From Corynebacterium sp. Marseille-P4321 (GTDB taxonomy: Bacteria > Actinomycetota > Actinomycetes > Mycobacteriales > Mycobacteriaceae): a stretch of 64,000 nt of DNA. Positions 1-64,000 of the stretch are shown piece by piece. The stretch's first letter is position 1. Each line of letters opens with the position of its first letter. The DNA lies in NCBI RefSeq assembly GCF_903645305.1, contig NZ_CAHJXO010000003.1, positions 1 through 64,000 of the forward strand, in the 5' to 3' direction. Below the pieces are notes generated by a model. The model worked only from the letters and a program-made list of their open reading frames with translations, was not told where the DNA came from and ran no database searches. A program made the translations under genes and the position numbers.

Positions 1-94
1 GTGCAGCGGCTGCTGCGCTTGCCGGGGTGGCTTGCATGCCGGTGAGGGCAAGTGTTGCGGCCAGCACGGTGGCGATCGTGGTGCGCAGCGACAT
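1..94 (-). CDS. Secreted protein, N-terminal fragment (signal peptide only)
   Basis: Only the first 31 codons are in the window; the gene runs off the left edge. The ATG at 94 is preceded by a good ribosome-binding site, AAGGAGAG at about 103-110. The visible residues form a typical Sec signal peptide: short basic start (MSLRTT), hydrophobic core rich in Ala, Leu and Thr, and an alanine-rich end (TPASAAAA) that looks like a signal peptidase I site. There is no lipobox cysteine, so a secreted or later-anchored protein is likelier than a lipoprotein. The mature part is missing, so its function cannot be stated. Confidence 0.6.
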   Translation of the reverse strand, partial: MSLRTTIATVLAATLALTGMQATPASAAAAA

Positions 95-220
95 GATGGT
101 AGCTCTCCTTGAGGTGTGAACCCTTGAGGTGTGGACAAGGTGTGTTTCGTTGTTGACCCCAAGTTTATGCACCAGGTATGCGCAGGTAAAACGCTTGCCC
201 CGCGCACAAGAAAACGGCGT

Positions 221-541
221 GATCGTTGAACACTTCTTCCCGATTGTTCAACATGGTTAGGTATTTTGACGTGCGGATTGTTCAACCATCCGCCCCGGTG
301 CCGCGCGGTGTGCGGGGAAGTGTTGAACGATCAATCCGCAGTCGGGTGTGGATGGTTCAACAATCCCCAAAACTGCATAGTATGCACCCATTTACAACCC
401 TTACACCGGCCGCACCCTGAAACCCCGCGACCTGCGTGTTCTTCGAAGTGTGTACAACTCACCTGCCGTGGCGTGGTGACCTATAGGCGTTGCCTTAAGG
501 CGGTGGCGCGGGATTGTTGAAACATCGTGGGATTGTTCAAC
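221..541. repeat. Cluster of seven GGATTGTT(C/G)AAC(C/A)ATCC-type palindromes
   Basis: Copies seen: GATCGTTGAAC 221-231, GATTGTTCAAC 242-252, GGATTGTTCAACCATCC 275-291, GTTGAACGATC 322-332, GGATGGTTCAACAATCC 350-366, GGATTGTTGAAACATC 511-526 and GGATTGTTCAAC 530-541. Two are full 17-bp imperfect palindromes that differ only at the central C/G when one is reverse-complemented; the rest are shorter or less symmetric. The form resembles a multi-site operator for a dimeric repressor, but I do not recognise the binding protein. Confidence 0.7.
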
Positions 542-638
542 GCTTCCCCACACCCTACTACCCCCGCTATTTACCCCCGCCGGGGTGAGGGTCGGCTCAC
601 ACAACACCAACAACACCCCAAAACAAGGCCCCGGCACG

Positions 639-662
639 AAAAAAGGGCCCCACCAGGGGCCC
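639..662 (-). terminator. Rho-independent terminator of sigH-rshA
   Basis: A GC-rich hairpin has arms GGGCCCC (645-651) and GGGGCCC (656-662) with a four-base loop. On the minus strand it is followed by six T (644-639). It lies 25 bp past the rshA stop codon. Confidence 0.85.
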
Positions 663-686
663 AACAAAAGCAAGCGATTCAGCCGC

Positions 687-965
687 CTACCTGTACCGGA
701 TCTCCGTGTAGGAGATACGGGTAATAGAGGTGATGATGCGTTCACGCAGCGGCTCGGGTGCGCGGGCGTGTCCACAACAATCGCGCACCATAGCTCGTAC
801 TTCGAGCTCGGACTCGGCCCGCTGCGCGCATTCCGGGCAGTTCGCCACGGTGTTGCGGATGGTTTCGCGTCGCTCTTCGGTGGTGTCCGGGTCGAAGAGT
901 TCGCACAGCAGCAGGTGGGTTACTTCGCTTCCGCGCGGGTCTGCGTGGTTGTGTCCGGTGGCCAT
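687..965 (-). CDS. rshA: Anti-sigma factor RshA (zinc-associated anti-sigma family)
   Basis: A 92-residue protein encoded directly behind sigH; its ATG shares one base with the sigH TAA stop (TAATG), so the two should be translationally coupled and made in step. In related actinobacteria RshA binds SigH and lets go under disulfide or heat stress, using a zinc site of the HxxxCxxC type. Here the CPEC pair is present (about residues 44-47) and another cysteine lies at LLLCEL (about 21), but the position of the usual histidine four residues before CPEC is threonine (NTVANCPEC). Further Cys/His residues occur at DCCGH near residue 70. The product assignment rests mainly on size, position and the CxxC motif. 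Confidence 0.82.
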   Translation of the reverse strand: MATGHNHADPRGSEVTHLLLCELFDPDTTEERRETIRNTVANCPECAQRAESELEVRAMVRDCCGHARAPEPLRERIITSITRISYTEIRYR

Positions 966-1561
966 TACTGCTCCTTCGCATCCTGCATGTCTGCGTGGTC
1001 GAGGCCGATGCCTCGTTCTTGTGCCACGTCTTTCAACATGCCGCGTAGTTGTTTTCTTCCCCGGTGCAGCCGGCTCATCACAGTGCCGATGGGGATGTCC
1101 ATTACTTCGGCGATCTCTTTGTAGGCCAGCCCTTCGACGTCGGCGTAGTAAACCACCATGCGGTAGTCCTCGTTGAGTGCGTTGAGGGCGTCGGAGATGC
1201 GCGAGTTCGGCATGAGCTTCAGCGCTTCGACTTCCGCGGACTCGAGCCCTGTCGAGTCGTGGGATGAGGAGGTGTAGAGCTGGTTGTCTGTCACGTCGTC
1301 GGCGGAGGTGACCAGCGGGCGGCGCTGCTTTTTGCGGTAGGAGTTGATGTAGGTGTTGGTCATGATGCGGTACAGCCAGGCCTTCAGGTTGGTCCCAGGC
1401 TTGAAGCTGTCGAAGGCGTTGTAGGCCTTGAGATAAGTTTCCTGCACCAGATCCTCCGCGTCTTGGGGGTTGCGCGTCATGCGCAGCGCGCCGCCGTAGA
1501 GCTGGTCGAGGAGGGGCATTGCTTCCTCGGTAAAGCGCGACTTGAGGTCGGTATCCGGCAT
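965..1561 (-). CDS. sigH: RNA polymerase sigma factor SigH (ECF family)
   Basis: An ECF sigma factor of 198 residues. Region 2 is clear ([17 protein letters not shown], then [20 protein letters not shown]) and region 4 carries the helix-turn-helix ([28 protein letters not shown]). SigH directs the thiol-oxidative and heat stress response in corynebacteria and mycobacteria. Two ATG codons are possible; the one at 1561 sits exactly 7 bases after TACAAT (1574-1569) and so looks like a leaderless start. The upstream ATG at 1570 overlaps that hexamer and has no ribosome-binding site. The gene is divergent from ybaK and forms an operon with rshA. Confidence 0.93.
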
Positions 1562-1595
1562 GCCCGCCATTGTAGGTCACGGCTACGCTTGCCCC
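1562..1595. promoter_or_regulatory. Divergent leaderless promoters of sigH and ybaK
   Basis: Only 34 bp separate the two start codons. On the minus strand TACAAT (1574-1569) lies 7 bases before the sigH ATG. On the plus strand TACGCT (1584-1589) lies 6 bases before the ybaK ATG. Neither gene has a Shine-Dalgarno sequence. Confidence 0.6.
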
Positions 1596-2060
1596 ATGGC
1601 AGCTAAGACTCGGGCGTTAAGCGCCGTGAAGGATGTGCGACACGAGGTGCTCACGTATGAGCCGTCGCAGGACAATTTCGGCCAGCATGCGGCGATTGAG
1701 CTGGGTTTGAACGAAGACGGGGTGTTAAAGACGCTGGTTGTCGCGCACGAGCGGGAACTCGCGGTGTGTTGCGTGCCGGTCTCCGGTCACTTGTCGCTCA
1801 AGCACGCGGCGAAGGCGCTGGGTTGGAAGCGCGCGGAGATGGCGGAGCCTGCGAAGGCGCAGCGCGCCACGGGGTATGTGGTGGGCGGCATTTCGCCGCT
1901 CGGCATGTTGCAAAAATTGCAGGTGCTTATCGACGCTTCCGTGCGCGACCTTCCCACCATCACCGTCTCAGCCGGCCAACGCGGCCTTTCAGTGCAGCTT
2001 GCACCGGCCGACCTGGCAGAGCTCACGGGCGGCGAGTTCGCCGACATCAGCGCCCCATAA
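1596..2060 (+). CDS. ybaK: Cys-tRNA(Pro)/Cys-tRNA(Cys) deacylase, YbaK/EbsC type
   Basis: A 154-residue single-domain protein of the YbaK/ProRS-editing family, which hydrolyses mischarged Cys-tRNA(Pro). Typical family stretches are the early DVRHEVLTYEP strand, the central lysine-containing KTLVV segment, the YVVGGISPLG loop (about residues 92-101) and the VSAGQRGLSVQLAPADL C-terminal part. The ATG at 1596 is chosen because a TACGCT -10 element lies 6 bases upstream and longer in-frame starts run back into the sigH coding region. The 3' end overlaps the convergent SRAP gene by 14 bp. Confidence 0.9.
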   Translation: MAAKTRALSAVKDVRHEVLTYEPSQDNFGQHAAIELGLNEDGVLKTLVVAHERELAVCCVPVSGHLSLKHAAKALGWKRAEMAEPAKAQRATGYVVGGISPLGMLQKLQVLIDASVRDLPTITVSAGQRGLSVQLAPADLAELTGGEFADISAP

Positions 2061-2712
2061 GCCCAGTCAACTCCGCGTAATCGTTTCGCACGTTGCCTAC
2101 TTCCTGCGCGGCTTCGTTCCACACAAACTCGCCGGCGACCCGCGACGGGTGCACGAGCGCGAGCGCTTCATCAGGGGTGCCTTCCACCCAGGTGCGGATC
2201 TCGTCGCGCCGCAGGAAAAGCGGCAGACGGTGGTGCAGCCACGCCATGTTTTCGGTGGCTTCGGTGGTCACCATTGTCGTCGATAAGCGTTCAAGCCCTG
2301 TGCCCCACAATGCAGCCGCGTATAGCAAACCTTCCTGCGGGCGGACGTAGTACGGCTGCTTGCGGCCTTCTTCCTGCTTCCACTCGTAGTAGCCGTCGAG
2401 GACCATCAGCCCGCGGCGCAACTTGAAGGCGGAGCGGAACGAGGGCTTCTCCGCCACCGTCTCGCCGCGTGCGTTGAACAGCGGCGGGCCTTGTTCGTCT
2501 TTTTTCCATGCGGGGATAAGGCCCCACCGGGCGGCGTCGATACGCGCCTGCACGCCCTCGAACCTAATCAGCGGCACCTGCTGGGTCGGCGCGATGTTGT
2601 AGCGCGGCGGCGGGGTGCCGTCGGGTGCGTCGACCGATTCGACACCGGGGAGCGCGGCCACCTCGTCGTAGAGGTCTTGGCCGGTGGTGAAGAGAACAAA
2701 GCGTCCGCACAT
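2047..2712 (-). CDS. SOS response-associated peptidase (SRAP/HMCES/YedK family)
   Basis: A 221-residue SRAP-domain protein. The family forms a thiazolidine crosslink with abasic sites in single-stranded DNA and so shields them during replication. All key residues are visible: Cys2 (MCGRF), NIAPTQQ (about 39-45), the glutamate in GYYEW (about 108) and the histidine in HHRLPLFL (about 160). The ATG at 2712 must be the start because the catalytic Cys has to be residue 2. TAATAA lies 7 bases upstream, so the mRNA is probably leaderless. It is divergent from aroA with 18 bp between start codons. Confidence 0.93.
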
Positions 2713-2730
2713 ACCTCTATTATTATCCGC
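2713..2730. promoter_or_regulatory. 18-bp bidirectional promoter, SRAP gene and aroA
   Basis: The entire intergenic space is 18 bp. TATTAT (2718-2723, plus strand) ends 7 bases before the aroA ATG, and TAATAA (2725-2720, minus strand) ends 7 bases before the SRAP ATG, so the two -10 hexamers overlap. The -35 regions must lie inside the opposite coding sequence. Confidence 0.6.
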
Positions 2731-3999
2731 ATGACGCAAGCGTGGCCCGCCCCCTACTGCCCCACCCCGATCACCCACACGCAATCGGTGCCGGGTTCGA
2801 AGTCGATGACCAACCGCGCGTACGTGCTCGCGGCGCTCGCGGACGGGCCGTCGACCATTACCGGCGCGCTGCGCTCGCGCGACACGGACCTTATGGAGGG
2901 CGCACTGGAGGCCATGGGCGTGGGCTTCGCGCACGAGGGCGACACCATCACCGTCACCCCGGGCGAGCTGCGCGGCGCGGAGGTTGACTGCGGGTTGGCT
3001 GGCACGGTCATGCGGTTCGTGCCGCCGGTTGCGGCGTTCGCGCAGGGGCAGACGCTTTTCGACGGTGACACGCACGCCCGCACCCGCCCCATGGGCACCA
3101 TCCTCGAGGCACTGCGGGGCCTCGGCGTGAGCGTTGCCGGCGACGCGCTGCCGTTTACCGTGCACGGCACCGGCGAGGCCGAGGGCGGCGAAGTGGACAT
3201 CGACGCGTCCGGTTCCTCCCAATTCGTCTCCGGGTTGCTGCTATCCGCGCCGCGGTTCACGCGCGGGGTGCGCATCCGCCACACCGGTCGCACGCTGCCG
3301 TCTACACCGCACATCGAGATGACGGTAGCCATGCTCGCGGATGCCGGCGTGGAGGTGGACGCAGGCCGCGACAGCTGGGCCGTGGCACCCCAGCCGATCC
3401 GCGGGCGCCACTGGGCGATCGAGCCGGACCTTTCCAACGCCGCGCCGTTCCTCGCCGCAGCAGCAGTCACGGGCGGAGAGGTGCGCATCCCTGGCTGGCC
3501 CACGCGCACCACACAGCCGGGCGCAGCGATAATGAGCATCTTGGAGCGCATGGGCTGCGAAGCTGAGTTGGTCGCCGATGGCGCGGAGCACCAGTTGCGG
3601 GTGCGTGGGCCGCAGCCGGGCAGGCTGGAGGGCATCCGCATCGACATGGGTGACATCGGCGAGCTCACCCCCACCGTCGCGGCGGTCGCGGCGCTGGCCA
3701 GCACGCCCAGCGAGCTCACCGGCATCGCGCACCTGCGCGGGCACGAGACGGATAGGCTGGCGGCGCTCACGCGCGAGATCAACAACCTCGGCGGGGCATG
3801 CGAGGAGCTTTCCGACGGGCTCCGCATCCAACCCGCCACCCTCCGCGGCGGGCTGTGGCACAGCTACGACGACCACCGGATGGCCACCGCTGGCGCGATC
3901 ATAGGCCTGGTCACCGACGGCGTGGAGGTGGAGAACATCGACACAACGTCGAAGACGCTCCCAGGGTTTGCCGACATGTGGCAGGAGATGGTGCGTTAG
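2731..3999 (+). CDS. aroA: 3-phosphoshikimate 1-carboxyvinyltransferase (EPSP synthase)
   Basis: A 422-residue EPSP synthase, the sixth enzyme of the shikimate pathway, joining phosphoenolpyruvate to shikimate-3-phosphate. Visible signatures are the N-terminal [19 protein letters not shown] substrate-binding motif (about 22-40), GLAGTVMRF (about 89-97, the usual GNAGT motif with a changed first residue), [13 protein letters not shown] (about 160-172) and the C-terminal [12 protein letters not shown]. Length is normal. The start follows a leaderless-type promoter (TATTAT then 7 bases). The stop codon overlaps the rsgA GTG (TAGTG), so the two genes form a coupled operon. Confidence 0.96.
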
Positions 4000-5021
4000 T
4001 GGGGCGCAGCTTTTCCGATTACGACGAATCCGATGTGCGGGTGCGCCCCGGCAAGAGCAAACGCCCTCGCTCGAAGAACCGCCCCACCCACGACGACGCG
4101 CAGTTCGGCATGGTCGTGGCGAAGGACCGCGGGCGCTGGGGAGTGGTGTTGGATTCCGGCACACGCGTACAGTGCACCCGCGCCCGCGATCTCAAGCGGG
4201 TCTCCATTGAGGTCGGCGACCGTGTCGGCGTGGTGGGCGATACCTCAGGGGCGAAGGACACGCTTGCGCGCATCGTCAAGCGCGAGGACCGCACTTCGGT
4301 GCTGCGCCGTACAGCGGACGACACGGACCCCTACGAGCGCATCATTGTGGCCAACGCGGAGCTTTTGCTCATTGTTGTTGCCGCTGCGGATCCGCCGCCG
4401 CGCACCGGGTTCGTCGAACGCGCGCTCATCGCCGCGTTCGTCGGTGGGGTCACGCCGGTGGTGTGCGTGACCAAGTCTGACTTGGCCGACCCGTCCGAGT
4501 TCGAGCGAGAGCTCGCCGCCATGGGCGTGGAGGTATTGCGCACCGGCGTCGAAGATGGCGTGGAGACGCTGCGCGAGCTGATCGCCGGACGTGTCAGCGC
4601 GCTCATCGGGCACTCCGGTGTGGGCAAGTCGACGCTGGTCAACCGCATCGTGCCCGAAGCGCAGCGCGAGACAGGCGAAGTCTCTGGTGTGGGCAAGGGA
4701 CGCCACACCTCTACGCAGTCGGTGGCGTTCGCGTTGCCTGGCGGCGGTTGGATCATCGACACCCCCGGCATTCGCTCCTTCGGCCTGGCGCATGTCTCGC
4801 CCGAGGAGATCGTGCAGGTCTTCCCCGACCTAGAGGAAGCGGCTCAGAACTGCCCGCGGGGCTGCACCCACCTCGGACCGCCAGCGGACCCGGAATGCGC
4901 GTGGGATGAGCTCGACCCGGGATCCCCCACCGGGCGGCGCGCTGGCGCGGTGCGCGGCCTTTTAGAGGCGCTGCACGCGAACAACGAGTGGGAGCTAAAG
5001 CAGCTCGATGATAAACGGTAG
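3999..5021 (+). CDS. rsgA: Ribosome small subunit-dependent GTPase RsgA
   Basis: A 340-residue circularly permuted GTPase that checks late 30S ribosome assembly. Domains in order: N-terminal OB-like RNA-binding part (about 30-95), then the permuted G domain with G4 first (TKSD, about 156), G1 (GHSGVGKST, about 200), G2-like threonines (KGRHTST) and G3 (DTPG, about 249). A zinc-binding tail follows, with cysteines and histidine in NCPRGCTHLG and PEC. The GTG start overlaps the aroA stop; the long basic N-terminus is common in actinobacterial RsgA. The 3' end overlaps the opposing DUF6912 gene by 27 bp. Confidence 0.94.
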   Translation: MGRSFSDYDESDVRVRPGKSKRPRSKNRPTHDDAQFGMVVAKDRGRWGVVLDSGTRVQCTRARDLKRVSIEVGDRVGVVGDTSGAKDTLARIVKREDRTSVLRRTADDTDPYERIIVANAELLLIVVAAADPPPRTGFVERALIAAFVGGVTPVVCVTKSDLADPSEFERELAAMGVEVLRTGVEDGVETLRELIAGRVSALIGHSGVGKSTLVNRIVPEAQRETGEVSGVGKGRHTSTQSVAFALPGGGWIIDTPGIRSFGLAHVSPEEIVQVFPDLEEAAQNCPRGCTHLGPPADPECAWDELDPGSPTGRRAGAVRGLLEALHANNEWELKQLDDKR

Positions 5022-5489
5022 CTCCGACGGGTCGTAAAAGGCCATGTAGTTGTCCTGGGCGTCGCCGACGATAAGCTCTGCGTCCTCGTCGCCGAGATCG
5101 GCGGCGTCCACAACTTCGATCGCTTTGGCTGTGGCTTCCTCAGCTTCTGCGATATCCACGTGGATCGCCGCGACCTGCTCAAGTGCCACCGGGCCAGCCA
5201 GACGCACGACCGATTCGCCCATGTCCGGTTCTTCGGTCGCCTCCACGTCCGCAGAGACCACCACGCGGCGGTGCGGGAAACGTTCCTCGTCCCCGATGGC
5301 CAGAAGACGGATCGAGGCCAAAGCGGCGTCATCGAACGCGACGGCCTCAATCTCTTCCTCGTCGCCCGAGGTGAAGAACTCGTGCAGCGCCTTCGTCGCC
5401 GCGAAGCCCCAGCCGCTGCGGGCGTGGATGATTTCGTTTTCGTGCAGCGCGGCGAGCATGCCGAAGGTGGCGGGGATGTAAACGCGCAC
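4995..5489 (-). CDS. DUF6912 family protein
   Basis: A 164-residue acidic protein of a conserved actinobacterial family of unknown function, found next to aroA/rsgA. The family-like N-terminus MRVYIPAT is present, the middle is a strand-rich region (RRVVVSADV) and the end reads FYDPSELPFIIELL. No catalytic motif, signal peptide or membrane segment is visible. The GTG start at 5489 shares a base with the stop of the upstream HAD gene (TAGTG), so the pair is probably one operon. The 3' end runs 27 bp into the convergent rsgA gene. Confidence 0.75.
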   Translation of the reverse strand: MRVYIPATFGMLAALHENEIIHARSGWGFAATKALHEFFTSGDEEEIEAVAFDDAALASIRLLAIGDEERFPHRRVVVSADVEATEEPDMGESVVRLAGPVALEQVAAIHVDIAEAEEATAKAIEVVDAADLGDEDAELIVGDAQDNYMAFYDPSELPFIIELL

Positions 5490-5902
5490 TAGAACTCGCC
5501 CTCGATGTCGAACAGGGACTGGATCTCCACGGCGGTGCGTTCGAACGCGGTGTGCAGGATGCCGATCATGCTGTACTCCACGGCCGCGCGGACGTTCATG
5601 ATGTCGTCATCGATCATCACGCAGTCCCCGAGTTCCTGGCCCACCGCATCCGCGGCTGCTTGGAACGCGGCGAGCTCCGGCTTCTCCGCCCCGATCTCGC
5701 CTGAAAGCACCACTGCATCCACCACGCCGCGGAACTCCCACTCGCGGATGGCGTCGGCCGTCTCGCCTTCTGCCTTCTCGTTGGACAGGATGGCCACCGA
5801 AACGTCGTTAGCCTTGACCGCCTCGATGAGAGCCTGCCAGCGCTGCTGGTCTTCGGTGCCCATGTCAAGGACGCCCGCGTAATCGATGATCAGTCCCTCC
5901 AC
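5489..5902 (-). CDS. Small HAD-family hydrolase
   Basis: A 137-residue HAD-like protein. The nucleophile motif is DYAGVLD near residue 7, where the usual DxDG pattern is changed; then come SNEK (motif II, about 41), EKPE (motif III lysine, about 74) and DDD (motif IV, about 98). There is no cap domain, so a phosphatase acting on a large or protein substrate is possible; the real substrate cannot be read from the sequence. The GTG start follows AAGGAAGG with about 8 bases spacing. It heads a two-gene operon with the DUF6912 gene. Confidence 0.7.
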   Translation of the reverse strand: MEGLIIDYAGVLDMGTEDQQRWQALIEAVKANDVSVAILSNEKAEGETADAIREWEFRGVVDAVVLSGEIGAEKPELAAFQAAADAVGQELGDCVMIDDDIMNVRAAVEYSMIGILHTAFERTAVEIQSLFDIEGEF

Positions 5903-5977
5903 CTGAAACCTTCCTTTCGCAATGATTGCGCACTGTAGTGAACACCCCCTTGTGCTGGGGTGGCGTAAACGTGGACA

Positions 5978-6435
5978 ATGATACCTACCCCGCCGCGCGC
6001 CCGCCCCCTGCTACCACTGCACGCAGAAAGGGCTTTCACACCTGCCATGCGCTACACCGCACCGGGACACCAACACATCGAGCTGCTCGTGCCGCGCACA
6101 CCCACACCATCGGCCGCCGCAACCACGCCAAGACCCACGCCGGCGCTCCCGCCAAAGCCGCGGGGCATGGAGCCGCTCATCCACCAAGCCATCGACGCCG
6201 CGCTCGGCGGACGCAACCCCGCCGCCCAGATGACCAAAAGCTTCGTGCCCGCAGTCCGCGCACACATCCGTGCGCAGCAACGCAAACGCGCAAACGCCCC
6301 CGCGGGCCAGGTGAAAGTGGTCACCTGCCATGCCCGCGAGGGCGGAGAGTACTTCGGCACCGTGGACGCGGCCGGTCGGCGCCACGCCTACGTCGCCCGC
6401 GTCGAAGGCGGCAAACTGGTGTCGTTCCGGGTGCT

Positions 6436-6439
<4 letters not shown>
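5978..6439 (+). CDS. Rv3235 family protein (DUF6459)
   Basis: A 153-residue Ala/Pro/Arg-rich protein with a disordered, proline-rich first half and a conserved C-terminal domain (about 70-153: [34 protein letters not shown] is the core, seen in pieces). It matches in composition and position the actinobacterial family lying beside secA. The function is unknown. The start is uncertain: ATG at 5978 gives the longest form and ATG at 6048 (MRYTAPGH) is the main alternative; neither has a strong ribosome-binding site. The 3' end overlaps secA by 4 bp, tail to tail. Confidence 0.65.
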
Positions 6440-9006
<2,567 letters not shown>

Positions 9007-9061
9007 TGTGGGATCCTTTACAACGATTTGTGCGGTATCAACCCGTCATTGTACGCACGCA

Positions 9062-9072
9062 GCTTATCGACG
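9062..9072 (-). repeat. Intergenic copy of the CGTCGATAAGC word
   Basis: One of 22 exact copies of the 11-mer in this window. It lies between secA and the hpf terminator, outside any coding region. Confidence 0.8.
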
Positions 9073-9087
9073 CCCAAAGGGTGCGAA

Positions 9088-9115
9088 ACGGCGCCGCCCA
9101 AACAGGCGGCGCCGT
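9088..9115 (-). terminator. Terminator-like hairpin downstream of hpf
   Basis: An inverted repeat of 11 bp (ACGGCGCCGCC and GGCGGCGCCGT) around a 6-base loop sits just after the hpf stop. The downstream T-run is weak (GTTTCG on the minus strand), so termination may be partial. Confidence 0.6.
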
Positions 9116-9128
9116 GTGACCTTAAGCC

Positions 9129-9830
9129 TTAGTCCTCTTCGGCTCGAATCTCTTCTTCGCTTGCCAGCTCGATGAGGCCGTAGTCGAACGCGTGGCGGCG
9201 GTACACCACGGCGGGACGCTGGGTCTCCTCGTCGATGAACAGGTAGAAGTCGTGGCCCACCAGCTCCATCTCTGACAACGCCTCGTCCACACTGATCGGG
9301 GTGTTCGGGTGCAGCTTGGTGCGCACGATCTGGCCCGGGGCGAGGTCGTCGACCTGATCTTCGTACGGGTCAACGTCGTACTTGCCCGGCTTCTCCTCCG
9401 CCGCCTTCGCAGCTGCCTCGCGCTCCAGCTCCGCGGCCATTACGCCGGTGGACTTCGGAGCGCGGTGGCCGGAAAGCGAAATCTCGCGGCGCGCCTTCAC
9501 CTTGCGCAGGGAGCGCTCCAGCTTGCCCACCGCCGATTCCAGCGCCGCGTAGAAGCTGTCCTCCTTCGCCTCGGCGCGAGCCAGGTGGCCGGAGCCGGTG
9601 GCAGTGATCTGGATGCGGTTGGCCTGCGCCTCACGGCGCGGGTTCGGCTCGTGCTTGAGCTCCACGGTGAAGTGGTTGAGCGACGGGTCAAGCTTCTCAA
9701 TCTTGGCGAGCTTGCCGTATACGCGTTCCTGGAAGTGCTCCGGAACCTCAACGTTGCGACCGGTGATGGTCACCTGGGCGTCCGGGCTGAGCGCCTCGTT
9801 TGCTGCGCTGTTTTGCTCTGCAGAAGTCAT
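9129..9830 (-). CDS. hpf: Long-form ribosome hibernation promoting factor
   Basis: A 233-residue long-type HPF, which binds the decoding centre and dimerises 70S ribosomes in stationary phase. The N-terminal S30AE domain (about 18-120; ITGRNVEVPEHFQERV) is followed by a linker and the C-terminal dimerisation domain (about 175-233; IVRTKLHPNTPISVDEAL, DFYLFIDEET). The ATG at 9830 is preferred over the TTG two codons upstream because AGGGAGG lies 7 bases before it. A TATAGT -10 candidate on the minus strand at 9875-9870 suggests its own promoter. Confidence 0.95.
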   Translation of the reverse strand: MTSAEQNSAANEALSPDAQVTITGRNVEVPEHFQERVYGKLAKIEKLDPSLNHFTVELKHEPNPRREAQANRIQITATGSGHLARAEAKEDSFYAALESAVGKLERSLRKVKARREISLSGHRAPKSTGVMAAELEREAAAKAAEEKPGKYDVDPYEDQVDDLAPGQIVRTKLHPNTPISVDEALSEMELVGHDFYLFIDEETQRPAVVYRRHAFDYGLIELASEEEIRAEED

Positions 9831-9869
9831 CTGCAACCTCCCTAGGTCGTAGGAACTGTGTCACCAACC

Positions 9870-9875
9870 ACTATA
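9870..9875 (-). promoter_or_regulatory. Candidate -10 element for hpf
   Basis: TATAGT read on the minus strand lies about 40 bases before the hpf start. No convincing -35 hexamer stands at a normal distance, so the assignment is tentative. Confidence 0.35.
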
Positions 9876-9931
9876 CAACTGGTTATGACCAATGTGACGA
9901 AGACCCCTGTGGGCCTGCTGTGAGTTGCCGG

Positions 9932-10558
9932 TCACGCCACACAGATCGCCACGCACGCGGCGACGTCAGCGCCGGAAGCGATGAGTAGCGCCGCGCTCGC
10001 CTGGAGGGTTGCGCCGGTGGTCACGACATCGTCGACAAGCACGAGCCTGCCCGCCGGCACCCCGCGCAGCCGCACCGCGCCAGAGAGGTTCGCCCTGCGT
10101 CCGGCTTCGTCGAGGCCCGACTGATCCGCCGTGCCGGCTTCGAGGCGAAGCACCGGGGCCACTTTTCGCCCGGTGGCGCGGCAGAGTTGCTCGACCGGGT
10201 CTCCCCCGCGCTCGCGCGCCGAGCGCTCCCGCGTCGGCGCGGGCACGAGCACCGCGTCGGCCGGGATCTCGCCGCGCGCCTCCAGGTACGCGAGCGCTGC
10301 GTCGAGCACCGCCCCCACGTGCGGCCGCACCGCCAAATGGCGACGTTCTTTCATCGCCAACACCACGCCCCGGTGCGCGCCCGCGTACGGCCCGAGCGCA
10401 AACACCGGCGCGTGCGCCGGGGTGTTCGGAAAGACCCGGCGCGGCGGCACGGCGAGCTCTCGCTTACACGCGGCGCACAGCATCTCGCCCGCCGCGCCGC
10501 AGCCGGCGCAGCGCTTCGGCAGCACCAGCTCGGATACCGCCGCGCTCCACCCCGTCAC
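9932..10558 (-). CDS. comF: ComF family protein (phosphoribosyltransferase fold)
   Basis: A protein of about 208 residues. It has an N-terminal zinc ribbon (CAGC then CAAC, about 18-37) and a C-terminal type I phosphoribosyltransferase domain with the PRPP loop LVLVDDVVTTGATL (about 175-188). ComF proteins are needed for DNA uptake in competent bacteria, but the family is universal in actinobacteria, where its role is unclear. It follows lpqB by 7 bp. The GTG at 10558 has a GGAAGG that lies too close; GTG at 10525 (SELVLPKRCAGC) is an equally reasonable start. Confidence 0.85.
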   Translation of the reverse strand: MTGWSAAVSELVLPKRCAGCGAAGEMLCAACKRELAVPPRRVFPNTPAHAPVFALGPYAGAHRGVVLAMKERRHLAVRPHVGAVLDAALAYLEARGEIPADAVLVPAPTRERSARERGGDPVEQLCRATGRKVAPVLRLEAGTADQSGLDEAGRRANLSGAVRLRGVPAGRLVLVDDVVTTGATLQASAALLIASGADVAACVAICVA

Positions 10559-10565
10559 CTTCCGA

Positions 10566-12266
10566 TCACCGCGCCACGATAGGCAGCGCGCGCACGCCTT
10601 CCAGGCCGGGCACCTCGCGCCAGATCGGGTTGTCTTCGCCGGAAGCGGGCACCTGCAGCACCGCGTTCGCGTCGGTGACATACACAGTGCTTGGCGACGC
10701 GGCCACCGCCACCACCGGCGCCGTAATATTGCCCGTGGACAGCGCAGCCATCGAGGAGCCGTCCTGCTCCACGCGCATGACGGGCAGATTGCTTGTCGAC
10801 GTACCCACGATGAGCGACCCGTCCGCCCGCCAATCCGCCGCAACCACGCTGCCGCCGAGCTCCTGCGCGTACTCGAGCACGTTGACAATCGAGCGCTCAC
10901 CGGACGCCGAGCGCTTCACGATGCCGGTGTACAAACTTCCGTCAATCACCATCACCGCCCGCGTGCCAGTGCGCGAGAGCCGCAACACCGAAATGTTGCC
11001 CTCCACGCCCTCGGGCAGCTCCGCCGTGACCTGCCCGGTGGTGATGTCGCCGGTGGCCGCGGACTGCACGGTTCGCATGATGCGCTGCCCGTCCGCAACC
11101 GTCCACACCGCGCCCGCGCCCTGCTCGAACGTGGGCCGCGTGAGGGTATCGGCGGAAAGCACCTCAGTTCCGCGGACGCCGAATTTACCCACCCACAGCG
11201 TGTCGGCGCCGTCGCCTGAGCGCACCGCCGCCCACTCGCCGCCGCCGGTGACGTCAGCGGAGGCGATGTCGTCCTCGCCGCCAAGGATGCCGTCCACCGC
11301 CGTGGATTCGCCGCCCTCGAGCCGCCTGATCTTGCCGTCAGAAAGGGCGTACAGCGTGGTTTCCCCGACCACCTCAACAAGAGGGCTCACGTCGGCGAAA
11401 TCGTCGGTGTCCAGGGCGGTGGCTCCGTCGATAAGCTGCTGCCCATCTACCTGCAAGTTGTAGGGCCCGGTGATGCCCGCCGACGCCAACGTCCACACCA
11501 CTTGCGCCGCGAAACGCGTGCGCGCGTGCTCGTCCACCCCGCCGAAGCCGGTGAAGGTGTAAGCACCGTCGTTAAAGCCGGTGAACGCCGCGCTCGACGG
11601 CAGCGCCCCAGTCAGGGCCGGGCGCAGGCGCTCCGACGGGCCCTCCATAAGCAGCGTAATCAGGCTCGAACCGAGCGTGTCGCGCTTCGAATGCACCCAA
11701 CGGCGGTCGGTGACCAGCTCCTTATCCTCCGCGTCAAAGAAATACAGGTTGTACGGCTGGTACTGGTTGCGCAGCTCCGTGCGCTCAATCACCACACCGG
11801 CGGGAAGGGAGGCGATGCGCCATTCGCCGTCGACAAGCTCAAGCTCGATGTTCGCCTCGTAGGTGCCGCGCTCCGGAGCGTAGGACCCGCCCGGCTGCAA
11901 CTTGCCCACCACCGAGCCGTGCACCGCAAACGTGCGCTCACCCACCGCCGCACCCGGAGTGGTGGTCACGCCGATGCTGTCCACCACCAGCACGTCCCCG
12001 CTCGGGTCCCAGGCGCCGGCAGCGGCTTCCGTGAGGAAGGAACGCGCCGTCTCGTAATCCGTATCCGGAATCGCCGCGGCGGCGTAGAAATCGCGTATGA
12101 GCAGGTCCGGCTCGCGCCCCTCCTGCGGCCCCACCGCGGGCATCTCAGTCTCCTGCGGGGTAAACGTGCGGATCACGTGCGGCGCCGAATTCGTAGGCAG
12201 CGACGCGCACCCGGTAAGCAACACCAGCGTCGACGCGACAGCGACAGTGGGTTTAGCGCGCTTCAT
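10566..12266 (-). CDS. lpqB: Lipoprotein LpqB, accessory of the MtrAB system
   Basis: A 566-residue lipoprotein with signal peptide and lipobox LLTGC (Cys about 20), a GerMN-like region (about 100-330) and a C-terminal beta-propeller-like half. In mycobacteria LpqB binds the sensor region of MtrB and tunes cell-wall hydrolase expression. The ATG at 12266 has AGGAGGT 6 bases upstream, placed inside the end of mtrB; the two genes overlap by 14 bp. The operon order mtrA-mtrB-lpqB-comF is the conserved actinobacterial one. Confidence 0.94.
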   Translation of the reverse strand: MKRAKPTVAVASTLVLLTGCASLPTNSAPHVIRTFTPQETEMPAVGPQEGREPDLLIRDFYAAAAIPDTDYETARSFLTEAAAGAWDPSGDVLVVDSIGVTTTPGAAVGERTFAVHGSVVGKLQPGGSYAPERGTYEANIELELVDGEWRIASLPAGVVIERTELRNQYQPYNLYFFDAEDKELVTDRRWVHSKRDTLGSSLITLLMEGPSERLRPALTGALPSSAAFTGFNDGAYTFTGFGGVDEHARTRFAAQVVWTLASAGITGPYNLQVDGQQLIDGATALDTDDFADVSPLVEVVGETTLYALSDGKIRRLEGGESTAVDGILGGEDDIASADVTGGGEWAAVRSGDGADTLWVGKFGVRGTEVLSADTLTRPTFEQGAGAVWTVADGQRIMRTVQSAATGDITTGQVTAELPEGVEGNISVLRLSRTGTRAVMVIDGSLYTGIVKRSASGERSIVNVLEYAQELGGSVVAADWRADGSLIVGTSTSNLPVMRVEQDGSSMAALSTGNITAPVVAVAASPSTVYVTDANAVLQVPASGEDNPIWREVPGLEGVRALPIVAR

Positions 12267-13854
12267 CGGGCACCTCCTGAGTGAGGGGCAATTGCTTATC
12301 GACGTCACCCTGGCCCGGCGCTTGCAACTCAAGCGGGGCGTTTTCGAAGCCAACCTCCGGGTGACGCGGGATGACCAGGCGGAACTGCGAGCCCACCCCG
12401 AACTCTCCGGCGGCGTCGAGGGTGCCGTTGTGCAACAACGCGTCCTCGCGCGCAATGGCCAGGCCAAGGCCAGTGCCGCCCGAGTGGCGCTTGCGCGACT
12501 TATCGGCGCGCCAGAAGCGGTTAAACACCATCTCGTCCTGTCCGGGCTTAAGCCCCACGCCGGAGTCGGTCACCGTGACCGCCACCGCCTCTTCGTTAGA
12601 GCGCATCACCACCGCCACTGGGTTGCCCTCCGAGTGGTCGATGGCATTGGCGATAAGGTTTCGCACCACCCGCTCAATGCGACGCGAATCTCCCTCGATG
12701 GTCTGCGGCTCGTCCGGCAGGTCGAAGGTGACCTCCACGTCGAGCTCGTCTGCCAGGTGCCGGGTTTGCTCCCAGGCGGATTCCACCGGCGTACGCGCGT
12801 CCATCGTCGTGGCGGACAGATCGGCCACGCCTGCGTCGTGGCGCGAGATCTCGAGCAGGTCGTTGAGCAGGGCCTCGAAGCGGTCCAGCTCCTCTGTCAT
12901 GAGCTGGGAGGCGCGCTTCGTCATCGGGTCCAGTTCGTCTTCGTTGCCGGCGATCATGTCCGCCGCCATGCGCACAGTAGTCAGCGGGGTACGCAGCTCG
13001 TGCGAAACATCGGAGGTGAACTGGCGCTGCAGGTCGCCGTACTCCTCCAAGTTCTGGATCTGCTTCGACAACGTGTCCGCCATGTCGTTGAACGAGATGG
13101 CCAGCACCGCCATCTCGTCCTCGCCTTCCACGGGCATGCGCTCACGCAAGTGGCCGGAGGCGAAGCGCTGCGCGGTGCGTGAGGCGGAACGCACCGGTGC
13201 CACAATCTGCTGGGAGGCCAGCCACGCGATGCCCACCAAAAGCACCACCACAATCACGGCCGCAGAGGCCAAAATGCCGCGCATCAACGCCACCGTGGAG
13301 GCCTCCGACTCCATGTTCATCACAAGGTAGAGCTGCAGATTCGGGATTTCCGCGTTCGTCGGCGTGCCCACAATCAGCGCGTCGTAGGCCGAACCGTCCG
13401 AGCGCTCCACCGTCGCGAACTGGTAGGCCACGTTGCCGTCGTCGACGTAGCTCTCGAGCCGCTCCGGGATCTGGTACGCCTCCGGCGAAGACGTCACCTG
13501 CCCACTCACCCCTTCAACGAGGAGCACCGGCTCGTAGAAGCTCGACGCGTCCGCGCTCTCCTGCGCGCGCTGCGTCAACCCGGCGCGCGCAGAGTTCAGG
13601 CGCGCCTGCAGCGAACCCGTCGTACCCGCGTTTGCAAGCTGGTACTCCACGTTCACGCGGGCGCGGTCGATTTCCACACTCGCCGTCTCAATTTTCGCCG
13701 CCGTGATGCGGTCGGTGACCACCGAAGCCAGGGCAAAACCCAGCACAAACATCACAACGGTGGACACGATGAGCACCGTGCCCACAAACCGCACCTGTAG
13801 CGAGGTGGACCAGGCGTGCGCGACGTGTTCCCGCGCGCGTTTTAGGGCACTCAG
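12253..13854 (-). CDS. mtrB: Sensor histidine kinase MtrB (probable CTG start)
   Basis: A transmembrane sensor kinase of 533 residues. In order: N-terminal membrane segment (about 22-45), extracellular sensor region, second membrane segment (about 190-210), HAMP domain, H-box FTSDVSHELRTPL (phosphorylated His), N-box RVVRNLIANAIDHS and G-boxes DSGVGL and GGTGLGLAIA. It phosphorylates MtrA. The first standard start is GTG at 13794, but the upstream frame stays open and encodes WSTSLQVRF, the conserved juxtamembrane start of MtrB. A CTG at 13854 lies 9 bases after GGAGG, which sits at the end of mtrA, and is the likeliest initiation codon. Confidence 0.93.
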   Translation of the reverse strand: MSALKRAREHVAHAWSTSLQVRFVGTVLIVSTVVMFVLGFALASVVTDRITAAKIETASVEIDRARVNVEYQLANAGTTGSLQARLNSARAGLTQRAQESADASSFYEPVLLVEGVSGQVTSSPEAYQIPERLESYVDDGNVAYQFATVERSDGSAYDALIVGTPTNAEIPNLQLYLVMNMESEASTVALMRGILASAAVIVVVLLVGIAWLASQQIVAPVRSASRTAQRFASGHLRERMPVEGEDEMAVLAISFNDMADTLSKQIQNLEEYGDLQRQFTSDVSHELRTPLTTVRMAADMIAGNEDELDPMTKRASQLMTEELDRFEALLNDLLEISRHDAGVADLSATTMDARTPVESAWEQTRHLADELDVEVTFDLPDEPQTIEGDSRRIERVVRNLIANAIDHSEGNPVAVVMRSNEEAVAVTVTDSGVGLKPGQDEMVFNRFWRADKSRKRHSGGTGLGLAIAREDALLHNGTLDAAGEFGVGSQFRLVIPRHPEVGFENAPLELQAPGQGDVDKQLPLTQEVPDEAR

Positions 13855-13858
13855 GGCC

Positions 13859-14545
13859 TTACGCCTCCGCCTTGCCGGTCTTGTAACCCACGCCGCGCAC
13901 CGTCAAGATAATCTCCGGGTTCTCCGGATCGTGCTCGATCTTCGAGCGCAGTCGCTGCACGTGCGCGTTCACCAGGCGGGTATCAGAGGCGTTGCGGTAG
14001 CCCCACACCGACTCAAGCAGCTCCTCGCGGGTGTGCACCTGGTTTGGCTTGCGCGCCATCTCCAAAAGCAAGTCGAACTCCAGCGGGGTGAGCTGGATTT
14101 CCTCGCCGCCGCGGGTCACCGTGTGCTGCGGCACGTCGATGACCAAGTCCCCGACGTGGAACACCTCAGTATCGGCCTCTGCCTCGGTGCGACGCAGCCG
14201 CGCGCGGATACGCGCCACAAGCTCCTTCGGCTTGAACGGCTTGGTGATGTAATCGTCCGCCCCCGACTCGAGGCCCAACACCACGTCCACCGTGTCGGTG
14301 CGGGCGGTGAGCATGACGATCGGCACCGCGGACTCCTTACGGATCTCGCGGCAGATATCAATGCCGTTCATGCCCGGCAGCATGAGATCGAGCAGGATCA
14401 AATCCGGGTCGTATTCCTTAAACGCCCCCACCGCCTCGGCACCGTCGGTGACAGACCGCGTGTGGAAGCCCTCCGCCTCCAACACAATGGTCAGCATCTC
14501 GTTGATCGCCGGGTCGTCGTCCACGACGAGGATCTTCGGCGCCAT
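13859..14545 (-). CDS. mtrA: Response regulator MtrA
   Basis: A 228-residue OmpR-family regulator. The receiver domain shows the acidic pocket DDD (about 9-11), phospho-acceptor Asp in LLDLMLPG (about 53), Thr in MLTART and Lys in TKPF. The winged helix occupies about 130-225 (LTPLEFDLLLEMARKP, NAHVQRLRSKIE). MtrA controls cell-wall hydrolases, cell division and osmotic responses and is essential in mycobacteria. The ATG at 14545 is preferred: AGGAGGA lies 7-8 bases upstream, and longer forms lack a ribosome-binding site. It is the first gene of the mtrAB-lpqB operon after tmk. Confidence 0.97.
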   Translation of the reverse strand: MAPKILVVDDDPAINEMLTIVLEAEGFHTRSVTDGAEAVGAFKEYDPDLILLDLMLPGMNGIDICREIRKESAVPIVMLTARTDTVDVVLGLESGADDYITKPFKPKELVARIRARLRRTEAEADTEVFHVGDLVIDVPQHTVTRGGEEIQLTPLEFDLLLEMARKPNQVHTREELLESVWGYRNASDTRLVNAHVQRLRSKIEHDPENPEIILTVRGVGYKTGKAEA

Positions 14546-14567
14546 GGCGTGTTCCTCCTCCTGCGCT

Positions 14568-15191
14568 TTAGTTCTCGGGCGCACGCTGACGCTGCGCCTG
14601 CACTTCCTGCATGATAACCGCCGCGTCGACGCTTCTCACCCAGCGGCTCGCCCAGGACGCTTCCGCAAGATCCACGTAAGCCTGGAACGTCGCCGCCTGC
14701 AACGCACGGTCGCGCTCGTAGCGGTCGCGGGCCCTCGACTCGTCGGTCGCCTCGCGCCTCACGGCGCGCTCGCGAGCCACCTCGGGCGCAGTATCGACAA
14801 GCACCTGCAGGTCCGGCTTCGGCAGCCCCAGCCTGCCGAACTCCAGCTCCGCCACCCACCCCGCGGCCGCCTCGTCCCCCGTGCGTGCCGAAGTGTACGC
14901 AGCGTTCGACGCAACATAACGGTCGAGGATGAGGATGCGGTCGTCGGTGTCCACGTACTCGTCGAGAAGCTCCTTCGCCCCATGCCTATCCAGCGCGAAC
15001 AGCGTCGCCATAGCGAACGCCGAATCCGTCACATCCCCCATCCGCCCATGCAGCGCGTCGTGGGCGAGCTGCGCGTGGATCGAATCCTCGTAGCGCGGAA
15101 ACGACAACGTCTGCGCGCCGAGTTCATCCTGAATAGCGGTGACGAGTGTGTGCTTGCCCGCCCCGTCAATGCCCTCAACTGCGATAATCAT
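14568..15191 (-). CDS. tmk: Thymidylate kinase
   Basis: A 207-residue dTMP kinase that makes dTDP for DNA synthesis. The P-loop is GIDGAGKHT (about 7-15) with His in the position often held by Ser/Thr, similar to the actinobacterial GxGAGKRT form. The DRY motif (LDRYVASNAAY, about 90) and the LID region rich in Arg (SRARDRYERDR, about 158-168) are present. It starts 5 bp after the DUF4259 gene and ends 22 bp before mtrA, so transcription through all of them is likely. Confidence 0.94.
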   Translation of the reverse strand: MIIAVEGIDGAGKHTLVTAIQDELGAQTLSFPRYEDSIHAQLAHDALHGRMGDVTDSAFAMATLFALDRHGAKELLDEYVDTDDRILILDRYVASNAAYTSARTGDEAAAGWVAELEFGRLGLPKPDLQVLVDTAPEVARERAVRREATDESRARDRYERDRALQAATFQAYVDLAEASWASRWVRSVDAAVIMQEVQAQRQRAPEN

Positions 15192-15196
15192 TGCGA

Positions 15197-15550
15197 CTAA
15201 GAGAGCGCCTCGATGAACTGCTCGAGGTCCAACTCCGTGTCCGCCGCCTCCAAGATCTCCGCCGCGGTCTCGGTGAGCTTCTCGTCCAGCTCATCCGGGC
15301 GCATCCGGATGAACGGGTAGCGCTCCACCACCTCGCCTGCGGAGAACGGCGCGCCTGCCCAAATAGCCGCGATCGTTGCAGCCGCCTGGCCGTTGAGTAC
15401 CTCGTCCTCCGACGCCGCGCCCTGGTTCGCGCCCAGAAGCACCGCGTCGCGCACAGCGTCCATCACTTCGTCGGACTCCAGCTCAGCCAACTCATCGAGA
15501 AAATCGGCGTTGACCTCAACCGTGAAGATCTCCTGATCCCAGGTGCTCAA
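15197..15550 (-). CDS. DUF4259 domain-containing protein
   Basis: A 117-residue protein. The N-terminal STWDQEIFTVEVNADFLDEL pattern is the DUF4259 signature (Trp, then N-A-DFLDEL), followed by a four-helix-type body with an ALLGANQG-like turn (VLLGANQG) and an acidic C-terminus. The function is unknown. The TTG at 15550 is chosen because AAGGAG lies 7 bases upstream and family members begin at this point; longer in-frame extensions encode no recognisable sequence. Confidence 0.75.
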   Translation of the reverse strand: MSTWDQEIFTVEVNADFLDELAELESDEVMDAVRDAVLLGANQGAASEDEVLNGQAAATIAAIWAGAPFSAGEVVERYPFIRMRPDELDEKLTETAAEILEAADTELDLEQFIEALS

Positions 15551-15601
15551 AGCGGCACTCCTTACATTCGCAGGTACCCGTTGAAAGGCTTTTCTACTGT
15601 C

Positions 15602-15705
15602 TTTATATACGTCACGCGCGCGACGCATGCGACCGTGCACGGGAAAATTCACGGCGCGCCGAAGATGAAAGGGGGTTCTGCCAACTACCCCCGGCGTGCT
15701 ATAAA
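15602..15705. promoter_or_regulatory. Divergent promoter region, DUF4259 gene and anchored protein
   Basis: AT-rich -10 candidates are TATAAA/TATATA on the minus strand (15609-15602) and TATAAA on the plus strand (15700-15705). Between them a G5/C5 inverted repeat (GGGGG 15671-15675, CCCCC about 15688-15692) could form a hairpin. No operator could be assigned. Confidence 0.4.
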
Positions 15706-15762
15706 CGTTCCTGAACGCACAAACCGTTATCAAGTTGTGACGAACGACGAAAGGGAGCACCC

Positions 15763-16617
15763 GTGAAGCCGACCACCCGCCGCGTCGCGGTCTACTTCGC
15801 CGCAGGCCTGCTGCTTGCAGCCGCTGTAGGGGTGGCTGTCTGGGCAGGATCGAGCACCGGACAGAGCAACCGCGCCGGATTCACCGCCCAGGCGGCCGGC
15901 GGAAACGGCGCGACCGTCGCGAGCACATCCGCTCAAGAGCCCACGTCGGAAACCACCAGCGCCTCGGCGACTCGCGAACGCGAAGACCGTTCGCGCAGCG
16001 CCGACGCCAACGCGGGGCAATCCGCAAACACCGAGGCATCGCAAGAAGCCAACGCGACAGACATGCCCGCGGCCGCAGGCGGTAACGCCGCCGCCAATTA
16101 CACGGTTGAGGACGACCCGTACCTGCCTCCCCACGCTGTAATCGGCAAGCAGAAGACCGAGCAGCAGGCGACCAACGTCTACCGCCCCACCAACGTGGTG
16201 CCGCAGCCCGCTGCGGGTTCAGAGCCTTCGGTTGCCTCCAGCGCGAAGCAGGCTGGCAACGAAGAGACCTCTGCAAACCAGTCCGCCACGAGCGAATCCG
16301 CGGGCACCTCCCCACGGGAGACAACCGGCGCCGGCGACACGCAGCCCGCTGAGAGCCCCAAGGCGTCCGAGACCCCGCGCTCCGAGCAGCCGGACAACGC
16401 GGACCCGAAGGGCACGCAAAATGTGGAAACAGACACCACCGAGAAGGGCCAGGACCGCCAGCCAGCTCCCGCGGAGCCGACTGAGCCAGCCCCGTCTGAG
16501 GCGCGCTCGCACCATGTGCCGGGCAAGGAAAACGTCGCCGGTTACCCGAAGGAACAGGCACCGGACGCGGCGGCCCGTGAGATCGTGGACCGCTTCGTAA
16601 ACCGGGTTACGAAGTAA
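15763..16617 (+). CDS. Membrane-anchored low-complexity extracellular protein
   Basis: A 284-residue protein with a basic start (MKPTTRRV), one hydrophobic segment (about 8-28) and then a long region dominated by Ala, Ser, Thr, Glu and Gln (about 30-240). This suggests a disordered stalk outside the membrane. A short ordered-looking patch is DDPYLPPHAVIGKQK (about 117-131), and the end (AAREIVDRFVNRVTK) may be a helix. GTG start with AAAGGGAGC upstream. No family was recognised. Its 3' end overlaps convergent manA by 11 bp. Confidence 0.7.
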   Translation: MKPTTRRVAVYFAAGLLLAAAVGVAVWAGSSTGQSNRAGFTAQAAGGNGATVASTSAQEPTSETTSASATREREDRSRSADANAGQSANTEASQEANATDMPAAAGGNAAANYTVEDDPYLPPHAVIGKQKTEQQATNVYRPTNVVPQPAAGSEPSVASSAKQAGNEETSANQSATSESAGTSPRETTGAGDTQPAESPKASETPRSEQPDNADPKGTQNVETDTTEKGQDRQPAPAEPTEPAPSEARSHHVPGKENVAGYPKEQAPDAAAREIVDRFVNRVTK

Positions 16618-17791
16618 CCGTGAACAACTGGGCGGGCTGACCGCCCTCCGCCGAGAAACGCACCGCTGGCTCCGACGCTGCGATCCACGCCGCCTGGCCC
16701 GGGCGCAGCACAAAGTCGTCGCAAGCCACCGTTCCTTCGGTGCACAGGGCGATGGTGGGCCCGTCAAAGTCGATAGCAACGGGCGTGTCGCCGCGCACCG
16801 TGTGCGCGGTGACGCGGAAGCTGTCCTCCGGTAGGTGGAACACGGTTGCCTCCGGGGTCTCTTCTCGGTCCGCCAAGGGCGACGCGAGCGAGGAGAAATC
16901 CACCACGCGCACCAGCTCGGGCACGTCCACGTGCTTTGTGGTCAAGCCGCCGCGCAGGACGTTGTCGGAGTTCGCCATGACCTCCACGCCCAAGCCTGAC
17001 AGGTAGGCGTGCAGCTGGCCCGCGCCCAGAAACGCGCCCTCACCCGGGGCAAGCGTGACCACGTTGAGCAAAAGCGCAGCCAACGCACCAACGTCGCCCG
17101 GGTAGCGCTGGTTGAGCTGGAGAAACACGTTGGCGGCGTCGATGATCCACTCCGGCGCATCAGTCTGCTCAGTGAGCTCGGCAGCTGATTCGGCGATCGC
17201 GCTGAGCAACGTGGCGCGGGTTTCGCCGGGCAGCGAGATGAGCGTGGTGAACAGCGCACGCATGTCCCCCTCGCCGCCGGTGGGCAGCAGCGTAGCGAAG
17301 CGGTCCAGCTCGGGTACCTGCAGCGCCTGGAACAGCTCAGCGGTTTGCTCCGGCGGACGGAACCCGGCCAACGCCCGGAACTCGGTGAGCGCGACGATCA
17401 GCTCCGGCTTCGGGTGCGGGTCCTTGTAGTTGCGCTTCGGGTGCTCGATCGGAATGCCCTGGGCGTTCTCGCGCGCGAAGCCTTCCTCCGCCTGTTCGCG
17501 CGAAGGGTGTGCCTGGATGCTCAACGGCGCGTCTGCGGCGAGGAGCTTCACTAAAAACGGCAACTGATCCCCGTACTGAGACACCACACGCTCGCCGAGA
17601 GTCGCCTGCGGGTCGGCGGCAATGATCTCGTCTAACCCGCGACCCTCGATCGTCGCCGGAGAACCCGGGTGCGCACCGAACCACAGCTCGGCCTCCGGCC
17701 GGGCACTTGGCGCGGGTGTGCCGCGCAGCTGCGCGAGCAGCGTACGCGACCCCCACGGGTAGGGGCGCAGAGCTCCTTCGAGGTGCTCCAT
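16607..17791 (-). CDS. manA: Mannose-6-phosphate isomerase, class I
   Basis: A 394-residue type I phosphomannose isomerase interconverting fructose-6-P and mannose-6-P. Zinc ligands are visible in LSIQAHPS (Gln, His, about 91-98), KPELIVAL (Glu, about 129) and later in GAGQLHAYLSG (His, about 250). It supplies mannose for lipoarabinomannan, mannosyl-phosphoinositides and glycoproteins, and is followed upstream by the TobH-like gene and pmmA, as in other corynebacteria and mycobacteria. ATG with AAGGAG 6 bases upstream. Confidence 0.95.
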   Translation of the reverse strand: MEHLEGALRPYPWGSRTLLAQLRGTPAPSARPEAELWFGAHPGSPATIEGRGLDEIIAADPQATLGERVVSQYGDQLPFLVKLLAADAPLSIQAHPSREQAEEGFARENAQGIPIEHPKRNYKDPHPKPELIVALTEFRALAGFRPPEQTAELFQALQVPELDRFATLLPTGGEGDMRALFTTLISLPGETRATLLSAIAESAAELTEQTDAPEWIIDAANVFLQLNQRYPGDVGALAALLLNVVTLAPGEGAFLGAGQLHAYLSGLGVEVMANSDNVLRGGLTTKHVDVPELVRVVDFSSLASPLADREETPEATVFHLPEDSFRVTAHTVRGDTPVAIDFDGPTIALCTEGTVACDDFVLRPGQAAWIAASEPAVRFSAEGGQPAQLFTVTS

Positions 17792-17822
17792 TGATTCTCC
17801 TTACACGTTTTTCAACGAGCGG

Positions 17823-18833
17823 CTATTCGCCGGGCTCGGTAAGTGCGGCCGCCGCGTAGGCGCGGGTGGTCAGGCGCAGCGCCTGGGCTGCCGCGTCAGA
17901 GGACCCCACGCCTTCGCCCACTGTCTCCACCCGCGCATCGGGCGCGAGGAGACCGTACGCGTCGCCGCAGGCCCACACAATGGGTTTCAAACCTACCAGC
18001 TGAGGTGGGCCGTCGAGGTACGGGTCGCGGAAGATGTCGTCGGCCGCCGCAGCCGCCGGCGCGGCCTCACGCGCCGCCTGCAGCGCGCCTGCCAACTCGT
18101 CCGCGGGAAGGTAGCCGGAGGCGAGCCCGCGCGATGTCCACAGCGCCGCTGCGACCTGCGCCACCGAGTCTCCGAATGCGCCGGCTCCCGCGTGCACCAC
18201 CCGCGCGCCCTGGGCGTACAGGCGCAGCTGGCGGGCCGCGTTGACGGTCTCATCGCGGTCCGGGGCGAGAGACTCGACCTCCGCATCCACCTCGTCGGCG
18301 AGCAGTTCAAGGCGCTCCGCGACCACCTCGACGGGGCGCGCCAGCACGCGCAACACCGCCGCGGCCACCGCCGCTGCGCGCGCTGGTGAGGCCCCCATGG
18401 CGGTGGGTAGGGCGGGGATTGTGATGGTTGCCGACGGAGCGTCGTCAAGCAGTGGCCCCTCCCGCGGCCCCGCAAGCACCGTGGAGGCCCCGCGCTGCGC
18501 TGCGTTGATGAGCGCGCGCGAGTCCTCGTCGCGGCCCGCCTCGGCGCCCAGCACGACCACGACGTCGAGCGGCCCGACGAAACCGGGCAGTGTCCGCGCC
18601 ACCATAACCGGCACCTCCAACGGCGCGAGCGCCGAGACTGCAGCTTGGACCGCAGCAAGGGAGATATGGTCGGTGGCGAGCACCACCACGCTTCGCACGT
18701 CCGCACCCTGCAGCGGCGCGAGGTGCCCCGCCGCCGAAGCCACGGCACGAAGCTGAGCGCCCTCGTGCGCGACATCGAAAAAGCGCACGGCATCCGGGTC
18801 GTGCCCCGCGCCGTGCGTATAACTGCCATCCAT
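17823..18833 (-). CDS. TobH-like/SIS-fold sugar isomerase-like protein (Rv3256c-type)
   Basis: A 336-residue Ala-rich protein always found between manA and pmmA in mycolata. It resembles the phosphoglucose/phosphomannose isomerase fold in its pattern of alternating strands and helices (ADVRSVVVLATDH about 43-55, LDVVVVLGAEAG about 88-99, ARVVHAGAGAFGDS about 205). I cannot see a complete catalytic set. No signal peptide is present, so it acts in the cytoplasm. It lies 11 bp after pmmA. The role in mannose metabolism is inferred from context only. Confidence 0.7.
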   Translation of the reverse strand: MDGSYTHGAGHDPDAVRFFDVAHEGAQLRAVASAAGHLAPLQGADVRSVVVLATDHISLAAVQAAVSALAPLEVPVMVARTLPGFVGPLDVVVVLGAEAGRDEDSRALINAAQRGASTVLAGPREGPLLDDAPSATITIPALPTAMGASPARAAAVAAAVLRVLARPVEVVAERLELLADEVDAEVESLAPDRDETVNAARQLRLYAQGARVVHAGAGAFGDSVAQVAAALWTSRGLASGYLPADELAGALQAAREAAPAAAAADDIFRDPYLDGPPQLVGLKPIVWACGDAYGLLAPDARVETVGEGVGSSDAAAQALRLTTRAYAAAALTEPGE

Positions 18834-18844
18834 ACCGCGCGATT

Positions 18845-20221
18845 CTACGCCCGGATGAGCCCCAGAACCTCCTGCACAACCGCGTCCACCTCTTCGCGCG
18901 TGGGTGCCTCAGCGTTGAGGCGCAGCAGCGGCTCCGTGTTCGAGGCGCGCACGTTGAACCACACCTTGCCGGGCAGCGTGACGGTTACCCCGTCGAGTTC
19001 GTCCACCGACTCGGCGCGGTCCGCGAACGCGTCGACGACGCGCTGCGTCGCAGCTTGCTGGTCGGCGACCTCGGAGTTGATCTCGCCGGATGCTGCGTAG
19101 CGGTCGTAGCGCGCCATGAGCTCGCTGAGCGGCCCGTCCTGCTCGGCCAGCGCCGCGAGTACGTGCAGCGCAGCGAGCAAGCCGGAGTCCGCGTTGAAGA
19201 ATTCCCGGAAGTAGTAGTGCGCGGAGTGCTCACCGCCGAACATCGCGCCGCGCTTGGCCATCTCCGCCTTGATGTAGGAGTGCCCCACGCGCGTGCGCAC
19301 CGCCTCGCCGCCCAGCTCAGCGACAATTTCTGGCACAGCCTGCGAGGTGATCAGGTTGTGGATGATCGTCGCCCCCGGGTGCTCCGCCAACGTGCGAGAC
19401 GCGATCAGCGCGGTAATCGCCGACGGTGAGACGGCGTTGCCCTGCTCGTCCACCGCAAAGCAGCGGTCCGCGTCCCCGTCGAAGGCAAGCCCGATGTCAG
19501 CGCCCTCCGCCACCACGAACTCGCGCAAGTCCTCCAGGTTCTTCGGGTCGAGCGGGTTCGCCTCGTGGTTCGGGAACGTGCCGTCCAACTCGAAGTACAG
19601 CGGCCGGATGTCCAGGTCCCCCAGCACCGCCGGCACAGTCAGCCCCGCCATGCCGTTCGCCGCATCCACCGCCACCGTCAGACGACGCTCGGTGGGCAGC
19701 TGCACAAGCCCGCGCAAGAACTCCGCATAGCTTTCAAGGGCATCGCGCTTATCGACGTTTCCTTGATCACCGCGGTACTCCGGGACCCCGTCGATAAGCA
19801 TCTGCCCAATCTGCGCCAACCCAGTATCCGTAGACACCGGCTTCGCGCCCGCGCGGCAAAGCTTGATGCCGTTGTACTGCGCCGGGTTGTGCGAAGCGGT
19901 GAACATCGCGCCCGCACAATCCTCCGTGCCGGCAACGAAGTAGAGCTCATCCGTGGAGGTCAACCCCAAATCGAGCACATTGAGCCCCTGCGACGCCGCA
20001 CCCTCCGCGAAAGCCGCCGCAAGCGACGGTGAGGACGGGCGCATGTCGTGGCCCACCGCAATGCGCTCCTCCCCCTCCCCGCGCAGAATGCTGGCGTACG
20101 CGGCGCCCGCTGTGCGGACGAAATCCTCGTCGATGTGCTCGCCGACAACACCACGGATGTCGTAGGCCTTAATGACGTGCTTGAGCGTCTCGGACGTGTG
20201 CTGAATTGCCATGCCGGTCAT
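18845..20221 (-). CDS. manB: Phosphomannomutase/phosphoglucomutase
   Basis: A 458-residue alpha-D-phosphohexomutase converting mannose-6-P to mannose-1-P. The catalytic phosphoserine loop TASHNPAQYNGIK (about 108-120), metal-binding DGDADRC (about 243-249), sugar-binding GGEHSAHYYF (about 322-331) and phosphate-binding RASNTEPLLRLNAE are all present. Three ATG codons are close together (20224, 20221, 20212); 20221 has GGGG 5 bases upstream and is preferred weakly. Two copies of the CGTCGATAAGC word, in opposite orientation and 31 bp apart, lie in the coding region (19747-19799). Also called pmmA. Confidence 0.94.
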   Translation of the reverse strand: MTGMAIQHTSETLKHVIKAYDIRGVVGEHIDEDFVRTAGAAYASILRGEGEERIAVGHDMRPSSPSLAAAFAEGAASQGLNVLDLGLTSTDELYFVAGTEDCAGAMFTASHNPAQYNGIKLCRAGAKPVSTDTGLAQIGQMLIDGVPEYRGDQGNVDKRDALESYAEFLRGLVQLPTERRLTVAVDAANGMAGLTVPAVLGDLDIRPLYFELDGTFPNHEANPLDPKNLEDLREFVVAEGADIGLAFDGDADRCFAVDEQGNAVSPSAITALIASRTLAEHPGATIIHNLITSQAVPEIVAELGGEAVRTRVGHSYIKAEMAKRGAMFGGEHSAHYYFREFFNADSGLLAALHVLAALAEQDGPLSELMARYDRYAASGEINSEVADQQAATQRVVDAFADRAESVDELDGVTVTLPGKVWFNVRASNTEPLLRLNAEAPTREEVDAVVQEVLGLIRA

Positions 20222-20261
20222 CATATCCCCGGCGCCGATGTTTCCTGATGTTTACTGACGC

Positions 20262-20762
20262 TTACTCCGCTGAGTGGTCCCGCCCCGGCTCAGGCACCAC
20301 GCGCAGGTGCGAACGGCGGGCGGCCTTGTGCGCCGCGATCTGCTCCTCCACCCGCTTAGTGCGGTGCACCGGGTGGTTCGACGTTTCCGGGTCGTTGAAG
20401 TCGCGTGATGCTTCGTACTCGATGGGGTCCTTCGACGCGTCGACAAGCCCCGTGGTCACACGTCCCGCATCAAGCCCGGTTTCGCGCACCGCCTCTGCCA
20501 GCGCGGTGATGTCGGCGCCGTCCGGGTCAAACTCCGGATCGTCCTCGTCGCGATCCAGCTCCACCTGCTCCACGCGCACCATGTCCCACCCCACCGGTGC
20601 GGTGATGTGCGCCGAGTGACGCTCGCACAAATCCCACGCGTGCGGCTCCGCGACCGGGGCGAGCGGGCCCACCACGGCCGTCGAGTCTGCATACGCGTAG
20701 ATCAGCGTGGCCACTGCGGGCCGGCCGCAGCCCGGGCGGCAGCAACGACGGTAAACATTCAC
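20262..20762 (-). CDS. DUF3499 family protein (zinc-ribbon-like)
   Basis: A 166-residue protein of an actinobacterial family of unknown function, conserved between pmmA and whiB2. It begins with cysteines (RRCCRPGCGRPA) and has DLCERHSAHITAPVGW about residue 44-59, which together could bind zinc. The second half is acidic and disordered and ends in a basic patch (KAARRSHLRV). The start is GTG at 20762; TAGACT lies 7 bases upstream, so the mRNA is likely leaderless. Confidence 0.82.
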   Translation of the reverse strand: MNVYRRCCRPGCGRPAVATLIYAYADSTAVVGPLAPVAEPHAWDLCERHSAHITAPVGWDMVRVEQVELDRDEDDPEFDPDGADITALAEAVRETGLDAGRVTTGLVDASKDPIEYEASRDFNDPETSNHPVHRTKRVEEQIAAHKAARRSHLRVVPEPGRDHSAE

Positions 20763-20775
20763 GGCGCCAAGTCTA
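20763..20775 (-). promoter_or_regulatory. Leaderless promoter of the DUF3499 gene
   Basis: TAGACT (20775-20770, minus strand) is followed by 7 bases and the GTG start codon. Confidence 0.5.
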
Positions 20776-20855
20776 AACCCAACGTTTAAGATTTGAGAAG
20801 AGCAACGCGGCGCGCCCAGCCGGACCACGACGACGCGCGACGTAGCATCAGGGCC

Positions 20856-21338
20856 ATGAGCCGCACACCCCAACCGCCCGCATCCCACCTGCGCCCCGCA
20901 CGTGACCGGCACGGGCGCGGGGCGCGCGGCCCCCTCCTACCGGTCGGCGTGCCGCGGTATCGCAACCGCGCCGCCGCATTCGACCAGCTCGTGCTCGAGG
21001 CCTACGCGCCGCTGCACAACTCCTACTTCGAGCACCTGGCGGGCGTGGATCTGGCCGTGGACACCGTCCCGCGGATGCGGCTGCGGGCAGACATGACAGT
21101 GCTTCCCGACGATATCGTCGCCGACGGGCCAGTCCCCTTGGGCCGCATACTGGCCGCCGGTGTAGACCGTCACGGCAACCCGACCCGGACCCGCTTTGTG
21201 GTGTTTCGCATGCCAATTGAGCAGCGCACCGTAAGCACGAAAGAACGGTCAGAACTCATCACATGGGTTCTGACCGCACTGACGGCAAACTACCTCAACA
21301 TCGACCCGCGCAGCATAGACGCGGATTTTCCGTGGTGA
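20856..21338 (+). CDS. Metallopeptidase family protein (Rv3259-type), zinc motif lost
   Basis: A 160-residue protein matching the family annotated as minimal metallopeptidases: GPLLPVGVPRYRNRAAAFDQLVLEAY (about 27-52, shown in part), IVADGPVPLGRILAAGVD and TRTRFVVFRMPIEQR. The family's HExxH helix is replaced here by SELITWVLTALTANYLNIDP, with no zinc-binding pair, so peptidase activity is doubtful. The ATG at 20856 is the best start; the preceding sequence in frame is not conserved. It is convergent with whiB2, with one base between the stops. Confidence 0.75.
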   Translation: MSRTPQPPASHLRPARDRHGRGARGPLLPVGVPRYRNRAAAFDQLVLEAYAPLHNSYFEHLAGVDLAVDTVPRMRLRADMTVLPDDIVADGPVPLGRILAAGVDRHGNPTRTRFVVFRMPIEQRTVSTKERSELITWVLTALTANYLNIDPRSIDADFPW

Positions 21339-21339
21339 G

Positions 21340-21636
21340 CTAGCCGATCTGCTTCTTCAGACGGCGACGCTCACGGTCCGAAAGCCCGCCCCAAATGCCA
21401 AAACGCTCGTCGTGCTCTAAGGCGTACTCGAGACATTCGTCACGCACCGCGCACGCCTTGCAAATGCGCTTCGCCTCGCGGGTGGAGCCGCCCTTCTCGG
21501 GAAAGAACGCCTCCGGGTCCGTCTGGGCGCAGAGCGCTTGGTCCTGCCACTCCTGCTCGACAGCGCCAAACAACTCGTCGAGGGTCATTCCTCCCGCGGC
21601 CGCGCCGCGGAGGATGGCGTCCGCTTTATTTTCCAC
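21340..21636 (-). CDS. whiB2: WhiB-family iron-sulfur regulator (WhiB2/WhcD)
   Basis: A 98-residue WhiB protein with the four cluster cysteines (ALCAQTD; CKAC; DEC), the GIWGG turn and the basic C-terminal helix (RRRLKKQ). The sequence WQDQALCAQTDPEAFFPEKGGS is typical of the WhiB2/WhcD branch, which controls septation and cell division. The GTG at 21636 is chosen because AGGAAGG lies 7 bases upstream. Neighbours match the conserved pmmA-whiB2-manC arrangement. Confidence 0.93.
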   Translation of the reverse strand: MENKADAILRGAAAGGMTLDELFGAVEQEWQDQALCAQTDPEAFFPEKGGSTREAKRICKACAVRDECLEYALEHDERFGIWGGLSDRERRRLKKQIG

Positions 21637-21912
21637 GCCATAGCCTTCCTGGTTGCTTACGTTGGTCGTTGTGCGAGTGGTTTCGCGACGGCATCGGGCC
21701 GTGCGCATCACACTGTTGTGATTACACACCGGGGCCCTAAATAGGTGCAACAAAAAACCGGCCCGGATGCATATTTCTCAGGCGTTTCCCACGTCGCTCG
21801 CCACACGAGTCACACCAGCCACAACTAGCGTGCAGAGGGGGCAATCTTCGGGGGTACTAGATATAGTAGGTGTGTCGCGAGAGGCAACTATTTAGCCGAT
21901 TTGGCGTGTCGG

Positions 21913-23010
21913 TTACGCGTCCGGAGAGAAACGCACTCCCGAATCCGGCAACACCACACCCGGCCACAAACGCAGGCCACCCTGCAGTTCACAGCGCGCA
22001 CCGACTACCGCGCCTTCACCGATCACGCAGTCAGTCACCCGCGCGTTCGCGCCGATCGTCGCCCCGGCAGCGATGATGGAATTACGCACCATCGCGCCCG
22101 GCTCGATGGTCACGCCGTCGAAGATCACCGAATCGTCCACGCGCGAACCGGCCCCGATCTCGCAGCCGCGCCCCACCGCGGTGCCACCCATTAAGATGAC
22201 GCCGGCCGCGACGCCCGCGGAGCCGTCGACAAGCGACTCGCCCGTGCGGCCCTCCAACAACGGCGAGTACGCAATACCGCGCACCACATCCGAGGAACCC
22301 TGCACGAAGTCGCTCGGGCGACCCATGTCGCGCCAGTACGACGAATCCACGTGCCCGACTACCTTCGCACCAGACTCAAGCAGGCCCGGGAACGTCTCGC
22401 GCTCCACCGACACCACGCGCCCCTCCGGGATCTGGCCGATCACGCTGCGCTTGAACACGTAGCAACCCGCGTTGATCTGATCGGTCGGCGGATCCTCCGT
22501 CTTCTCCAGAAACGCCTCAACGTTGCCGTCTGCGTCGGTGGGCACAGAACCAAACGCACGCGGATCCGGCACCCGCACCAGGTGCAATGTGACATCCGCG
22601 TCCTTCTGCACATGCGTATCCACGATCGCACCCAAATCCGCGCCCGAGAGCACGTCGCCGTTGAACACCATCACATTGTCGTGGCGCAGCTTTTCGTACA
22701 CGTTGCGGATCCCGCCGCCGGTGCCCAGCGCCTCCTCCTCCACGACGTACTCGATCTCGAGGCCGAACTCCGAGCCGTCTCCGAAGTACTCCTCGAACAC
22801 CTCCGCCTTGTACGAGGTGCCCAGCACCACATGGCGCATCCCCGCCGCCTGAATCCGCGCCAACAAATGCGCGAGGAACGGATACCCCGCTGTGGGCAAC
22901 ATCGGCTTCGGGGTGGACAGCGTCAGGGGGCGCAGGCGCGTACCGCGTCCGCCGACCAGGATGACCGCGTCCGTCGACGCCATCGTTTCAGCGTGGGATG
23001 CATCAGCCAT
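21913..23010 (-). CDS. manC: Mannose-1-phosphate guanylyltransferase (GDP-mannose pyrophosphorylase)
   Basis: A 365-residue NDP-sugar pyrophosphorylase. The nucleotide-binding motif GGRGTRLRPLT (about 21-31) and KPMLPTAGYPFLAH lead the catalytic domain, with FNGDVLSGADL about residue 115; the C-terminal quarter carries hexapeptide repeats of a left-handed beta-helix (GARVTDCVIGEGAVVGA and similar). The position beside wbbL and whiB2 and the ManC-like architecture favour GDP-mannose synthesis; another NTP-sugar is possible from sequence alone. ATG preceded by AAAGGAAA. Confidence 0.87.
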   Translation of the reverse strand: MADASHAETMASTDAVILVGGRGTRLRPLTLSTPKPMLPTAGYPFLAHLLARIQAAGMRHVVLGTSYKAEVFEEYFGDGSEFGLEIEYVVEEEALGTGGGIRNVYEKLRHDNVMVFNGDVLSGADLGAIVDTHVQKDADVTLHLVRVPDPRAFGSVPTDADGNVEAFLEKTEDPPTDQINAGCYVFKRSVIGQIPEGRVVSVERETFPGLLESGAKVVGHVDSSYWRDMGRPSDFVQGSSDVVRGIAYSPLLEGRTGESLVDGSAGVAAGVILMGGTAVGRGCEIGAGSRVDDSVIFDGVTIEPGAMVRNSIIAAGATIGANARVTDCVIGEGAVVGARCELQGGLRLWPGVVLPDSGVRFSPDA

Positions 23011-23032
23011 GACTTTTTCCTTTACTTCTTGC

Positions 23033-23959
23033 TTACTTCTCGCCCGCCAACAACCGCTCGAACCTCGCCCGCAGCGAAAGCCCTACTCGCAGCACCAGCC
23101 GGATGGGCGCCTGCCACCAATGCGGGTGCCGGTCGCGCTGGAACCGGTACGCCGAGGCGTGGTGCGCGGCCACAGTCACGCCGCGGTGCTTGCCGGCCAC
23201 GTGCCCCTGGTCGTGCAGGATCACCGACGACGGGCAGTACACGTTCTCCCAGCCTGCGCGAGTGAGCCGGTCGCCGAAATCGATGTCCTCCATGTACATG
23301 AAGTAGCGCTCGTCGAAACCGCCGAGAGCTTCGAAGACATCCCAGCGCACCATGAGACACGCCCCGGACAGCCAACCGGCGGTGCGCTGCGTGTCCATTC
23401 GTTCCCCTGCCCGGTAGGCGCGCGAGAACGGGTTCTTAGGCCACACGCGAAACAGCAGCGCGTGTCCAATGCCGGTGCGCAGCGTGGGCACTTCGCGCGC
23501 GCTCGGGTAAGCGGAGCCGTCGGCTTCCTGGATCCGCGGGCCCGCCGCGCCCGCGCGCGGCAGCGCGTCGAGGCAGGCGCGCAGCGCATCGATGCTGCCG
23601 GGGGTGAACTCCACGTCCGGGTTCACAATAAGGAGGTACTCGCCGTCAATCTCCCCGGCTTCGCGCCGCGGGGCCAATGCGCGGGCAGCCGCGTTGATCG
23701 CCGGGCCGTAGCCGATGTTGCCGCCAGTGGGCAGGAACTCAACGTCGTCACGCTCGCGCGCCGCCCGCTGGGGCACACCGTCGGTGGAACCGTTGTCGGC
23801 GCACACCAGCAATACCTCATCCTTGCTCGCGTCCTCGAGGGACGCCAGAAGGGCCGCCAGGTGCTTTCCCGGCGAATACGTCACCGTGATCGCGGCGAGC
23901 GGCGCCCTGGGCCGCGGGGGTTGCGTTACGTGTTCCACAATGCTGGGAAGCTTACCCAC
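23033..23959 (-). CDS. wbbL: Rhamnosyltransferase WbbL (GT2 family)
   Basis: A 308-residue family 2 glycosyltransferase. The GT-A fold shows AAITVTYSPG (about 22-31), ADNGSTDG (about 55), the DxD-like NPDVEF (about 113) and the acceptor/base region FDERYFMYMEDIDFGDRL (about 215-232). In mycolata WbbL adds rhamnose to decaprenyl-PP-GlcNAc, the linker that joins arabinogalactan to peptidoglycan. It lies 22 bp upstream of manC. GTG at 23959 gives the full N-terminus; a shorter form starting at GTG 23938 is possible. Confidence 0.88.
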   Translation of the reverse strand: MGKLPSIVEHVTQPPRPRAPLAAITVTYSPGKHLAALLASLEDASKDEVLLVCADNGSTDGVPQRAARERDDVEFLPTGGNIGYGPAINAAARALAPRREAGEIDGEYLLIVNPDVEFTPGSIDALRACLDALPRAGAAGPRIQEADGSAYPSAREVPTLRTGIGHALLFRVWPKNPFSRAYRAGERMDTQRTAGWLSGACLMVRWDVFEALGGFDERYFMYMEDIDFGDRLTRAGWENVYCPSSVILHDQGHVAGKHRGVTVAAHHASAYRFQRDRHPHWWQAPIRLVLRVGLSLRARFERLLAGEK

Positions 23960-24008
23960 TGCGGAGGCGTTTTCCGCGCACGGCGCTTCGGCGTGGCTGG
24001 CGATGTCG

Positions 24009-24021
24009 TATAATTCCGCCC
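24009..24021 (+). promoter_or_regulatory. Perfect TATAAT -10 of the LCP gene (leaderless)
   Basis: A consensus TATAAT (24009-24014) is followed by 7 bases and the GTG at 24022, so transcription probably begins at the start codon. This is the best -10 hexamer in the window. Confidence 0.7.
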
Positions 24022-25596
24022 GTGACTCAGCCCACGCGGCGTGCCCGCGATATCCAAGCAGCCCCCTCGCGTGTGAGGGATGTGTCGCAGTCCGGCCATC
24101 CCGCGGTACGCGCCCTGCTTGCTGTGCTCGCTGCGATTGTGCTGGTGGTCTCGGGTGTGGGGTATTTCGCGGTGGGGCGCATCGGCGGTCAGTTGAGCGC
24201 CTCCGAGCTCAACGTCGGCGGCGGGGGGAAGAAAAAGAAGGACGAGCAAGCGCTTGACGGCGCTGTGGACATCTTGCTGGTTGGCTCCGATTCACGCACG
24301 GATGCGCAGGGCAATCCTCTTTCTGAGCAGGAGCTCGCTCGTCTTAACGCGGGTATCGCCGACGGCGAGGTGAATACGGACACGATCATGGTGGTGCGCA
24401 TCCCGGAGGACGGTTCGCGCGCAACCGCTGTGTCGATCCCACGCGATACGTACGTGCACACCGAGGAGTACGGAAATCTGAAGATCAACGGCGTCTACGG
24501 CGCGCACGCCGCGGACAAGCGCGAGGAGCTTGTTGAGGAGCAGGGGATGTCGGAGGGCCCGGCACTCGAGCAGCAGGTGGCGCGCGCGGGGCAGGAGGGG
24601 CTTATCGACGCCGTCGCGGAGCTCACCGGCGTCGAAGTCGATCACTACGCCCAAGTTGGGTTGCTCGGTTTCGTGCTGCTCACCGACGCGGTCGGTGGTG
24701 TGGACGTGTGCTTGAACGAGGCTGTGGACGAGCCGCTTTCGGGCGCGAAGTTCCCCGCCGGCGAGCAGACGTTGGACGGCGCGCAGGCGCTGTCGTTCGT
24801 GCGCCAGCGCCACGACCTGCCGCGCGGCGACTTGGACCGGATCGTGCGCCAGCAGGCGTTTATGGCTTCGCTTGTGCAGAAGACGCTTTCCGCGGGCACG
24901 CTGACGAATCCGGCGAAGTTGCGCGAGCTGTCGAACGCGGCGGGGCGCTCCGTCACCCTGGACAAGGGCTGGGACGTGGTGTCGTTCGCCCAGCAGCTGT
25001 CGGGGTTGGCTGGCGGAAACGTCACGTTCACCACGATTCCGGTGACATCGGTCAATGGTGTGGGTGATTACGGCGAATCCATCGTCACCGTGGATGTGCC
25101 GCAGGTGCACGCGTTCATGGAATCTGTGGTGGAGCCCGAGCAGGATGAAAACGCCGACGACACCGCCGAGAACACTGAAGCCCCCACCAGCGAGTTCGCG
25201 AACTACGACGTCACGGTGCTCAACGCCGGTGGCGTGGCAGGTCAGGCGGGTCGCGTCGGTGAAGCGTTGCGCGGCGAGGGCCTGGAAGTCGCGGGCGTGT
25301 CGAACGCGATGGAAGGCATGTACTGGGAGAGCCAGGTGGTCGCGGCGGACGCCAACGACCCTGCGGCGCTGGCGTTGGCGCAGCTGCTCGGCGGGGTGCC
25401 GGTGACCGTGAACGAGACGCTCGAGCCGGGCAGCCTGATTGCCGTGGTGGCGGAGGATTACGCGGGCCCGGCTGCCATGTCCGCCCAGGAGGCGGAGCAG
25501 GAGGCGCCGGTGGGCACCCCGGGCGAGGACTTCGGCGCCGCGGAAGCCGCCCCCGAAATCAACGCTGGCGGCGACGGTCCGCGCTGCGTGAACTAG
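24022..25596 (+). CDS. LytR-CpsA-Psr family glycopolymer ligase
   Basis: A 524-residue membrane-anchored enzyme. A cytoplasmic tail and one transmembrane segment (about 30-55) precede the LCP domain (about 80-340), with DILLVGSDSRTD, the arginines in SIPRDTYVHTEEYG and SFVRQRHDLPRGDLDRI. A LytR_C domain follows (about 390-490; YDVTVLNAGGVAGQAGRVGEAL). In corynebacteria LCP proteins ligate arabinogalactan to peptidoglycan, so the gene fits beside wbbL, with which it is divergent. An acidic Glu/Asp linker separates the two domains. It overlaps the convergent M20 gene by 4 bp. Confidence 0.93.
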   Translation: MTQPTRRARDIQAAPSRVRDVSQSGHPAVRALLAVLAAIVLVVSGVGYFAVGRIGGQLSASELNVGGGGKKKKDEQALDGAVDILLVGSDSRTDAQGNPLSEQELARLNAGIADGEVNTDTIMVVRIPEDGSRATAVSIPRDTYVHTEEYGNLKINGVYGAHAADKREELVEEQGMSEGPALEQQVARAGQEGLIDAVAELTGVEVDHYAQVGLLGFVLLTDAVGGVDVCLNEAVDEPLSGAKFPAGEQTLDGAQALSFVRQRHDLPRGDLDRIVRQQAFMASLVQKTLSAGTLTNPAKLRELSNAAGRSVTLDKGWDVVSFAQQLSGLAGGNVTFTTIPVTSVNGVGDYGESIVTVDVPQVHAFMESVVEPEQDENADDTAENTEAPTSEFANYDVTVLNAGGVAGQAGRVGEALRGEGLEVAGVSNAMEGMYWESQVVAADANDPAALALAQLLGGVPVTVNETLEPGSLIAVVAEDYAGPAAMSAQEAEQEAPVGTPGEDFGAAEAAPEINAGGDGPRCVN

Positions 25597-26927
25597 CTTT
25601 CAAGCAGCTTATCGACGGCTACCGCCCCACCCGCCGCCTCAAACTCTTCACGCGCGGCGGCAAGCAGGTCAGCGTCGTTGAGAATGTCGGCCACGACCTG
25701 GCCCAGCCCCACCGCGGAGTCGTAGGCGCCCTTCAACGCCGCGTCGGTGATCGCGGCGTCGGCGAACGACGTGGTGTGCAGTGCGGTGCCCTCGGGCGCG
25801 ATCTTCACCATCGGGTGGATGCCAGGCACGAGGTGGGAGACGTTGCCGAAGTCCGTCGACGCCGCCTGCGAATCCGGCAGGATCCCGCCCGGCAGCACGT
25901 CCCGGCCGAGCGCCTGCTGGGTGGCGCCGAAGCGGGTGGCGAGCGCCTCGTTATTGCGCACGGGCAGCGACATCGGGTGGGTGTCCCAGGCGATGTCGAC
26001 GGCGGTGCCCGTCATCATGGCGGCACCCCGCAAGATGTCTTCCACCCGCTGCGAAAGGTCCATGAGCGTGTCCGTGTACAGCGAGCGCACGTAAATCTGC
26101 AGCGTGGCCTGCTCCGGGATGATGGACGCGCGCGCACCGCCTTCAGAAATAATGGCGTGGAGGCGGTCCGACGGCGGCATTTGCTGGCGCAACAGCCCCA
26201 TCGCCTGGTACGCAAGCGTCGCCGCGTCGAGAGCATTGCGCCCCATGTACGGCTGCATCGACGCGTGCGCCGCCACACCCGTAAACGTCCCGGTCAGCGT
26301 GCGGCGGCCCGTCCACGCGTGGGAGACCAGGTCGTAAGAGAACGGGTGGATCATCACGGCACAGTCCACGCCGTCGAGCATGCCGCCGCGGATCATGTAC
26401 TCCTTACCGGAGTGCCCCTCCTCCGCCGGAGTGCCCAAGAACACCACACGCCCCGAACCGGAACCCACCGCGCCCAAAAAGCCGCCCAGACCGGACGCCG
26501 CGATGACGTTGTGGCCGCACGCGTGGCCGATGCCCGGCAACGCGTCGTACTCAGCCAGCACCGCCACCGTCGGGTGCCTCGCCACGTCGTAGTCGTCGCT
26601 CGCCCACTCCGCCCGCAGCGCCGTTTCCACACCGTGCGCGCCGCGCTCCACGTCGAAGACGCGTTTCTCCAACAACTCGGCGAGCACCTGCTGCGCGTGG
26701 TGCTCCTGGAACGCCTCCTCAGGGTTGGCGTGCAGGTCACGCACCACAAACTCCAGGTCACCGCGCGCCTCGTCCACCCGGCGCGCCACGGCCTGCCACA
26801 CCTCGTCGCGGCCCTGATACGTCGCATCCACCGTGAAATCCGGCGCCGCTGCCGCGACGGACTCGCGCACCACATCATCCATGTGGCGCAAAAACGCCGG
26901 AGAAGGACGTGTCGGCTGCTCAGCCAT
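25593..26927 (-). CDS. M20 amidohydrolase, p-aminobenzoyl-glutamate hydrolase-like
   Basis: A 444-residue M20D-type metallopeptidase. Metal and catalytic residues are seen in LAEYDALPGIGHACGHN (about 127-143), TPAEEGHSGK (catalytic Glu pair, about 166) and GVAAHASMQPYMGRNALDAA (dimerisation domain His, about 208). The protein is encoded back to back with an AbgT transporter (27100), so hydrolysis of imported p-aminobenzoyl-glutamate or a similar N-acyl-glutamate is the likeliest role. The ATG at 26927 has AGGTGG 8 bases upstream; a GTG four codons earlier is less likely. Confidence 0.83.
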   Translation of the reverse strand: MAEQPTRPSPAFLRHMDDVVRESVAAAAPDFTVDATYQGRDEVWQAVARRVDEARGDLEFVVRDLHANPEEAFQEHHAQQVLAELLEKRVFDVERGAHGVETALRAEWASDDYDVARHPTVAVLAEYDALPGIGHACGHNVIAASGLGGFLGAVGSGSGRVVFLGTPAEEGHSGKEYMIRGGMLDGVDCAVMIHPFSYDLVSHAWTGRRTLTGTFTGVAAHASMQPYMGRNALDAATLAYQAMGLLRQQMPPSDRLHAIISEGGARASIIPEQATLQIYVRSLYTDTLMDLSQRVEDILRGAAMMTGTAVDIAWDTHPMSLPVRNNEALATRFGATQQALGRDVLPGGILPDSQAASTDFGNVSHLVPGIHPMVKIAPEGTALHTTSFADAAITDAALKGAYDSAVGLGQVVADILNDADLLAAAREEFEAAGGAVAVDKLLES

Positions 26928-27038
26928 AAAAAGATCCACCTACCTAGTCAATGAAAGAAATTCACGGCCCTAAACACCCGCCACACTACCAACTCCGCGC
27001 AGCTCAGGGCTGTAAAGAAGGAAGGTGGGACAAGGGAG

Positions 27039-27049
27039 CGTCGATAAGC
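27039..27049 (+). repeat. Intergenic copy of the CGTCGATAAGC word
   Basis: An exact 11-mer copy lies between the M20 gene and abgT, about 38 bases upstream of the abgT -10 hexamer. No coding sequence covers it. Confidence 0.8.
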
Positions 27050-27086
27050 AAATGCCCAAAACCCTGCGCATATACGCATAACCTTG

Positions 27087-27099
27087 TACAAACTTATCC
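27087..27099 (+). promoter_or_regulatory. Leaderless promoter of abgT
   Basis: TACAAA (27087-27092) is followed by 7 bases and the ATG at 27100; no Shine-Dalgarno is present. Confidence 0.5.
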
Positions 27100-28695
27100 A
27101 TGAATGCGACCAAAGAAGCGCCGCAGCAAAAAAAGACGGCCATCGACCGCGTCCTCGGCGGCGTGGAATACGTGGGCAACAAACTGCCCGAACCATTCAC
27201 CCTGTTCCTCATCCTGTTCCTGTTCACCGCAGTGGTATCCACCCTCATGGCGTGGGCAGGCGCAGAGGTGCAAGTACCCGGCGACGAAGAAACCGTAGCC
27301 ATCAAAGGCTTCTTCACCGGCGAAGGCCTGACCTGGTTCACCACCACCATGGGCGAGAACTACCTCGGCTTCCCGCCCCTGGCCACAGTGCTGCCCATCA
27401 TGCTCGCCGTCGGCGTGGCAGAGCGCTCCGGCATGCTCTCCGCCCTAATCCGCAAACTCTTCGGCTCCGCGAACCGCTCCGTACTCCCCTACGCCGTGGG
27501 CCTGATCGGCGTGACCGCCTCCATCATGGCCGACGCCGCCTTCGTGGTCATCCCGCCGCTCGCCGCCATGGTGTTCAAAGCCGCAGGGCGCCACCCCGTC
27601 GCCGGCCTCCTCGGCGGATTCGCCGCCGTCGGCGCCGGCTACTCCACCTCGCTTGTGCCCTCCTCACTCGACGCGCTATTCGCCGGCATCACCAACGCCG
27701 TCATGGAAACCCTGCCCAACCTGGGCGCCACCGAAGTCAACCCGATCTCCAACTACTACTTCAACATCGCCTCCTCCATCGTCCTCGGCCTGCTCGCCGG
27801 CTTCATCACCGACCGCATCCTCGAGCCCCGCATGCGCAAACTCGACGTGCCCGAAGACATGGTCGAAGGCGACGACGGCCTCAACGCCAACACCGACGCC
27901 GACGGCAACGAAGTCACCGTCACCCTCACCCGCGAAGAAAACCGCGGCCTGAAGGCCTCGATGTGGGCATTCCTCATCCTCACCGCGATTTTCCTCGTGG
28001 CGTTCATGATCCCGAACTCCCCGTGGCGCAACGAAGAAGGCGGCTTCCTGCCGAAGTCCCCGCTGCTGTCGTCGATTGTGTTCATCGTGTTCGCCTACTT
28101 CATGGTCATCGGCATTGTGCACGGCAAAGCCTCCGGAACCATCAAGGGCATGAAGGACATCGTGGAGATGATGACCCAGGCCATGGGCGACATGCTCGGC
28201 TTCCTCGTGCTCGCCTTCATCCTCGGCCAGTTCATCGCCCTGTTCAGCTGGACCGGCATCGGCACCTACTCAGCGGTGAAGGGCGCCGCGGCGCTTGAAT
28301 CGCTGGGTATTACCGGCTTCGCGGCGATCCTCGCGTTCATCGTCCTCGCGTCGTGCCTGAACCTGCTTGTCATCTCCGGCTCCGCGATGTGGACGCTCAT
28401 GGCTTCGGTGTTCGTGCCGATGTTCGCGCTCCTCGGCTTCGAGCCGGCGTTCACCCAGGCCGCGTTCCGCGTGGGTGACTCCGCAACCCAGATCATTACG
28501 CCGCTGAACCCGTACATCATTGTGATCCTCACGCTGCTGCGCCGCTACGAGCCGAAGGCTGGCTTGGGCACCTTGATGTCGCGCCTGATCGTGTTCGTGC
28601 CGTTCTTCTGGGTCGCGTGGGCGGTGCTGCTGTTCATCTGGTACATCTTCGACCTGCAGCTCGGCCCGGGCGCCTCCATCATGCTTGGTGGTTAA
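27100..28695 (+). CDS. abgT: AbgT family transporter
   Basis: A 531-residue polytopic membrane protein with about 11-13 hydrophobic segments. Its family features are the N-terminal GGVEYVGNKLPEPFTLFLILF (shown in part), the re-entrant-like GVTASIMADAAFVVIPPLAAM and the late GDSATQIITPLNPYI motif. E. coli AbgT imports p-aminobenzoyl-glutamate; other members (MtrF, YdaH) export folate analogues and sulfonamides. The divergent M20 hydrolase argues for import and cleavage of p-aminobenzoyl-glutamate here. A hydrophilic loop rich in Asp and Thr (about 250-285) is cytoplasmic. Confidence 0.9.
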   Translation: MNATKEAPQQKKTAIDRVLGGVEYVGNKLPEPFTLFLILFLFTAVVSTLMAWAGAEVQVPGDEETVAIKGFFTGEGLTWFTTTMGENYLGFPPLATVLPIMLAVGVAERSGMLSALIRKLFGSANRSVLPYAVGLIGVTASIMADAAFVVIPPLAAMVFKAAGRHPVAGLLGGFAAVGAGYSTSLVPSSLDALFAGITNAVMETLPNLGATEVNPISNYYFNIASSIVLGLLAGFITDRILEPRMRKLDVPEDMVEGDDGLNANTDADGNEVTVTLTREENRGLKASMWAFLILTAIFLVAFMIPNSPWRNEEGGFLPKSPLLSSIVFIVFAYFMVIGIVHGKASGTIKGMKDIVEMMTQAMGDMLGFLVLAFILGQFIALFSWTGIGTYSAVKGAAALESLGITGFAAILAFIVLASCLNLLVISGSAMWTLMASVFVPMFALLGFEPAFTQAAFRVGDSATQIITPLNPYIIVILTLLRRYEPKAGLGTLMSRLIVFVPFFWVAWAVLLFIWYIFDLQLGPGASIMLGG

Positions 28696-28705
28696 ATGGG
28701 CGGCC

Positions 28706-29404
28706 ATGAGCTTGCTCCAACCCCTGCTTCACACTGACCCAGCTTCGCCGCGCCTGACGTTGTACGACGACGGGCGCGGCTTTCGCATGGATTTCTCCGC
28801 GCAGACGTTGGACAACTGGGCCAACAAGGTGGCCAACATGCTTGACGAGGAGTTCGAGGCGGATGAGGGGGAATCGCCGCTCATCGACCTGCCTGTGTCG
28901 TGGCAGTCGGCGGTGATTGCGCTGGGCACGTTGAACTCGGGGCGCACACCGCTTTTCGACGGTTCCTTGGCACCGCGCCCCAACATCGTCTTCACCACGG
29001 TTGAGCGGGCAGAACGCTACGCAGACGTGCCGGACTGCGCGGTGGTCTCCGACGACCCGTTCGGCCGCGGCGTAGTGGAAGCCGGCGGCGAACTGCGGGA
29101 GGGAACCGTGGATTTCGGCCCGACGGTGCGTTTCTACGGCGACGCCTACTTCGGTGAGAGCCCGGAGCTTTCGCAGTTCGCCGTCGCTACCGGCGCTGCC
29201 GGCGCTGCCGGGGCTGCGGGGGCTGCGGGCGCGCAGCGGGTGCTGGTGCCCGGCTGGACCTCCGGGGAGGAGTTCTTCTCCACCGTGGTCGCGCCGATCG
29301 CCGCGGGCGGGTCCGTGGTGGTGGTTGCGGGGCTGGTGAGCGCGGACCGGCTGGCGGAGATCGCCGCAGCTGAGAAGGTCGATCACATCGTCAGTCGCAC
29401 CTAA
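28706..29404 (+). CDS. TIGR03089 family protein (AMP-binding-like fragment)
   Basis: A 232-residue actinobacterial protein resembling the N-terminal part of acyl-CoA synthetases but lacking the full adenylate-forming motifs, as is usual for TIGR03089. Recognisable pieces: RLTLYDDGRGFRMDFSAQTLDNWANKVAN (in part, about 15-43) and LPVSWQSAVIALGT. A Gly-Ala repeat encoded at about 29190-29232 interrupts the second half. The role is unknown. It starts 10 bp after abgT and may share its transcript. Confidence 0.78.
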   Translation: MSLLQPLLHTDPASPRLTLYDDGRGFRMDFSAQTLDNWANKVANMLDEEFEADEGESPLIDLPVSWQSAVIALGTLNSGRTPLFDGSLAPRPNIVFTTVERAERYADVPDCAVVSDDPFGRGVVEAGGELREGTVDFGPTVRFYGDAYFGESPELSQFAVATGAAGAAGAAGAAGAQRVLVPGWTSGEEFFSTVVAPIAAGGSVVVVAGLVSADRLAEIAAAEKVDHIVSRT

Positions 29405-29501
29405 ATCCCACCCCCGATAGCGGGTAAACGCCCGAACCCTGCCTGTGGCCTTGGGGGCGGATATTAGTTTATAGGCACTAGCTCACGAGAAAGGGTTCCG
29501 A

Positions 29502-30803
29502 ATGATCAAGCACGCTACCCGCAAAACCGGTGCCGCGCTGTGCGCCCTCGCACTGTCCAGCACCGCCCTAGTTGCCTGCGGCGGCGAGACCGCCGACGAC
29601 ACGGCCGCCGATAACACCGGCAACACCGCAGCCAACGACGCCACGACTGCCGCCGACAACGCCGACGCTGGCGAGGGCCGCGGCCCGATCACCTTCGCGA
29701 TGGGCCGCAATGACACGGACAAGCTCGTCCCGATCATTGAGAAGTGGAACGAGGAGCACCCGGACGAGCAGGTCACGCTCTCCGAGCTCGCCGGTGAGGC
29801 CGACGACCAGCGCGACACCCTCGTGCAGTCGCTCCAGGCCGGCAACGCCGACTACGACGTGATGGCGCTCGACGTGGTGTGGACCGCCGATTTCGCCGCC
29901 AACCAGTGGCTCGAGCCGCTCGAGGGCGACTACGCGGTGGACACCTCCGGCCTGCTGCAGTCCACGGTGGATTCCGCGACCTACAACGGCACGCTTTACG
30001 CCATGCCGCAGAACACGAACGGTCAGCTGCTGTTCCGCAACACCGAGTTCGCGCCGGATGCGCCGGACACCTTCGCCGACATCAAGTCGGCCTGCGACGC
30101 GATGGAGGCGGACGTTGACTGCCTGACCACGCAGCTGAAGCAGTACGAGGGCCTGACGGTGAACTCGCTGGGCTTCATCAACGGCTGGGGCGGCGGCGTC
30201 ATCGACGATGTCGGCGAGCCGACTGTCGAGTCCGCCGAGGCGAAGGAGGGCTTGCAGGCGCTTGCCGACGCTTACGAGGACGGCACCATCGCCAAGGGCT
30301 CCACCGCCGCGACCGAGGAGGAGACCAACCTCGCGTTCACCGGTGGCGACACTGCCTTCGCCATCAACTGGCCGTACATGTACACCAACGCGGTGGAAGA
30401 GGGCATCGAGTTCGAGGTCCTGCCGCTGGTGGGCAAGGACGGCGTCGGCGTATCCACGCTCGGCGGCTATAACAACGGCATCAACGTCAACTCTGAGCGC
30501 AAGCAGACGGCGAAGGACTTCATCGAGTTCATCGTGAACGAAGAAAACCAGATGTCGTTCGCGAAGGAGTCCTTCCCGCCGGTGCTGGCGAAGATTTACG
30601 ACGACGAGGCGCTCATCGACGAGTACCCGTACCTGCCGGCGCTGAAGGAGTCCCTGGAGAACGCGAAGCCGCGCCCAGTTTCCCCGTTCTACCCGGCGAT
30701 TTCGAAGGCTGTCCAGGACAACGTTTACGCCATCCTAATCGCAGGCAAGAGCGTCGACGACGCCACCGCCGACATGGCTGAGGCAATCCGCCAGGCGCAG
30801 TAA
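29502..30803 (+). CDS. lpqY: Trehalose/maltose-type ABC transporter substrate-binding lipoprotein
   Basis: A 433-residue extracytoplasmic solute-binding protein. The signal peptide ends in the lipobox VACGG (Cys about 26); an Asp/Thr/Ala-rich linker (about 28-60) leads to the family 1 binding fold (ITFAMGRNDTDKLVPIIEKWNEEHP, seen in part; YNGTLYAMPQNTNGQLLFRN). It resembles LpqY of mycobacteria and TusE of C. glutamicum, which bind trehalose. GAAAGGG lies 8 bases before the ATG. The two permeases follow, separated by a hairpin at 30815-30847. Confidence 0.82.
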   Translation: MIKHATRKTGAALCALALSSTALVACGGETADDTAADNTGNTAANDATTAADNADAGEGRGPITFAMGRNDTDKLVPIIEKWNEEHPDEQVTLSELAGEADDQRDTLVQSLQAGNADYDVMALDVVWTADFAANQWLEPLEGDYAVDTSGLLQSTVDSATYNGTLYAMPQNTNGQLLFRNTEFAPDAPDTFADIKSACDAMEADVDCLTTQLKQYEGLTVNSLGFINGWGGGVIDDVGEPTVESAEAKEGLQALADAYEDGTIAKGSTAATEEETNLAFTGGDTAFAINWPYMYTNAVEEGIEFEVLPLVGKDGVGVSTLGGYNNGINVNSERKQTAKDFIEFIVNEENQMSFAKESFPPVLAKIYDDEALIDEYPYLPALKESLENAKPRPVSPFYPAISKAVQDNVYAILIAGKSVDDATADMAEAIRQAQ

Positions 30804-30814
30804 GCACCCACCGC

Positions 30815-30847
30815 AACGCCCGCATCCTGCATTTTGGTGCGGGCGTT
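30815..30847 (+). terminator. Intercistronic stem-loop between lpqY and sugA
   Basis: Perfect 10-bp arms AACGCCCGCA (30815-30824) and TGCGGGCGTT (30838-30847) enclose a 13-base loop. No T-run follows, so it is likelier to be a partial terminator or mRNA-stabilising hairpin that keeps the binding protein more abundant than the permeases. Confidence 0.6.
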
Positions 30848-30872
30848 TCGCGGTTGTGAAAAGGTAAACCAC

Positions 30873-31853
30873 ATGAAGCAACGCGACTCGGGTAAGGCCG
30901 CACTGCTGGTCGCGCCCGCGATGATCGTGCTGGCGATCGTCATCGGCTACCCCATCGTCCGCGCCGTTTGGCTGTCGTTCCAGGCCAACCGCCACCTTGA
31001 CGCGTCAACCGGCGTGTTCGTCGAAGGCGGGTTCGCAGGCTTGGACAACTACATGTATTGGATTGCCAACCAGTGCATGAGCCCGTCCGGCACGGTGGGC
31101 ACCTGCCCACCCGGCGTCTTGGCCACCGACTTCTGGCCAGCCGTGGGCATCACCCTGTTTTTCACCGTGGTGACCGTGTCCCTGGAGACGATCCTTGGCA
31201 TGGGCATGGCGCTGATCATGAACCACCCCTCCCGGGTGCGCGCGCTCATCCGCGCGGCCGTGCTCATCCCCTGGGCCATCCCGACGGCAGTCACGGCGAA
31301 GCTGTGGCAGTTCATGTTCGCACCGAACGGCATCGTCAACGCGCTACTCGGGGCGAACATCTCCTGGACCACCGACCCGTGGGCCGCGCGCTTCGCCGTG
31401 ATCATCGCGGACGTGTGGAAAACCACCCCGTTCATGGCGCTGCTCATCCTCGCCGGGCTGCAGATGATCCCCAAGGACGTCTACGAGGCCGCCCGCGTCG
31501 ACGGCGCCTCCAGCTGGCAGACGTTCACCCGCATCACGCTGCCACTCGTACGTCCCGCGCTCATGGTGGCGGTGCTCTTCCGCACCCTCGACGCGCTGCG
31601 CATGTACGACCTGCCCGTCATCATGATCTCCGGCTCGTCCAACTCCCCCACCGCCACCATCTCGCAGCTGGTGGTCGAGGACATGCGCCAGGGCAACTTC
31701 AACTCCGCGTCCGCGCTATCCACGCTGATCTTCCTGCTCATCTTCACCGTCGCGTTCATCATGATCCGATTCCTCGGTGCCGATGTTGGGGGGAGTCGAA
31801 CGCGGCGAGGTAAACGTCGTCAAGCAAAAGCTCCTGAGGAGGCCGCACGATGA
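30873..31853 (+). CDS. sugA: ABC transporter permease, SugA type
   Basis: A 326-residue inner-membrane permease of the MalF/SugA class, with six or more hydrophobic segments and the EAA loop YEAARVDGASSWQTFTRITLP (in part, about 207-227) that contacts the ATPase. A Cys-containing extracytoplasmic insert lies at about 65-85 (NQCMSPSGTVGTCPPG). ATG with AAAAGG 8 bases upstream. Its end overlaps sugB by 4 bp (ATGA). Confidence 0.85.
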   Translation: MKQRDSGKAALLVAPAMIVLAIVIGYPIVRAVWLSFQANRHLDASTGVFVEGGFAGLDNYMYWIANQCMSPSGTVGTCPPGVLATDFWPAVGITLFFTVVTVSLETILGMGMALIMNHPSRVRALIRAAVLIPWAIPTAVTAKLWQFMFAPNGIVNALLGANISWTTDPWAARFAVIIADVWKTTPFMALLILAGLQMIPKDVYEAARVDGASSWQTFTRITLPLVRPALMVAVLFRTLDALRMYDLPVIMISGSSNSPTATISQLVVEDMRQGNFNSASALSTLIFLLIFTVAFIMIRFLGADVGGSRTRRGKRRQAKAPEEAAR

Positions 31854-32671
31854 AACGCATCAGCCACTACCTCGGCGTCATCTTCATCATGTTCTGGGGC
31901 CTCGCGCCGTTCTACTGGATGCTCATCACAGCGCTGCGCGACAAAGCGCACACCTTCGACACCACACCCTGGCCCACCCACGTCACGCTGGAGAACTTCC
32001 GCGATGCCATGGCAACGGACAAGGGCAACGACTTCCTCGGTGCGATCGGCAACTCGCTGCTCATCTCGCTGGCCACCACCGCCATCGCTGTCGCCGTCGG
32101 CGTGTTCACCGCCTACGCGCTCGCACGGCTGGATTTCCCGGGCAAAGGCATCGTCACCGGCATCATCCTCGCCGCCTCGATGTTCCCCGGCATCGCGCTC
32201 GTGACACCGCTGTTCCAGCTGTTCGGCGACCTCGGCTGGATTGGCACCTACCGCGCGATGATCATCCCCAACATCTCGTTCGCGCTGCCGCTGACGGTGT
32301 ACACGCTGATCTCCTTCTTCCAGCAGCTGCCGTGGGAGCTCGAGGAAGCCGCGCGCGTCGACGGAGCCACCCGCGGCCAGGCTTTCCGCCTGATCCTGCT
32401 GCCGCTCGCCGCGCCCGCGATCTTCACCACCGCCATCATCGCGTTCATCACCACCTGGAACGAGTTCATGCTCGCCCGCCAGCTGTCCACCACCGCCACC
32501 GAGCCAGTCACCGTGGCGATCGCGCGCTTCAGCGGGCCGAGCGCCTTCGAGTTCCCGTACGCCGCCATCATGGCCGCAGGCTCCCTGGTTACGGTGCCGC
32601 TGATCATCATGGTGCTGGTGTTCCAGCGGCGTATCGTCTCCGGCCTGACCGCGGGCGGCGTGAAGGGCTAG
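31850..32671 (+). CDS. sugB: ABC transporter permease, SugB type
   Basis: A 273-residue MalG/SugB-class permease with six hydrophobic segments and the EAA loop LEEAARVDGATRGQAFRLILLP (seen in part, about 163-184). GAGGAGG lies 7 bases before the ATG. It pairs with sugA as the membrane channel of a trehalose-type importer. The ATPase gene (sugC/tusK) expected next is absent; an HNH nuclease gene on the other strand overlaps the sugB stop by 4 bp. Confidence 0.86.
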   Translation: MKRISHYLGVIFIMFWGLAPFYWMLITALRDKAHTFDTTPWPTHVTLENFRDAMATDKGNDFLGAIGNSLLISLATTAIAVAVGVFTAYALARLDFPGKGIVTGIILAASMFPGIALVTPLFQLFGDLGWIGTYRAMIIPNISFALPLTVYTLISFFQQLPWELEEAARVDGATRGQAFRLILLPLAAPAIFTTAIIAFITTWNEFMLARQLSTTATEPVTVAIARFSGPSAFEFPYAAIMAAGSLVTVPLIIMVLVFQRRIVSGLTAGGVKG

Positions 32672-33741
32672 ACGCCGGCGCCGAACAGCACCCGCATCGC
32701 ACCGTAGGGGTGGGTGTCGTTCGGCTTCGGGAAACCGCCGGGCGAGACCCACATCGGCACCCCGCCTCTTCGCTCGACGCCGCCGCGCGTGTTGGCGAAG
32801 GTGGGGTTATCGCGGTTGACCCTGTTGTGATAGCTGCACAGCGGCGCGAGGTTGTCCATGTTCGTTTCGCCTCCTTGGGACCATGCCTTGATGTGGTGAA
32901 TTTCGCAGTTGTCGGAGCCGTGGCGGCAGTCCGGCCATGTGCAGGTGGTAAGTGTTGCGCGTGCGAGGTCGCGTTGCTTGTCGTTGGCGTAGCGCGCCGC
33001 CCGGTACAGGTTCACGGCGCCGTGTTGCGGGTGGAACAGCGCCACTTCGGCCAGTTGCGGCCGCAGCGCGAGGTATTCGGCGCCGGTGATGGTGGTGCCG
33101 TCGGTGAGTCCGAGGATGACGTCGTCGCCGTCGCCGCGGAGGATTTTCTCGTGCTGGTCCATGCCGACGACCACGATGGGTCTGGGCACGCCGTAGGGCA
33201 CGCCTTTTTTGCCGTCGCCGCGCATGAGGTCGAGGAAGCGTCTGAGCATCTGCGGCCCGGCGGGCAGGTCGGGGTCGAGGTCGCGGCGGAGGTAGTGTTC
33301 GAGGTCGGCGATGTCGTGCTCGTCGGCGGTGACTCGCAGTGTGCGCATGCCGCTTTTCGACGGCGACACGGTCACCTGTGCCTTCGGAGGAGCCTTCGCT
33401 GGCGCGATGATGAGCTGGTCGGCTCGCTTCTTCAGCGCGTCGTGTGTGGAGCACTGCTCGAGCAGTTTGCGGCGCACCCGCCAGCGCTCGGCCGGGTTGG
33501 GGATGGTTTTCAGCCGGTCTTCCATGTACACGAGCTGCGCCAGCGGGAACTTCCGGGCCTCTTCGAGTGCTTTTCGTTGTTGTTTCGTCCAGCGGGTGGG
33601 CCCGTAGTAGGTGTCGTGGATCGCGCCCCATTTCGTGGCGAGGTTGGGCATCACCCCGGCCGCGATTGCTGCGCGTTTGTTGAAGCCGACGAGTGCGTCG
33701 ACCGATGGTTGCGTCGCAAGAAATGTTTCGAATGGTGTCAT
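32668..33741 (-). CDS. HNH endonuclease with DUF222-like N-terminus
   Basis: A 357-residue protein of the 13E12/DUF222-HNH type, a group found in many copies in actinobacterial genomes. The C-terminal HNH motif is intact: CTWPDC..CEIHHIKAWSQGG, NLAPLCSYHN and a CxxxxC/CxxH zinc frame (about 270-320). The N-terminal 250 residues are helical and charged. The biological role is unknown, though mobility or phage defence has been suggested for the group. The ATG at 33741 has TAGCGT 8 bases upstream and may be leaderless; a longer in-frame extension crosses the DnaA-box palindrome and is rejected. Confidence 0.85.
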   Translation of the reverse strand: MTPFETFLATQPSVDALVGFNKRAAIAAGVMPNLATKWGAIHDTYYGPTRWTKQQRKALEEARKFPLAQLVYMEDRLKTIPNPAERWRVRRKLLEQCSTHDALKKRADQLIIAPAKAPPKAQVTVSPSKSGMRTLRVTADEHDIADLEHYLRRDLDPDLPAGPQMLRRFLDLMRGDGKKGVPYGVPRPIVVVGMDQHEKILRGDGDDVILGLTDGTTITGAEYLALRPQLAEVALFHPQHGAVNLYRAARYANDKQRDLARATLTTCTWPDCRHGSDNCEIHHIKAWSQGGETNMDNLAPLCSYHNRVNRDNPTFANTRGGVERRGGVPMWVSPGGFPKPNDTHPYGAMRVLFGAGV

Positions 33742-33794
33742 AGCTCGGCACGCTAAACGGCCCCGCGCCGCACGTAAACCCCCACTTCGCGAAT

Positions 33795-33821
33795 CTGTGG
33801 ATAACTCTGCGTTATCCACAG
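33795..33821. promoter_or_regulatory. Inverted pair of perfect DnaA boxes
   Basis: CTGTGGATAAC (33795-33805) and GTTATCCACAG (33811-33821) form a perfect 11-bp inverted repeat around TCTGC. Each arm contains the consensus DnaA box TTATCCACA. It sits between the divergent HNH gene and the small secreted-protein gene, about 54 bp from the HNH start. Confidence 0.75.
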
Positions 33822-33892
33822 GGGCAAAATCGTATCCGCACGAAACGTGGTAATGATGAGGGTTTCGGCTAAGCTGTTCGCAAACCGTGACT

Positions 33893-33905
33893 GATACTCG
33901 AGGAC
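33893..33905 (+). promoter_or_regulatory. Leaderless promoter of the small exported protein
   Basis: GATACT (33893-33898, with an upstream T giving TGATACT) ends 7 bases before the GTG at 33906. Confidence 0.45.
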
Positions 33906-34169
33906 GTGACCGTAATGCCAGCTCGTAGACTCGCACCCGTCGTTGCCGTGGCCGTTGCCGCGTCGGCGCTTGCCCCGGCTGCGTCGGCCGATGAGCCGAT
34001 GGCTACTGGCCCGTTTTCTTCCGAGTTCACGCAGGCTGAGGTCGACAATGCGTGGCGTTTCTTCGGTCTGCTGGTGGGCGTTGGCGCACTTCTGACCACG
34101 GTGGGCGTGGGCATCGTGCACTTCGCAGGCCCGCACCTCGGCCTGAATCTGCCGCAGCTGCCCCGCTAG
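33906..34169 (+). CDS. Small exported membrane protein
   Basis: An 87-residue protein with a signal-peptide-like N-terminus (basic MTVMPARRL, hydrophobic core, ASADEP junction at about 28-31), a short polar stretch and one transmembrane segment (about 52-72; FFGLLVGVGALLTTVGVGIV). No family was recognised. The GTG at 33906 fits a leaderless promoter; ATG at 33915 is the alternative. It is coupled to the next small gene by a TAGTG overlap. Confidence 0.6.
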   Translation: MTVMPARRLAPVVAVAVAASALAPAASADEPMATGPFSSEFTQAEVDNAWRFFGLLVGVGALLTTVGVGIVHFAGPHLGLNLPQLPR

Positions 34170-34363
34170 TGCGCAGCCGCCAGGACCTCATCTGGCAGAC
34201 CGCGATCGGGTTTGTCGGCTTCTTCGCGTTTCTCGCGCTTGTCCAGGCGGTAGTGAACCTGTTCAGCCCCGCGCCCGAGATCTGGCCGGGGCTTCTCGCT
34301 GGCGCGCTTGTGCTGGCAGAATGGTTGCTCGTACGCGGGTGGATTGCCTGGCGTAGCAGCTGA
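34169..34363 (+). CDS. Small two-span membrane protein
   Basis: A 64-residue protein with two hydrophobic segments (about 9-28 and 36-58) separated by FSPAPEIWPG. Basic residues lie at both ends (VRSRQD; WIAWRSS), so both termini may face the cytoplasm. The GTG overlaps the preceding stop (TAGTG), and the next gene starts 17 bp later, so all three are probably one operon. Function unknown. Confidence 0.6.
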   Translation: MRSRQDLIWQTAIGFVGFFAFLALVQAVVNLFSPAPEIWPGLLAGALVLAEWLLVRGWIAWRSS

Positions 34364-34380
34364 GCGCAAGGAGTAGCCTC

Positions 34381-35430
34381 ATGGCAGTCCGGCAGAGCAC
34401 CAACGAGCGGATGCTTTCGCTCGACGTGATACGTGGCATCGCACTGTGCGGTATCGCGTTCGTTAACGTGCAGCAGCAGTGGGGCATGTACCCGGGCGAG
34501 CACGGCGACACCGAGCTTTACCGCACGCTTGAGATTTTGGCGCACCGCCGGTTCTTCCCGGTGTTCACGTTTTTGTTCGGCATCGGGTTCGCGATGATCA
34601 TGGCGGGTGCTCGGCGCCGCGGCCTCAGCGAAGCGTCGGTGATGGTGCGCCGCCTCATCCCGCTGCTCCTTCTCGGTGTCGCGCACCAGTTCCTCCACCC
34701 GGGCGAGGCGCTGTTTCCGTACGCGTCGATCGCGTTCGGGGTGTTGTTCCCGCTGGCGTATGTGCAGGATCACCGCAGGCGCCGCACGATCGCCACCTGG
34801 GGCGGCATAGTCCTCACCGTGGTCGGCGGCTTCTTCGGCGGCGTTTTTGTCATCCCGGGCTTGCTGATGTTGGGGTTTGCGTTTGCGGAGTGGGGTTTGC
34901 CAAAGCTTCTCGACGTCTCCCCCTCCCCCGCCACAAAATCCCTCGCTCTTCTTATCCCTCTCACCGTCGCCTTGTCGGTGGTGCAGCTGAAGATGTTGGG
35001 CACCACGAGCTACTTCTTCGTTGCGAACTACACGGGGCTGGTGTTCAGTGCAATGGTCGTCGCGCTGACTTACACGTTGCTGCGCACCCCGCTGCGGGGC
35101 GCTCTAGGTGCTGTGTTCGCGCCGTTGGGGCGGATGGCGCTGACGAACTACATCGTCGCCACGTTCGTCATCCACGGTGCGCGCATGGCGCTGGGGATTG
35201 CAGTGCCCAATCCGAACGCCACGAACGCGGACTTCGCTACCGGGTTCGCGGTGATGGCGGTCATGCTCGCGGCGCAGGTAGTACTGAGCACGTGGTGGCT
35301 GAGCCGCTTCGGCCAAGGCCCACTGGAGAAGGCCTGGCGCTACCTCACGTGGGAGGCGTTTGGCGGCCCGAAGCCATTAGCGCCGAAGGAGGCGCCTGCT
35401 CAGGCGGCGCCAGGCCACGCGCGCGGCTGA
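34381..35430 (+). CDS. DUF418 family membrane protein (YeiB-like)
   Basis: A 349-residue polytopic protein with about eight to ten membrane segments. It starts with the DUF418/YeiB signature SLDVIRGIALCGIAFVN (about 12-28) and has RRFFPVFTFLFGIGFAMIM (about 56-74) and a late GRMALTNYIVATFVIHG. The family is thought to be transporters or acyltransferase-like membrane proteins; no substrate is known. AAGGAG lies 7 bases before the ATG. Its 3' end overlaps the convergent YdcF-like gene by 54 bp. Confidence 0.87.
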   Translation: MAVRQSTNERMLSLDVIRGIALCGIAFVNVQQQWGMYPGEHGDTELYRTLEILAHRRFFPVFTFLFGIGFAMIMAGARRRGLSEASVMVRRLIPLLLLGVAHQFLHPGEALFPYASIAFGVLFPLAYVQDHRRRRTIATWGGIVLTVVGGFFGGVFVIPGLLMLGFAFAEWGLPKLLDVSPSPATKSLALLIPLTVALSVVQLKMLGTTSYFFVANYTGLVFSAMVVALTYTLLRTPLRGALGAVFAPLGRMALTNYIVATFVIHGARMALGIAVPNPNATNADFATGFAVMAVMLAAQVVLSTWWLSRFGQGPLEKAWRYLTWEAFGGPKPLAPKEAPAQAAPGHARG

Positions 35431-35844
35431 GTGCGGCAGCGCGAACACTTCGCGCGCGTAGTTTTTTAGCAAGGAGCGCCTTGGCGTGGGCGCGGCAACC
35501 GTGTCCACGGGAATGCCCAGGTGCCAGGCCCAGATTCGGGTGCGTGGGATGTGGAAGCGGTTGGTCACCACCGTCAGGCGCTCGGCGTCGGGGCACAGCG
35601 CCCAGGCACGTTCAAGGTTTTCGTTGGTGGAGCGGGCTTGGGGCTCAATGCTTATCGACGCCTCCGGTACCCCACGCCCCACCAACCACGCGGCCATCAC
35701 CCCGGCTTCTTCGTATCCGCTGACCACGATTGTGCGCGGGTCACGCTGCCACAGCTCAAATGCGGTGGTGAGGCGGGCGGCGAGCATGCGGGAGGGTTGC
35801 CCGTCGATAATGCGGGCGCCCAGCACCACGATCGGGTTAGTCAC
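35377..35844 (-). CDS. YdcF/DUF218 family protein
   Basis: A 155-residue protein of the DUF218 (SanA/YdcF-like) family, with [20 protein letters not shown] (about 5-24), [10 protein letters not shown] (about 38) and [10 protein letters not shown] (about 72), the usual strand-loop signatures. No membrane anchor is seen in this short form. The GTG at 35844 lies inside the last codons of purE (8-bp overlap). A Ser-Ile-Ser run is encoded through a CGTCGATAAGC word, forcing a rare ATA isoleucine codon. Confidence 0.82.
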
Positions 35845-36337
35845 CCAGCAGGCGCTTGCGTAGCGCGGCGTCCTTGCGCTCAACTTCGTCGGCCATGCGC
35901 GCCTGGTAGTCCACCATTTTGCGCTGCACGGACGGGTCGGCCGCGCCGAGGATGCGTGCCGCCAGGAGGCCAGCGTTTTTCGCGCCGCCGATGGACACGG
36001 TGGCGACGGGCACGCCGCCGGGCATCTGCACGATGGACAGCAGCGAATCCAGCCCGTCGAGGGTGTCCAGCGCGCGCGGGATGCCGATGACCGGCAGCGG
36101 GGTCGCGGCAGCCACCATGCCCGGCAGGTGCGCGGCGCCGCCCGCGCAGGCGATGATCACCTGGATGTCGCGGGTGTGCGCTTCCTTGGCGTAGGCGAGC
36201 ATTTTGTCCGGGGTGCGGTGCGCAGACACCACGCCAACCTCGAAGGCGATGCCGAATTCGGCGAGCACTTCGGCTGCGGGGGCGACGGTGTCCCAGTCCG
36301 AGTCGGAGCCCATGATGATGCCAACTGCTGGTTGCAT
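35837..36337 (-). CDS. purE: 5-(carboxyamino)imidazole ribonucleotide mutase
   Basis: A 166-residue class I PurE that moves the carboxylate of N5-CAIR to give CAIR in purine synthesis. [20 protein letters not shown] (in part, about 6-25), SAHRTPDKM (about 39-47) and [14 protein letters not shown] (about 65-78) form the active site. GAGGG precedes the ATG. The start lies 4 bp after the purK stop, so purK-purE are one operon. Confidence 0.96.
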
Positions 36338-36341
36338 TTAG

Positions 36342-37523
36342 TTATCCCTCTTCCTGCCCGAGCCAGCGGGCATTGATGATGTAGTGCGCGGCGTCTTCAG
36401 CTGTGGCGAGCGCGGTTTCAAGGTTGTCGGCGGAGACGTTGACGTGGCCCATCTTGCGGCCGGGGCGCCAGTCTTTGCCGTAGAGGTGCACCTTGGCGGA
36501 AGGGTACTTTTCCATCACGGCTGCGACGCGCTCGCGCATCGGCATCCGGGGGTCCTCGTCGCCGCCGAGGGTGTTCACCATCACCGTCACCGGCGCGGTC
36601 ATGGTGGTCGCGCCGAGCGGCCAATCGAGCACGGCGCGCACGTGCTGCTCGAACTGGCTGGTCACGCAGCCGTTTTGGGTCCAGTGGCCGGTGTTGTGGG
36701 GGCGCATGGCCAGCTCGTTGACGAAGACCTCGCCGTCGGCTTCGAAGAGCTCCACGGCGAGCACGCCGGTGACACCGAGGCCCTCGGCGACGCGTACGGC
36801 AAGCTCCTGGCACTCGGTGGACATGGCGCGCGGCATGCGCGGGGCGGGCGCGATGGCGACGCGGCAGATACCGCCGTCCTGGCGCGACTCCACCACCGGC
36901 CACGCGCGCACCTCGCCGGAGCGGTTGCGCGCCACCATGGCGCTCAGCTCGCGGTCGAACGCGACTTTGCGCTCGGCCATCAGCGGCACGTCCTTCTCCA
37001 GCAGGTCGGCTGCCAGCTCGGAGCATTCGCTTCTCGACGCCGGGAACCACACCCCGTGACCGTCATAACCGCCGCGGGTAGCCTTCAGACACACCTGGCC
37101 ATCCACTTCGTCCCAGAAACCTTCCGCGTCCGCCGGCGACTCAATCGCAGCGAACTCCGGCACCGGCAGCCCAGCTTCGGCGAGGCGGACACGCTGCTTG
37201 AGCTTGTCCTGGGCGTAGATCAAGGCTTCGGGGCGGGGTTCGGCACGGAAGCCTTCGTCGATAAGCAATTGCACATGCTCGTTCGGCACATGCTCATGGT
37301 CGAAGGTGACCGCATCGGCGCCCTCGACCGCCGCGCGCAAATCCTCCAGCGAGGTGTAGTCGCCGAGGCGCACCGCGCCGAACACCTGCGCCGCCGAGGC
37401 CTCGTTGCTACCCGCCAGCAGGTGCGTTTCCACCCCGAGCTCAATCGCTTCCGTCTGCATCATTCGTGCCAGCTGGCCATCGCCGATCACGGCGACAACG
37501 GGCATTCCATACGCGTTACTCAC
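36342..37523 (-). CDS. purK: 5-(carboxyamino)imidazole ribonucleotide synthase
   Basis: A 393-residue ATP-grasp enzyme carboxylating AIR with ATP and bicarbonate. IGDGQLARMMQTEAIELG (about 14-31), the ATP-grasp loop KATRGGYDGHGVW (about 149) and the NELAMRPHNTGHWT metal/ATP site (about 270) are visible. The GTG at 37523 is preferred because TAGAGT lies exactly 7 bases upstream (leaderless); GTG 37532 and ATG 37505 are alternatives. It is divergent from budA, with 32 bp between starts. Confidence 0.95.
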   Translation of the reverse strand: MSNAYGMPVVAVIGDGQLARMMQTEAIELGVETHLLAGSNEASAAQVFGAVRLGDYTSLEDLRAAVEGADAVTFDHEHVPNEHVQLLIDEGFRAEPRPEALIYAQDKLKQRVRLAEAGLPVPEFAAIESPADAEGFWDEVDGQVCLKATRGGYDGHGVWFPASRSECSELAADLLEKDVPLMAERKVAFDRELSAMVARNRSGEVRAWPVVESRQDGGICRVAIAPAPRMPRAMSTECQELAVRVAEGLGVTGVLAVELFEADGEVFVNELAMRPHNTGHWTQNGCVTSQFEQHVRAVLDWPLGATTMTAPVTVMVNTLGGDEDPRMPMRERVAAVMEKYPSAKVHLYGKDWRPGRKMGHVNVSADNLETALATAEDAAHYIINARWLGQEEG

Positions 37524-37555
37524 GGCCTTCACTCTAGCCCGCTACCATCGCGGTC
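37524..37555. promoter_or_regulatory. Divergent leaderless promoters of purK and budA
   Basis: On the minus strand TAGAGT (37536-37531) ends 7 bases before the purK GTG. On the plus strand TACCAT (37543-37548) ends 7 bases before the budA ATG. The two hexamers are 6 bp apart, so the polymerases cannot bind both at once. Confidence 0.55.
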
Positions 37556-38284
37556 ATGGCTGACGGCATCCAACGGCACACGATCTTTCAAAACTCGCTG
37601 ATGACAGCGCTCCTCGACGGCATCTACGACGGCGAGCTGACCATCGGCGACATCCTGGCCAAAGGCAACTTCGGCCTCGGCACCTTCGACGCGCTCGACG
37701 GCGAGATGCTCATCCTCGACGGCGTGTGCCACCAACTCACCTCCGACGGCAAAGCACGCGTGGCGGACTTAGAGCAGCGCACCCCATTTACCGTCGTGAC
37801 CAACTTCGTGCCCCGGCTTAGCGCCGACGCTCCACGCGGCATGGTGCGCGCCGACCTGTCCAAGTTCATCGACGAGATGGAACCCAGCGCGAACTACTTC
37901 CACGCCGTGCGCATCACCGGCCGCTTCTCCGAAGTGGTCGTACGCACCGTGACGAAGCAGGAAAAGCCGTACCCGCCGATGAGCGAAGCCGTGGACGAGG
38001 ACGCCGAGCACCGCTTCACTGACGTCGAGGGCGTCATCGGCGGGTTCCGCACCCCGGCCTACGCGAAGGGCATCGGTGTTCCGGGCTGCCACGTGCACTT
38101 CGTCGACGACGCGCGCACCTCCGGCGGCCACGTACTCGACTACACCGTCGACGAAGCCGTCATCGAACTGTGCCCCGGCACGGATATGGAGCTGCACCTG
38201 CCGGTCACCGCCGAGTTCCAGGCCGGCCGCCTTTCGCCCGAGGACCTCGACGAGCAGCTGCACACCACAGAAGTGAAGGGCTAG
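37556..38284 (+). CDS. budA: Acetolactate decarboxylase
   Basis: A 242-residue BudA/AlsD enzyme converting 2-acetolactate to acetoin. The zinc-binding histidines are in GCHVHFVDD (about 179-187) and the family stretches GNFGLGTFDALDGEMLILDG (about 37-56) and GGHVLDYTVDEA are present. It offers an overflow route from pyruvate and may reduce acid stress. No acetolactate synthase or acetoin reductase gene is adjacent, so it probably uses acetolactate from valine synthesis. Confidence 0.93.
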   Translation: MADGIQRHTIFQNSLMTALLDGIYDGELTIGDILAKGNFGLGTFDALDGEMLILDGVCHQLTSDGKARVADLEQRTPFTVVTNFVPRLSADAPRGMVRADLSKFIDEMEPSANYFHAVRITGRFSEVVVRTVTKQEKPYPPMSEAVDEDAEHRFTDVEGVIGGFRTPAYAKGIGVPGCHVHFVDDARTSGGHVLDYTVDEAVIELCPGTDMELHLPVTAEFQAGRLSPEDLDEQLHTTEVKG

Positions 38285-38293
38285 ACGAAAATT

Positions 38294-38746
38294 TTAGCGG
38301 CCGAGCTGCGCCGCGATCACCTTCTCCACCGCTCGCGCCTTGCCTACCTGCTCGAAATGGATGGGCCGCTCGTAGCCGTACACCGCCACCGTAATCCCGC
38401 CGCGTTCCCGGCGCGCCGAGTGAATCTGGCGGTGCGGGATGGAATCCACCGCGCCGCGCCGCCCGCGGGCGAGGATGCGCTTGTCCGTCACGATGAAGCG
38501 CCGGCGGCGCGCGGCGATAAGCGGCCCGATGAAACGCCACAGCGCAAGCACCGCCCACACCGCCACCACGAGGTTGCGCACCGCCGGATCCACGTGCGGG
38601 GTGACGTCCATCCACCCGACGGCCATCCACGCCACACCGGTGATCACGATGAGCTCCGCCAGCGGAAACGTCAGCGCGGAAAGCGGCGCGGTGACGTCAG
38701 CGAGGACCACTTCGTCCTCGCGCACCCGAAACGTCGCCTTCGACAT
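38294..38746 (-). CDS. PH domain-containing membrane protein
   Basis: A 150-residue protein with two membrane segments (about 25-48 and 58-76) and a bacterial PH-like domain (about 80-150; RRRRFIVTDKRILARGRRGAVDSIPHRQIHS in part). Proteins of this kind are conserved beside birA and purK in mycolata (Rv3278c-type) and have unknown function. ATG start. Confidence 0.8.
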   Translation of the reverse strand: MSKATFRVREDEVVLADVTAPLSALTFPLAELIVITGVAWMAVGWMDVTPHVDPAVRNLVVAVWAVLALWRFIGPLIAARRRRFIVTDKRILARGRRGAVDSIPHRQIHSARRERGGITVAVYGYERPIHFEQVGKARAVEKVIAAQLGR

Positions 38747-38798
38747 GCCCCGTTACGTTACCTGCTGCGTTTGAATCGGTGCGTTTGAATCAGTGCGC

Positions 38799-39527
38799 TT
38801 ACGTCGTCGGGCGCAGGTGGTGGACATCGCCGACGGCGTACGCGGAGCCGTCGATAAGCACTTCGCCCTCATCGTTGATGCCCGTAACCGTGCCGGTGAC
38901 CGTCTCTTCGCCCTCGCGCAGCTCGAGGCGCACCGTGCGGCCGATGGTGGAGCACACGGCGCGGTAGTCCTCGAGCAGTTGCGGGTCGCCTTCGGCCCAT
39001 TGGCGCAGGCGGATGCCCATGGCGCGCAGGATGTCGGCGGCGAAATCGTCGAAGTCCACGTCGATGCCTTCGAGGTTGAGCGCCGTCGCTGTGGGCACCG
39101 GCAGGTCTTCCTCACGCATTGCCACGTTGATGCCGATGCCCACCACCACCCGCGGCAGGTCCAGCGCGGAGAGGATGCCCGCGATCTTCTTGCCGCCGAT
39201 TTGCACGTCGTTGGGCCACTTCAGCTGCGCCTGCGGCACAACGTCGGTGACCGCAACGCCCGGCGCGATGGACAACAGGCCGAACGGCTGCGGCGGGTCG
39301 GGCACCTCGACGACCATGCTCATGGCCAGCTGCGACCCCTTCGGCGACACCCAGGTGCGTCCGAGCCGACCTTTGCCGCTGGTTTGCTCGTCGGCGATGA
39401 GCACGGTGCCGGGCGCGCCGTCGCGCAGCAGGTCGGCGTTGGTGGAGCCGGTGGATTCGACCCACCGCACCTCGGGCCAGTACTCGGCCACACGGTCCTG
39501 GATGGCTTGGATGTCGCGCACAGTCAT
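38799..39527 (-). CDS. birA: Biotin-[acetyl-CoA-carboxylase] ligase
   Basis: A 242-residue class I biotin ligase lacking the DNA-binding domain of E. coli BirA. The catalytic loop GKGRLGRTWVSP (about 71-82), STGSTNADLLRDG (about 26-38) and KWPNDVQIGGKKIAGIL (about 122-138) are intact. It attaches biotin to AccBC and pyruvate carboxylase, both encoded in this window. The ATG at 39527 follows TAAGCT and 7 bases, a leaderless promoter. Confidence 0.94.
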   Translation of the reverse strand: MTVRDIQAIQDRVAEYWPEVRWVESTGSTNADLLRDGAPGTVLIADEQTSGKGRLGRTWVSPKGSQLAMSMVVEVPDPPQPFGLLSIAPGVAVTDVVPQAQLKWPNDVQIGGKKIAGILSALDLPRVVVGIGINVAMREEDLPVPTATALNLEGIDVDFDDFAADILRAMGIRLRQWAEGDPQLLEDYRAVCSTIGRTVRLELREGEETVTGTVTGINDEGEVLIDGSAYAVGDVHHLRPTT

Positions 39528-39553
39528 GGGGAAAAGCTTATTGCTTATCGACG
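39528..39553 (-). promoter_or_regulatory. birA promoter with a CGTCGATAAGC word upstream
   Basis: On the minus strand TAAGCT (39540-39535) is followed by 7 bases and the ATG. An exact CGTCGATAAGC copy (39553-39543) lies immediately upstream, in the spacer region of the promoter, with a second TAAGC formed by the -10 itself. Confidence 0.5.
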
Positions 39554-39661
39554 CTAAAGGGGACCACTCCCCTCCCCACCACCACACGCCAACCTCCGGT
39601 TTTAGCGTCTGAAGTGTCAGTTTCCCCCGGCCGTCACCGCGGCCGAAACCAAGAAAGGTTC

Positions 39662-40231
39662 GTGTCCCCCATGGAACAGCTCATCGGATTCTTGCTCGCC
39701 ATCGTGTTCACTATTCTTGCCGCGCTCGGCGGTGCCGGCGCCGGCAACCAAGTCGCGCAACCTCAGCCCGCGCTCAAGCCGGCCCAAACCCGTGTGGTCG
39801 CCACACCCAAACCCGCGCCGAAACCCGCGCCGAAACCCGCGCCGAAACCCGTGGCGCGCAGGGCCGTCTCGCAGCAGGAGCTGCAGGCGGCGACCAACCG
39901 CTACCGCCGTGCGCACGGCCTGAGCACCTTGAAGGTGGAGCCGCGCCTGAACAACCTCGCGCAGGATTGGGCGAACACGCTGTCGGCGAATGGGGCGTTC
40001 TACCACCGTCCGAAGTTCGCGGATTCCTACCCGCGCGGCTGGAAGGGCGCCTCTGAGAACATTGCGGGTGTCGGGGCGGATGCCACCGCGGACGACATCA
40101 TCCGCACCTGGGCGAAGTCGCCGGGGCATCGCGCGAACATGATGGATCCGCACGCGACCCACTTCGGCGTCGGCGTGGCCATGACGCGCGACGGCCGCCA
40201 GATCGCGGTGCAGAACTTCGCCCGCTACTAA
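39662..40231 (+). CDS. Secreted CAP/SCP domain protein
   Basis: A 189-residue exported protein with a hydrophobic N-terminal segment (EQLIGFLLAIVFTILAAL, about 5-22), a Lys-Pro-Ala linker of repeated KPAP units (about 52-77) that may span the cell wall, and a C-terminal CAP domain (about 83-189). The CAP residues include His in FYHRPKF, Glu in SENIAG and PGHRANMM. Bacterial CAP proteins are extracellular with largely unknown roles. GTG at 39662 follows AAAGG; ATG at 39671 is the alternative. Confidence 0.87.
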   Translation: MSPMEQLIGFLLAIVFTILAALGGAGAGNQVAQPQPALKPAQTRVVATPKPAPKPAPKPAPKPVARRAVSQQELQAATNRYRRAHGLSTLKVEPRLNNLAQDWANTLSANGAFYHRPKFADSYPRGWKGASENIAGVGADATADDIIRTWAKSPGHRANMMDPHATHFGVGVAMTRDGRQIAVQNFARY

Positions 40232-40294
40232 CTGCGCTCCATACTTCGGGCGTGTCCGCGGGCGTGCGGCGTGCGCGTCGCCGCGGCTAATGAT

Positions 40295-40308
40295 TACACT
40301 TGCCCCCT
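40295..40308 (+). promoter_or_regulatory. Leaderless-type promoter of accD
   Basis: TACACT (40295-40300) is followed by 8 bases and the ATG at 40309; no Shine-Dalgarno is present. Confidence 0.4.
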
Positions 40309-41871
40309 ATGACTTCATCGAAACCCGACATGACCACCACGGCGGGGCGCATTGAGGATCTGCGCAACCGTCTCGCCGACGCGCAGGCGCCGGCTGGTCA
40401 GGACGCGATCGACGCAGTACACGCAACGGGCGCCGCCACCGCCCGGGAGCGCGTGGAGAAGCTTCTCGACGAAGGCTCGTTCGTAGAGACGGACGCCCTG
40501 GCTAAGCACCGCGTCGAGGCGTTCAAGATGGACCGCACGAAGCCCTCCACGGACGGTGTGGTCACGGGCTATGGGCTTATCGACGGCCGCAGGGTCTGCG
40601 TCTTCTCCCAAGACCCGACGATCTTCGACGGCCGGATGGGCGAGGCATACGCGGAGAAGATCCTGAAGATCTACGACCTGGCCACCAAGACCGGCGTGCC
40701 GCTGATCGGCATCTATGATTCCGTCGGCGCGCGCTGGCAGGAGGGCATCGTCACCGCGCACATGCAGGCGCAGATCCTTGCGGCTGCTACGCGCGCGTCC
40801 GGCATGGTGCCCCAGATCGCAGTTGTTGCTGGCGACGTGGCGTCGCTGGCCGCCACCCCGGTGCCGCTCGCGGACGTGACCGTGATGGCCGAGGGCGCGG
40901 CCCTGCACATGGCCACCCCGGACATTGTGGCGAAGGTGAACGGGAACGCTGACGGTGCTGTGGACGCTGTGGACACAGTGGACGCAGTGGACGCAGTGGC
41001 ACTCGGTGGGCGCGAGGTCCACGCCACCCGCACGGGCCTGGCCCAGCTCACGGCGGCGACGGATCTTGAGGCCGTCGATCTCGCCCGTACCCTCGTGGGC
41101 TACCTCCCGCTGAACAACCGCGCCGCCTCCCCGCTCGGTGCCTCCGAAGCTAGCGCGGGCGCCGACGCCACCGCGGACCTGGACACGTTCATGCCGGACG
41201 ACGACAACCAGCCCTACGACGCCGCCGACATCATCAACGCGGTGACCGACGGGGACTTCTTCGAGCTCGGCGCCACGTTCGCTGGCAGCGTGCTCACCGG
41301 TTTTGCGCACATCGGCGGCCGCGCAGTGGGCGTGCTGGCCACCCAGCCGAGCGTGCTCGCGGGCTGTCTCACCCGCGACGGCGCCCGCAAGGCCGCGCGC
41401 TTCATCCGCACCTGCGACGCGTTCAACCTACCGGTGGTGCAGTTCGTGGACTGCCCCGGTTTCCTGCCCGCAGTGGAGGAAGAGCATGCCGGTGCTGTCG
41501 TAGCCGCCAGCGCGCTGGCGTACGCGTTTGCCGAGGCGCAGGTGGGCACGATCACCGTGGTTACCCGCAAGGCGCTCGGCCCGGCGTACACGTTGCTCGG
41601 TTCGAAGGGCTTGGGCGCGGACTTGGTCTTTGCGTGGCCGACGGCGCAGATCGCGCTTGCCGACGCCGCCACCGCCGCCGAAGCCATCGGCACCGACGAA
41701 GCCGCCTACGCCGAAGACAACTTGAACCCGTACGTGGCCACGGAGCGCGGCCTGGTCGACGCGGTGATCGAACCGAGCGCCACCCGTGCACAGGTGCTGG
41801 AGGGCCTGCGTCTGCTCGAGCGCAAGGTGGCCTACCCGCCGCAGAAGAAGCACGGCAACATTCCGCTGTAA
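40309..41871 (+). CDS. accD: Acyl-CoA carboxylase carboxyltransferase (beta) subunit
   Basis: A 520-residue carboxyltransferase that moves CO2 from carboxybiotin of AccBC to acetyl- or propionyl-CoA. The N-half has ARERVEKLLDEGSFVE (about 44-59), TDGVVTGYGLIDGR and the acyl-CoA site DSVGARWQEG (about 138); the C-half has GRAVGVLATQPSVLAG, FIRTCDAFNLPVVQFVDCPGFLP (in part) and the glycine-rich GSKGLGAD. The usual loop near residues 212-236 is replaced by a repeat coding for Asp-Ala-Val units. It belongs to the DtsR/AccD group for fatty or mycolic acid synthesis. Followed by accE. Confidence 0.91.
   Translation: MTSSKPDMTTTAGRIEDLRNRLADAQAPAGQDAIDAVHATGAATARERVEKLLDEGSFVETDALAKHRVEAFKMDRTKPSTDGVVTGYGLIDGRRVCVFSQDPTIFDGRMGEAYAEKILKIYDLATKTGVPLIGIYDSVGARWQEGIVTAHMQAQILAAATRASGMVPQIAVVAGDVASLAATPVPLADVTVMAEGAALHMATPDIVAKVNGNADGAVDAVDTVDAVDAVALGGREVHATRTGLAQLTAATDLEAVDLARTLVGYLPLNNRAASPLGASEASAGADATADLDTFMPDDDNQPYDAADIINAVTDGDFFELGATFAGSVLTGFAHIGGRAVGVLATQPSVLAGCLTRDGARKAARFIRTCDAFNLPVVQFVDCPGFLPAVEEEHAGAVVAASALAYAFAEAQVGTITVVTRKALGPAYTLLGSKGLGADLVFAWPTAQIALADAATAAEAIGTDEAAYAEDNLNPYVATERGLVDAVIEPSATRAQVLEGLRLLERKVAYPPQKKHGNIPL
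40957..41001 (+). repeat. Five-unit 9-bp tandem repeat inside accD
   Basis: Units are GCTGTGGAC (twice), ACAGTGGAC, GCAGTGGAC and GCAGTGGCA. They encode an (Ala/Thr-Val-Asp) run in frame, so unit gain or loss would not shift the frame. Confidence 0.85.
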
Positions 41872-41884
41872 GGAGGCCTTTTCC

Positions 41885-42103
41885 ATGATGAAAAGCATTG
41901 AAGCCAGCCAGATCTCAGTGGTGAAGGGCAACCCCACGGCCGAGGAACTCGACGCATTAGCCAGCGCCCTCAATGATATGCTGCGCCAGCGCGCGGAGGC
42001 GGCGGTCCCGGCGGACCGAAACTTGTGGGGCGATGAGGCATCCCCGTTGCACCCGCAGGCGCTGTTCAATCCGCACGCGTTCGATTCGGCGGCGTACTTC
42101 TAA
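41885..42103 (+). CDS. accE: Acyl-CoA carboxylase epsilon subunit
   Basis: A 72-residue protein lying between accD and maf, with the AccE pattern ISVVKGNPTAEELDALASAL (about 10-29) followed by a disordered end with W and RxxxW-like residues (ADRNLWGDEASP). In corynebacteria AccE is part of the acetyl- and propionyl-CoA carboxylase complexes with AccBC and AccD. AAGGAGG precedes the ATG. Its stop overlaps the maf start (TAATG). Confidence 0.85.
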   Translation: MMKSIEASQISVVKGNPTAEELDALASALNDMLRQRAEAAVPADRNLWGDEASPLHPQALFNPHAFDSAAYF

Positions 42104-42699
42104 TGCCGCGGCTGGTGCTCGCGTCGCAGTCCCCGTCGCGACGCATGCTGCTTGAACAGGGCGGCGTGGATCCCGTCTGCCACCCGGCGGACGTTGACGA
42201 GGACGCGCTGCTCGCTTCGCTTTCCCACGTCTCCCCCTCCGAGCGCGTAACTGCCCTGGCCCGCGCGAAGGCGGAGGCGGTTGCCCCGCGCTACCCGGAT
42301 GACGTGGTGGTGGGCTGCGATTCAATGCTGCTTCTCGACGGGCACCTGCTTGGCAAACCCCACACCGCCGAAGAAACGGTTCGCCGGTGGAAGTCGCAAC
42401 GCGGCCAAACGGCCCACTTGGTCACCGGCCACGCGGCCGTGTACCACGGCACGTGGGTGACCGGGCCGGTCGAAACCGCGATTCGTTTCGGGGACGTCTC
42501 CGACGCGGACATCGATGCTTATGCGGCTTCCGGCGAGCCGCTCGAGTGCGCCGGCGCGTTCACGCTCGAGGCGCTAGGCAGTTGGTTCATCGATTCCGTT
42601 GATGGCGATCCGACCAGCGTAATTGGCCTTTCGATGCCGTTTTTACGCAAGGCGCTCTACTCGTTTGGGCTTGAAGCGTCCGCGTTCTGGCGTGCGTAG
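42103..42699 (+). CDS. maf: Maf family nucleotide pyrophosphatase
   Basis: A 198-residue Maf protein that removes non-canonical or modified nucleoside triphosphates. Signature residues are LASQSPSRRMLL (about 5-16), DVVVGCDSMLLLDG (about 65-78), GKPHTAEE and the C-terminal DGDPTSVIGLSM. The gene is translationally coupled to accE, an arrangement conserved in mycolata. Confidence 0.94.
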   Translation: MPRLVLASQSPSRRMLLEQGGVDPVCHPADVDEDALLASLSHVSPSERVTALARAKAEAVAPRYPDDVVVGCDSMLLLDGHLLGKPHTAEETVRRWKSQRGQTAHLVTGHAAVYHGTWVTGPVETAIRFGDVSDADIDAYAASGEPLECAGAFTLEALGSWFIDSVDGDPTSVIGLSMPFLRKALYSFGLEASAFWRA

Positions 42700-42712
42700 A
42701 CCGCGCCCAAGC

Positions 42713-42726
42713 GGGGATCGGTCCCC
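42713..42726 (+). terminator. Short hairpin after maf
   Basis: GGGGA and TCCCC arms flank a four-base loop just downstream of maf. No U-run follows, so termination is uncertain. Confidence 0.35.
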
Positions 42727-42755
42727 TTAACAAGATATTTAAGCTCGACAGCTGT

Positions 42756-42768
42756 TAATATCCCGTGC
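42756..42768 (+). promoter_or_regulatory. Leaderless promoter of the Gln/Pro-rich membrane protein
   Basis: TAATAT (42756-42761) is followed by 7 bases and the ATG at 42769. Confidence 0.55.
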
Positions 42769-43629
42769 ATGGCTCAAACCGACATCAATCTCACTCCCGG
42801 CGAGAAGGGCCTGTACTCCATCTCCTTCCGCCCTAACCTCGTCCTGTTCTGGCTGCGCTCCACCTTCCTTGTCACCAACCGCCGTATCGCGGTGAAGACC
42901 CCGAACACCATCCTCGGCATCATCCCGCTGGGCTTCGAGGAGCGCTCGATCCCCATGGGTTCCGTCGCCGGTGTCAACGCGTCCGTGACCGTGAAGGCCG
43001 GCCGTCTCATCCTCTTCGGCATCCTTGCCATCCTCAGCCTCTTCGGCATGCAGGAAAGCTGGGTGTTCTTCCTGTTCTTCCTGCTGTTCACCGCTTTGGC
43101 ACTGAACGCCATCCTTGCGAGCCTGGACATCACCAACAACGGTGGTGGCGTCTCCAGCGCAACCGTGTCCATCCTGGACAAGTCGGCTCTGGAGAAGTTC
43201 AAGGACAAGGCGAACGAGTACATCTACTCCGCCACCACCGCTGGCACCTCCTGGGATGAGGCGATGCACAACCCGCAGCAGTTCGCGCCGCCGCAGGGTT
43301 TCGGAGCCACCGCGAACACGCAGTTCAACATGGGCTACCAGCCGCCGCTTCAGCAGCCGCAGGCACCGCAGCACCAGCACCAGCAGCCGCAATGGGGCCA
43401 GCCACAGCAGGGCCAGTGGGGCCAGCCGCAGGCACCGCAGCACCAGCAGCAGCCGCACCAGCAGCCGCAGTGGGGCCAGCCACAGCAGGGCCAGCCACAG
43501 CAGGGCCAGCCACAGCAGGGCCAGTGGGGCCAACCGCAGCAGAACACCGGCGGCTCGACCGCGGTGAATTTCGACGCACCGCAGAATTCCAACCCGACTG
43601 ACAAGCCGGACTCCACCCCGAACGCGTAA
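42769..43629 (+). CDS. Membrane protein with PH-like domain and Gln/Pro repeat tail
   Basis: A 286-residue protein. The N-terminus (about 1-60; STFLVTNRRIAVKTPNTILG) resembles bacterial PH-like domains; two hydrophobic segments follow (about 80-112). A helical segment leads to a long tail (about 180-265) of repeated WGQPQQGQ and PQAPQHQ units. Such tails can be contact surfaces or spacers. No known family name can be given with confidence. The DNA repeats make this tail a likely length polymorphism. Confidence 0.75.
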   Translation: MAQTDINLTPGEKGLYSISFRPNLVLFWLRSTFLVTNRRIAVKTPNTILGIIPLGFEERSIPMGSVAGVNASVTVKAGRLILFGILAILSLFGMQESWVFFLFFLLFTALALNAILASLDITNNGGGVSSATVSILDKSALEKFKDKANEYIYSATTAGTSWDEAMHNPQQFAPPQGFGATANTQFNMGYQPPLQQPQAPQHQHQQPQWGQPQQGQWGQPQAPQHQQQPHQQPQWGQPQQGQPQQGQPQQGQWGQPQQNTGGSTAVNFDAPQNSNPTDKPDSTPNA

Positions 43630-43645
43630 AGTCCGTTCCCATTCA

Positions 43646-43681
43646 CCCGGTTCCGCACCAGATGCGCGGAACCGGGTTTTT
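43646..43681 (+). terminator. Rho-independent terminator
   Basis: An 11-bp stem CCCGGTTCCGC (43646-43656) and GCGGAACCGGG (43666-43676) is followed by five T. It ends the Gln/Pro-rich protein gene 17 bp past its stop. Confidence 0.88.
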
Positions 43682-43696
43682 GCTGCGCATGGGCGC

Positions 43697-43709
43697 TATG
43701 CTTACCGGC
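43697..43709 (+). promoter_or_regulatory. Leaderless promoter of the LppP/LprE-like lipoprotein
   Basis: TATGCT (43697-43702) is followed by 7 bases and the ATG at 43710, which decides the start. Confidence 0.5.
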
Positions 43710-44468
43710 ATGCTCCGCAATCGCCGCCGCGCCGCCCGCGCTCTGCTTGCCCTGCCACTCGTGTTCGCCACCGCCGCCTGCGACCTCCCGGGCTCCGGCG
43801 GGAATGACACCGCCGCCGCCCCCGAGGTGTTCACCAGCATCGCTGCCCCCGGCGACAGCGAGACAGACGGCCAGGACACAGACAGCAAGGATGGCAACAA
43901 GGAGGACGCCGACGGCAAGGCCAAGTTCGGCGAGGATAAGGATGCCACGAGCCCGGAACGGACCAGCTCGAAGGCGCCGCGGCCGCGCGACTGCGCCTCC
44001 CTGCCGAAGGATCCGCGCGACATGTACCCGGACGGCTCCGCCCCGGGGCGCATGCCGGCGGTGAGTAACGGCGATTACAACTTCTGGATCGACGACATCG
44101 AGAACGCCTACGATCCGTGCGCCCCTATCAGCTGGATCGTATTTCGCGGGCAGCTTGGCGACGTCAACGGCGTGGCCGGTACAGCAGGTTCCATCACTGA
44201 TGGCATCGCGATCTACGTTGACGGCGTGCCTGACGGGGAAATGCGCATCTTTGGCCGCATTGACGACGTCTACCTCGACGGCGACGACACCTTGCGCTTC
44301 AGGTTCAGCGAGCGTACCCGCTCCACCGCGGAGGGGTTCACCGGCAACTACGACGTCACGCTCGAAGCTGAGGGCGGCCGCGTCACCGCAGTCTCAGGCG
44401 ACCAGGGCGCGTTCTACGACAGGTGGGACGACGGTACCAGTGCGTACATGTTGGGCACGTATGACTAG
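43710..44468 (+). CDS. LppP/LprE family lipoprotein
   Basis: A 252-residue lipoprotein. The signal peptide (MLRNRRRAARALLALPLVFA) ends at the lipobox TAAC (Cys about 24). A charged Asp/Lys-rich linker (about 25-85) precedes a folded domain (about 90-252) with YNFWIDDIENAYDPCAPISW (about 122-141), two cysteines that may pair, and beta-rich segments. This domain matches the LppP/LprE lipoprotein family of mycolata, of unknown function. The start at 43710 fits a leaderless promoter better than upstream ATG codons. Confidence 0.8.
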   Translation: MLRNRRRAARALLALPLVFATAACDLPGSGGNDTAAAPEVFTSIAAPGDSETDGQDTDSKDGNKEDADGKAKFGEDKDATSPERTSSKAPRPRDCASLPKDPRDMYPDGSAPGRMPAVSNGDYNFWIDDIENAYDPCAPISWIVFRGQLGDVNGVAGTAGSITDGIAIYVDGVPDGEMRIFGRIDDVYLDGDDTLRFRFSERTRSTAEGFTGNYDVTLEAEGGRVTAVSGDQGAFYDRWDDGTSAYMLGTYD

Positions 44469-44475
44469 CGGTAGC

Positions 44476-44486
44476 CGTCGATAAGC
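44476..44486 (+). repeat. Intergenic copy of the CGTCGATAAGC word
   Basis: An exact 11-mer lies between two convergent genes, directly after the T-run of the minus-strand terminator at 44487-44512. Confidence 0.8.
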
Positions 44487-44512
44487 AAAATGCCCCGGCG
44501 CAAACCGGGGCA
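44487..44512 (-). terminator. Terminator of the Cj0069 family gene
   Basis: Perfect 8-bp arms TGCCCCGG (44491-44498) and CCGGGGCA (44505-44512) enclose a 6-base loop. On the minus strand TTTT follows (44490-44487). Confidence 0.8.
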
Positions 44513-44531
44513 TAGCGCTAGGGGTGAAGGC

Positions 44532-45593
44532 TTACGCGTGCTTCTCCTCGACGCGCTTGATGGCCTCCTCGGCCACGAGCTCCTGGATGCCCATGTCCAG
44601 CTCGGAGGTGAAGCCGACGCAGGAGCAGTTGATCTCGCCGAGGACGTAGGTGTCCTCGCCGGTCTCGTCGTCGTCGGCGAGCATGAAGTCGGCCGTCCAG
44701 ATCAGCGGGATGTTGTCGCCGCCGAGGTTCTCAGCGATGACCGGGCGGGCCTCGGCGAACATGTCGACGAGCTCCTGCCACTCCTCCGGCTTCTGGTAGG
44801 TGTACTTCGCGCCGGAGAACAGGGTTGCGGAGAACGCGTCGCCGCCCTCGGCCGGCTTCTTGTGCACGACGAACACCGGGTGCGGGCCGACCAGCAGAAT
44901 GCGGATCTCACCCTCGGTGATGCGCGGCATGAAGCGCATGTCCACCAGCATGCCGTTGTCACCGATGATGTACTGGTCGCAGAAGTCCATGAACTCGCCG
45001 AGCTCGCGCTCTTCGGTGTGGTTGTCCACAGCCTCGGTGCACTTCAGTTTGGTGTCCAGCGGCAGGGCGGTGCCCGGCTCGACGGACTCGGCCAGGGACT
45101 CGTCGGCGAGGCGCACGCGCCAGATACCGGAGCCGGTGGAGCCGCGGTTCTGCTTCAGCACACGCTCGCCGTAAGACAGCGACGTCGGGAAGGTCTCGTG
45201 GAAGGACTCCACGTCGTAGTACGCGGCGGTGTCTGCCGGAACCAGGTCGGTCTGGTTGAGCTTGACCAGGGCGTCCTTCGCGCCGTAGGAGACCATCTCC
45301 TCCGGGGTGGACATGCCGACCAGGCCAGCCTCGGAAAGGCGGGTGAGCAGGTCGAAGTAGCCCTTCTCGCCGCCCGGGATGTTGCCCGGGTTCACGCGGG
45401 AGATGTAGGCGTCGAAGTTCTCGGAGACGTAGTTGAACAGGTCCTCGGTCCACTCGGGGCGGTAGTAGACGACCTCGGAGTTCCAGTCCTTCTCCTTGAT
45501 CGCGTTCACGATGGGCATGGTGTCCTTGCGGTGGCCGTCGATGTACTTGTCGGAGCCGCCTTCAACCTCGAAGACAACAATCGCCTTTTTCAC
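44532..45593 (-). CDS. Cj0069 family ATP-grasp-like protein
   Basis: A 353-residue protein of a family found in Corynebacterium and some epsilonproteobacteria. It has an ATP-grasp-like layout: N-terminal Rossmann-like part (about 1-110), KQNRGSTGSGIWRV (ATP-binding loop, about 147-160), LVDMRFMPRITEGEIRILLVG (in part, about 215) and metal-binding LGEINCSCVGF near the end (about 318-328). The reaction is unknown; peptide or amide bond formation would be typical of the fold. The GTG has AAAGGG about 7 bases upstream. Confidence 0.82.
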   Translation of the reverse strand: MKKAIVVFEVEGGSDKYIDGHRKDTMPIVNAIKEKDWNSEVVYYRPEWTEDLFNYVSENFDAYISRVNPGNIPGGEKGYFDLLTRLSEAGLVGMSTPEEMVSYGAKDALVKLNQTDLVPADTAAYYDVESFHETFPTSLSYGERVLKQNRGSTGSGIWRVRLADESLAESVEPGTALPLDTKLKCTEAVDNHTEERELGEFMDFCDQYIIGDNGMLVDMRFMPRITEGEIRILLVGPHPVFVVHKKPAEGGDAFSATLFSGAKYTYQKPEEWQELVDMFAEARPVIAENLGGDNIPLIWTADFMLADDDETGEDTYVLGEINCSCVGFTSELDMGIQELVAEEAIKRVEEKHA

Positions 45594-45776
45594 TGCAATC
45601 CCTTTCCTAGGTGCGCTCGTGCGGCACAGCGGAAATTGTGGCGCCGCACGACGGTTAAAATTCGGGAACGACGTTGGCCGTAACCTGTGTGTTCCTCACT
45701 CGACTCTAAACGTTGCACGTGAGTTATGCGGGGCGAGCGCGGGGACAGTGCCGAACCTCACACACGCGCTTTTAGC

Positions 45777-45797
45777 AGCCCCGGACGGGCTATTTTT
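45777..45797 (+). terminator. Orphan terminator-like hairpin upstream of sseA
   Basis: AGCCC (45777-45781) and GGGCT (45787-45791) form a short stem; TTTTT follows at 45793-45797. No plus-strand gene lies just upstream, so it could be an attenuator or the end of an unannotated small RNA. Confidence 0.4.
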
Positions 45798-45887
45798 CCG
45801 TGGTTTCCGCGCGTGGAGGGGCTGATTGTGGGTAACGTTGGCGGGCGCAGGGTACCGTGACGTTCCCGCGTGATGGAGGTAGCGAAG

Positions 45888-46751
45888 GTGGGCATCGAGT
45901 TCGACGACAACCCGCAGTTTCAGCAGTACGCGCACCCGGAGAAGTTTGTGTCGGCGGCGTGGCTGTCGGCGCGGCTCGGTATGCCGGGGTTGAAGGTGGT
46001 TGAAAGCGACGAGGACGCGTTCCTCTACGACATCGGCCACATCCCGGGGGCGGTGCGCATCGATTGGCGCACGGATTTGAATGATCCGCTGGTGCGCGAC
46101 TTCATCGACGGGGAGGCGTTTGCGGAGTTGATGCGTTCGCGCGGCATTTCGCGCGAGGACACGGTGGTGGTGTACGGCGATCGTTCCAATTGGTGGGCGG
46201 CGTACACGGCGTGGGTGTTTGAGTTGTTCGGGCATCCGGATGTGCGTCTGCTTGACGGGGGCCGCGACGCGTGGATGGGTGAGGAGCGCGACACGTCGTT
46301 TATGGTGCCGGAGTACCCGGCGTCGGATTATCCGGTGGTTGAGCGCAAGGATTCGCCCTTCCGCACGTTTGCTTCGGAGTTGTTGGAGGAAAAGCCTGCG
46401 CAGCTTATCGACGCTCGCCCGTCCGACCAGTTCGCCGGCATCGAGCCGGAGCCGGACGAGCCCGGGGTGCGCACGCTGCGCTACGGCCACATCCCTGGCG
46501 CGGTGAACGTGACGTGGGGCCGTTCGGTCTTTCCGAATTCGCGGTTCCGCCCGCTGGAGGACATCAAGGCGATTTACGCCGATTTCGACCCGTCGGCGCG
46601 CACGGTGGTCTACTGCCAGCTCGGCGAGAGCTCCTCGCACACGTGGTTCGTGCTGAACCACATTTTGGGTTTTGAGGACATTTCGCTTTACGACGGTTCC
46701 TGGGCCGAGTGGGGCAACTTAGTGCGCGTACCCGTGGAGAAGGGCGAATAA
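45888..46751 (+). CDS. sseA: Thiosulfate/3-mercaptopyruvate sulfurtransferase
   Basis: A 287-residue protein with two rhodanese domains. The first (about 18-135) lacks the active cysteine; the second has the catalytic loop YCQLGESS (about 238-245), with the active Cys. The family moves sulfane sulfur from thiosulfate or mercaptopyruvate to cyanide or thiol acceptors. The GTG at 45888 has GGAGG 8 bases upstream and is preferred over the earlier ATG and GTG. It precedes accBC, an order conserved in corynebacteria and mycobacteria. Confidence 0.92.
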   Translation: MGIEFDDNPQFQQYAHPEKFVSAAWLSARLGMPGLKVVESDEDAFLYDIGHIPGAVRIDWRTDLNDPLVRDFIDGEAFAELMRSRGISREDTVVVYGDRSNWWAAYTAWVFELFGHPDVRLLDGGRDAWMGEERDTSFMVPEYPASDYPVVERKDSPFRTFASELLEEKPAQLIDARPSDQFAGIEPEPDEPGVRTLRYGHIPGAVNVTWGRSVFPNSRFRPLEDIKAIYADFDPSARTVVYCQLGESSSHTWFVLNHILGFEDISLYDGSWAEWGNLVRVPVEKGE

Positions 46752-46884
46752 CCTCGCCGGTTTTACGGGACGGTTCGACGCGTGAGGCGCGGACGCGCGG
46801 TAACATGGTGCGACGTTTATCCGATGTTTCTTCGGTAGATACCACCAGACGTGTTCGCGAGTACGTAAAGGACGGGATTGCTTC

Positions 46885-48723
46885 GTGGCTTCCACCCAGC
46901 CGGCAACTGCTACAACCGCTTCGAGCCTGCCCACTTCCCTGACCAAGGTTTTGGTGGCTAACCGTGGCGAGATCGCGGTGCGCGTGATCCGCGCGGCGAA
47001 GGATGAAGGTATTGCCTCCGTTGCGGTGTACGCCGAGCCGGACGCGGATGCGCCGTTTGTGCGTTTGGCGGACGAGGCGTTCGCCCTCGGCGGCACAACT
47101 GCGGCTGAGAGCTACTTGGACATGGACAAGGTGATCGCGGCGGCCGAGGCGTCGGGGGCGGATGCGATCCACCCCGGCTATGGCTTCCTGTCCGAGAACG
47201 CGGAGTTCGCCCAGAAGGTTATTGACGCTGGCCTAACGTGGATCGGGCCGTCGCCGGAGGCGATCGCTGCGCTGGGCGACAAGGTCACTGCCCGCCACAT
47301 CGCTGAAGCCGCGGACGCGCCGATGGCGCCGGGCACAAAGGATCCGGTCGCGGACGCCGAGGAGGTGCTCGCGTTCGCGGACGAGCACGGGCTGCCGGTG
47401 GCGATCAAGGCTGCGTTCGGCGGCGGCGGCCGCGGCATGAAGGTCGCGTATTCGCGTGAGGAGATCCCGGAGCTGTACGAGTCTGCCACGCGCGAGGCGA
47501 CCGCTGCGTTCGGCCGCGGCGAGTGCTTCGTGGAGCGTTACTTGGACCGCGCGCGCCACGTCGAGGCGCAGGTGCTAGCCGACATGCACGGCAACGTGGT
47601 GGTGATGGGCACGCGTGACTGCTCGCTGCAGCGCCGTTTTCAGAAGCTTGTGGAGGAAGCCCCGGCCCCCTTCCTCACCGACGAGCAGCGCGAGCGCATC
47701 CACGCCTCCGCGAAGGCGATTTGCCGCGAGGCGGGTTACTTCGGCGCGGGCACGGTGGAGTACTTGGTGGGTTCCGACGGGCTGATTTCTTTCCTGGAGG
47801 TCAATACCCGCCTGCAGGTTGAGCACCCGGTCACCGAAGTGACCGCTGGTGTGGATTTGGTGCGCCAGCAGTTCCGCATCGCGCGCGGGGAGCAATTGCT
47901 TATCGACGAAGACCCGGCCCCGCGCGGCCACGCCATCGAGTTTCGCATCAACGGCGAGGACGCTTCCGCCAACTTTATGCCGGCGCCGGGCACGATCACG
48001 GCGTACTCGGAGCCCGCGGGCCCGGGTGTGCGCGTGGATTCCGGCGTGGAGGCTGGTTCGGTGATCGGCGGGCAGTTCGACTCGATGTTGGCGAAGCTGA
48101 TCGTCTACGGCGAGACCCGCGAGGAGGCGATCCAGCGCGCCCGCCGCGCACTGGACGAGTACGCGGTGTCCGGCATTCCGACGGTCATCCCGTTCCACCG
48201 CGCCGTGTTGGACGACCCGGCTTTCGTGGGCAACGGTATGGGCCATGAAGCTGGCTTCGACGTGTACACGCGCTGGATCGAGGAAGAGTGGGCGGGCCTG
48301 CCTGAGGGGGCCGTCGCAGACGCCCCAGATGCCCCAGATGCTACAGACGCTGCAGACTCAGAAGACACCACCGCACCTCAGCGCCGCATCTTCGCCGTGG
48401 AAGTTAACGGCCGCCGTTTCGAGGTGGCGCTGCCGGAGGAACTCGTCGCAGGCGGCGCGGCTCGCCGCAAGCCGAAGAAGCGTCGCGCGGCCGGCAAGGT
48501 GGCCGCCTCCGGCGACGCGGTCGCGGCGCCGATGCAGGGCTCCGTGGTGAAGGTCAACGTCGCTGAGGGCGACGAGGTGGCCGAGGGCGACGTGCTCGTC
48601 GTGCTGGAAGCGATGAAGATGGAAAACCCGGTCAAGGCTCACAAGGCTGGCACCGTTACCGGCCTTGCCGTGGAGACCGGTGCCCAGGTGAATAAGGCGG
48701 CTGTGCTTATGGAGCTGAAGTAG
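46885..48723 (+). CDS. accBC: Acyl-CoA carboxylase biotin carboxylase/BCCP alpha subunit
   Basis: A 612-residue fused protein: biotin carboxylase (about 20-465), with [16 protein letters not shown], the ATP-grasp loop GGGGRGMK (about 175) and [14 protein letters not shown] (about 306-319), then a linker and a biotinyl domain (about 535-612) with EAMKMEN, the Lys that BirA biotinylates. It supplies carboxybiotin to AccD subunits for malonyl-CoA and methylmalonyl-CoA. The linker (about 478-495) carries Asp-Ala-Pro/Thr repeats encoded by near-tandem DNA. GTG start with AAAGGACGGG upstream. Confidence 0.96.
48316..48366 (+). repeat. Degenerate Asp-Ala repeat in the accBC linker
   Basis: Units of GCAGACGCC/CCAGATGCC/CTACAGACG type encode alternating Asp and Ala residues between the carboxylase and biotinyl domains. 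The repeat is imperfect and in frame. Confidence 0.7.
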
Positions 48724-49630
48724 GCAGATACAGCGGGGCCAACTCCTCTGCCATCTTCAGCAGCACCGGGATCGACGCGACCGCGACCCCGACCACGATC
48801 GCCACAATGACCGGCAGCGCCGCGTTTTCGGAGCTACCCACAATCGCTGAGGACGACGACTCCGAGGAACGCTGCTGCGCCCGCTGGGTGAGCTTCGCCG
48901 CAGCGCCAGCAGCACCTTCCCCCGGCACGTAGGCGGCGTGCGCTTTCGGCGTGTGCACCCGCCCGTAGGCCGAGAGCAGCTCAATTTCCTGCTCCCCGCG
49001 CACAGCGTCGCCGTTAATCGGCTGGGACGCGCGCGACAGGCTCACCTCGAGCCCGCCGTCATCCCAGATCTTGCTCGCGCCCGAGAACACGCCGATGAAC
49101 CCGCGGTTTTGCACCCACACCGGCCCGCCGGAATCGCCCTTGTCGCCGTCCCCGGCATCGAAGTAGACGTTGTTCGCCAGGCTGCCGACGTACGCGCCGC
49201 AGTGCATCCGGCCGGATGCGGAACCGTAGAAGCACACCCGGTCCCCTTTCGACACGTCCGCCGGGTCCACCACCGCGTCGCCGCTAAAGCGATTCGGGCC
49301 CAAACGCACACCGGGGTCCCATGTCACCAGGCCCCAGTCGTTGCCCGTGTCGCTGGAACCGAAGAGCAAAGACGGGCTGAAGGTGCCGGTTGCGGAACCG
49401 TCAGGCGTCGATACGCGTGCTCCTGCTTTGCCGCAATGCCCCGCCGTGTAGCTCAACCCCTGCTTCGCGTCGTTGTAGCCAATCGTGCAGGTGTAGCGCC
49501 CGTCCACGCGAAGCGCCGCACCCTGAGCCACCTCCGCGGCGGCCGACGCGGCCGGGGCCACAACCGGGACCACAGCCGACGCGAGCACCACGGCAGCTGC
49601 GACGGCGGGAAGCGAACGCGAAATTGCCAT
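48707..49630 (-). CDS. Secreted trypsin-like serine protease, membrane anchored
   Basis: A 307-residue S1-type protease. After a signal peptide (about 1-32) comes a catalytic domain with His in TAGHCG (about 66), Asp in GNDWGLV (about 97) and Ser in [11 protein letters not shown] (about 166-171); cysteines near the His and in [12 protein letters not shown] may pair. A Ser/Gln-rich stalk and one C-terminal membrane segment (about 270-292) tether it to the cell. The ATG follows TACGCT and 7 bases. The 3' end overlaps accBC by 17 bp. Confidence 0.87.
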
Positions 49631-49654
49631 GCGGGTAAGCGTACCGTGGTGCGC
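49631..49654. promoter_or_regulatory. 24-bp divergent promoter, protease and GNAT gene
   Basis: TACGCT (49643-49638, minus strand) ends 7 bases before the protease ATG and TACCGT (49642-49647, plus strand) ends 7 bases before the GNAT ATG. The two hexamers overlap by two bases. Confidence 0.55.
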
Positions 49655-50152
49655 ATGAATACCCCGATTGCGTTCACCCTGCGCGAAGCGACCGAATCAG
49701 ACCGCACGTACCTGCGGCGCCTGAACTACCTCACGGAGGTCTTCGGCGACGAGGAAGGCACCATCGGGGAAAAGGAACGCGACGGCTCCGACATCTACGT
49801 CGGCGAGTGGGACCCCGAGCGCGAAAGCGGCGTGATCGCCTTCGACCAGTTCCGCACCCCAGCAGGCGGTGTGTGGCTGCGCTACTGGGCCACGCCTGAG
49901 GAGGGCAACGCGAACCTCGGGCCCGGCATCCCTGAGCTGGCCATCGCGGTGGAGAACCGGTACGCGGGCCACCAGCTCGCGGTGCAACTGCTCGACGCGG
50001 CCGCCGACCTCGCCCGCCGCCAAGGCGCGCCGAAGCTCGCCCTGTGGGTCGACCCGGACAATCCGCGGGCGCGCCACCGCTACGAAACCTTCGGCTTCAC
50101 AGACGTCGAGGGCCACGACAACGTCATGGCCCTCGATCTCGCGCGCGGCTAA
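49655..50152 (+). CDS. GNAT family N-acetyltransferase
   Basis: A 165-residue single GNAT domain. The acetyl-CoA region is ELAIAVENRYAGHQLAVQLLDAA (seen in part, about 91-113), with the pantetheine loop changed to RYAGHQLA from the usual RxxGxGx. The C-terminal ARHRYETFGF is the usual substrate-side helix. The substrate cannot be predicted. Leaderless-type start at 49655. It ends one base before the pyc stop on the other strand. Confidence 0.85.
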   Translation: MNTPIAFTLREATESDRTYLRRLNYLTEVFGDEEGTIGEKERDGSDIYVGEWDPERESGVIAFDQFRTPAGGVWLRYWATPEEGNANLGPGIPELAIAVENRYAGHQLAVQLLDAAADLARRQGAPKLALWVDPDNPRARHRYETFGFTDVEGHDNVMALDLARG

Positions 50153-53100
50153 CTAGCTGATCACAACCACCAGGTCGCCGCCTTCAACCTTGGTGGGCTG
50201 GGTGAAGGCGACGCGCTCGATCACGCCGTCCTTCGTCGCGGAAATGGCGGCCTCCATCTTCATCGCCTCGATGGACGCGACCGGGTCGCCAGCCTTGACC
50301 TCGTCGCCCTCCTTCACCGTGACGGTCACGGCGCCCGCGAACGGTGCGGCGACGTGGCCCGGGTTGGAAGAATCGGCCTTCTCCACCTCGGCGACGGAGG
50401 ACTCGGCGGACTCGTCGCGCACCACCATCGGGCGCACCTGGCCGTTGACGGTGAGGATAACTTGGCGCATGCCCTTCTCGTCCGGCTCGCCCACGGCGTC
50501 GAGGCTGACCACCAGCGGCGGGCGGTTCTCGTCGATCTCGCCGTACCAAATCATCGTCTCCTCGCCCTCTTCCAGACCGTAGAAGAACGCCTTGTCGCCC
50601 AGCTGGTCGGTCACACCGTAGGCGCGCAGGTGCTCCTGGTACTCGGCGTACTGCTTCGGGAACAGCAGCTGATCCAGCGCCGCGCGACGGGCGGTGTGCT
50701 CATCGCTTTCCAGATCCGGTGCAAGCTCCTCAGGCACCTGCACGGTGTGGTCGACCTCGGAGCGGTCCTCCAGCGCCTTGTCGCGCAGCAGCGGCCAGCC
50801 GCCCGGAGGGGTGCCCAGCTCGCCCTGCAGGAAGCCGATGACGGACTCGGGGATGTCGTATTTGCGCGGGTTCTCCGCGAACTCCTCCGGGCTCACGCCC
50901 TGCCCCACGAGCTGCAGGGCCAGGTCGCCGACCACCTTCGACGACGGGGTGACCTTCGTCGGGCGGCCGAGGATTTCGTTCACACCGGCGTAGTAGTCCT
51001 CGATGAGCTCGAAGCGGTCCTCCAGGCCCAGCGCCTTCGCCTGGGTGCGCAGGTTAGACAGCTGGCCGCCGGGGATCTCGTGCTTGTACACGCGGCCGGT
51101 CGGGCCCGGAATACCGGACTCGAACGGGGCGTAGACCTGGCGCACGGCCTCCCAGTACGGCTCCATGTCGAAGACGGCCTGCAGGTCGATGCCGGTGTCA
51201 CGCTCCGTGTTCGCGAACGCTGCCACCAGCGCCGACATGGACGGCTGGGAGGTGGTGCCAGCCAGCGGCGCGGAGGCCACGTCGACCACGTCCGCGCCCG
51301 CGTTCGCGGCCGCCAGGTAGGTGGCCAGCTGGCCACCTGCGGTGTCGTGGGTGTGCACGTGCACCGGCAGGTCGAAGCGCTCACGCAGCGCGCTGACCAG
51401 CTTCGCCGCCGCCGCCGGGCGCATCAAACCGGCCATGTCTTTAATGGCCAGCACGTGGGCGCCCGCCTCGACGATCTCATCGGCGAGGTTTAGGTAGTAG
51501 TCCAGCGTGTAGAGGTCCTCGTTCGGGTCCAGCAGGTTGCCGGAGTACGCCATGGCGACCTCGGCGACAGTGGTGCCGGTTTCCAGCACCGCGTCGATGG
51601 CCGGGCGCATCTGGGAGACGTCGTTAAGCGCGTCGAAGATACGGAAGATGTCGATGCCGGAGGTCGCGGCCTCACGCACGAACGCCTTCGTCACCGAGTC
51701 CGGGTACGGGGTGTAGCCCACGGTGTTGCGGCCGCGCAGCAGCATCTGGATGTTCACGTTCGGCATCGCCTCGCGCAGCTCGTCCAGGCGCATCCACGGC
51801 GACTCGTGGAGGAAGCGCATGCCCACGTCGTAAGTCGCGCCGCCCCACGCCTCCACCGAAGTCAGCTCCGGGGTGAGGTGGCCGACGTGCTTCGCGGCCG
51901 CAACCAGGGTGTTGGTGCGGACGCGGGTGGCCAGAAGCGACTGGTGCGCGTCGCGGAACGTCGTCTCGGTAACACCAAGCGCGGTCTGGTTGCGCAGCTT
52001 CTCGGCCCACTTCTTCGGGCCGAGTTCCAACAGCTCGTCGCGGGAGCCGCGCGGCAGCTCGCCGTAGTCGTTCTTCGGCAGCTTCTTCGACGGCTGGATG
52101 TTCGTCGGGCGCTCGCCGTTCGGCTTGTTCACCGTCACGGAAGCGAGGTACTCGAGGATCTTGCCCGCGTCGTCCGCGGCAGCCGGCGCCTCGAGCAGGT
52201 GCGGGTGATCCGCGATGAAGCCGGTGTTGATGCGCTCGTTGCGGAACTCCGGCTCAGAAAGCAGTGCGCGCAGGAAGCCGATGTTGGTGGACAGGCCGGT
52301 GACGGAGAACTCGTTGAGGGCACGCAGCGCACGGTCCACGGCCACCTGGAAGTTGCGGCCGCGGCAGGTCATCTTCACCAGCAGCGAGTCGAAGTTCGGG
52401 GTGATGATGGTGCCCACGGCCACGGAGCCGTCGAGGCGCACTCCGGCGCCGCCCGGGGAGCGGTAGCCGGTGACCACGCCGGAGTCGGGCCTGAAGCCGT
52501 TCGCCGGGTCCTCGGTGGTGATGCGGCATTGCAGCGCAGCGCCGTTGACCTCGATGAGGTCCTGCTCCAGGTGCACGTCGGCAAGCTTGGCGCCGGCGGC
52601 GATGTACATCTGGTTCTTCACGATGTCGATGCCGGTGACCTCCTCGGTCACCGTGTGCTCCACCTGCACGCGCGGGTTCATCTCGATGAACACGTGGTTG
52701 CCCTGCTCGTCGACGAGGAACTCGACGGTGCCCGCACCCTCGTAGTTGATCTCCTTGCAGAAATTCACCGCGTCCTGGCAGATGCGCTGGCGCTGCTCCT
52801 CGGTGATGTGCTGCGCGGGCGCGATCTCGACGACCTTCTGGTGGCGGCGCTGCACGGAGCAGTCGCGCTCAAACAGGTGCACCACGTTGCCGTGGGAATC
52901 GGCCATGATCTGCACCTCGATGTGCTGCGGCTTGATCACCGCGCGCTCGATGTAGACATGGGGGTCGCCGAAGGCGGCTTCCGCCTCGCGGGAAGCTTCA
53001 GCAGCAAGCTTTTCGACGTCCTCTTGCTTCTCAATAAATCGCATGCCGCGACCGCCACCACCGGCGACAGCCTTGACGAAGACGGGGAACTCGAAGTCCT

Positions 53101-53581
53101 TCGCAAACTCCGCAAGTTCCTTCGGGTCAGCCGACGGCTCCGAGTCCTTCAGCACCGGCAGCCCGGCGCGCTCGGCGGCCTGGACAGCGGCGGACTTGTC
53201 GCCGGTGAGTTCCAGCGTCTCCGGGGACGGGCCGATGAACTTGATGCCGTTGTCGCGGCAGGCGCGGGCGAGATCGGCGCGCTCGGAGAGGAAGCCGTAG
53301 CCTGGGTAAATCGCGTCGGCGCCGGTCTTTTTGGCGGCGCGGATGATCTCGTCGATGTCCAGGTAGGCCTTCACAGGCTGACCTTCCACACCGATCTGCA
53401 CCGCCTCGTCCGCGAACGGGCGGTGGAAGGAGTTGCGGTCCTCGCGCGGGTACACGGCGACGGTTTTCGCGCCAGTTTCGAACGCGGCGCGGAACGCGCG
53501 GACGGCGATCTCGCCGCGGTTCGCCACAAGGATTTTCTTGAAGGCGGGGAGGTCGTTGAGCGGGAGGTTATCCGGGTTCAT
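50153..53581 (-). CDS. pyc: Pyruvate carboxylase
   Basis: A 1142-residue four-domain enzyme making oxaloacetate from pyruvate. Biotin carboxylase (about 14-470; [38 protein letters not shown]), carboxyltransferase (about 545-850; EAWGGATYDVGMRF, Lys in LAIKDMAG, HVHTHDTAGG), allosteric linker, and biotinyl domain (about 1070-1142; IEAMKMEA). It is the main anaplerotic enzyme in corynebacteria and needs BirA for biotin. The ATG at 53581 with AAAGGAACC upstream fits the family N-terminus. Confidence 0.97.
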   Translation of the reverse strand: MNPDNLPLNDLPAFKKILVANRGEIAVRAFRAAFETGAKTVAVYPREDRNSFHRPFADEAVQIGVEGQPVKAYLDIDEIIRAAKKTGADAIYPGYGFLSERADLARACRDNGIKFIGPSPETLELTGDKSAAVQAAERAGLPVLKDSEPSADPKELAEFAKDFEFPVFVKAVAGGGGRGMRFIEKQEDVEKLAAEASREAEAAFGDPHVYIERAVIKPQHIEVQIMADSHGNVVHLFERDCSVQRRHQKVVEIAPAQHITEEQRQRICQDAVNFCKEINYEGAGTVEFLVDEQGNHVFIEMNPRVQVEHTVTEEVTGIDIVKNQMYIAAGAKLADVHLEQDLIEVNGAALQCRITTEDPANGFRPDSGVVTGYRSPGGAGVRLDGSVAVGTIITPNFDSLLVKMTCRGRNFQVAVDRALRALNEFSVTGLSTNIGFLRALLSEPEFRNERINTGFIADHPHLLEAPAAADDAGKILEYLASVTVNKPNGERPTNIQPSKKLPKNDYGELPRGSRDELLELGPKKWAEKLRNQTALGVTETTFRDAHQSLLATRVRTNTLVAAAKHVGHLTPELTSVEAWGGATYDVGMRFLHESPWMRLDELREAMPNVNIQMLLRGRNTVGYTPYPDSVTKAFVREAATSGIDIFRIFDALNDVSQMRPAIDAVLETGTTVAEVAMAYSGNLLDPNEDLYTLDYYLNLADEIVEAGAHVLAIKDMAGLMRPAAAAKLVSALRERFDLPVHVHTHDTAGGQLATYLAAANAGADVVDVASAPLAGTTSQPSMSALVAAFANTERDTGIDLQAVFDMEPYWEAVRQVYAPFESGIPGPTGRVYKHEIPGGQLSNLRTQAKALGLEDRFELIEDYYAGVNEILGRPTKVTPSSKVVGDLALQLVGQGVSPEEFAENPRKYDIPESVIGFLQGELGTPPGGWPLLRDKALEDRSEVDHTVQVPEELAPDLESDEHTARRAALDQLLFPKQYAEYQEHLRAYGVTDQLGDKAFFYGLEEGEETMIWYGEIDENRPPLVVSLDAVGEPDEKGMRQVILTVNGQVRPMVVRDESAESSVAEVEKADSSNPGHVAAPFAGAVTVTVKEGDEVKAGDPVASIEAMKMEAAISATKDGVIERVAFTQPTKVEGGDLVVVIS

Positions 53582-53673
53582 GCGGGGGTTCCTTTCCGGA
53601 AAAAGGGCAAAAATCAACAGACAGTATTTTATGCCATCGCAGGTGAGTTTTTTGCGATTTGGTAATACAACAG

Positions 53674-53714
53674 AAAAGGCGGGCGTCGATAAGCAATGTG
53701 CTCTCGACGCCCGC
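53674..53714 (-). terminator. Rho-independent terminator of the prpDBC operon, built from the word
   Basis: An 11-bp inverted repeat (GCGGGCGTCGA 53679-53689; TCGACGCCCGC 53704-53714) encloses a 14-base loop. On the minus strand TTTT follows (53677-53674). An exact CGTCGATAAGC copy at 53684-53694 forms part of one arm and the loop. Confidence 0.8.
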
Positions 53715-53727
53715 GAAGCAGCAGACC

Positions 53728-54873
53728 TTACTTCTCCACGTGGCGCTCGTCCGGGCCGTTGTAGGCGGACAGCGGGCGGATCAGCGAGTTGTTCTCAAAC
53801 TGCTCGATGATGTGTGCGGTCCAGCCGGTGATGCGGCTCATGACGAACAGCGGGGTGAAGAACTCGATGTCGAAACCCAGGATGTAGTAGGCCGGGCCGG
53901 ACGGGAAGTCCAGGTTCGGGCGGATGTTGATCGAGGTGTTGTCGTGCATGGTCTTCGCCATGATGTCGTACATTTCGACCCACTTCTGGGCGTCCTTCTC
54001 CGGGTGCTCGGCGGCGAGCTTCTTGAAGGCGGCCTCCATCGTCGGCACGCGCGAATCGCCCTTCTTGTACACGCGGTGGCCGAAGCCCATCACGAGCTCC
54101 TTGTTCTTCAGCTTGTTCAGGCACCACTCCTCGGCCTTCGCCGGGTCGCCGATCTCCTCCATGTGGTGCATCACGAACTCGTTCGCGCCGCCGTGCAGCG
54201 GGCCCTTCAGCGCGCCGATGGCGCCGGTGATGGCGGACCAGCCGTCGGACATCGTGGACGCGATGGTGCGGGCGGTGAAGGTGGAGGCGTTAAAGGAGTG
54301 CTCGGCGTAGAGGATCATGGTCTTCTCGAACGCCTCGATGTCGGACGGGATGTTCGCCGGGGACTTCTCGTCGTCGCCGAAGACCATCCAGAGGAAGTTC
54401 TCGCTAAAGCCCTTCTCCTTGCTCGGCGCGATGTACTCCTTACCCTGGCGGCGGCGGATGTCGGTGGCCACGATGGTGGGCAGCTTTGCCAGCAGCTTGC
54501 GGCCGATGCCGCGCAGGTGGTCCGAATCCGGGGTGAACTTCTCCGGGTCTTCCGTGCCCAGGTAGGACACTGCGGTGCGCAGCACGTCCATCGGGTGGCA
54601 GTCCTTCGGCATGAAGTTGATGATCTGGATGAGTTCCTCGTCGATGTCGCGGTTGGCCATGCAGCCGCCGCGGAACTCCGCGAGCTGCTCCTCGTTCGGC
54701 AGCTCGCCGTTCCACAGCAGGTACGCGACTTCTTCGAACGTGCAGTTCTCGGCGAGCTCCTGCACCGGGTAGCCGCGGTAGAGCAGCGAGTTGGTCTCCG
54801 GGTTCACCTTGGAAACTGCGGTGTAGTCGGCGACAACGCCGTTAAGGCCCTTGCGGATTTCCTGGTCAGACAT
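53728..54873 (-). CDS. prpC: 2-methylcitrate synthase
   Basis: A 381-residue citrate-synthase-fold enzyme joining propionyl-CoA and oxaloacetate. Active-site histidines and Asp appear in YAEHSFNASTFTAR (about 191-204), LHGGANEFVM (about 226) and GFGHRVYKKGDSR (about 264-276). Context with prpB and prpD identifies it as the methylcitrate enzyme rather than the main citrate synthase, though such enzymes often accept acetyl-CoA as well. AAAGGAG precedes the ATG. Last gene of the prpDBC operon. Confidence 0.93.
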   Translation of the reverse strand: MSDQEIRKGLNGVVADYTAVSKVNPETNSLLYRGYPVQELAENCTFEEVAYLLWNGELPNEEQLAEFRGGCMANRDIDEELIQIINFMPKDCHPMDVLRTAVSYLGTEDPEKFTPDSDHLRGIGRKLLAKLPTIVATDIRRRQGKEYIAPSKEKGFSENFLWMVFGDDEKSPANIPSDIEAFEKTMILYAEHSFNASTFTARTIASTMSDGWSAITGAIGALKGPLHGGANEFVMHHMEEIGDPAKAEEWCLNKLKNKELVMGFGHRVYKKGDSRVPTMEAAFKKLAAEHPEKDAQKWVEMYDIMAKTMHDNTSINIRPNLDFPSGPAYYILGFDIEFFTPLFVMSRITGWTAHIIEQFENNSLIRPLSAYNGPDERHVEK

Positions 54874-54912
54874 GATGTCTCCTTTGAGTTTCTGCGGGTA
54901 GACGCGATGCGT

Positions 54913-55860
54913 CTACTGTGAATCGGTTTGGAAGGTCTGGGAGTAGGTGTCCTTGGAGTAGGTGAACACCGACTGGTCGAACTGGTTGTACTCGTCGTAG
55001 CGGACGAGCTCGTAGAGGCGGGAGCGGTGCTGCATCTTGTCCAGCCACGGCTCCTGCGTGCCGGTTTTCGCGATATCGCGCAGCATCTCCTCGGTCTGGC
55101 CCATGGCGAGGCGGAAGGTAGTCACCGGCCAGATGACGGCGTTGTAGCCGAGCTCCTCCAGGCGCGGGGCCGGGATGAGGTCTGTCTTGCCGAACTCGGT
55201 CATGTTCGCGAGCAGCGGCGTATCGACGGCGGCGCGGAACTTCTCAAAGTCCGCCTCGGAGTAGAGCGCCTCGGTGAAGATGAGGTCCGCACCCGCGTCG
55301 GCGTACGCCTTCGCGCGCTCGATGGCCTCGTCGATGCCCTCGATGCCGGCGGCGTCGGTGCGGGCGCAGATGACGAAGTCGTCGTCGTGGCGCTCGCGCA
55401 CCGCGGCGGTGATGCGGCGGACCATCAGATCGCGCGGCACGACTTCCTTACCGTCCAGGTGGCCGCAGCGCTTCGGGTTCACCTGGTCCTCCAAGTGCAG
55501 CGCGGCGAGACCGGCGGCCTCAAACTCGGCTACGGTGCGGGCTGCGGACATGGGTTCGCCAAAGCCCGTGTCAGCGTCGATAAGCACTGGCAAATTCGTC
55601 GCGCGGGCAATCTGGCCGCCGCGCGCCGCGACCTCGGTCAGTGTGGTCAGGCCGATGTCCGGCAGGCCCAAATCGTTGGCCAGCACCGCGCCGGAGACGT
55701 ACACTCCCTCAAACCCATCAGCCGATTCACGGCTGATGTCCTCGATCAGGCGCGCGGTGAGCGGGTTAAACGCGCCGGGCAGCTTGGTGATGGTGTCGCT
55801 GGTCAGCGATTCGCGCAGTGCCCTGCGGCGTTCGTTCGGGGTTTTGTCGGGTGCGAACAT
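54913..55860 (-). CDS. prpB: Methylisocitrate lyase
   Basis: A 315-residue isocitrate lyase superfamily enzyme cleaving 2-methylisocitrate to succinate and pyruvate. The catalytic loop KRCGHLDGKEVV (about 128-139), metal-site IDADTGFGE (about 94-102) and ARTDAAGIEG (about 165) are present. A CGTCGATAAGC word is embedded at 55575-55585 where LID is encoded. The ATG shares a base with the prpD stop (TAATG), and GGGAGG lies upstream. Confidence 0.95.
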   Translation of the reverse strand: MFAPDKTPNERRRALRESLTSDTITKLPGAFNPLTARLIEDISRESADGFEGVYVSGAVLANDLGLPDIGLTTLTEVAARGGQIARATNLPVLIDADTGFGEPMSAARTVAEFEAAGLAALHLEDQVNPKRCGHLDGKEVVPRDLMVRRITAAVRERHDDDFVICARTDAAGIEGIDEAIERAKAYADAGADLIFTEALYSEADFEKFRAAVDTPLLANMTEFGKTDLIPAPRLEELGYNAVIWPVTTFRLAMGQTEEMLRDIAKTGTQEPWLDKMQHRSRLYELVRYDEYNQFDQSVFTYSKDTYSQTFQTDSQ

Positions 55861-57371
55861 TAGAAGATGCCTCCCGGGATTTCCGGAGCGTTCTCAACGG
55901 TCTGCGCGTTGACGCGGACGTTCAACTCGGACAGGTCGGTGAGGTTCTCCAGGTCCTGTACAGCCGCGAGGAAGCGGTCCTGCTCCTCCTGGTCAACAAT
56001 GCCCTCGGCCAGGGTGCGGAACTTTTGGATGTAGTTGTCGCGCTCGAACGGGCGCGCACCCAGCGGGTTTGCGTCGGCAACTGCCATTTCGTCCTCGATC
56101 ACGGTGCCATCGGTGAAGGTGATGACGGCCTTGGCGCCGAACGCCTTTTCCTTCGGATCGGGCGAGTGGTAGCGGCGGGTCCACTCCTCGTCCTCAACCG
56201 TGGAGATCTTGTGCCACAGCTCCACGGTCTCCGGGCGGTTCGCGCGCTCCGGCGCGTAGGAGTCGATGTGGTGCCAAGTGCCGTCCTCGAGCGCGACAGC
56301 GAACATGTACATGATGGAGTGGTCCAGCGTCTCGCGCGACGCGTTCGGGTCCATCTTCTGCGGGTCGTTCGCGCCGGTGCCGATGACGTAGTGGGTGTGG
56401 TGCGAGGTGTGCAGCACGATCGACTCGATGTCCGCGGTGGACTTGCCGGCATCTGCAATCGTCTGCTTCATGCGTCGTGCCAGGTCGATCGGCGCCTGCG
56501 CCTGGTACTCCGCGGAGTGCTCCTTGGTGTAGGTCTCCAGGATCGCGCGCTTAGGCTCACCGTCTGCCGGAAGCGGCACAGTGTAGGTGCGGTCCGGGGA
56601 GTGCAGCATCCAGGCGATCACGCCGTCCTCGCCCTCCCAGATCGGGGCCGGTGCGCCCTCGCCGCGCATCGCGCGGTCCACGGCCTCGATGGCCATCTTG
56701 CCGGCGAACGCCGGGGCGGACGCCTTCCAGGAGGAGATCAGGCCCTTGCGCGATTGGCGCGTTGCGGTGGTGGTGTGCAGCGCCTGGCCAACAGCCTGGT
56801 AGATGGTCTCCACGTCGAGTTCGAGCATGGTGCCGATGCCCGCCGCGGCCGAGGGACCGAGGTGGGCGACGTGGTCGATCTTGAACTCGTGCAGGGAGAT
56901 ACCCTTCACCAGGTTCACCTGGATCTCGTAGCCCGTGGCGATGCCGCGGATGAGCTGCTTGCCGTTGAGGCCCTTGTGCTGCGCCACGGCCAGGATCGGC
57001 GGGATGTTGTCACCCGGGTGGGAGTACTCGGCCGCAAGGAACGTGTCGTGGAAGTCGAGCTCGCGCACCGCGGTGCCGTTGGCAAACGCCGCCCACTCAG
57101 CGGAGTACTTCCCGTCCTCGCCGAAGACCTCGGCGCCGCCGTTGTCCACCGGGTGGGCCTTCGCCATTTCGCGGGCGACAGCAACAGGGCGGCGGCCGTA
57201 GGAAGCCACCGCCACAGAAGCGTTGTCGATGATGCGGTTGATAATCATTTCGCGGGTGTCTTCCGGCACTTCCACCGGGTCGGCCGCGACCTTGGCCACC
57301 TTGTAGGCCAGATGCTCCTCAATGGGAAAGTCCTCCGCGGACTTATGGGTGCGTACTTCGTGGTTGATCAT
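55860..57371 (-). CDS. prpD: 2-methylcitrate dehydratase
   Basis: A 503-residue MmgE/PrpD-fold enzyme dehydrating 2-methylcitrate. Typical stretches are [17 protein letters not shown] (about 47-63), [20 protein letters not shown] (about 110-129; catalytic Asp/His) and [21 protein letters not shown] (in part). It is the first gene of prpDBC. The ATG at 57371 (MINHEVRTH) follows GAGGAG with about 10 bases spacing; upstream in-frame sequence runs through the prpR-prpD promoter and is not coding. Confidence 0.95.
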
Positions 57372-57549
57372 TGGCAGATGTCTCCTCATACAAGGGATAC
57401 GGGTGACTGGAATGTCGCATCTCATACTATTGCGGCATTTGTGTCGCGGGTCATAGTAATTTTTGTGACACTTTGCGTCCCACCCGACGACGTTCTGCAA
57501 TAGTTTGTAAACCAGCAGGACAACACGGCAATTGAAGGAGTGCGGCACA
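57372..57549. promoter_or_regulatory. prpD-prpR intergenic control region
   Basis: This 178-bp divergent region is relatively AT-rich. It contains ACACTTTGCG (57468-57477) and AGTTTGTAAA (57502-57511), both partial matches to the ACTTTGCAAA core known for RamB/PrpR-type regulators, and a TGTGACACTTT stretch that may hold a GlxR-like half-site. Assignment is by similarity only. Confidence 0.4.
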
Positions 57550-58824
57550 GTGGCAAAGCTCTACGCGGGGGGACAGATCCACATGCTGCGCACAAGCCGC
57601 GGCCTGACCCAGGTGGAGATGGCGCAGCTGATCGACATCTCCCCCAGCTACCTCAACCAGCTAGAAAACGACCAGCGCCCAGTAACCGCCCCGGTGCTGC
57701 TCAAGCTCACCAGCACCTTCGGGGTGGACGCCGCCTACTTCTCCGGCGAGGCGGAACGCGAGCAGGTTGCAGAGCTCGCAGACCTCTTGCCCGCCATCCC
57801 CGAAAGCGAGCTGGCGGACTTCGCGCTGCGCTTCCCCACCATTGCCGCCGCGGTGCGCGCCATCCCGGCCACGCTCAGCGGCGCTGCCCCCGACCCCTAC
57901 GAGGGCGCGCGCAACTACTTCCAGGCCAACCGCAACTACTTCCACGACATCGACACCACGGCCGAAGCCCTCGCAGCCCGCCTCGCCGGACGCCAGCTGC
58001 GCCTGACCCGCCTCGCGGCGGCCTTCGACCGGGACCTCGGCTACACCGTGCGCTTCAACCAGCACGTCGAGGGCCCCCGCTCCGAGCTCGACCAATTAGG
58101 CCGCGAGGTGCGCCTGCGCGCCGGTCTCACAGAGGCGCAGCAGTGCTTCGAGTTGTCCTACCACTACGGCAGGCTCAGCTACGCGTCGATGTTCGCCGAG
58201 CGCGTCGCTGCTATCGACGATGCCGCCACCCGCCGCCTCACCGAACACGGCTTGGGCCAGTACTTCGCCGCGGCCGTAACAATGCCGTATGCGGAGATCC
58301 TCGCCGCGGCGCGGGAGACGCGCTACGACGTGGACGTGATCTCCGCCCGTTTCGGCACTGGGTTTGAGTCCACCTGCCAGCGGCTCGGCACCTTGCAACG
58401 GCCGGGCGCGGAGGGCGTGCCGTTCGTGTTCATCCGCACCGACCGCTCAGGCACGATTTCGAAACGCCAGGCGACCGCACCGTTCCACTTCTCCCGCGAG
58501 GGCGGATCCTGCCCGTTGTGGGTGGTGCACCGGGCATTTGAAACCCCCAACCGCGTGACACGGCAGGTCTCCGTCACTCCGGACGGGCGCACGCAGATGT
58601 GGGTGGCCCGCATGGTGCAAGGACCGGCGGTGGGGTTCGGCGCACCCCGGCGCGAGCACGCCGTGGCGCTGGGGTGCGACGCGGCGCACGCCAGCCAGCT
58701 CGTCTACGCGGACGGCCTGGACTTGAACCCGGCGGCCGCCACCCCTATCGGCCCCGGGTGCGACACGTGCCCGCGCGCCCGCTGCCCGCAGCGCGCATTC
58801 CCCCACGCGCGCGTAGAGGGATAG
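57550..58824 (+). CDS. prpR: PrpR/RamB-family transcriptional regulator
   Basis: A 424-residue regulator with an N-terminal XRE helix-turn-helix (about 8-62; [28 protein letters not shown] in part), a middle ImmA/IrrE-like domain (about 150-260) and a C-terminal short-chain fatty acyl-CoA regulator domain (about 270-420), which in Mycobacterium PrpR holds an iron-sulfur cluster. The C-terminus here has cysteines [12 protein letters not shown]. Divergent from prpDBC, it is expected to activate it on propionate. GTG with AAGGAG 9 bases upstream. Confidence 0.92.
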
Positions 58825-58831
58825 GCGCCAG

Positions 58832-60238
58832 CTACGCCAGGTCGGACTTCGAAATGAGGCGGCGCGCCGCCTCCGTGATCGAGCCGGACAGCGACGGGTA
58901 CACCGCCATCGATTCCGCCAGCTGGCGCACCGTAAGATTGTTCGTCACCGCGATGGTGATGGACAAGATGAGCTCGGAGGCCGTCGGGGCGACGATTACG
59001 CCGCCGAGCACCTGGCCAGAGCCCTTGCGCGCGAAGATCTTCACAAAACCGTGCTGCAAAGAACGCATCTTCGCGCGCGGGTTCGTGTTCAGGGGCAGTT
59101 TGTAGATGTCGGCGTCCACCTCACCGTCGACAATCTGCTGCTCCGTGACACCCACTGCGGCGATCTCGGGGCGGGTGAATACGGCGTTGCCCACCGTCTT
59201 CAGGCGGATCGGGCTCACGCCCTCGCCGAGCGAGTGGTCCACGGCGGTGCGGCCCTGCTGCGCGGCGACCGAGGCCAGCGGCATCAAGTCGGTGCAGTCG
59301 CCGGCGGCGTAGATGCCCGGCACGTTGGTGCGGGAGACGCGGTCGACGTGGATGTGGCCCGACGGGGTGGTTTCCACGCCCGCTGCCTCGAGGTTCAAGT
59401 CGGCCGTGTTCGGGATGGAGCCGATCGACATCATTACGTGGCTGCCCTCGATCTCGCGTCCGTCGGTGGTGTAGACCACCACGCCTTCGCCGGTGTTGTC
59501 CACGTGGTCCACGCGCGCGTCCTTTTCCAGCTGCACGCCGAGGCCCTCCAGCACGGTTTCCAGCACGTCGGCGGCGTCCGCGTCGTCGTGAGGCAGGATG
59601 CGGTCGCGCGAGGCCACCATGGTCACTTTCACACCCAGCTCGGCGAAGGCGGAGACGAACTCCGCACCCGTCACACCGGAGCCGACCACGATGAGGTGGG
59701 TGGGCAGCTCCTCAAGGTCGTACATTTGGCGCCAGTTCAGGATGCGCTCGCCGTCCGGCTCAGCACCCTTGAGCACGCGGGGGCTCGCACCGGTGCACAC
59801 CAGCACCATGTCGCACTCGATGGTTTCGCAGTTCCCGTCCGGGGTTTCCACCTCGATGCGGTGCGTGGTGTGCCCGGTCTGCTCTCCAGCGAACTTGGCC
59901 CGGCCGTTGATGAAATGCACGCCGTTGCGCTCGAGTCCCCGGCGCACGTCGTCGGACTGCTTCTCCGCCAGCGCCTTCACACGCTCGTTGAGCGCCATGA
60001 GCGACAGCTTCGCGTCGCCAAGCGTGTGGTTGAGCCCCATGTCGTCGGCGCGTCGCAGGTCGGTCTTGATGTTCGCGCCAGCGATGAAGCTTTTCGACGG
60101 CACCACGTCCTTGCGAATCGCCGCCCCGCCGGCACCGTGGTCCTCCACAACGGTGATGTCGGCTCCGTATTTCGACGCGACAAGGGCGGCTTCGTACCCG
60201 CCTGGGCCACCGCCCATGATGACGATCTTCTTGGACAA
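58832..60238 (-). CDS. lpdA: NAD(P)H-quinone dehydrogenase LpdA-type flavoprotein
   Basis: A 468-residue two-dinucleotide-binding flavoprotein: FAD site GGGPGGYEAALVA (about 9-21), NAD(P) site VVGSGVTGAEF (about 179-189), GIYAAGDCTD (about 304) and a C-terminal dimerisation domain. The redox-active CxxxxC of dihydrolipoyl dehydrogenases is missing: GGAAIRKDVVPSK stands there. This matches mycobacterial LpdA (Rv3303c), which reduces quinones rather than lipoamide. TTG start with GAGGAG about 10 bases upstream. Confidence 0.87.
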   Translation of the reverse strand: MSKKIVIMGGGPGGYEAALVASKYGADITVVEDHGAGGAAIRKDVVPSKSFIAGANIKTDLRRADDMGLNHTLGDAKLSLMALNERVKALAEKQSDDVRRGLERNGVHFINGRAKFAGEQTGHTTHRIEVETPDGNCETIECDMVLVCTGASPRVLKGAEPDGERILNWRQMYDLEELPTHLIVVGSGVTGAEFVSAFAELGVKVTMVASRDRILPHDDADAADVLETVLEGLGVQLEKDARVDHVDNTGEGVVVYTTDGREIEGSHVMMSIGSIPNTADLNLEAAGVETTPSGHIHVDRVSRTNVPGIYAAGDCTDLMPLASVAAQQGRTAVDHSLGEGVSPIRLKTVGNAVFTRPEIAAVGVTEQQIVDGEVDADIYKLPLNTNPRAKMRSLQHGFVKIFARKGSGQVLGGVIVAPTASELILSITIAVTNNLTVRQLAESMAVYPSLSGSITEAARRLISKSDLA

Positions 60239-60300
60239 AACTACAGCTCTCCTCGGGCAGACTTCATCTCCGGCAAAATACGGCCACAGTCTACCCTCGG

Positions 60301-61482
60301 TTACTCCTCAGGCACGCCGAAGTACTTCTCCACGATCGAACCAAACAGACGCACGCCCACGCCGATCGCACGCTCGTCGATGTTCAAGTTGCCCTGGTGG
60401 ATGTCCTGTTTCTCGCCCTCGCCGCTCCATCCGCCGAGGCGCATCATCGCGCCCGGCACATACTCGAGGTACCAGGAGAAGTCCTCGCCGCCGCTGGACT
60501 GCGGCGCGGAGACAATCGCGTGCGGGTCGATCGCGCGGCCGGCTTGTACTGCTAGTGCGGTCGCGGCATCGTCGTTAAGCACTGGCGGCACGCCCCGGAT
60601 GTAGTCCAGGTGGTAGGTGCAGCCCGTGGGCGCGACAACCAGATCGATGAGGTCGGTGAGGAGCTCCTCCAGCGCCCTCCACGTGGCGATGTCCGCGGTG
60701 CGAATCGTGCCTTCAAGCACCCCGCGCTTCGGGATAGCGTTCGCGGCGTCGCCCGCCTCGGCGTGCCCGAAGACGAGCACGGTGCCGGTGCGCGGGTCCA
60801 CCCGGCGCGACAACAGCGCCGGCAGCTGGGTGATCAGTGCGCCCATGGCGTACACCACGTCGGCGGACAGCTGCGGGCGGGAGGTGTGCCCGCCAGGGCC
60901 CTGGACCTCGATGCGCACCACGTCTGAGGCCGAGGTGATGGCACCTGCGCGCACACCGATCTCGCCGACGCGTAGGTTCGGCTCCGCGTGCACGGCGTAA
61001 ATGGCGGAGACGTTTTCCAGCGCGCCCCAGTTCACCACGTCGATGGCGCCGCCGCCCATGACTTCCTCGGCGGGCTGGAAGATGATGCGCACCCCGTTGG
61101 GCAGGTCGATGGTGGACAGCGCGCACGCAAGCGCGAGCGCGACGGTGGTGTGGATGTCGTGGCCGCAGGAGTGCGAAACCCCCGGGTTGGTGGACGCGAA
61201 GCTCAGTCCCGTCTGCTCAGGCACCCCGAGCGCGTCAATGTCCGCGCGGAACGCGAGCCGCTTCCCGTCCGCCGGGCCGATGTCCACGTACAGGCCGGTG
61301 GTGGGGAACCGCACCGGGGTCAGCCCGTATTCTTCGAGCACGCCAGCGATGAAGTTGGTGGTTTCCACTTCCTCGTTGGAAAGTTCCGGGTGGGCATGCA
61401 GGTGACGCCGCCATTCGATGACGCGCTGTTCATTCTCCGCAAACCATGCGTCGACCTCCGCCCCAATCCCGGCGTTGCCCAC
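60301..61482 (-). CDS. M20 family amidohydrolase
   Basis: A 393-residue M20D-type hydrolase (AmiA/AmiB, hippurate hydrolase-like). Visible: RRHLHAHPELSNEE (about 25-38), FRADIDALGVPE (about 74), GVSHSCGHDIHTT (metal-site, about 93-105), QPAEEVMGGG (about 135) and GPGGHTSRPQLS (about 195). The true substrate is unknown. The GTG at 61482 has GGGAGG 4-5 bases upstream; a longer TTG frame would translate a 12-bp tandem repeat as QSHL units and is rejected. Confidence 0.87.
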   Translation of the reverse strand: MGNAGIGAEVDAWFAENEQRVIEWRRHLHAHPELSNEEVETTNFIAGVLEEYGLTPVRFPTTGLYVDIGPADGKRLAFRADIDALGVPEQTGLSFASTNPGVSHSCGHDIHTTVALALACALSTIDLPNGVRIIFQPAEEVMGGGAIDVVNWGALENVSAIYAVHAEPNLRVGEIGVRAGAITSASDVVRIEVQGPGGHTSRPQLSADVVYAMGALITQLPALLSRRVDPRTGTVLVFGHAEAGDAANAIPKRGVLEGTIRTADIATWRALEELLTDLIDLVVAPTGCTYHLDYIRGVPPVLNDDAATALAVQAGRAIDPHAIVSAPQSSGGEDFSWYLEYVPGAMMRLGGWSGEGEKQDIHQGNLNIDERAIGVGVRLFGSIVEKYFGVPEE

Positions 61483-61502
61483 GTTTCCTCCCGGCTCTCC
61501 GT

Positions 61503-61550
61503 GACTCTGCAAATGACTCTGTAAATGACTCTGTAAATAACTCTGCAAAT
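61503..61550. repeat. Four-unit 12-bp tandem repeat upstream of the M20 gene
   Basis: Units GACTCTGCAAAT, GACTCTGTAAAT, GACTCTGTAAAT and AACTCTGCAAAT stand head to tail. Each resembles the RamB-type box AACTTTGCAAA with one to three changes. The array lies 20-68 bases upstream of the chosen start of the M20 gene. Confidence 0.75.
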
Positions 61551-61612
61551 CGTGCAGTTGTACCGGAAGAGTCTACGCGCCGCACGTCTCATGTCTTGAA
61601 AACGGTCGGATA

Positions 61613-62053
61613 TTATGCGTCGGCAAACCCCAGAAACTCCATGTCCACGAACGGCGGCGTGCCCGCTGGGGCTCCGCGGCGCAGGTAGGGCTCGTGGAAG
61701 CGGGCTGTGTCGCGCGGGCCCCTGGGCCAGCTGAAAGCGATCTCTTCGGGGCCTTCCTCCGTGGGAGGGCAGGAGGCGAAGTGTCCGGCGACGTCCTCAC
61801 CCGCCGCGGGCAAGAGCGCCGCCGGCGGGACTTGCAGCGCGCGGGCGATGCGGTAGCAGGTGGACAAGGTTGGGTCGGCAACTTTCGAGTTGTAGTCGTT
61901 GCGCTCCAAGTTCGAAATCAGCGTGCGCGACACCCCAGCGATCTCCGCCAGCCGCGTCTGGCTTAAGCCCCGCATCTCCCTGATGGTGCGCACTCGCTCC
62001 CCCAGGCCGAGCGCGTAGCTTGCCCAGTGCGATTGCGGTAACACGTCCCCCAT
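61613..62053 (-). CDS. XRE family transcriptional regulator
   Basis: A 146-residue regulator with an N-terminal helix-turn-helix (about 20-75; VRTIREMRGLSQTRLAEIAGVSRTLISNLE in part) and a short C-terminal region without a recognised ligand domain. It is encoded just upstream of the M20 gene on the same strand and may control it. ATG with GGGGGAAG upstream. Confidence 0.83.
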   Translation of the reverse strand: MGDVLPQSHWASYALGLGERVRTIREMRGLSQTRLAEIAGVSRTLISNLERNDYNSKVADPTLSTCYRIARALQVPPAALLPAAGEDVAGHFASCPPTEEGPEEIAFSWPRGPRDTARFHEPYLRRGAPAGTPPFVDMEFLGFADA

Positions 62054-62148
62054 TGCTTCCCCCGTGCGAATCTTCCGGCCGCCCCCGCGGCCGGTGAACT
62101 ACGTTGCCACAAATGTAGCGCGCGGCGGTAAGTACCGCCACACGTCGC

Positions 62149-62784
62149 CTACAGGTCGATGTTGCGCGGGCCGTAGAGGCGGTCACCCGCGTCGCCGAGG
62201 CCGGGCACGATGTAGGCATCGTCGTTTAGCGCAGGGTCGATCGTCGCAGTAACAAGTCGCACGGGTCCGCCGTGAGCTTGCAGCCTATCGACGCCCGGTT
62301 GCGCGCTCACCATGCAGATACACGTGATGTCGTCCGCTCCGCGGCCCACCAGAAGGTCGATGGCGTGGATGAGCGATCCGCCGGTGGCCAACATCGGGTC
62401 GACGAGGAACACCGGCTGCCCGGACAGGTCCTGCGGCAGCGCCTCGAGGTATGGCACCGGCTCGTGCGTCTCTTCGTCGCGCGCGAGCCCGATGAACCCC
62501 ACCTGCGCGTCCGGGATCATGGACAGCGCCGGGTCCACCATGCCCAGCCCGGCGCGGATGATCGGCACGATGATCGGCGGCTGCTTCAACCGGGTGCCGC
62601 GCGCGGTGCCCACCGGGGTTTCGGTGTCGAACTCCTCCGCTTCCAACCCGCGGGCGGCTTCGTACACCAGCATCGCGCCCAGGTCCGCCAGCGCGGCCCT
62701 AAAGCCCGAGTTGTTGGTGCGCTTGTCGCGCATCTTGGTCAGGCGGGCGGCGGCGAGCGGGTGGTTGACAACCGTGATATCCAT
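62149..62784 (-). CDS. upp: Uracil phosphoribosyltransferase
   Basis: A 211-residue UPRTase salvaging uracil to UMP. It has [16 protein letters not shown] (about 5-20), the PRPP loop [13 protein letters not shown] (about 125-137) and a C-terminal [15 protein letters not shown] typical of the family. The ATG at 62784 lies 7 bases after TAGCAT on the minus strand; the upstream ATG at 62793 overlaps that hexamer. Confidence 0.96.
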
Positions 62785-62797
62785 GCGGCCCATGCTA
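62785..62797 (-). promoter_or_regulatory. Leaderless promoter of upp
   Basis: TAGCAT (62797-62792) ends 7 bases before the ATG at 62784, on the minus strand. Confidence 0.5.
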
Positions 62798-62856
62798 ATT
62801 CAGAGCAATTTTGCTTGGCGACGGAACCGGCGCCGCGTTTCCCGCGTCCAATACCC

Positions 62857-63138
62857 ATGACTGTTTTCGAACTCGACTCCGCAATTGTCCAAGCCCTGAC
62901 TCACTCGTTGCGCCGCGACGCGGGCAACTTGACCCCTTTGACCGATCTCAACGTGCCCCCGGCTGGCCCGCTCGCCGCGTTCAGCGGCGCGGTCGGGCGG
63001 GCCATCGACAGCGCAAACACGCGCGCGGCCGAGCTGCGCGAGGAGGCGCACCGCATCGCCGACGTGATGGACCTCACCGTGGAGGCGGCCGCGGCCGTGG
63101 ATAATCGCACTAGCTCGCGGCTGGGGGCGACGCTGTGA
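62857..63138 (+). CDS. Small alpha-helical protein next to an NlpC/P60 gene
   Basis: A 93-residue protein with no signal peptide and no cysteine or tryptophan. It looks helix-loop-helix: AVGRAIDSANTRAAELREEAHRIADVMDLTVEAA (in parts, about 45-80) is a long amphipathic helix. Its stop overlaps the start of the NlpC/P60 gene (GTGA), so the two are co-translated. Size and arrangement recall WXG100/PE-like partners of type VII secretion substrates, but the WxG motif is absent. Confidence 0.55.
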   Translation: MTVFELDSAIVQALTHSLRRDAGNLTPLTDLNVPPAGPLAAFSGAVGRAIDSANTRAAELREEAHRIADVMDLTVEAAAAVDNRTSSRLGATL

Positions 63139-64000
63139 ACAAGTCGCGCATCTACTCGCCGACCTCGGCGCAAACCTTGTACAACGGTGGCATCAACCCT
63201 GTGCTCGACCCAATATCGGTCGCCGGGCGCATCCTGGCGCAAAGACCGGAGCTGCTGCCCACCCTGCCGCACTTCACCATGCCGGATTTCCGTGCGTTCG
63301 GGGACCTCGCCCGCATCGTGGGCGCGTGCGGCGATTCCCGCTTAGAGGCGGCCGCAGACCTGGCGCAGCACCGCACCGCGATCAACGACGCGGTTGTAGG
63401 GGGCGCGACGCTCGTCACTGTCGCGGCGGCCGAGCTCGGCGACACCGCGGCGGGCCTGGTGCGCTCCGCCGCCGCGATCCCGGCGATCGCCGCCAGCCCG
63501 GCTGGCCCGGTCGGCGCGGGGCTCTACGCGTCCTCCATCGCCTCCAAAGCGCTCATCGAGGCGGCCGCAACCCTCGAGCAGCTGGAGATGGACTTGGGCA
63601 AAATCGCCCAGGAGTTGGAGGCCGCCACATCCGCGGCGACGCAAAAGGCCATGCCCGGCCCCGGCGCGGGCGGCGGCGCAGCCGAGCAACAGCTGGCGAA
63701 ACTCGCTTCCGCACCGCCGCCGCGGCCCCACGGACCAGCCCCCGCCCCGCCGGAGGTCGCACCTGCCGCAGCACCGGCCGGCGAACCCACCGCGGCGCCG
63801 GGGCAGGGCTCGCCCGTCGGCGCGGCCGCTGTCGCCGCCGCAAAGAGCCAGCTCGGCACCCCGTACGTGTGGGGCGGCAGCGCGCCGGGCGGGTTCGACT
63901 GCTCGGGCCTGACCTCCTGGGCGTACCGCCAGGCGGGCATGGAAATCCCCCGCATCGCCGCCGATCAGGCGATGGGCCGACAGGTTAGCTACGACGAGCT
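63135..64000 (+). CDS. NlpC/P60 family peptidoglycan hydrolase (C-terminus cut by window)
   Basis: The first 288 codons are present; the gene runs off the right edge. An N-terminal helical domain (about 1-160) is followed by an Ala/Pro-rich linker (about 170-230) and the start of the NlpC/P60 domain (KSQLGTPYVWGGSAPGGFDCSGL; catalytic Cys about 256). No signal peptide or membrane segment is seen, unusual for a cell-wall hydrolase. The catalytic His and third residue lie beyond the window. Confidence 0.85.
   Translation, partial: MNKSRIYSPTSAQTLYNGGINPVLDPISVAGRILAQRPELLPTLPHFTMPDFRAFGDLARIVGACGDSRLEAAADLAQHRTAINDAVVGGATLVTVAAAELGDTAAGLVRSAAAIPAIAASPAGPVGAGLYASSIASKALIEAAATLEQLEMDLGKIAQELEAATSAATQKAMPGPGAGGGAAEQQLAKLASAPPPRPHGPAPAPPEVAPAAAPAGEPTAAPGQGSPVGAAAVAAAKSQLGTPYVWGGSAPGGFDCSGLTSWAYRQAGMEIPRIAADQAMGRQVSYDE

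Follow-up and report, generated by a model that had tools for sequence, protein, structure and literature searches.

The split word C(G/A)TCG-NN-AAGC is probably a DNA uptake sequence that would mark Corynebacterium DNA as own. It combines several features of such sequences (DUS/USS), namely one short word in great excess over the whole genome, occurrence on both strands without replication-arm bias (in genomes G148 and G006), lineage dialects around a common core, scarcity in mobile or foreign DNA (four plasmids, two phages and two stretches of the own genome, with differing GC) and a host encoding DNA uptake machinery, with comEC and Tad genes occurring in word-free genomes too.

A split motif in the window and the genome

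The window, i.e. the whole 64-kb stretch of DNA analyzed, contains 22 exact copies of the 11-base word CGTCGATAAGC, 11 per strand, all of them at the positions reported in the initial annotation. A first-order Markov simulation (40 runs) gave an expectation of 0.025 copies, in agreement with the earlier estimate of about 0.03. The copies on the plus strand are located at 2278..2288, 6783..6793, 6846..6856, 11426..11436, 19789..19799, 27039..27049, 37256..37266, 38849..38859, 44476..44486, 53684..53694 and 55575..55585, those on the minus strand at 1925..1935, 9062..9072, 12294..12304, 19747..19757 (an inverted pair with 19789), 24600..24610, 25607..25617, 35650..35660, 39543..39553, 40575..40585, 46403..46413 and 47898..47908. 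Allowing up to one mismatch resulted in 47 copies, compared to a mean of 1.17 and a maximum of 4 in 100 dinucleotide shuffles. Two near-copies described before, at 5066 and 8358, were placed correctly, while the one assigned to 62284 starts at 62283. In the own genome (2.39 Mb) we found 686 exact copies, 343 on each strand, and 0 + 1 copies of the reversed control word. A low genome-wide count, named beforehand as a possible refutation, was not observed: the count greatly exceeds that of the reversed control and also the Markov expectation.

The 11-base word is real but understates the motif. CGTCGATAAGC is one spelling, the commonest in the own genome, of the split motif CGTCG-NN-AAGC, which occurs 52 times in the window (1.5 expected) and 1,710 times in the genome (103 for the reversed control). 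The other core words in the window are CGTCGAAAAGC (minus strand, 3054..3064, 28951..28961, 33352..33362, 53008..53018 and 60089..60099), CGTCGGAAAGC (minus, 3807..3817), CGTCGCCAAGC (plus, 7380..7390 and 60013..60023; minus, 10689..10699, 44153..44163 and 62813..62823), CGTCGACAAGC (plus, 10030..10040, 11828..11838, 20438..20448 and 22224..22234; minus, 10791..10801), CGTCGAGAAGC (plus, 14960..14970; minus, 34905..34915, 37029..37039, 40461..40471 and 42330..42340), CGTCGTCAAGC (plus, 18440..18450 and 31815..31825), CGTCGGGAAGC (minus, 21101..21111), CGTCGGCAAGC (plus, 52576..52586; minus, 30260..30270 and 41655..41665), CGTCGTAAAGC (minus, 46685..46695) and CGTCGTTAAGC (plus, 51619..51629 and 60570..60580).

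In a 458-kb sample of the own genome, taken without the stretches L117 and L118, the core motif was present 362 times versus 12 expected and was the commonest pattern of five bases, a gap of two and four bases; the next non-overlapping pattern reached 154. All 16 centre dinucleotides exceeded expectation in this sample. The 27 single-base variants of the core, summed by hand, amounted to about 300 versus about 270 expected, and the two halves at a gap of 0, 1, 3, 4, 5 or 6 gave 4 to 20 copies each. Thus, the nine fixed bases and the two-base gap are strict in the own genome. Elsewhere the motif is less sharp, with 250 versus 203 single-base variants in G148 and 268 versus 171 in G006.

Dialects in the genus and scarcity in foreign DNA

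The genus suspected in the initial annotation, Corynebacterium, fits the closest named rows of a one-protein tree. Counting the word in related species had been suggested as a check. Among 151 Corynebacterium genomes, classified by thresholds set in this analysis, the CGTCG form was found in 103 (280-1,891 copies each) and the CATCG form predominated in 10 (213-1,337 copies each); 6 genomes were intermediate and 32 at background. Outside the genus, the motif did not exceed 1.7 times the control in 246 other genomes of the order. The two dialects are largely exclusive across the genus, and the general motif is C(G/A)TCG-NN-AAGC. Nine of the ten CATCG genomes hold 26-97 CGTCG copies, G142 is mixed with 1,337 and 352 copies of the two forms, and CGTCG genomes contain up to 159 CATCG copies (G011; control 9). 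On a tree built from one protein (60 rows, character states assigned in this analysis), at least 3 dialect changes and 5 presence/absence changes were required. No clear alternative word was found in 40-116 kb each of G014, G132, G041, G062, G131 and G120. The same kind of search in G146 yielded GGCAGGCCAAAAC.

Between close relatives, 138 of 168 words were kept in nine close pairs of loci; random sites were kept at 0.15-0.69, and words were higher in every pair. Core words were absent from the first 13.1 kb of the own-genome stretch L117, a DISARM-like island, as well as from a 15.3-kb part of L118 that carries an erm(X)-like gene. Four plasmids carried 7, 2, 2 and 0 core words and two phages 1 each, most of them read in part; in plasmid pTP10, 2 of 7 words lie within the tetAB genes. 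As the sampled plasmids and phages are lower in GC, part of their word shortage is compositional.

Placement of the words and competing explanations

The initial annotation had likened the word to DNA-uptake or chromosome-organisation words. This likeness is borne out, and an uptake word fits better because of the missing replication-arm strand bias, the dialects and the scarcity in foreign DNA. We consider it unlikely that the sites serve an intracellular DNA-binding protein in chromosome structuring, anchoring or segregation. The conservation between relatives would suit such a protein, as would the spacing in the own genome, where the variance/mean was 0.45 without L117 and L118, a value reached by none of 216 control 7-mers (used because other split patterns were too rare), and about 0.62 with both stretches included. 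However, evenness was not clear in G148 (0.92; 22 of 348 controls as low) and G006 (1.01; 122 of 500), and even spacing was dropped as a general property of the word. Moreover, 32 of the 151 genomes show only background counts, and a dialect change at hundreds to more than 1,000 sites would be harder to reconcile with a protein that is internal and essential. Polar chromosome words such as KOPS and Chi-like signals are biased in strand with respect to replication, a bias that had been named as worth plotting; it was absent in the two genomes tested, the own genome being a draft: 113 words were leading and 111 lagging in G148, 81 and 101 in G006 (p 0.16). A polar replication word was rejected accordingly.

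Known Chi sites are strand-biased, and the lack of this bias on the replication arms makes a Chi-like recombination or repair signal improbable. Such a signal would stop a DNA-end nuclease, so that own DNA is spared and foreign DNA degraded, which would also agree with the conservation and with the low number of words in plasmids, phages and islands. Nevertheless, nine fixed bases plus an internal gap are longer than any Chi word known to us.

By heuristic gene calls, intergenic DNA is richer in exact copies than genes are (6.15 versus 2.60 per 10 kb), and some copies form inverted pairs, as might be expected of a transcription terminator or another element acting at the RNA level. Such a role is very improbable, since of 152 exact copies sampled, 113 fall within called genes (62 in antisense and 51 in sense orientation), and close pairs of core words comprise eight of each inverted order and three direct ones. 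The remaining 39 are intergenic, which speaks against LID tripeptides as the source of the word; in the window, 6 of 22 copies are intergenic by the same calls, consistent with the at least five spots noted before.

A coding artefact of conserved LID and VDK tripeptides under ordinary codon bias, named for LID as a possible refutation, can be dismissed almost entirely: LID (59) and VDK (38) frames do hold most coding copies, but tripeptide numbers (LID 96 versus 32 expected from residue frequency and 19-38 for each of the five other orders; VDK 54 versus 10-24 for its other orders) and use of the word's codons (LID 61, VDK 38 and SIS 13, where codon usage predicts 6.9, 2.9 and 0.03) are far above expectation, and intergenic copies are denser than coding ones.

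Candidate uptake machinery and known uptake systems

In the own genome comEA adjoins comEC, dprA is also encoded, and a Tad/Flp locus comprises a DUF4244 Flp pilin, a TadE/G-like protein, two T2SSF proteins and a T2SSE ATPase. The Tad/Com machinery is the likely reader of the putative uptake word. In the proposed mechanism, free DNA would be bound at the word by a receptor on the pilus, perhaps a small Tad pseudopilin, and the pilus would pull the bound DNA across the mycomembrane towards ComEA/ComEC. As imported fragments recombine, the word could spread and be maintained, and receptor changes may give rise to dialects.

The idea that having or lacking comEC or Tad determines the words was rejected, because comEC was found in 151 of 151 Corynebacterium genomes, hence also in word-free ones, and a T2SSE match in 148. 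Tad loci occur in word-bearing and word-free genomes alike; flp, tadE and tadF matches were also present in G014, G132, C. meridianum, G041, G062 and G131, which belong to the word-bearing clade or have few words. An ATPase score of at least 159 bits was observed in 105 of 108 word genomes versus 5 of 31 background genomes (counted without 5 word and 1 background genomes lacking a listed score), and a longer comEC frame in 15 of 112 word genomes versus 27 of 32 background genomes (G001 left out). Both mostly follow one clade and are therefore not independent support. No dialect-separating residue was found in Flp, TadE, TadF or ComEA. In ComEC one column separates the dialects in the 18 rows compared, possibly by chance; G137, whose frames looked broken, was omitted from the ComEA/ComEC scan. 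A difference in a ComEC nuclease domain, an idea from the frame lengths, was rejected: a Pfam scan of two short and two long ComEC proteins revealed no nuclease domain, the sole extra match being DUF4131 in a long one.

In Neisseria and Haemophilus known words mark own DNA for uptake. Neisserial DUS number hundreds to thousands per small genome and form dialects by lineage around a common core, with some family members lacking DUS (PMC3630211), and mobile elements of Neisseria show an atypical DUS distribution (PMC7371117). The Corynebacterium word is similar in copy number, lineage dialects, common core and word-free relatives. Unlike DUS, it has another sequence, split by two free bases, and belongs to an actinobacterial host with a Tad/Flp locus. 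The Neisseria receptor is ComP. For Pasteurellacean USS, Karlin et al. (cited in PMC1939737) reported even spacing, and a minor pilin is predicted as receptor (PMC12616744). USS share with the Corynebacterium word that they are short, abundant and flanked by less conserved bases, and the even spacing recurs in the own genome; sequence and phylum differ, and G148 and G006 showed no clear evenness. In the actinobacterium Micrococcus luteus, transformation requires tad genes, which is a precedent for an actinobacterium with Tad/Flp genes like Corynebacterium; the abstract of that study names no uptake word (PMC4322843), whereas in Corynebacterium it is the word that is seen.

Neither a paper on transformation of a Corynebacterium nor an earlier description of the word or of any Corynebacterium uptake sequence was among the papers listed in searches of open-access literature, preprints aside; the initial annotation likewise knew of no such word. 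There is a good chance that the word represents a third, independently evolved uptake-sequence system, this one in a Gram-positive genus with a mycomembrane: Corynebacterium would recognise own DNA by C(G/A)TCG-NN-AAGC via a Tad/Flp competence pilus, and the single-base switch from CGTCG to CATCG would act as a barrier to genes passing from one sister lineage to another, for example between C. tuberculostearicum and C. macginleyi. A receptor hunt could draw on the 113 word-bearing genomes, among which the dialect has changed naturally. The genus includes skin commensals and industrial species. If the reading is true, word gaps would reveal foreign islands, dialects would explain gene-exchange barriers, and the word would provide a handle for species that resist transformation. 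Much of the genus would be or have been naturally competent, and self-DNA recognition in transformation would extend beyond two Gram-negative families, with DNA crossing of an outer membrane, a trait common to the known systems, extending to the mycomembrane.

Abundance and core of the repeated word

The initial annotation had described an 11-base word repeated 22 times at a chance expectation of about 0.03, accompanied by near-copies. All 22 exact words, 11 per strand, were found where it had placed them. The first-order Markov expectation for the window is 0.025, and 47 sites with at most one mismatch stand against a shuffle mean of 1.17. Over the whole assembly (2,394,565 bases, four contigs) the exact word occurs 343 times forward and 343 times in reverse, the same pattern read backwards only once. 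Positions 6 and 7 frequently carry other bases. The split core CGTCG-NN-AAGC, which includes the exact word, reaches 52 copies in the window vs 1.5 expected and 1,710 in the genome vs 103 for its reversed control.

Specificity was assessed in 458 kb of the genome (the window and sampled stretches, minus the stretches L117 and L118), where the core occurs 362 times vs 12 expected. All 16 centre dinucleotides exceed expectation, AT most strongly (150 vs 0.5). Single substitutions in the nine fixed bases lower the count to 0.1-3x expectation, and gaps of 0, 1, 3, 4, 5 or 6 bases yield 4-20 copies. Single-base variants number 250 vs 203 expected in G148 and 268 vs 171 in G006, two other Corynebacterium genomes, so the edge of the motif is less sharp there.

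Placement in genes and along the chromosome

In 498 kb we located 152 exact words, 72 on the plus and 80 on the minus strand. By heuristic gene calls, 113 lie inside genes and 39 between them (2.60 vs 6.15 per 10 kb). A weaker flanking pattern surrounds the intergenic copies, approximately G.AG upstream and aaA..G.CC downstream. Coding copies in the three main frames read as LID in antisense (59), VDK (38) and SIS (13). Conserved LID tripeptides with normal codon bias, named initially as a possible full account, do not explain the word: LID occurs 96 times vs 32 expected, and 61 of these use the word's codons vs 6.9 expected. Likewise, VDK and SIS with the word's codons occur 38 times vs 2.9 and 13 times vs 0.03 expected.

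Replication arms, assigned from GC skew, were compared in G148 and G006, each a single contig, using 20 stretches of 20 kb per genome; in neither did the core word prefer the leading or the lagging strand (113 vs 111; 81 vs 101, p 0.16). In our own sample without L117 and L118, the variance/mean of core words in 5-kb bins was 0.45, a value reached by 0/216 control 7-mers and 0/1,000 uniform placements; with both stretches included the figure is 2.32/3.72. Such even spacing was not clearly repeated in G148 (0.92, 22/348 controls as low) or G006 (1.01, 122/500).

Distribution and dialects

Among 150 other Corynebacterium genomes the exact word ranges from 0 to 679 copies. An enrichment search returned GGCATCGGCAAG(C) in the word-poor G006 and G053 and CGTCGGAAAG(C) in the word-poor G048. 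We distinguish two dialects, CGTCG-NN-AAGC and CATCG-NN-AAGC, both counted in the same 151 genomes with thresholds of our own choosing (200 copies; for the middle class 1.8x control or 150 CATCG copies). On this basis 103 genomes are of the CGTCG form (280-1,891 copies, median 1,090), 10 of the CATCG form (213-1,337), six intermediate and 32 at background level. The CATCG genomes hold 26-97 CGTCG copies in nine cases and 352 in G142; in the CGTCG genomes the CATCG count goes up to 159 (G011, control 9). The dialects are thus largely, not wholly, exclusive. G142, with 1,337 CATCG and 352 CGTCG copies, is perhaps in dialect transition. The centre bases also vary among genomes, since CGTCGGCAAGC is the commonest core in tad-region loci of C. 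tuberculostearicum and a close relative (10/34 skeleton sites). In G041, G062, G120, G128 and G131 the CGTCG core stands at about 2-4x control, possibly words decaying after selection was lost. G146, which lacks the putative uptake word, carries a distinct repeated word, GGCAGGCCAAAAC (L054, L055, L070), either another word or an ordinary repeat, and G111 has AGCACTAGTGC, with a palindromic centre, four times in 40 kb (L048, L049).

A survey of the exact word in 50 named genomes gave, among others, 384 copies in C. pilosum, 322 in C. pollutisoli, 317 in C. haemomassiliense, 270 in C. lubricantis, 217 in C. silvaticum, 200 in C. gallinarum, 128 in C. aurimucosum, 120 in C. vitaeruminis, 104 in C. 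minutissimum, 97 in C. tuberculostearicum and 85 in C. striatum. C. macginleyi has 4 copies and 94 of GCATCGGCAAGC, C. phocae 2 and 19, and C. meridianum 5 and 1; the exact word occurs twice in C. dentalis, once in C. falsenii and 0 times in C. glyciniphilum. Named genomes of Dietzia, Gordonia, Rhodococcus and relatives, Williamsia, Nocardia, Tsukamurella, Antrihabitans and Kitasatospora and one Mycobacterium hold 0-7. Of 249 genomes counted order-wide for the CGTCG form, three Corynebacterium members alone stand out; the 246 outside the genus show, on our reading, no enrichment beyond 1.7x the reversed control (highest 418 vs 246). In a one-protein tree built from a helicase (60 rows), word-bearing rows form one large clade with gaps, plus the basal C. 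vitaeruminis; the sister clade lacks words, and the CATCG form sits within the word clade. This tree requires at least five changes of presence and three of dialect.

Foreign DNA, candidate uptake genes and putative function

The chromosome sample averages 7.5 core words per 10 kb. L117 (250-270 kb of contig C2; GC 0.577, which is low) has six, all beyond 13.1 kb, and none in L117:1-12971 (C2:250001-262971). This first part encodes helicase-like, DrmA/DrmB-like and cytosine methyltransferase-like proteins, which together look like a DISARM-type defence island. L118 (C2, 350-370 kb) lacks core words at 3.6-18.9 kb (L118:3569-18870, C2:353569-368870), an interval that carries an erm(X)-like gene with 92-95% matches to plasmids of Corynebacterium and others. 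The C. striatum plasmid pTP10 (50.0 of 51.4 kb covered) has seven core words, all in L220:5777-13119: two in tetAB and five in a segment that includes mshC among its genes and may be a captured chromosomal piece. Three further Corynebacterium plasmids contain 2 (50.0 of 56.0 kb), 2 (34.6 kb) and 0 (31.0 kb), and the phages P1201 (50.0 of 70.6 kb) and BFK20 (42.0 of 43.0 kb) one each; this shortage is partly compositional because plasmid and phage GC is lower (0.52-0.59). In nine close locus pairs, each read both ways and with two loci used twice (a tenth was word-free), 138/168 core words had an unchanged counterpart in the other locus. For random nine-base sites of those alignments the intact fraction was 0.15-0.69, under the words in every pair.

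In our genome comEA adjoins comEC, dprA is present, and a Tad/Flp locus encodes a DUF4244 Flp pilin, a TadE/G-like protein, two T2SSF proteins, a T2SSE ATPase and a TadE-like protein without Pfam match. Across the genus comEC occurs in 151/151 genomes and a T2SSE match in 148/151. ATPase score (159 bits or more in 105/108 word-bearing vs 5/31 background genomes) and comEC frame length (a longer frame in 15/112 vs 27/32) track the words among rows with a value, an association that mostly follows one clade. Matches to flp, tadE and tadF are kept in the six word-free or word-poor genomes checked. No residue in Flp, TadE, TadF or ComEA distinguishes the dialects; in ComEC a single column does so (18 rows).

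A search of mostly open-access published papers, judged by titles and the beginnings of abstracts, listed no prior description of the word or of any Corynebacterium uptake sequence. The nearest rival reading, a site for chromosome organisation, appears rather improbable to us. Taken together, abundance, strand balance, dialects, conservation, scarcity in foreign DNA and a sharp core resemble the neisserial DUS (PMC3630211; PMC7371117) and the pasteurellacean USS (PMC1939737; PMC12616744). Moreover, transformation of Micrococcus luteus needs tad genes (PMC4322843). On these two grounds we favor uptake, and the Corynebacterium word is probably a DNA uptake sequence.
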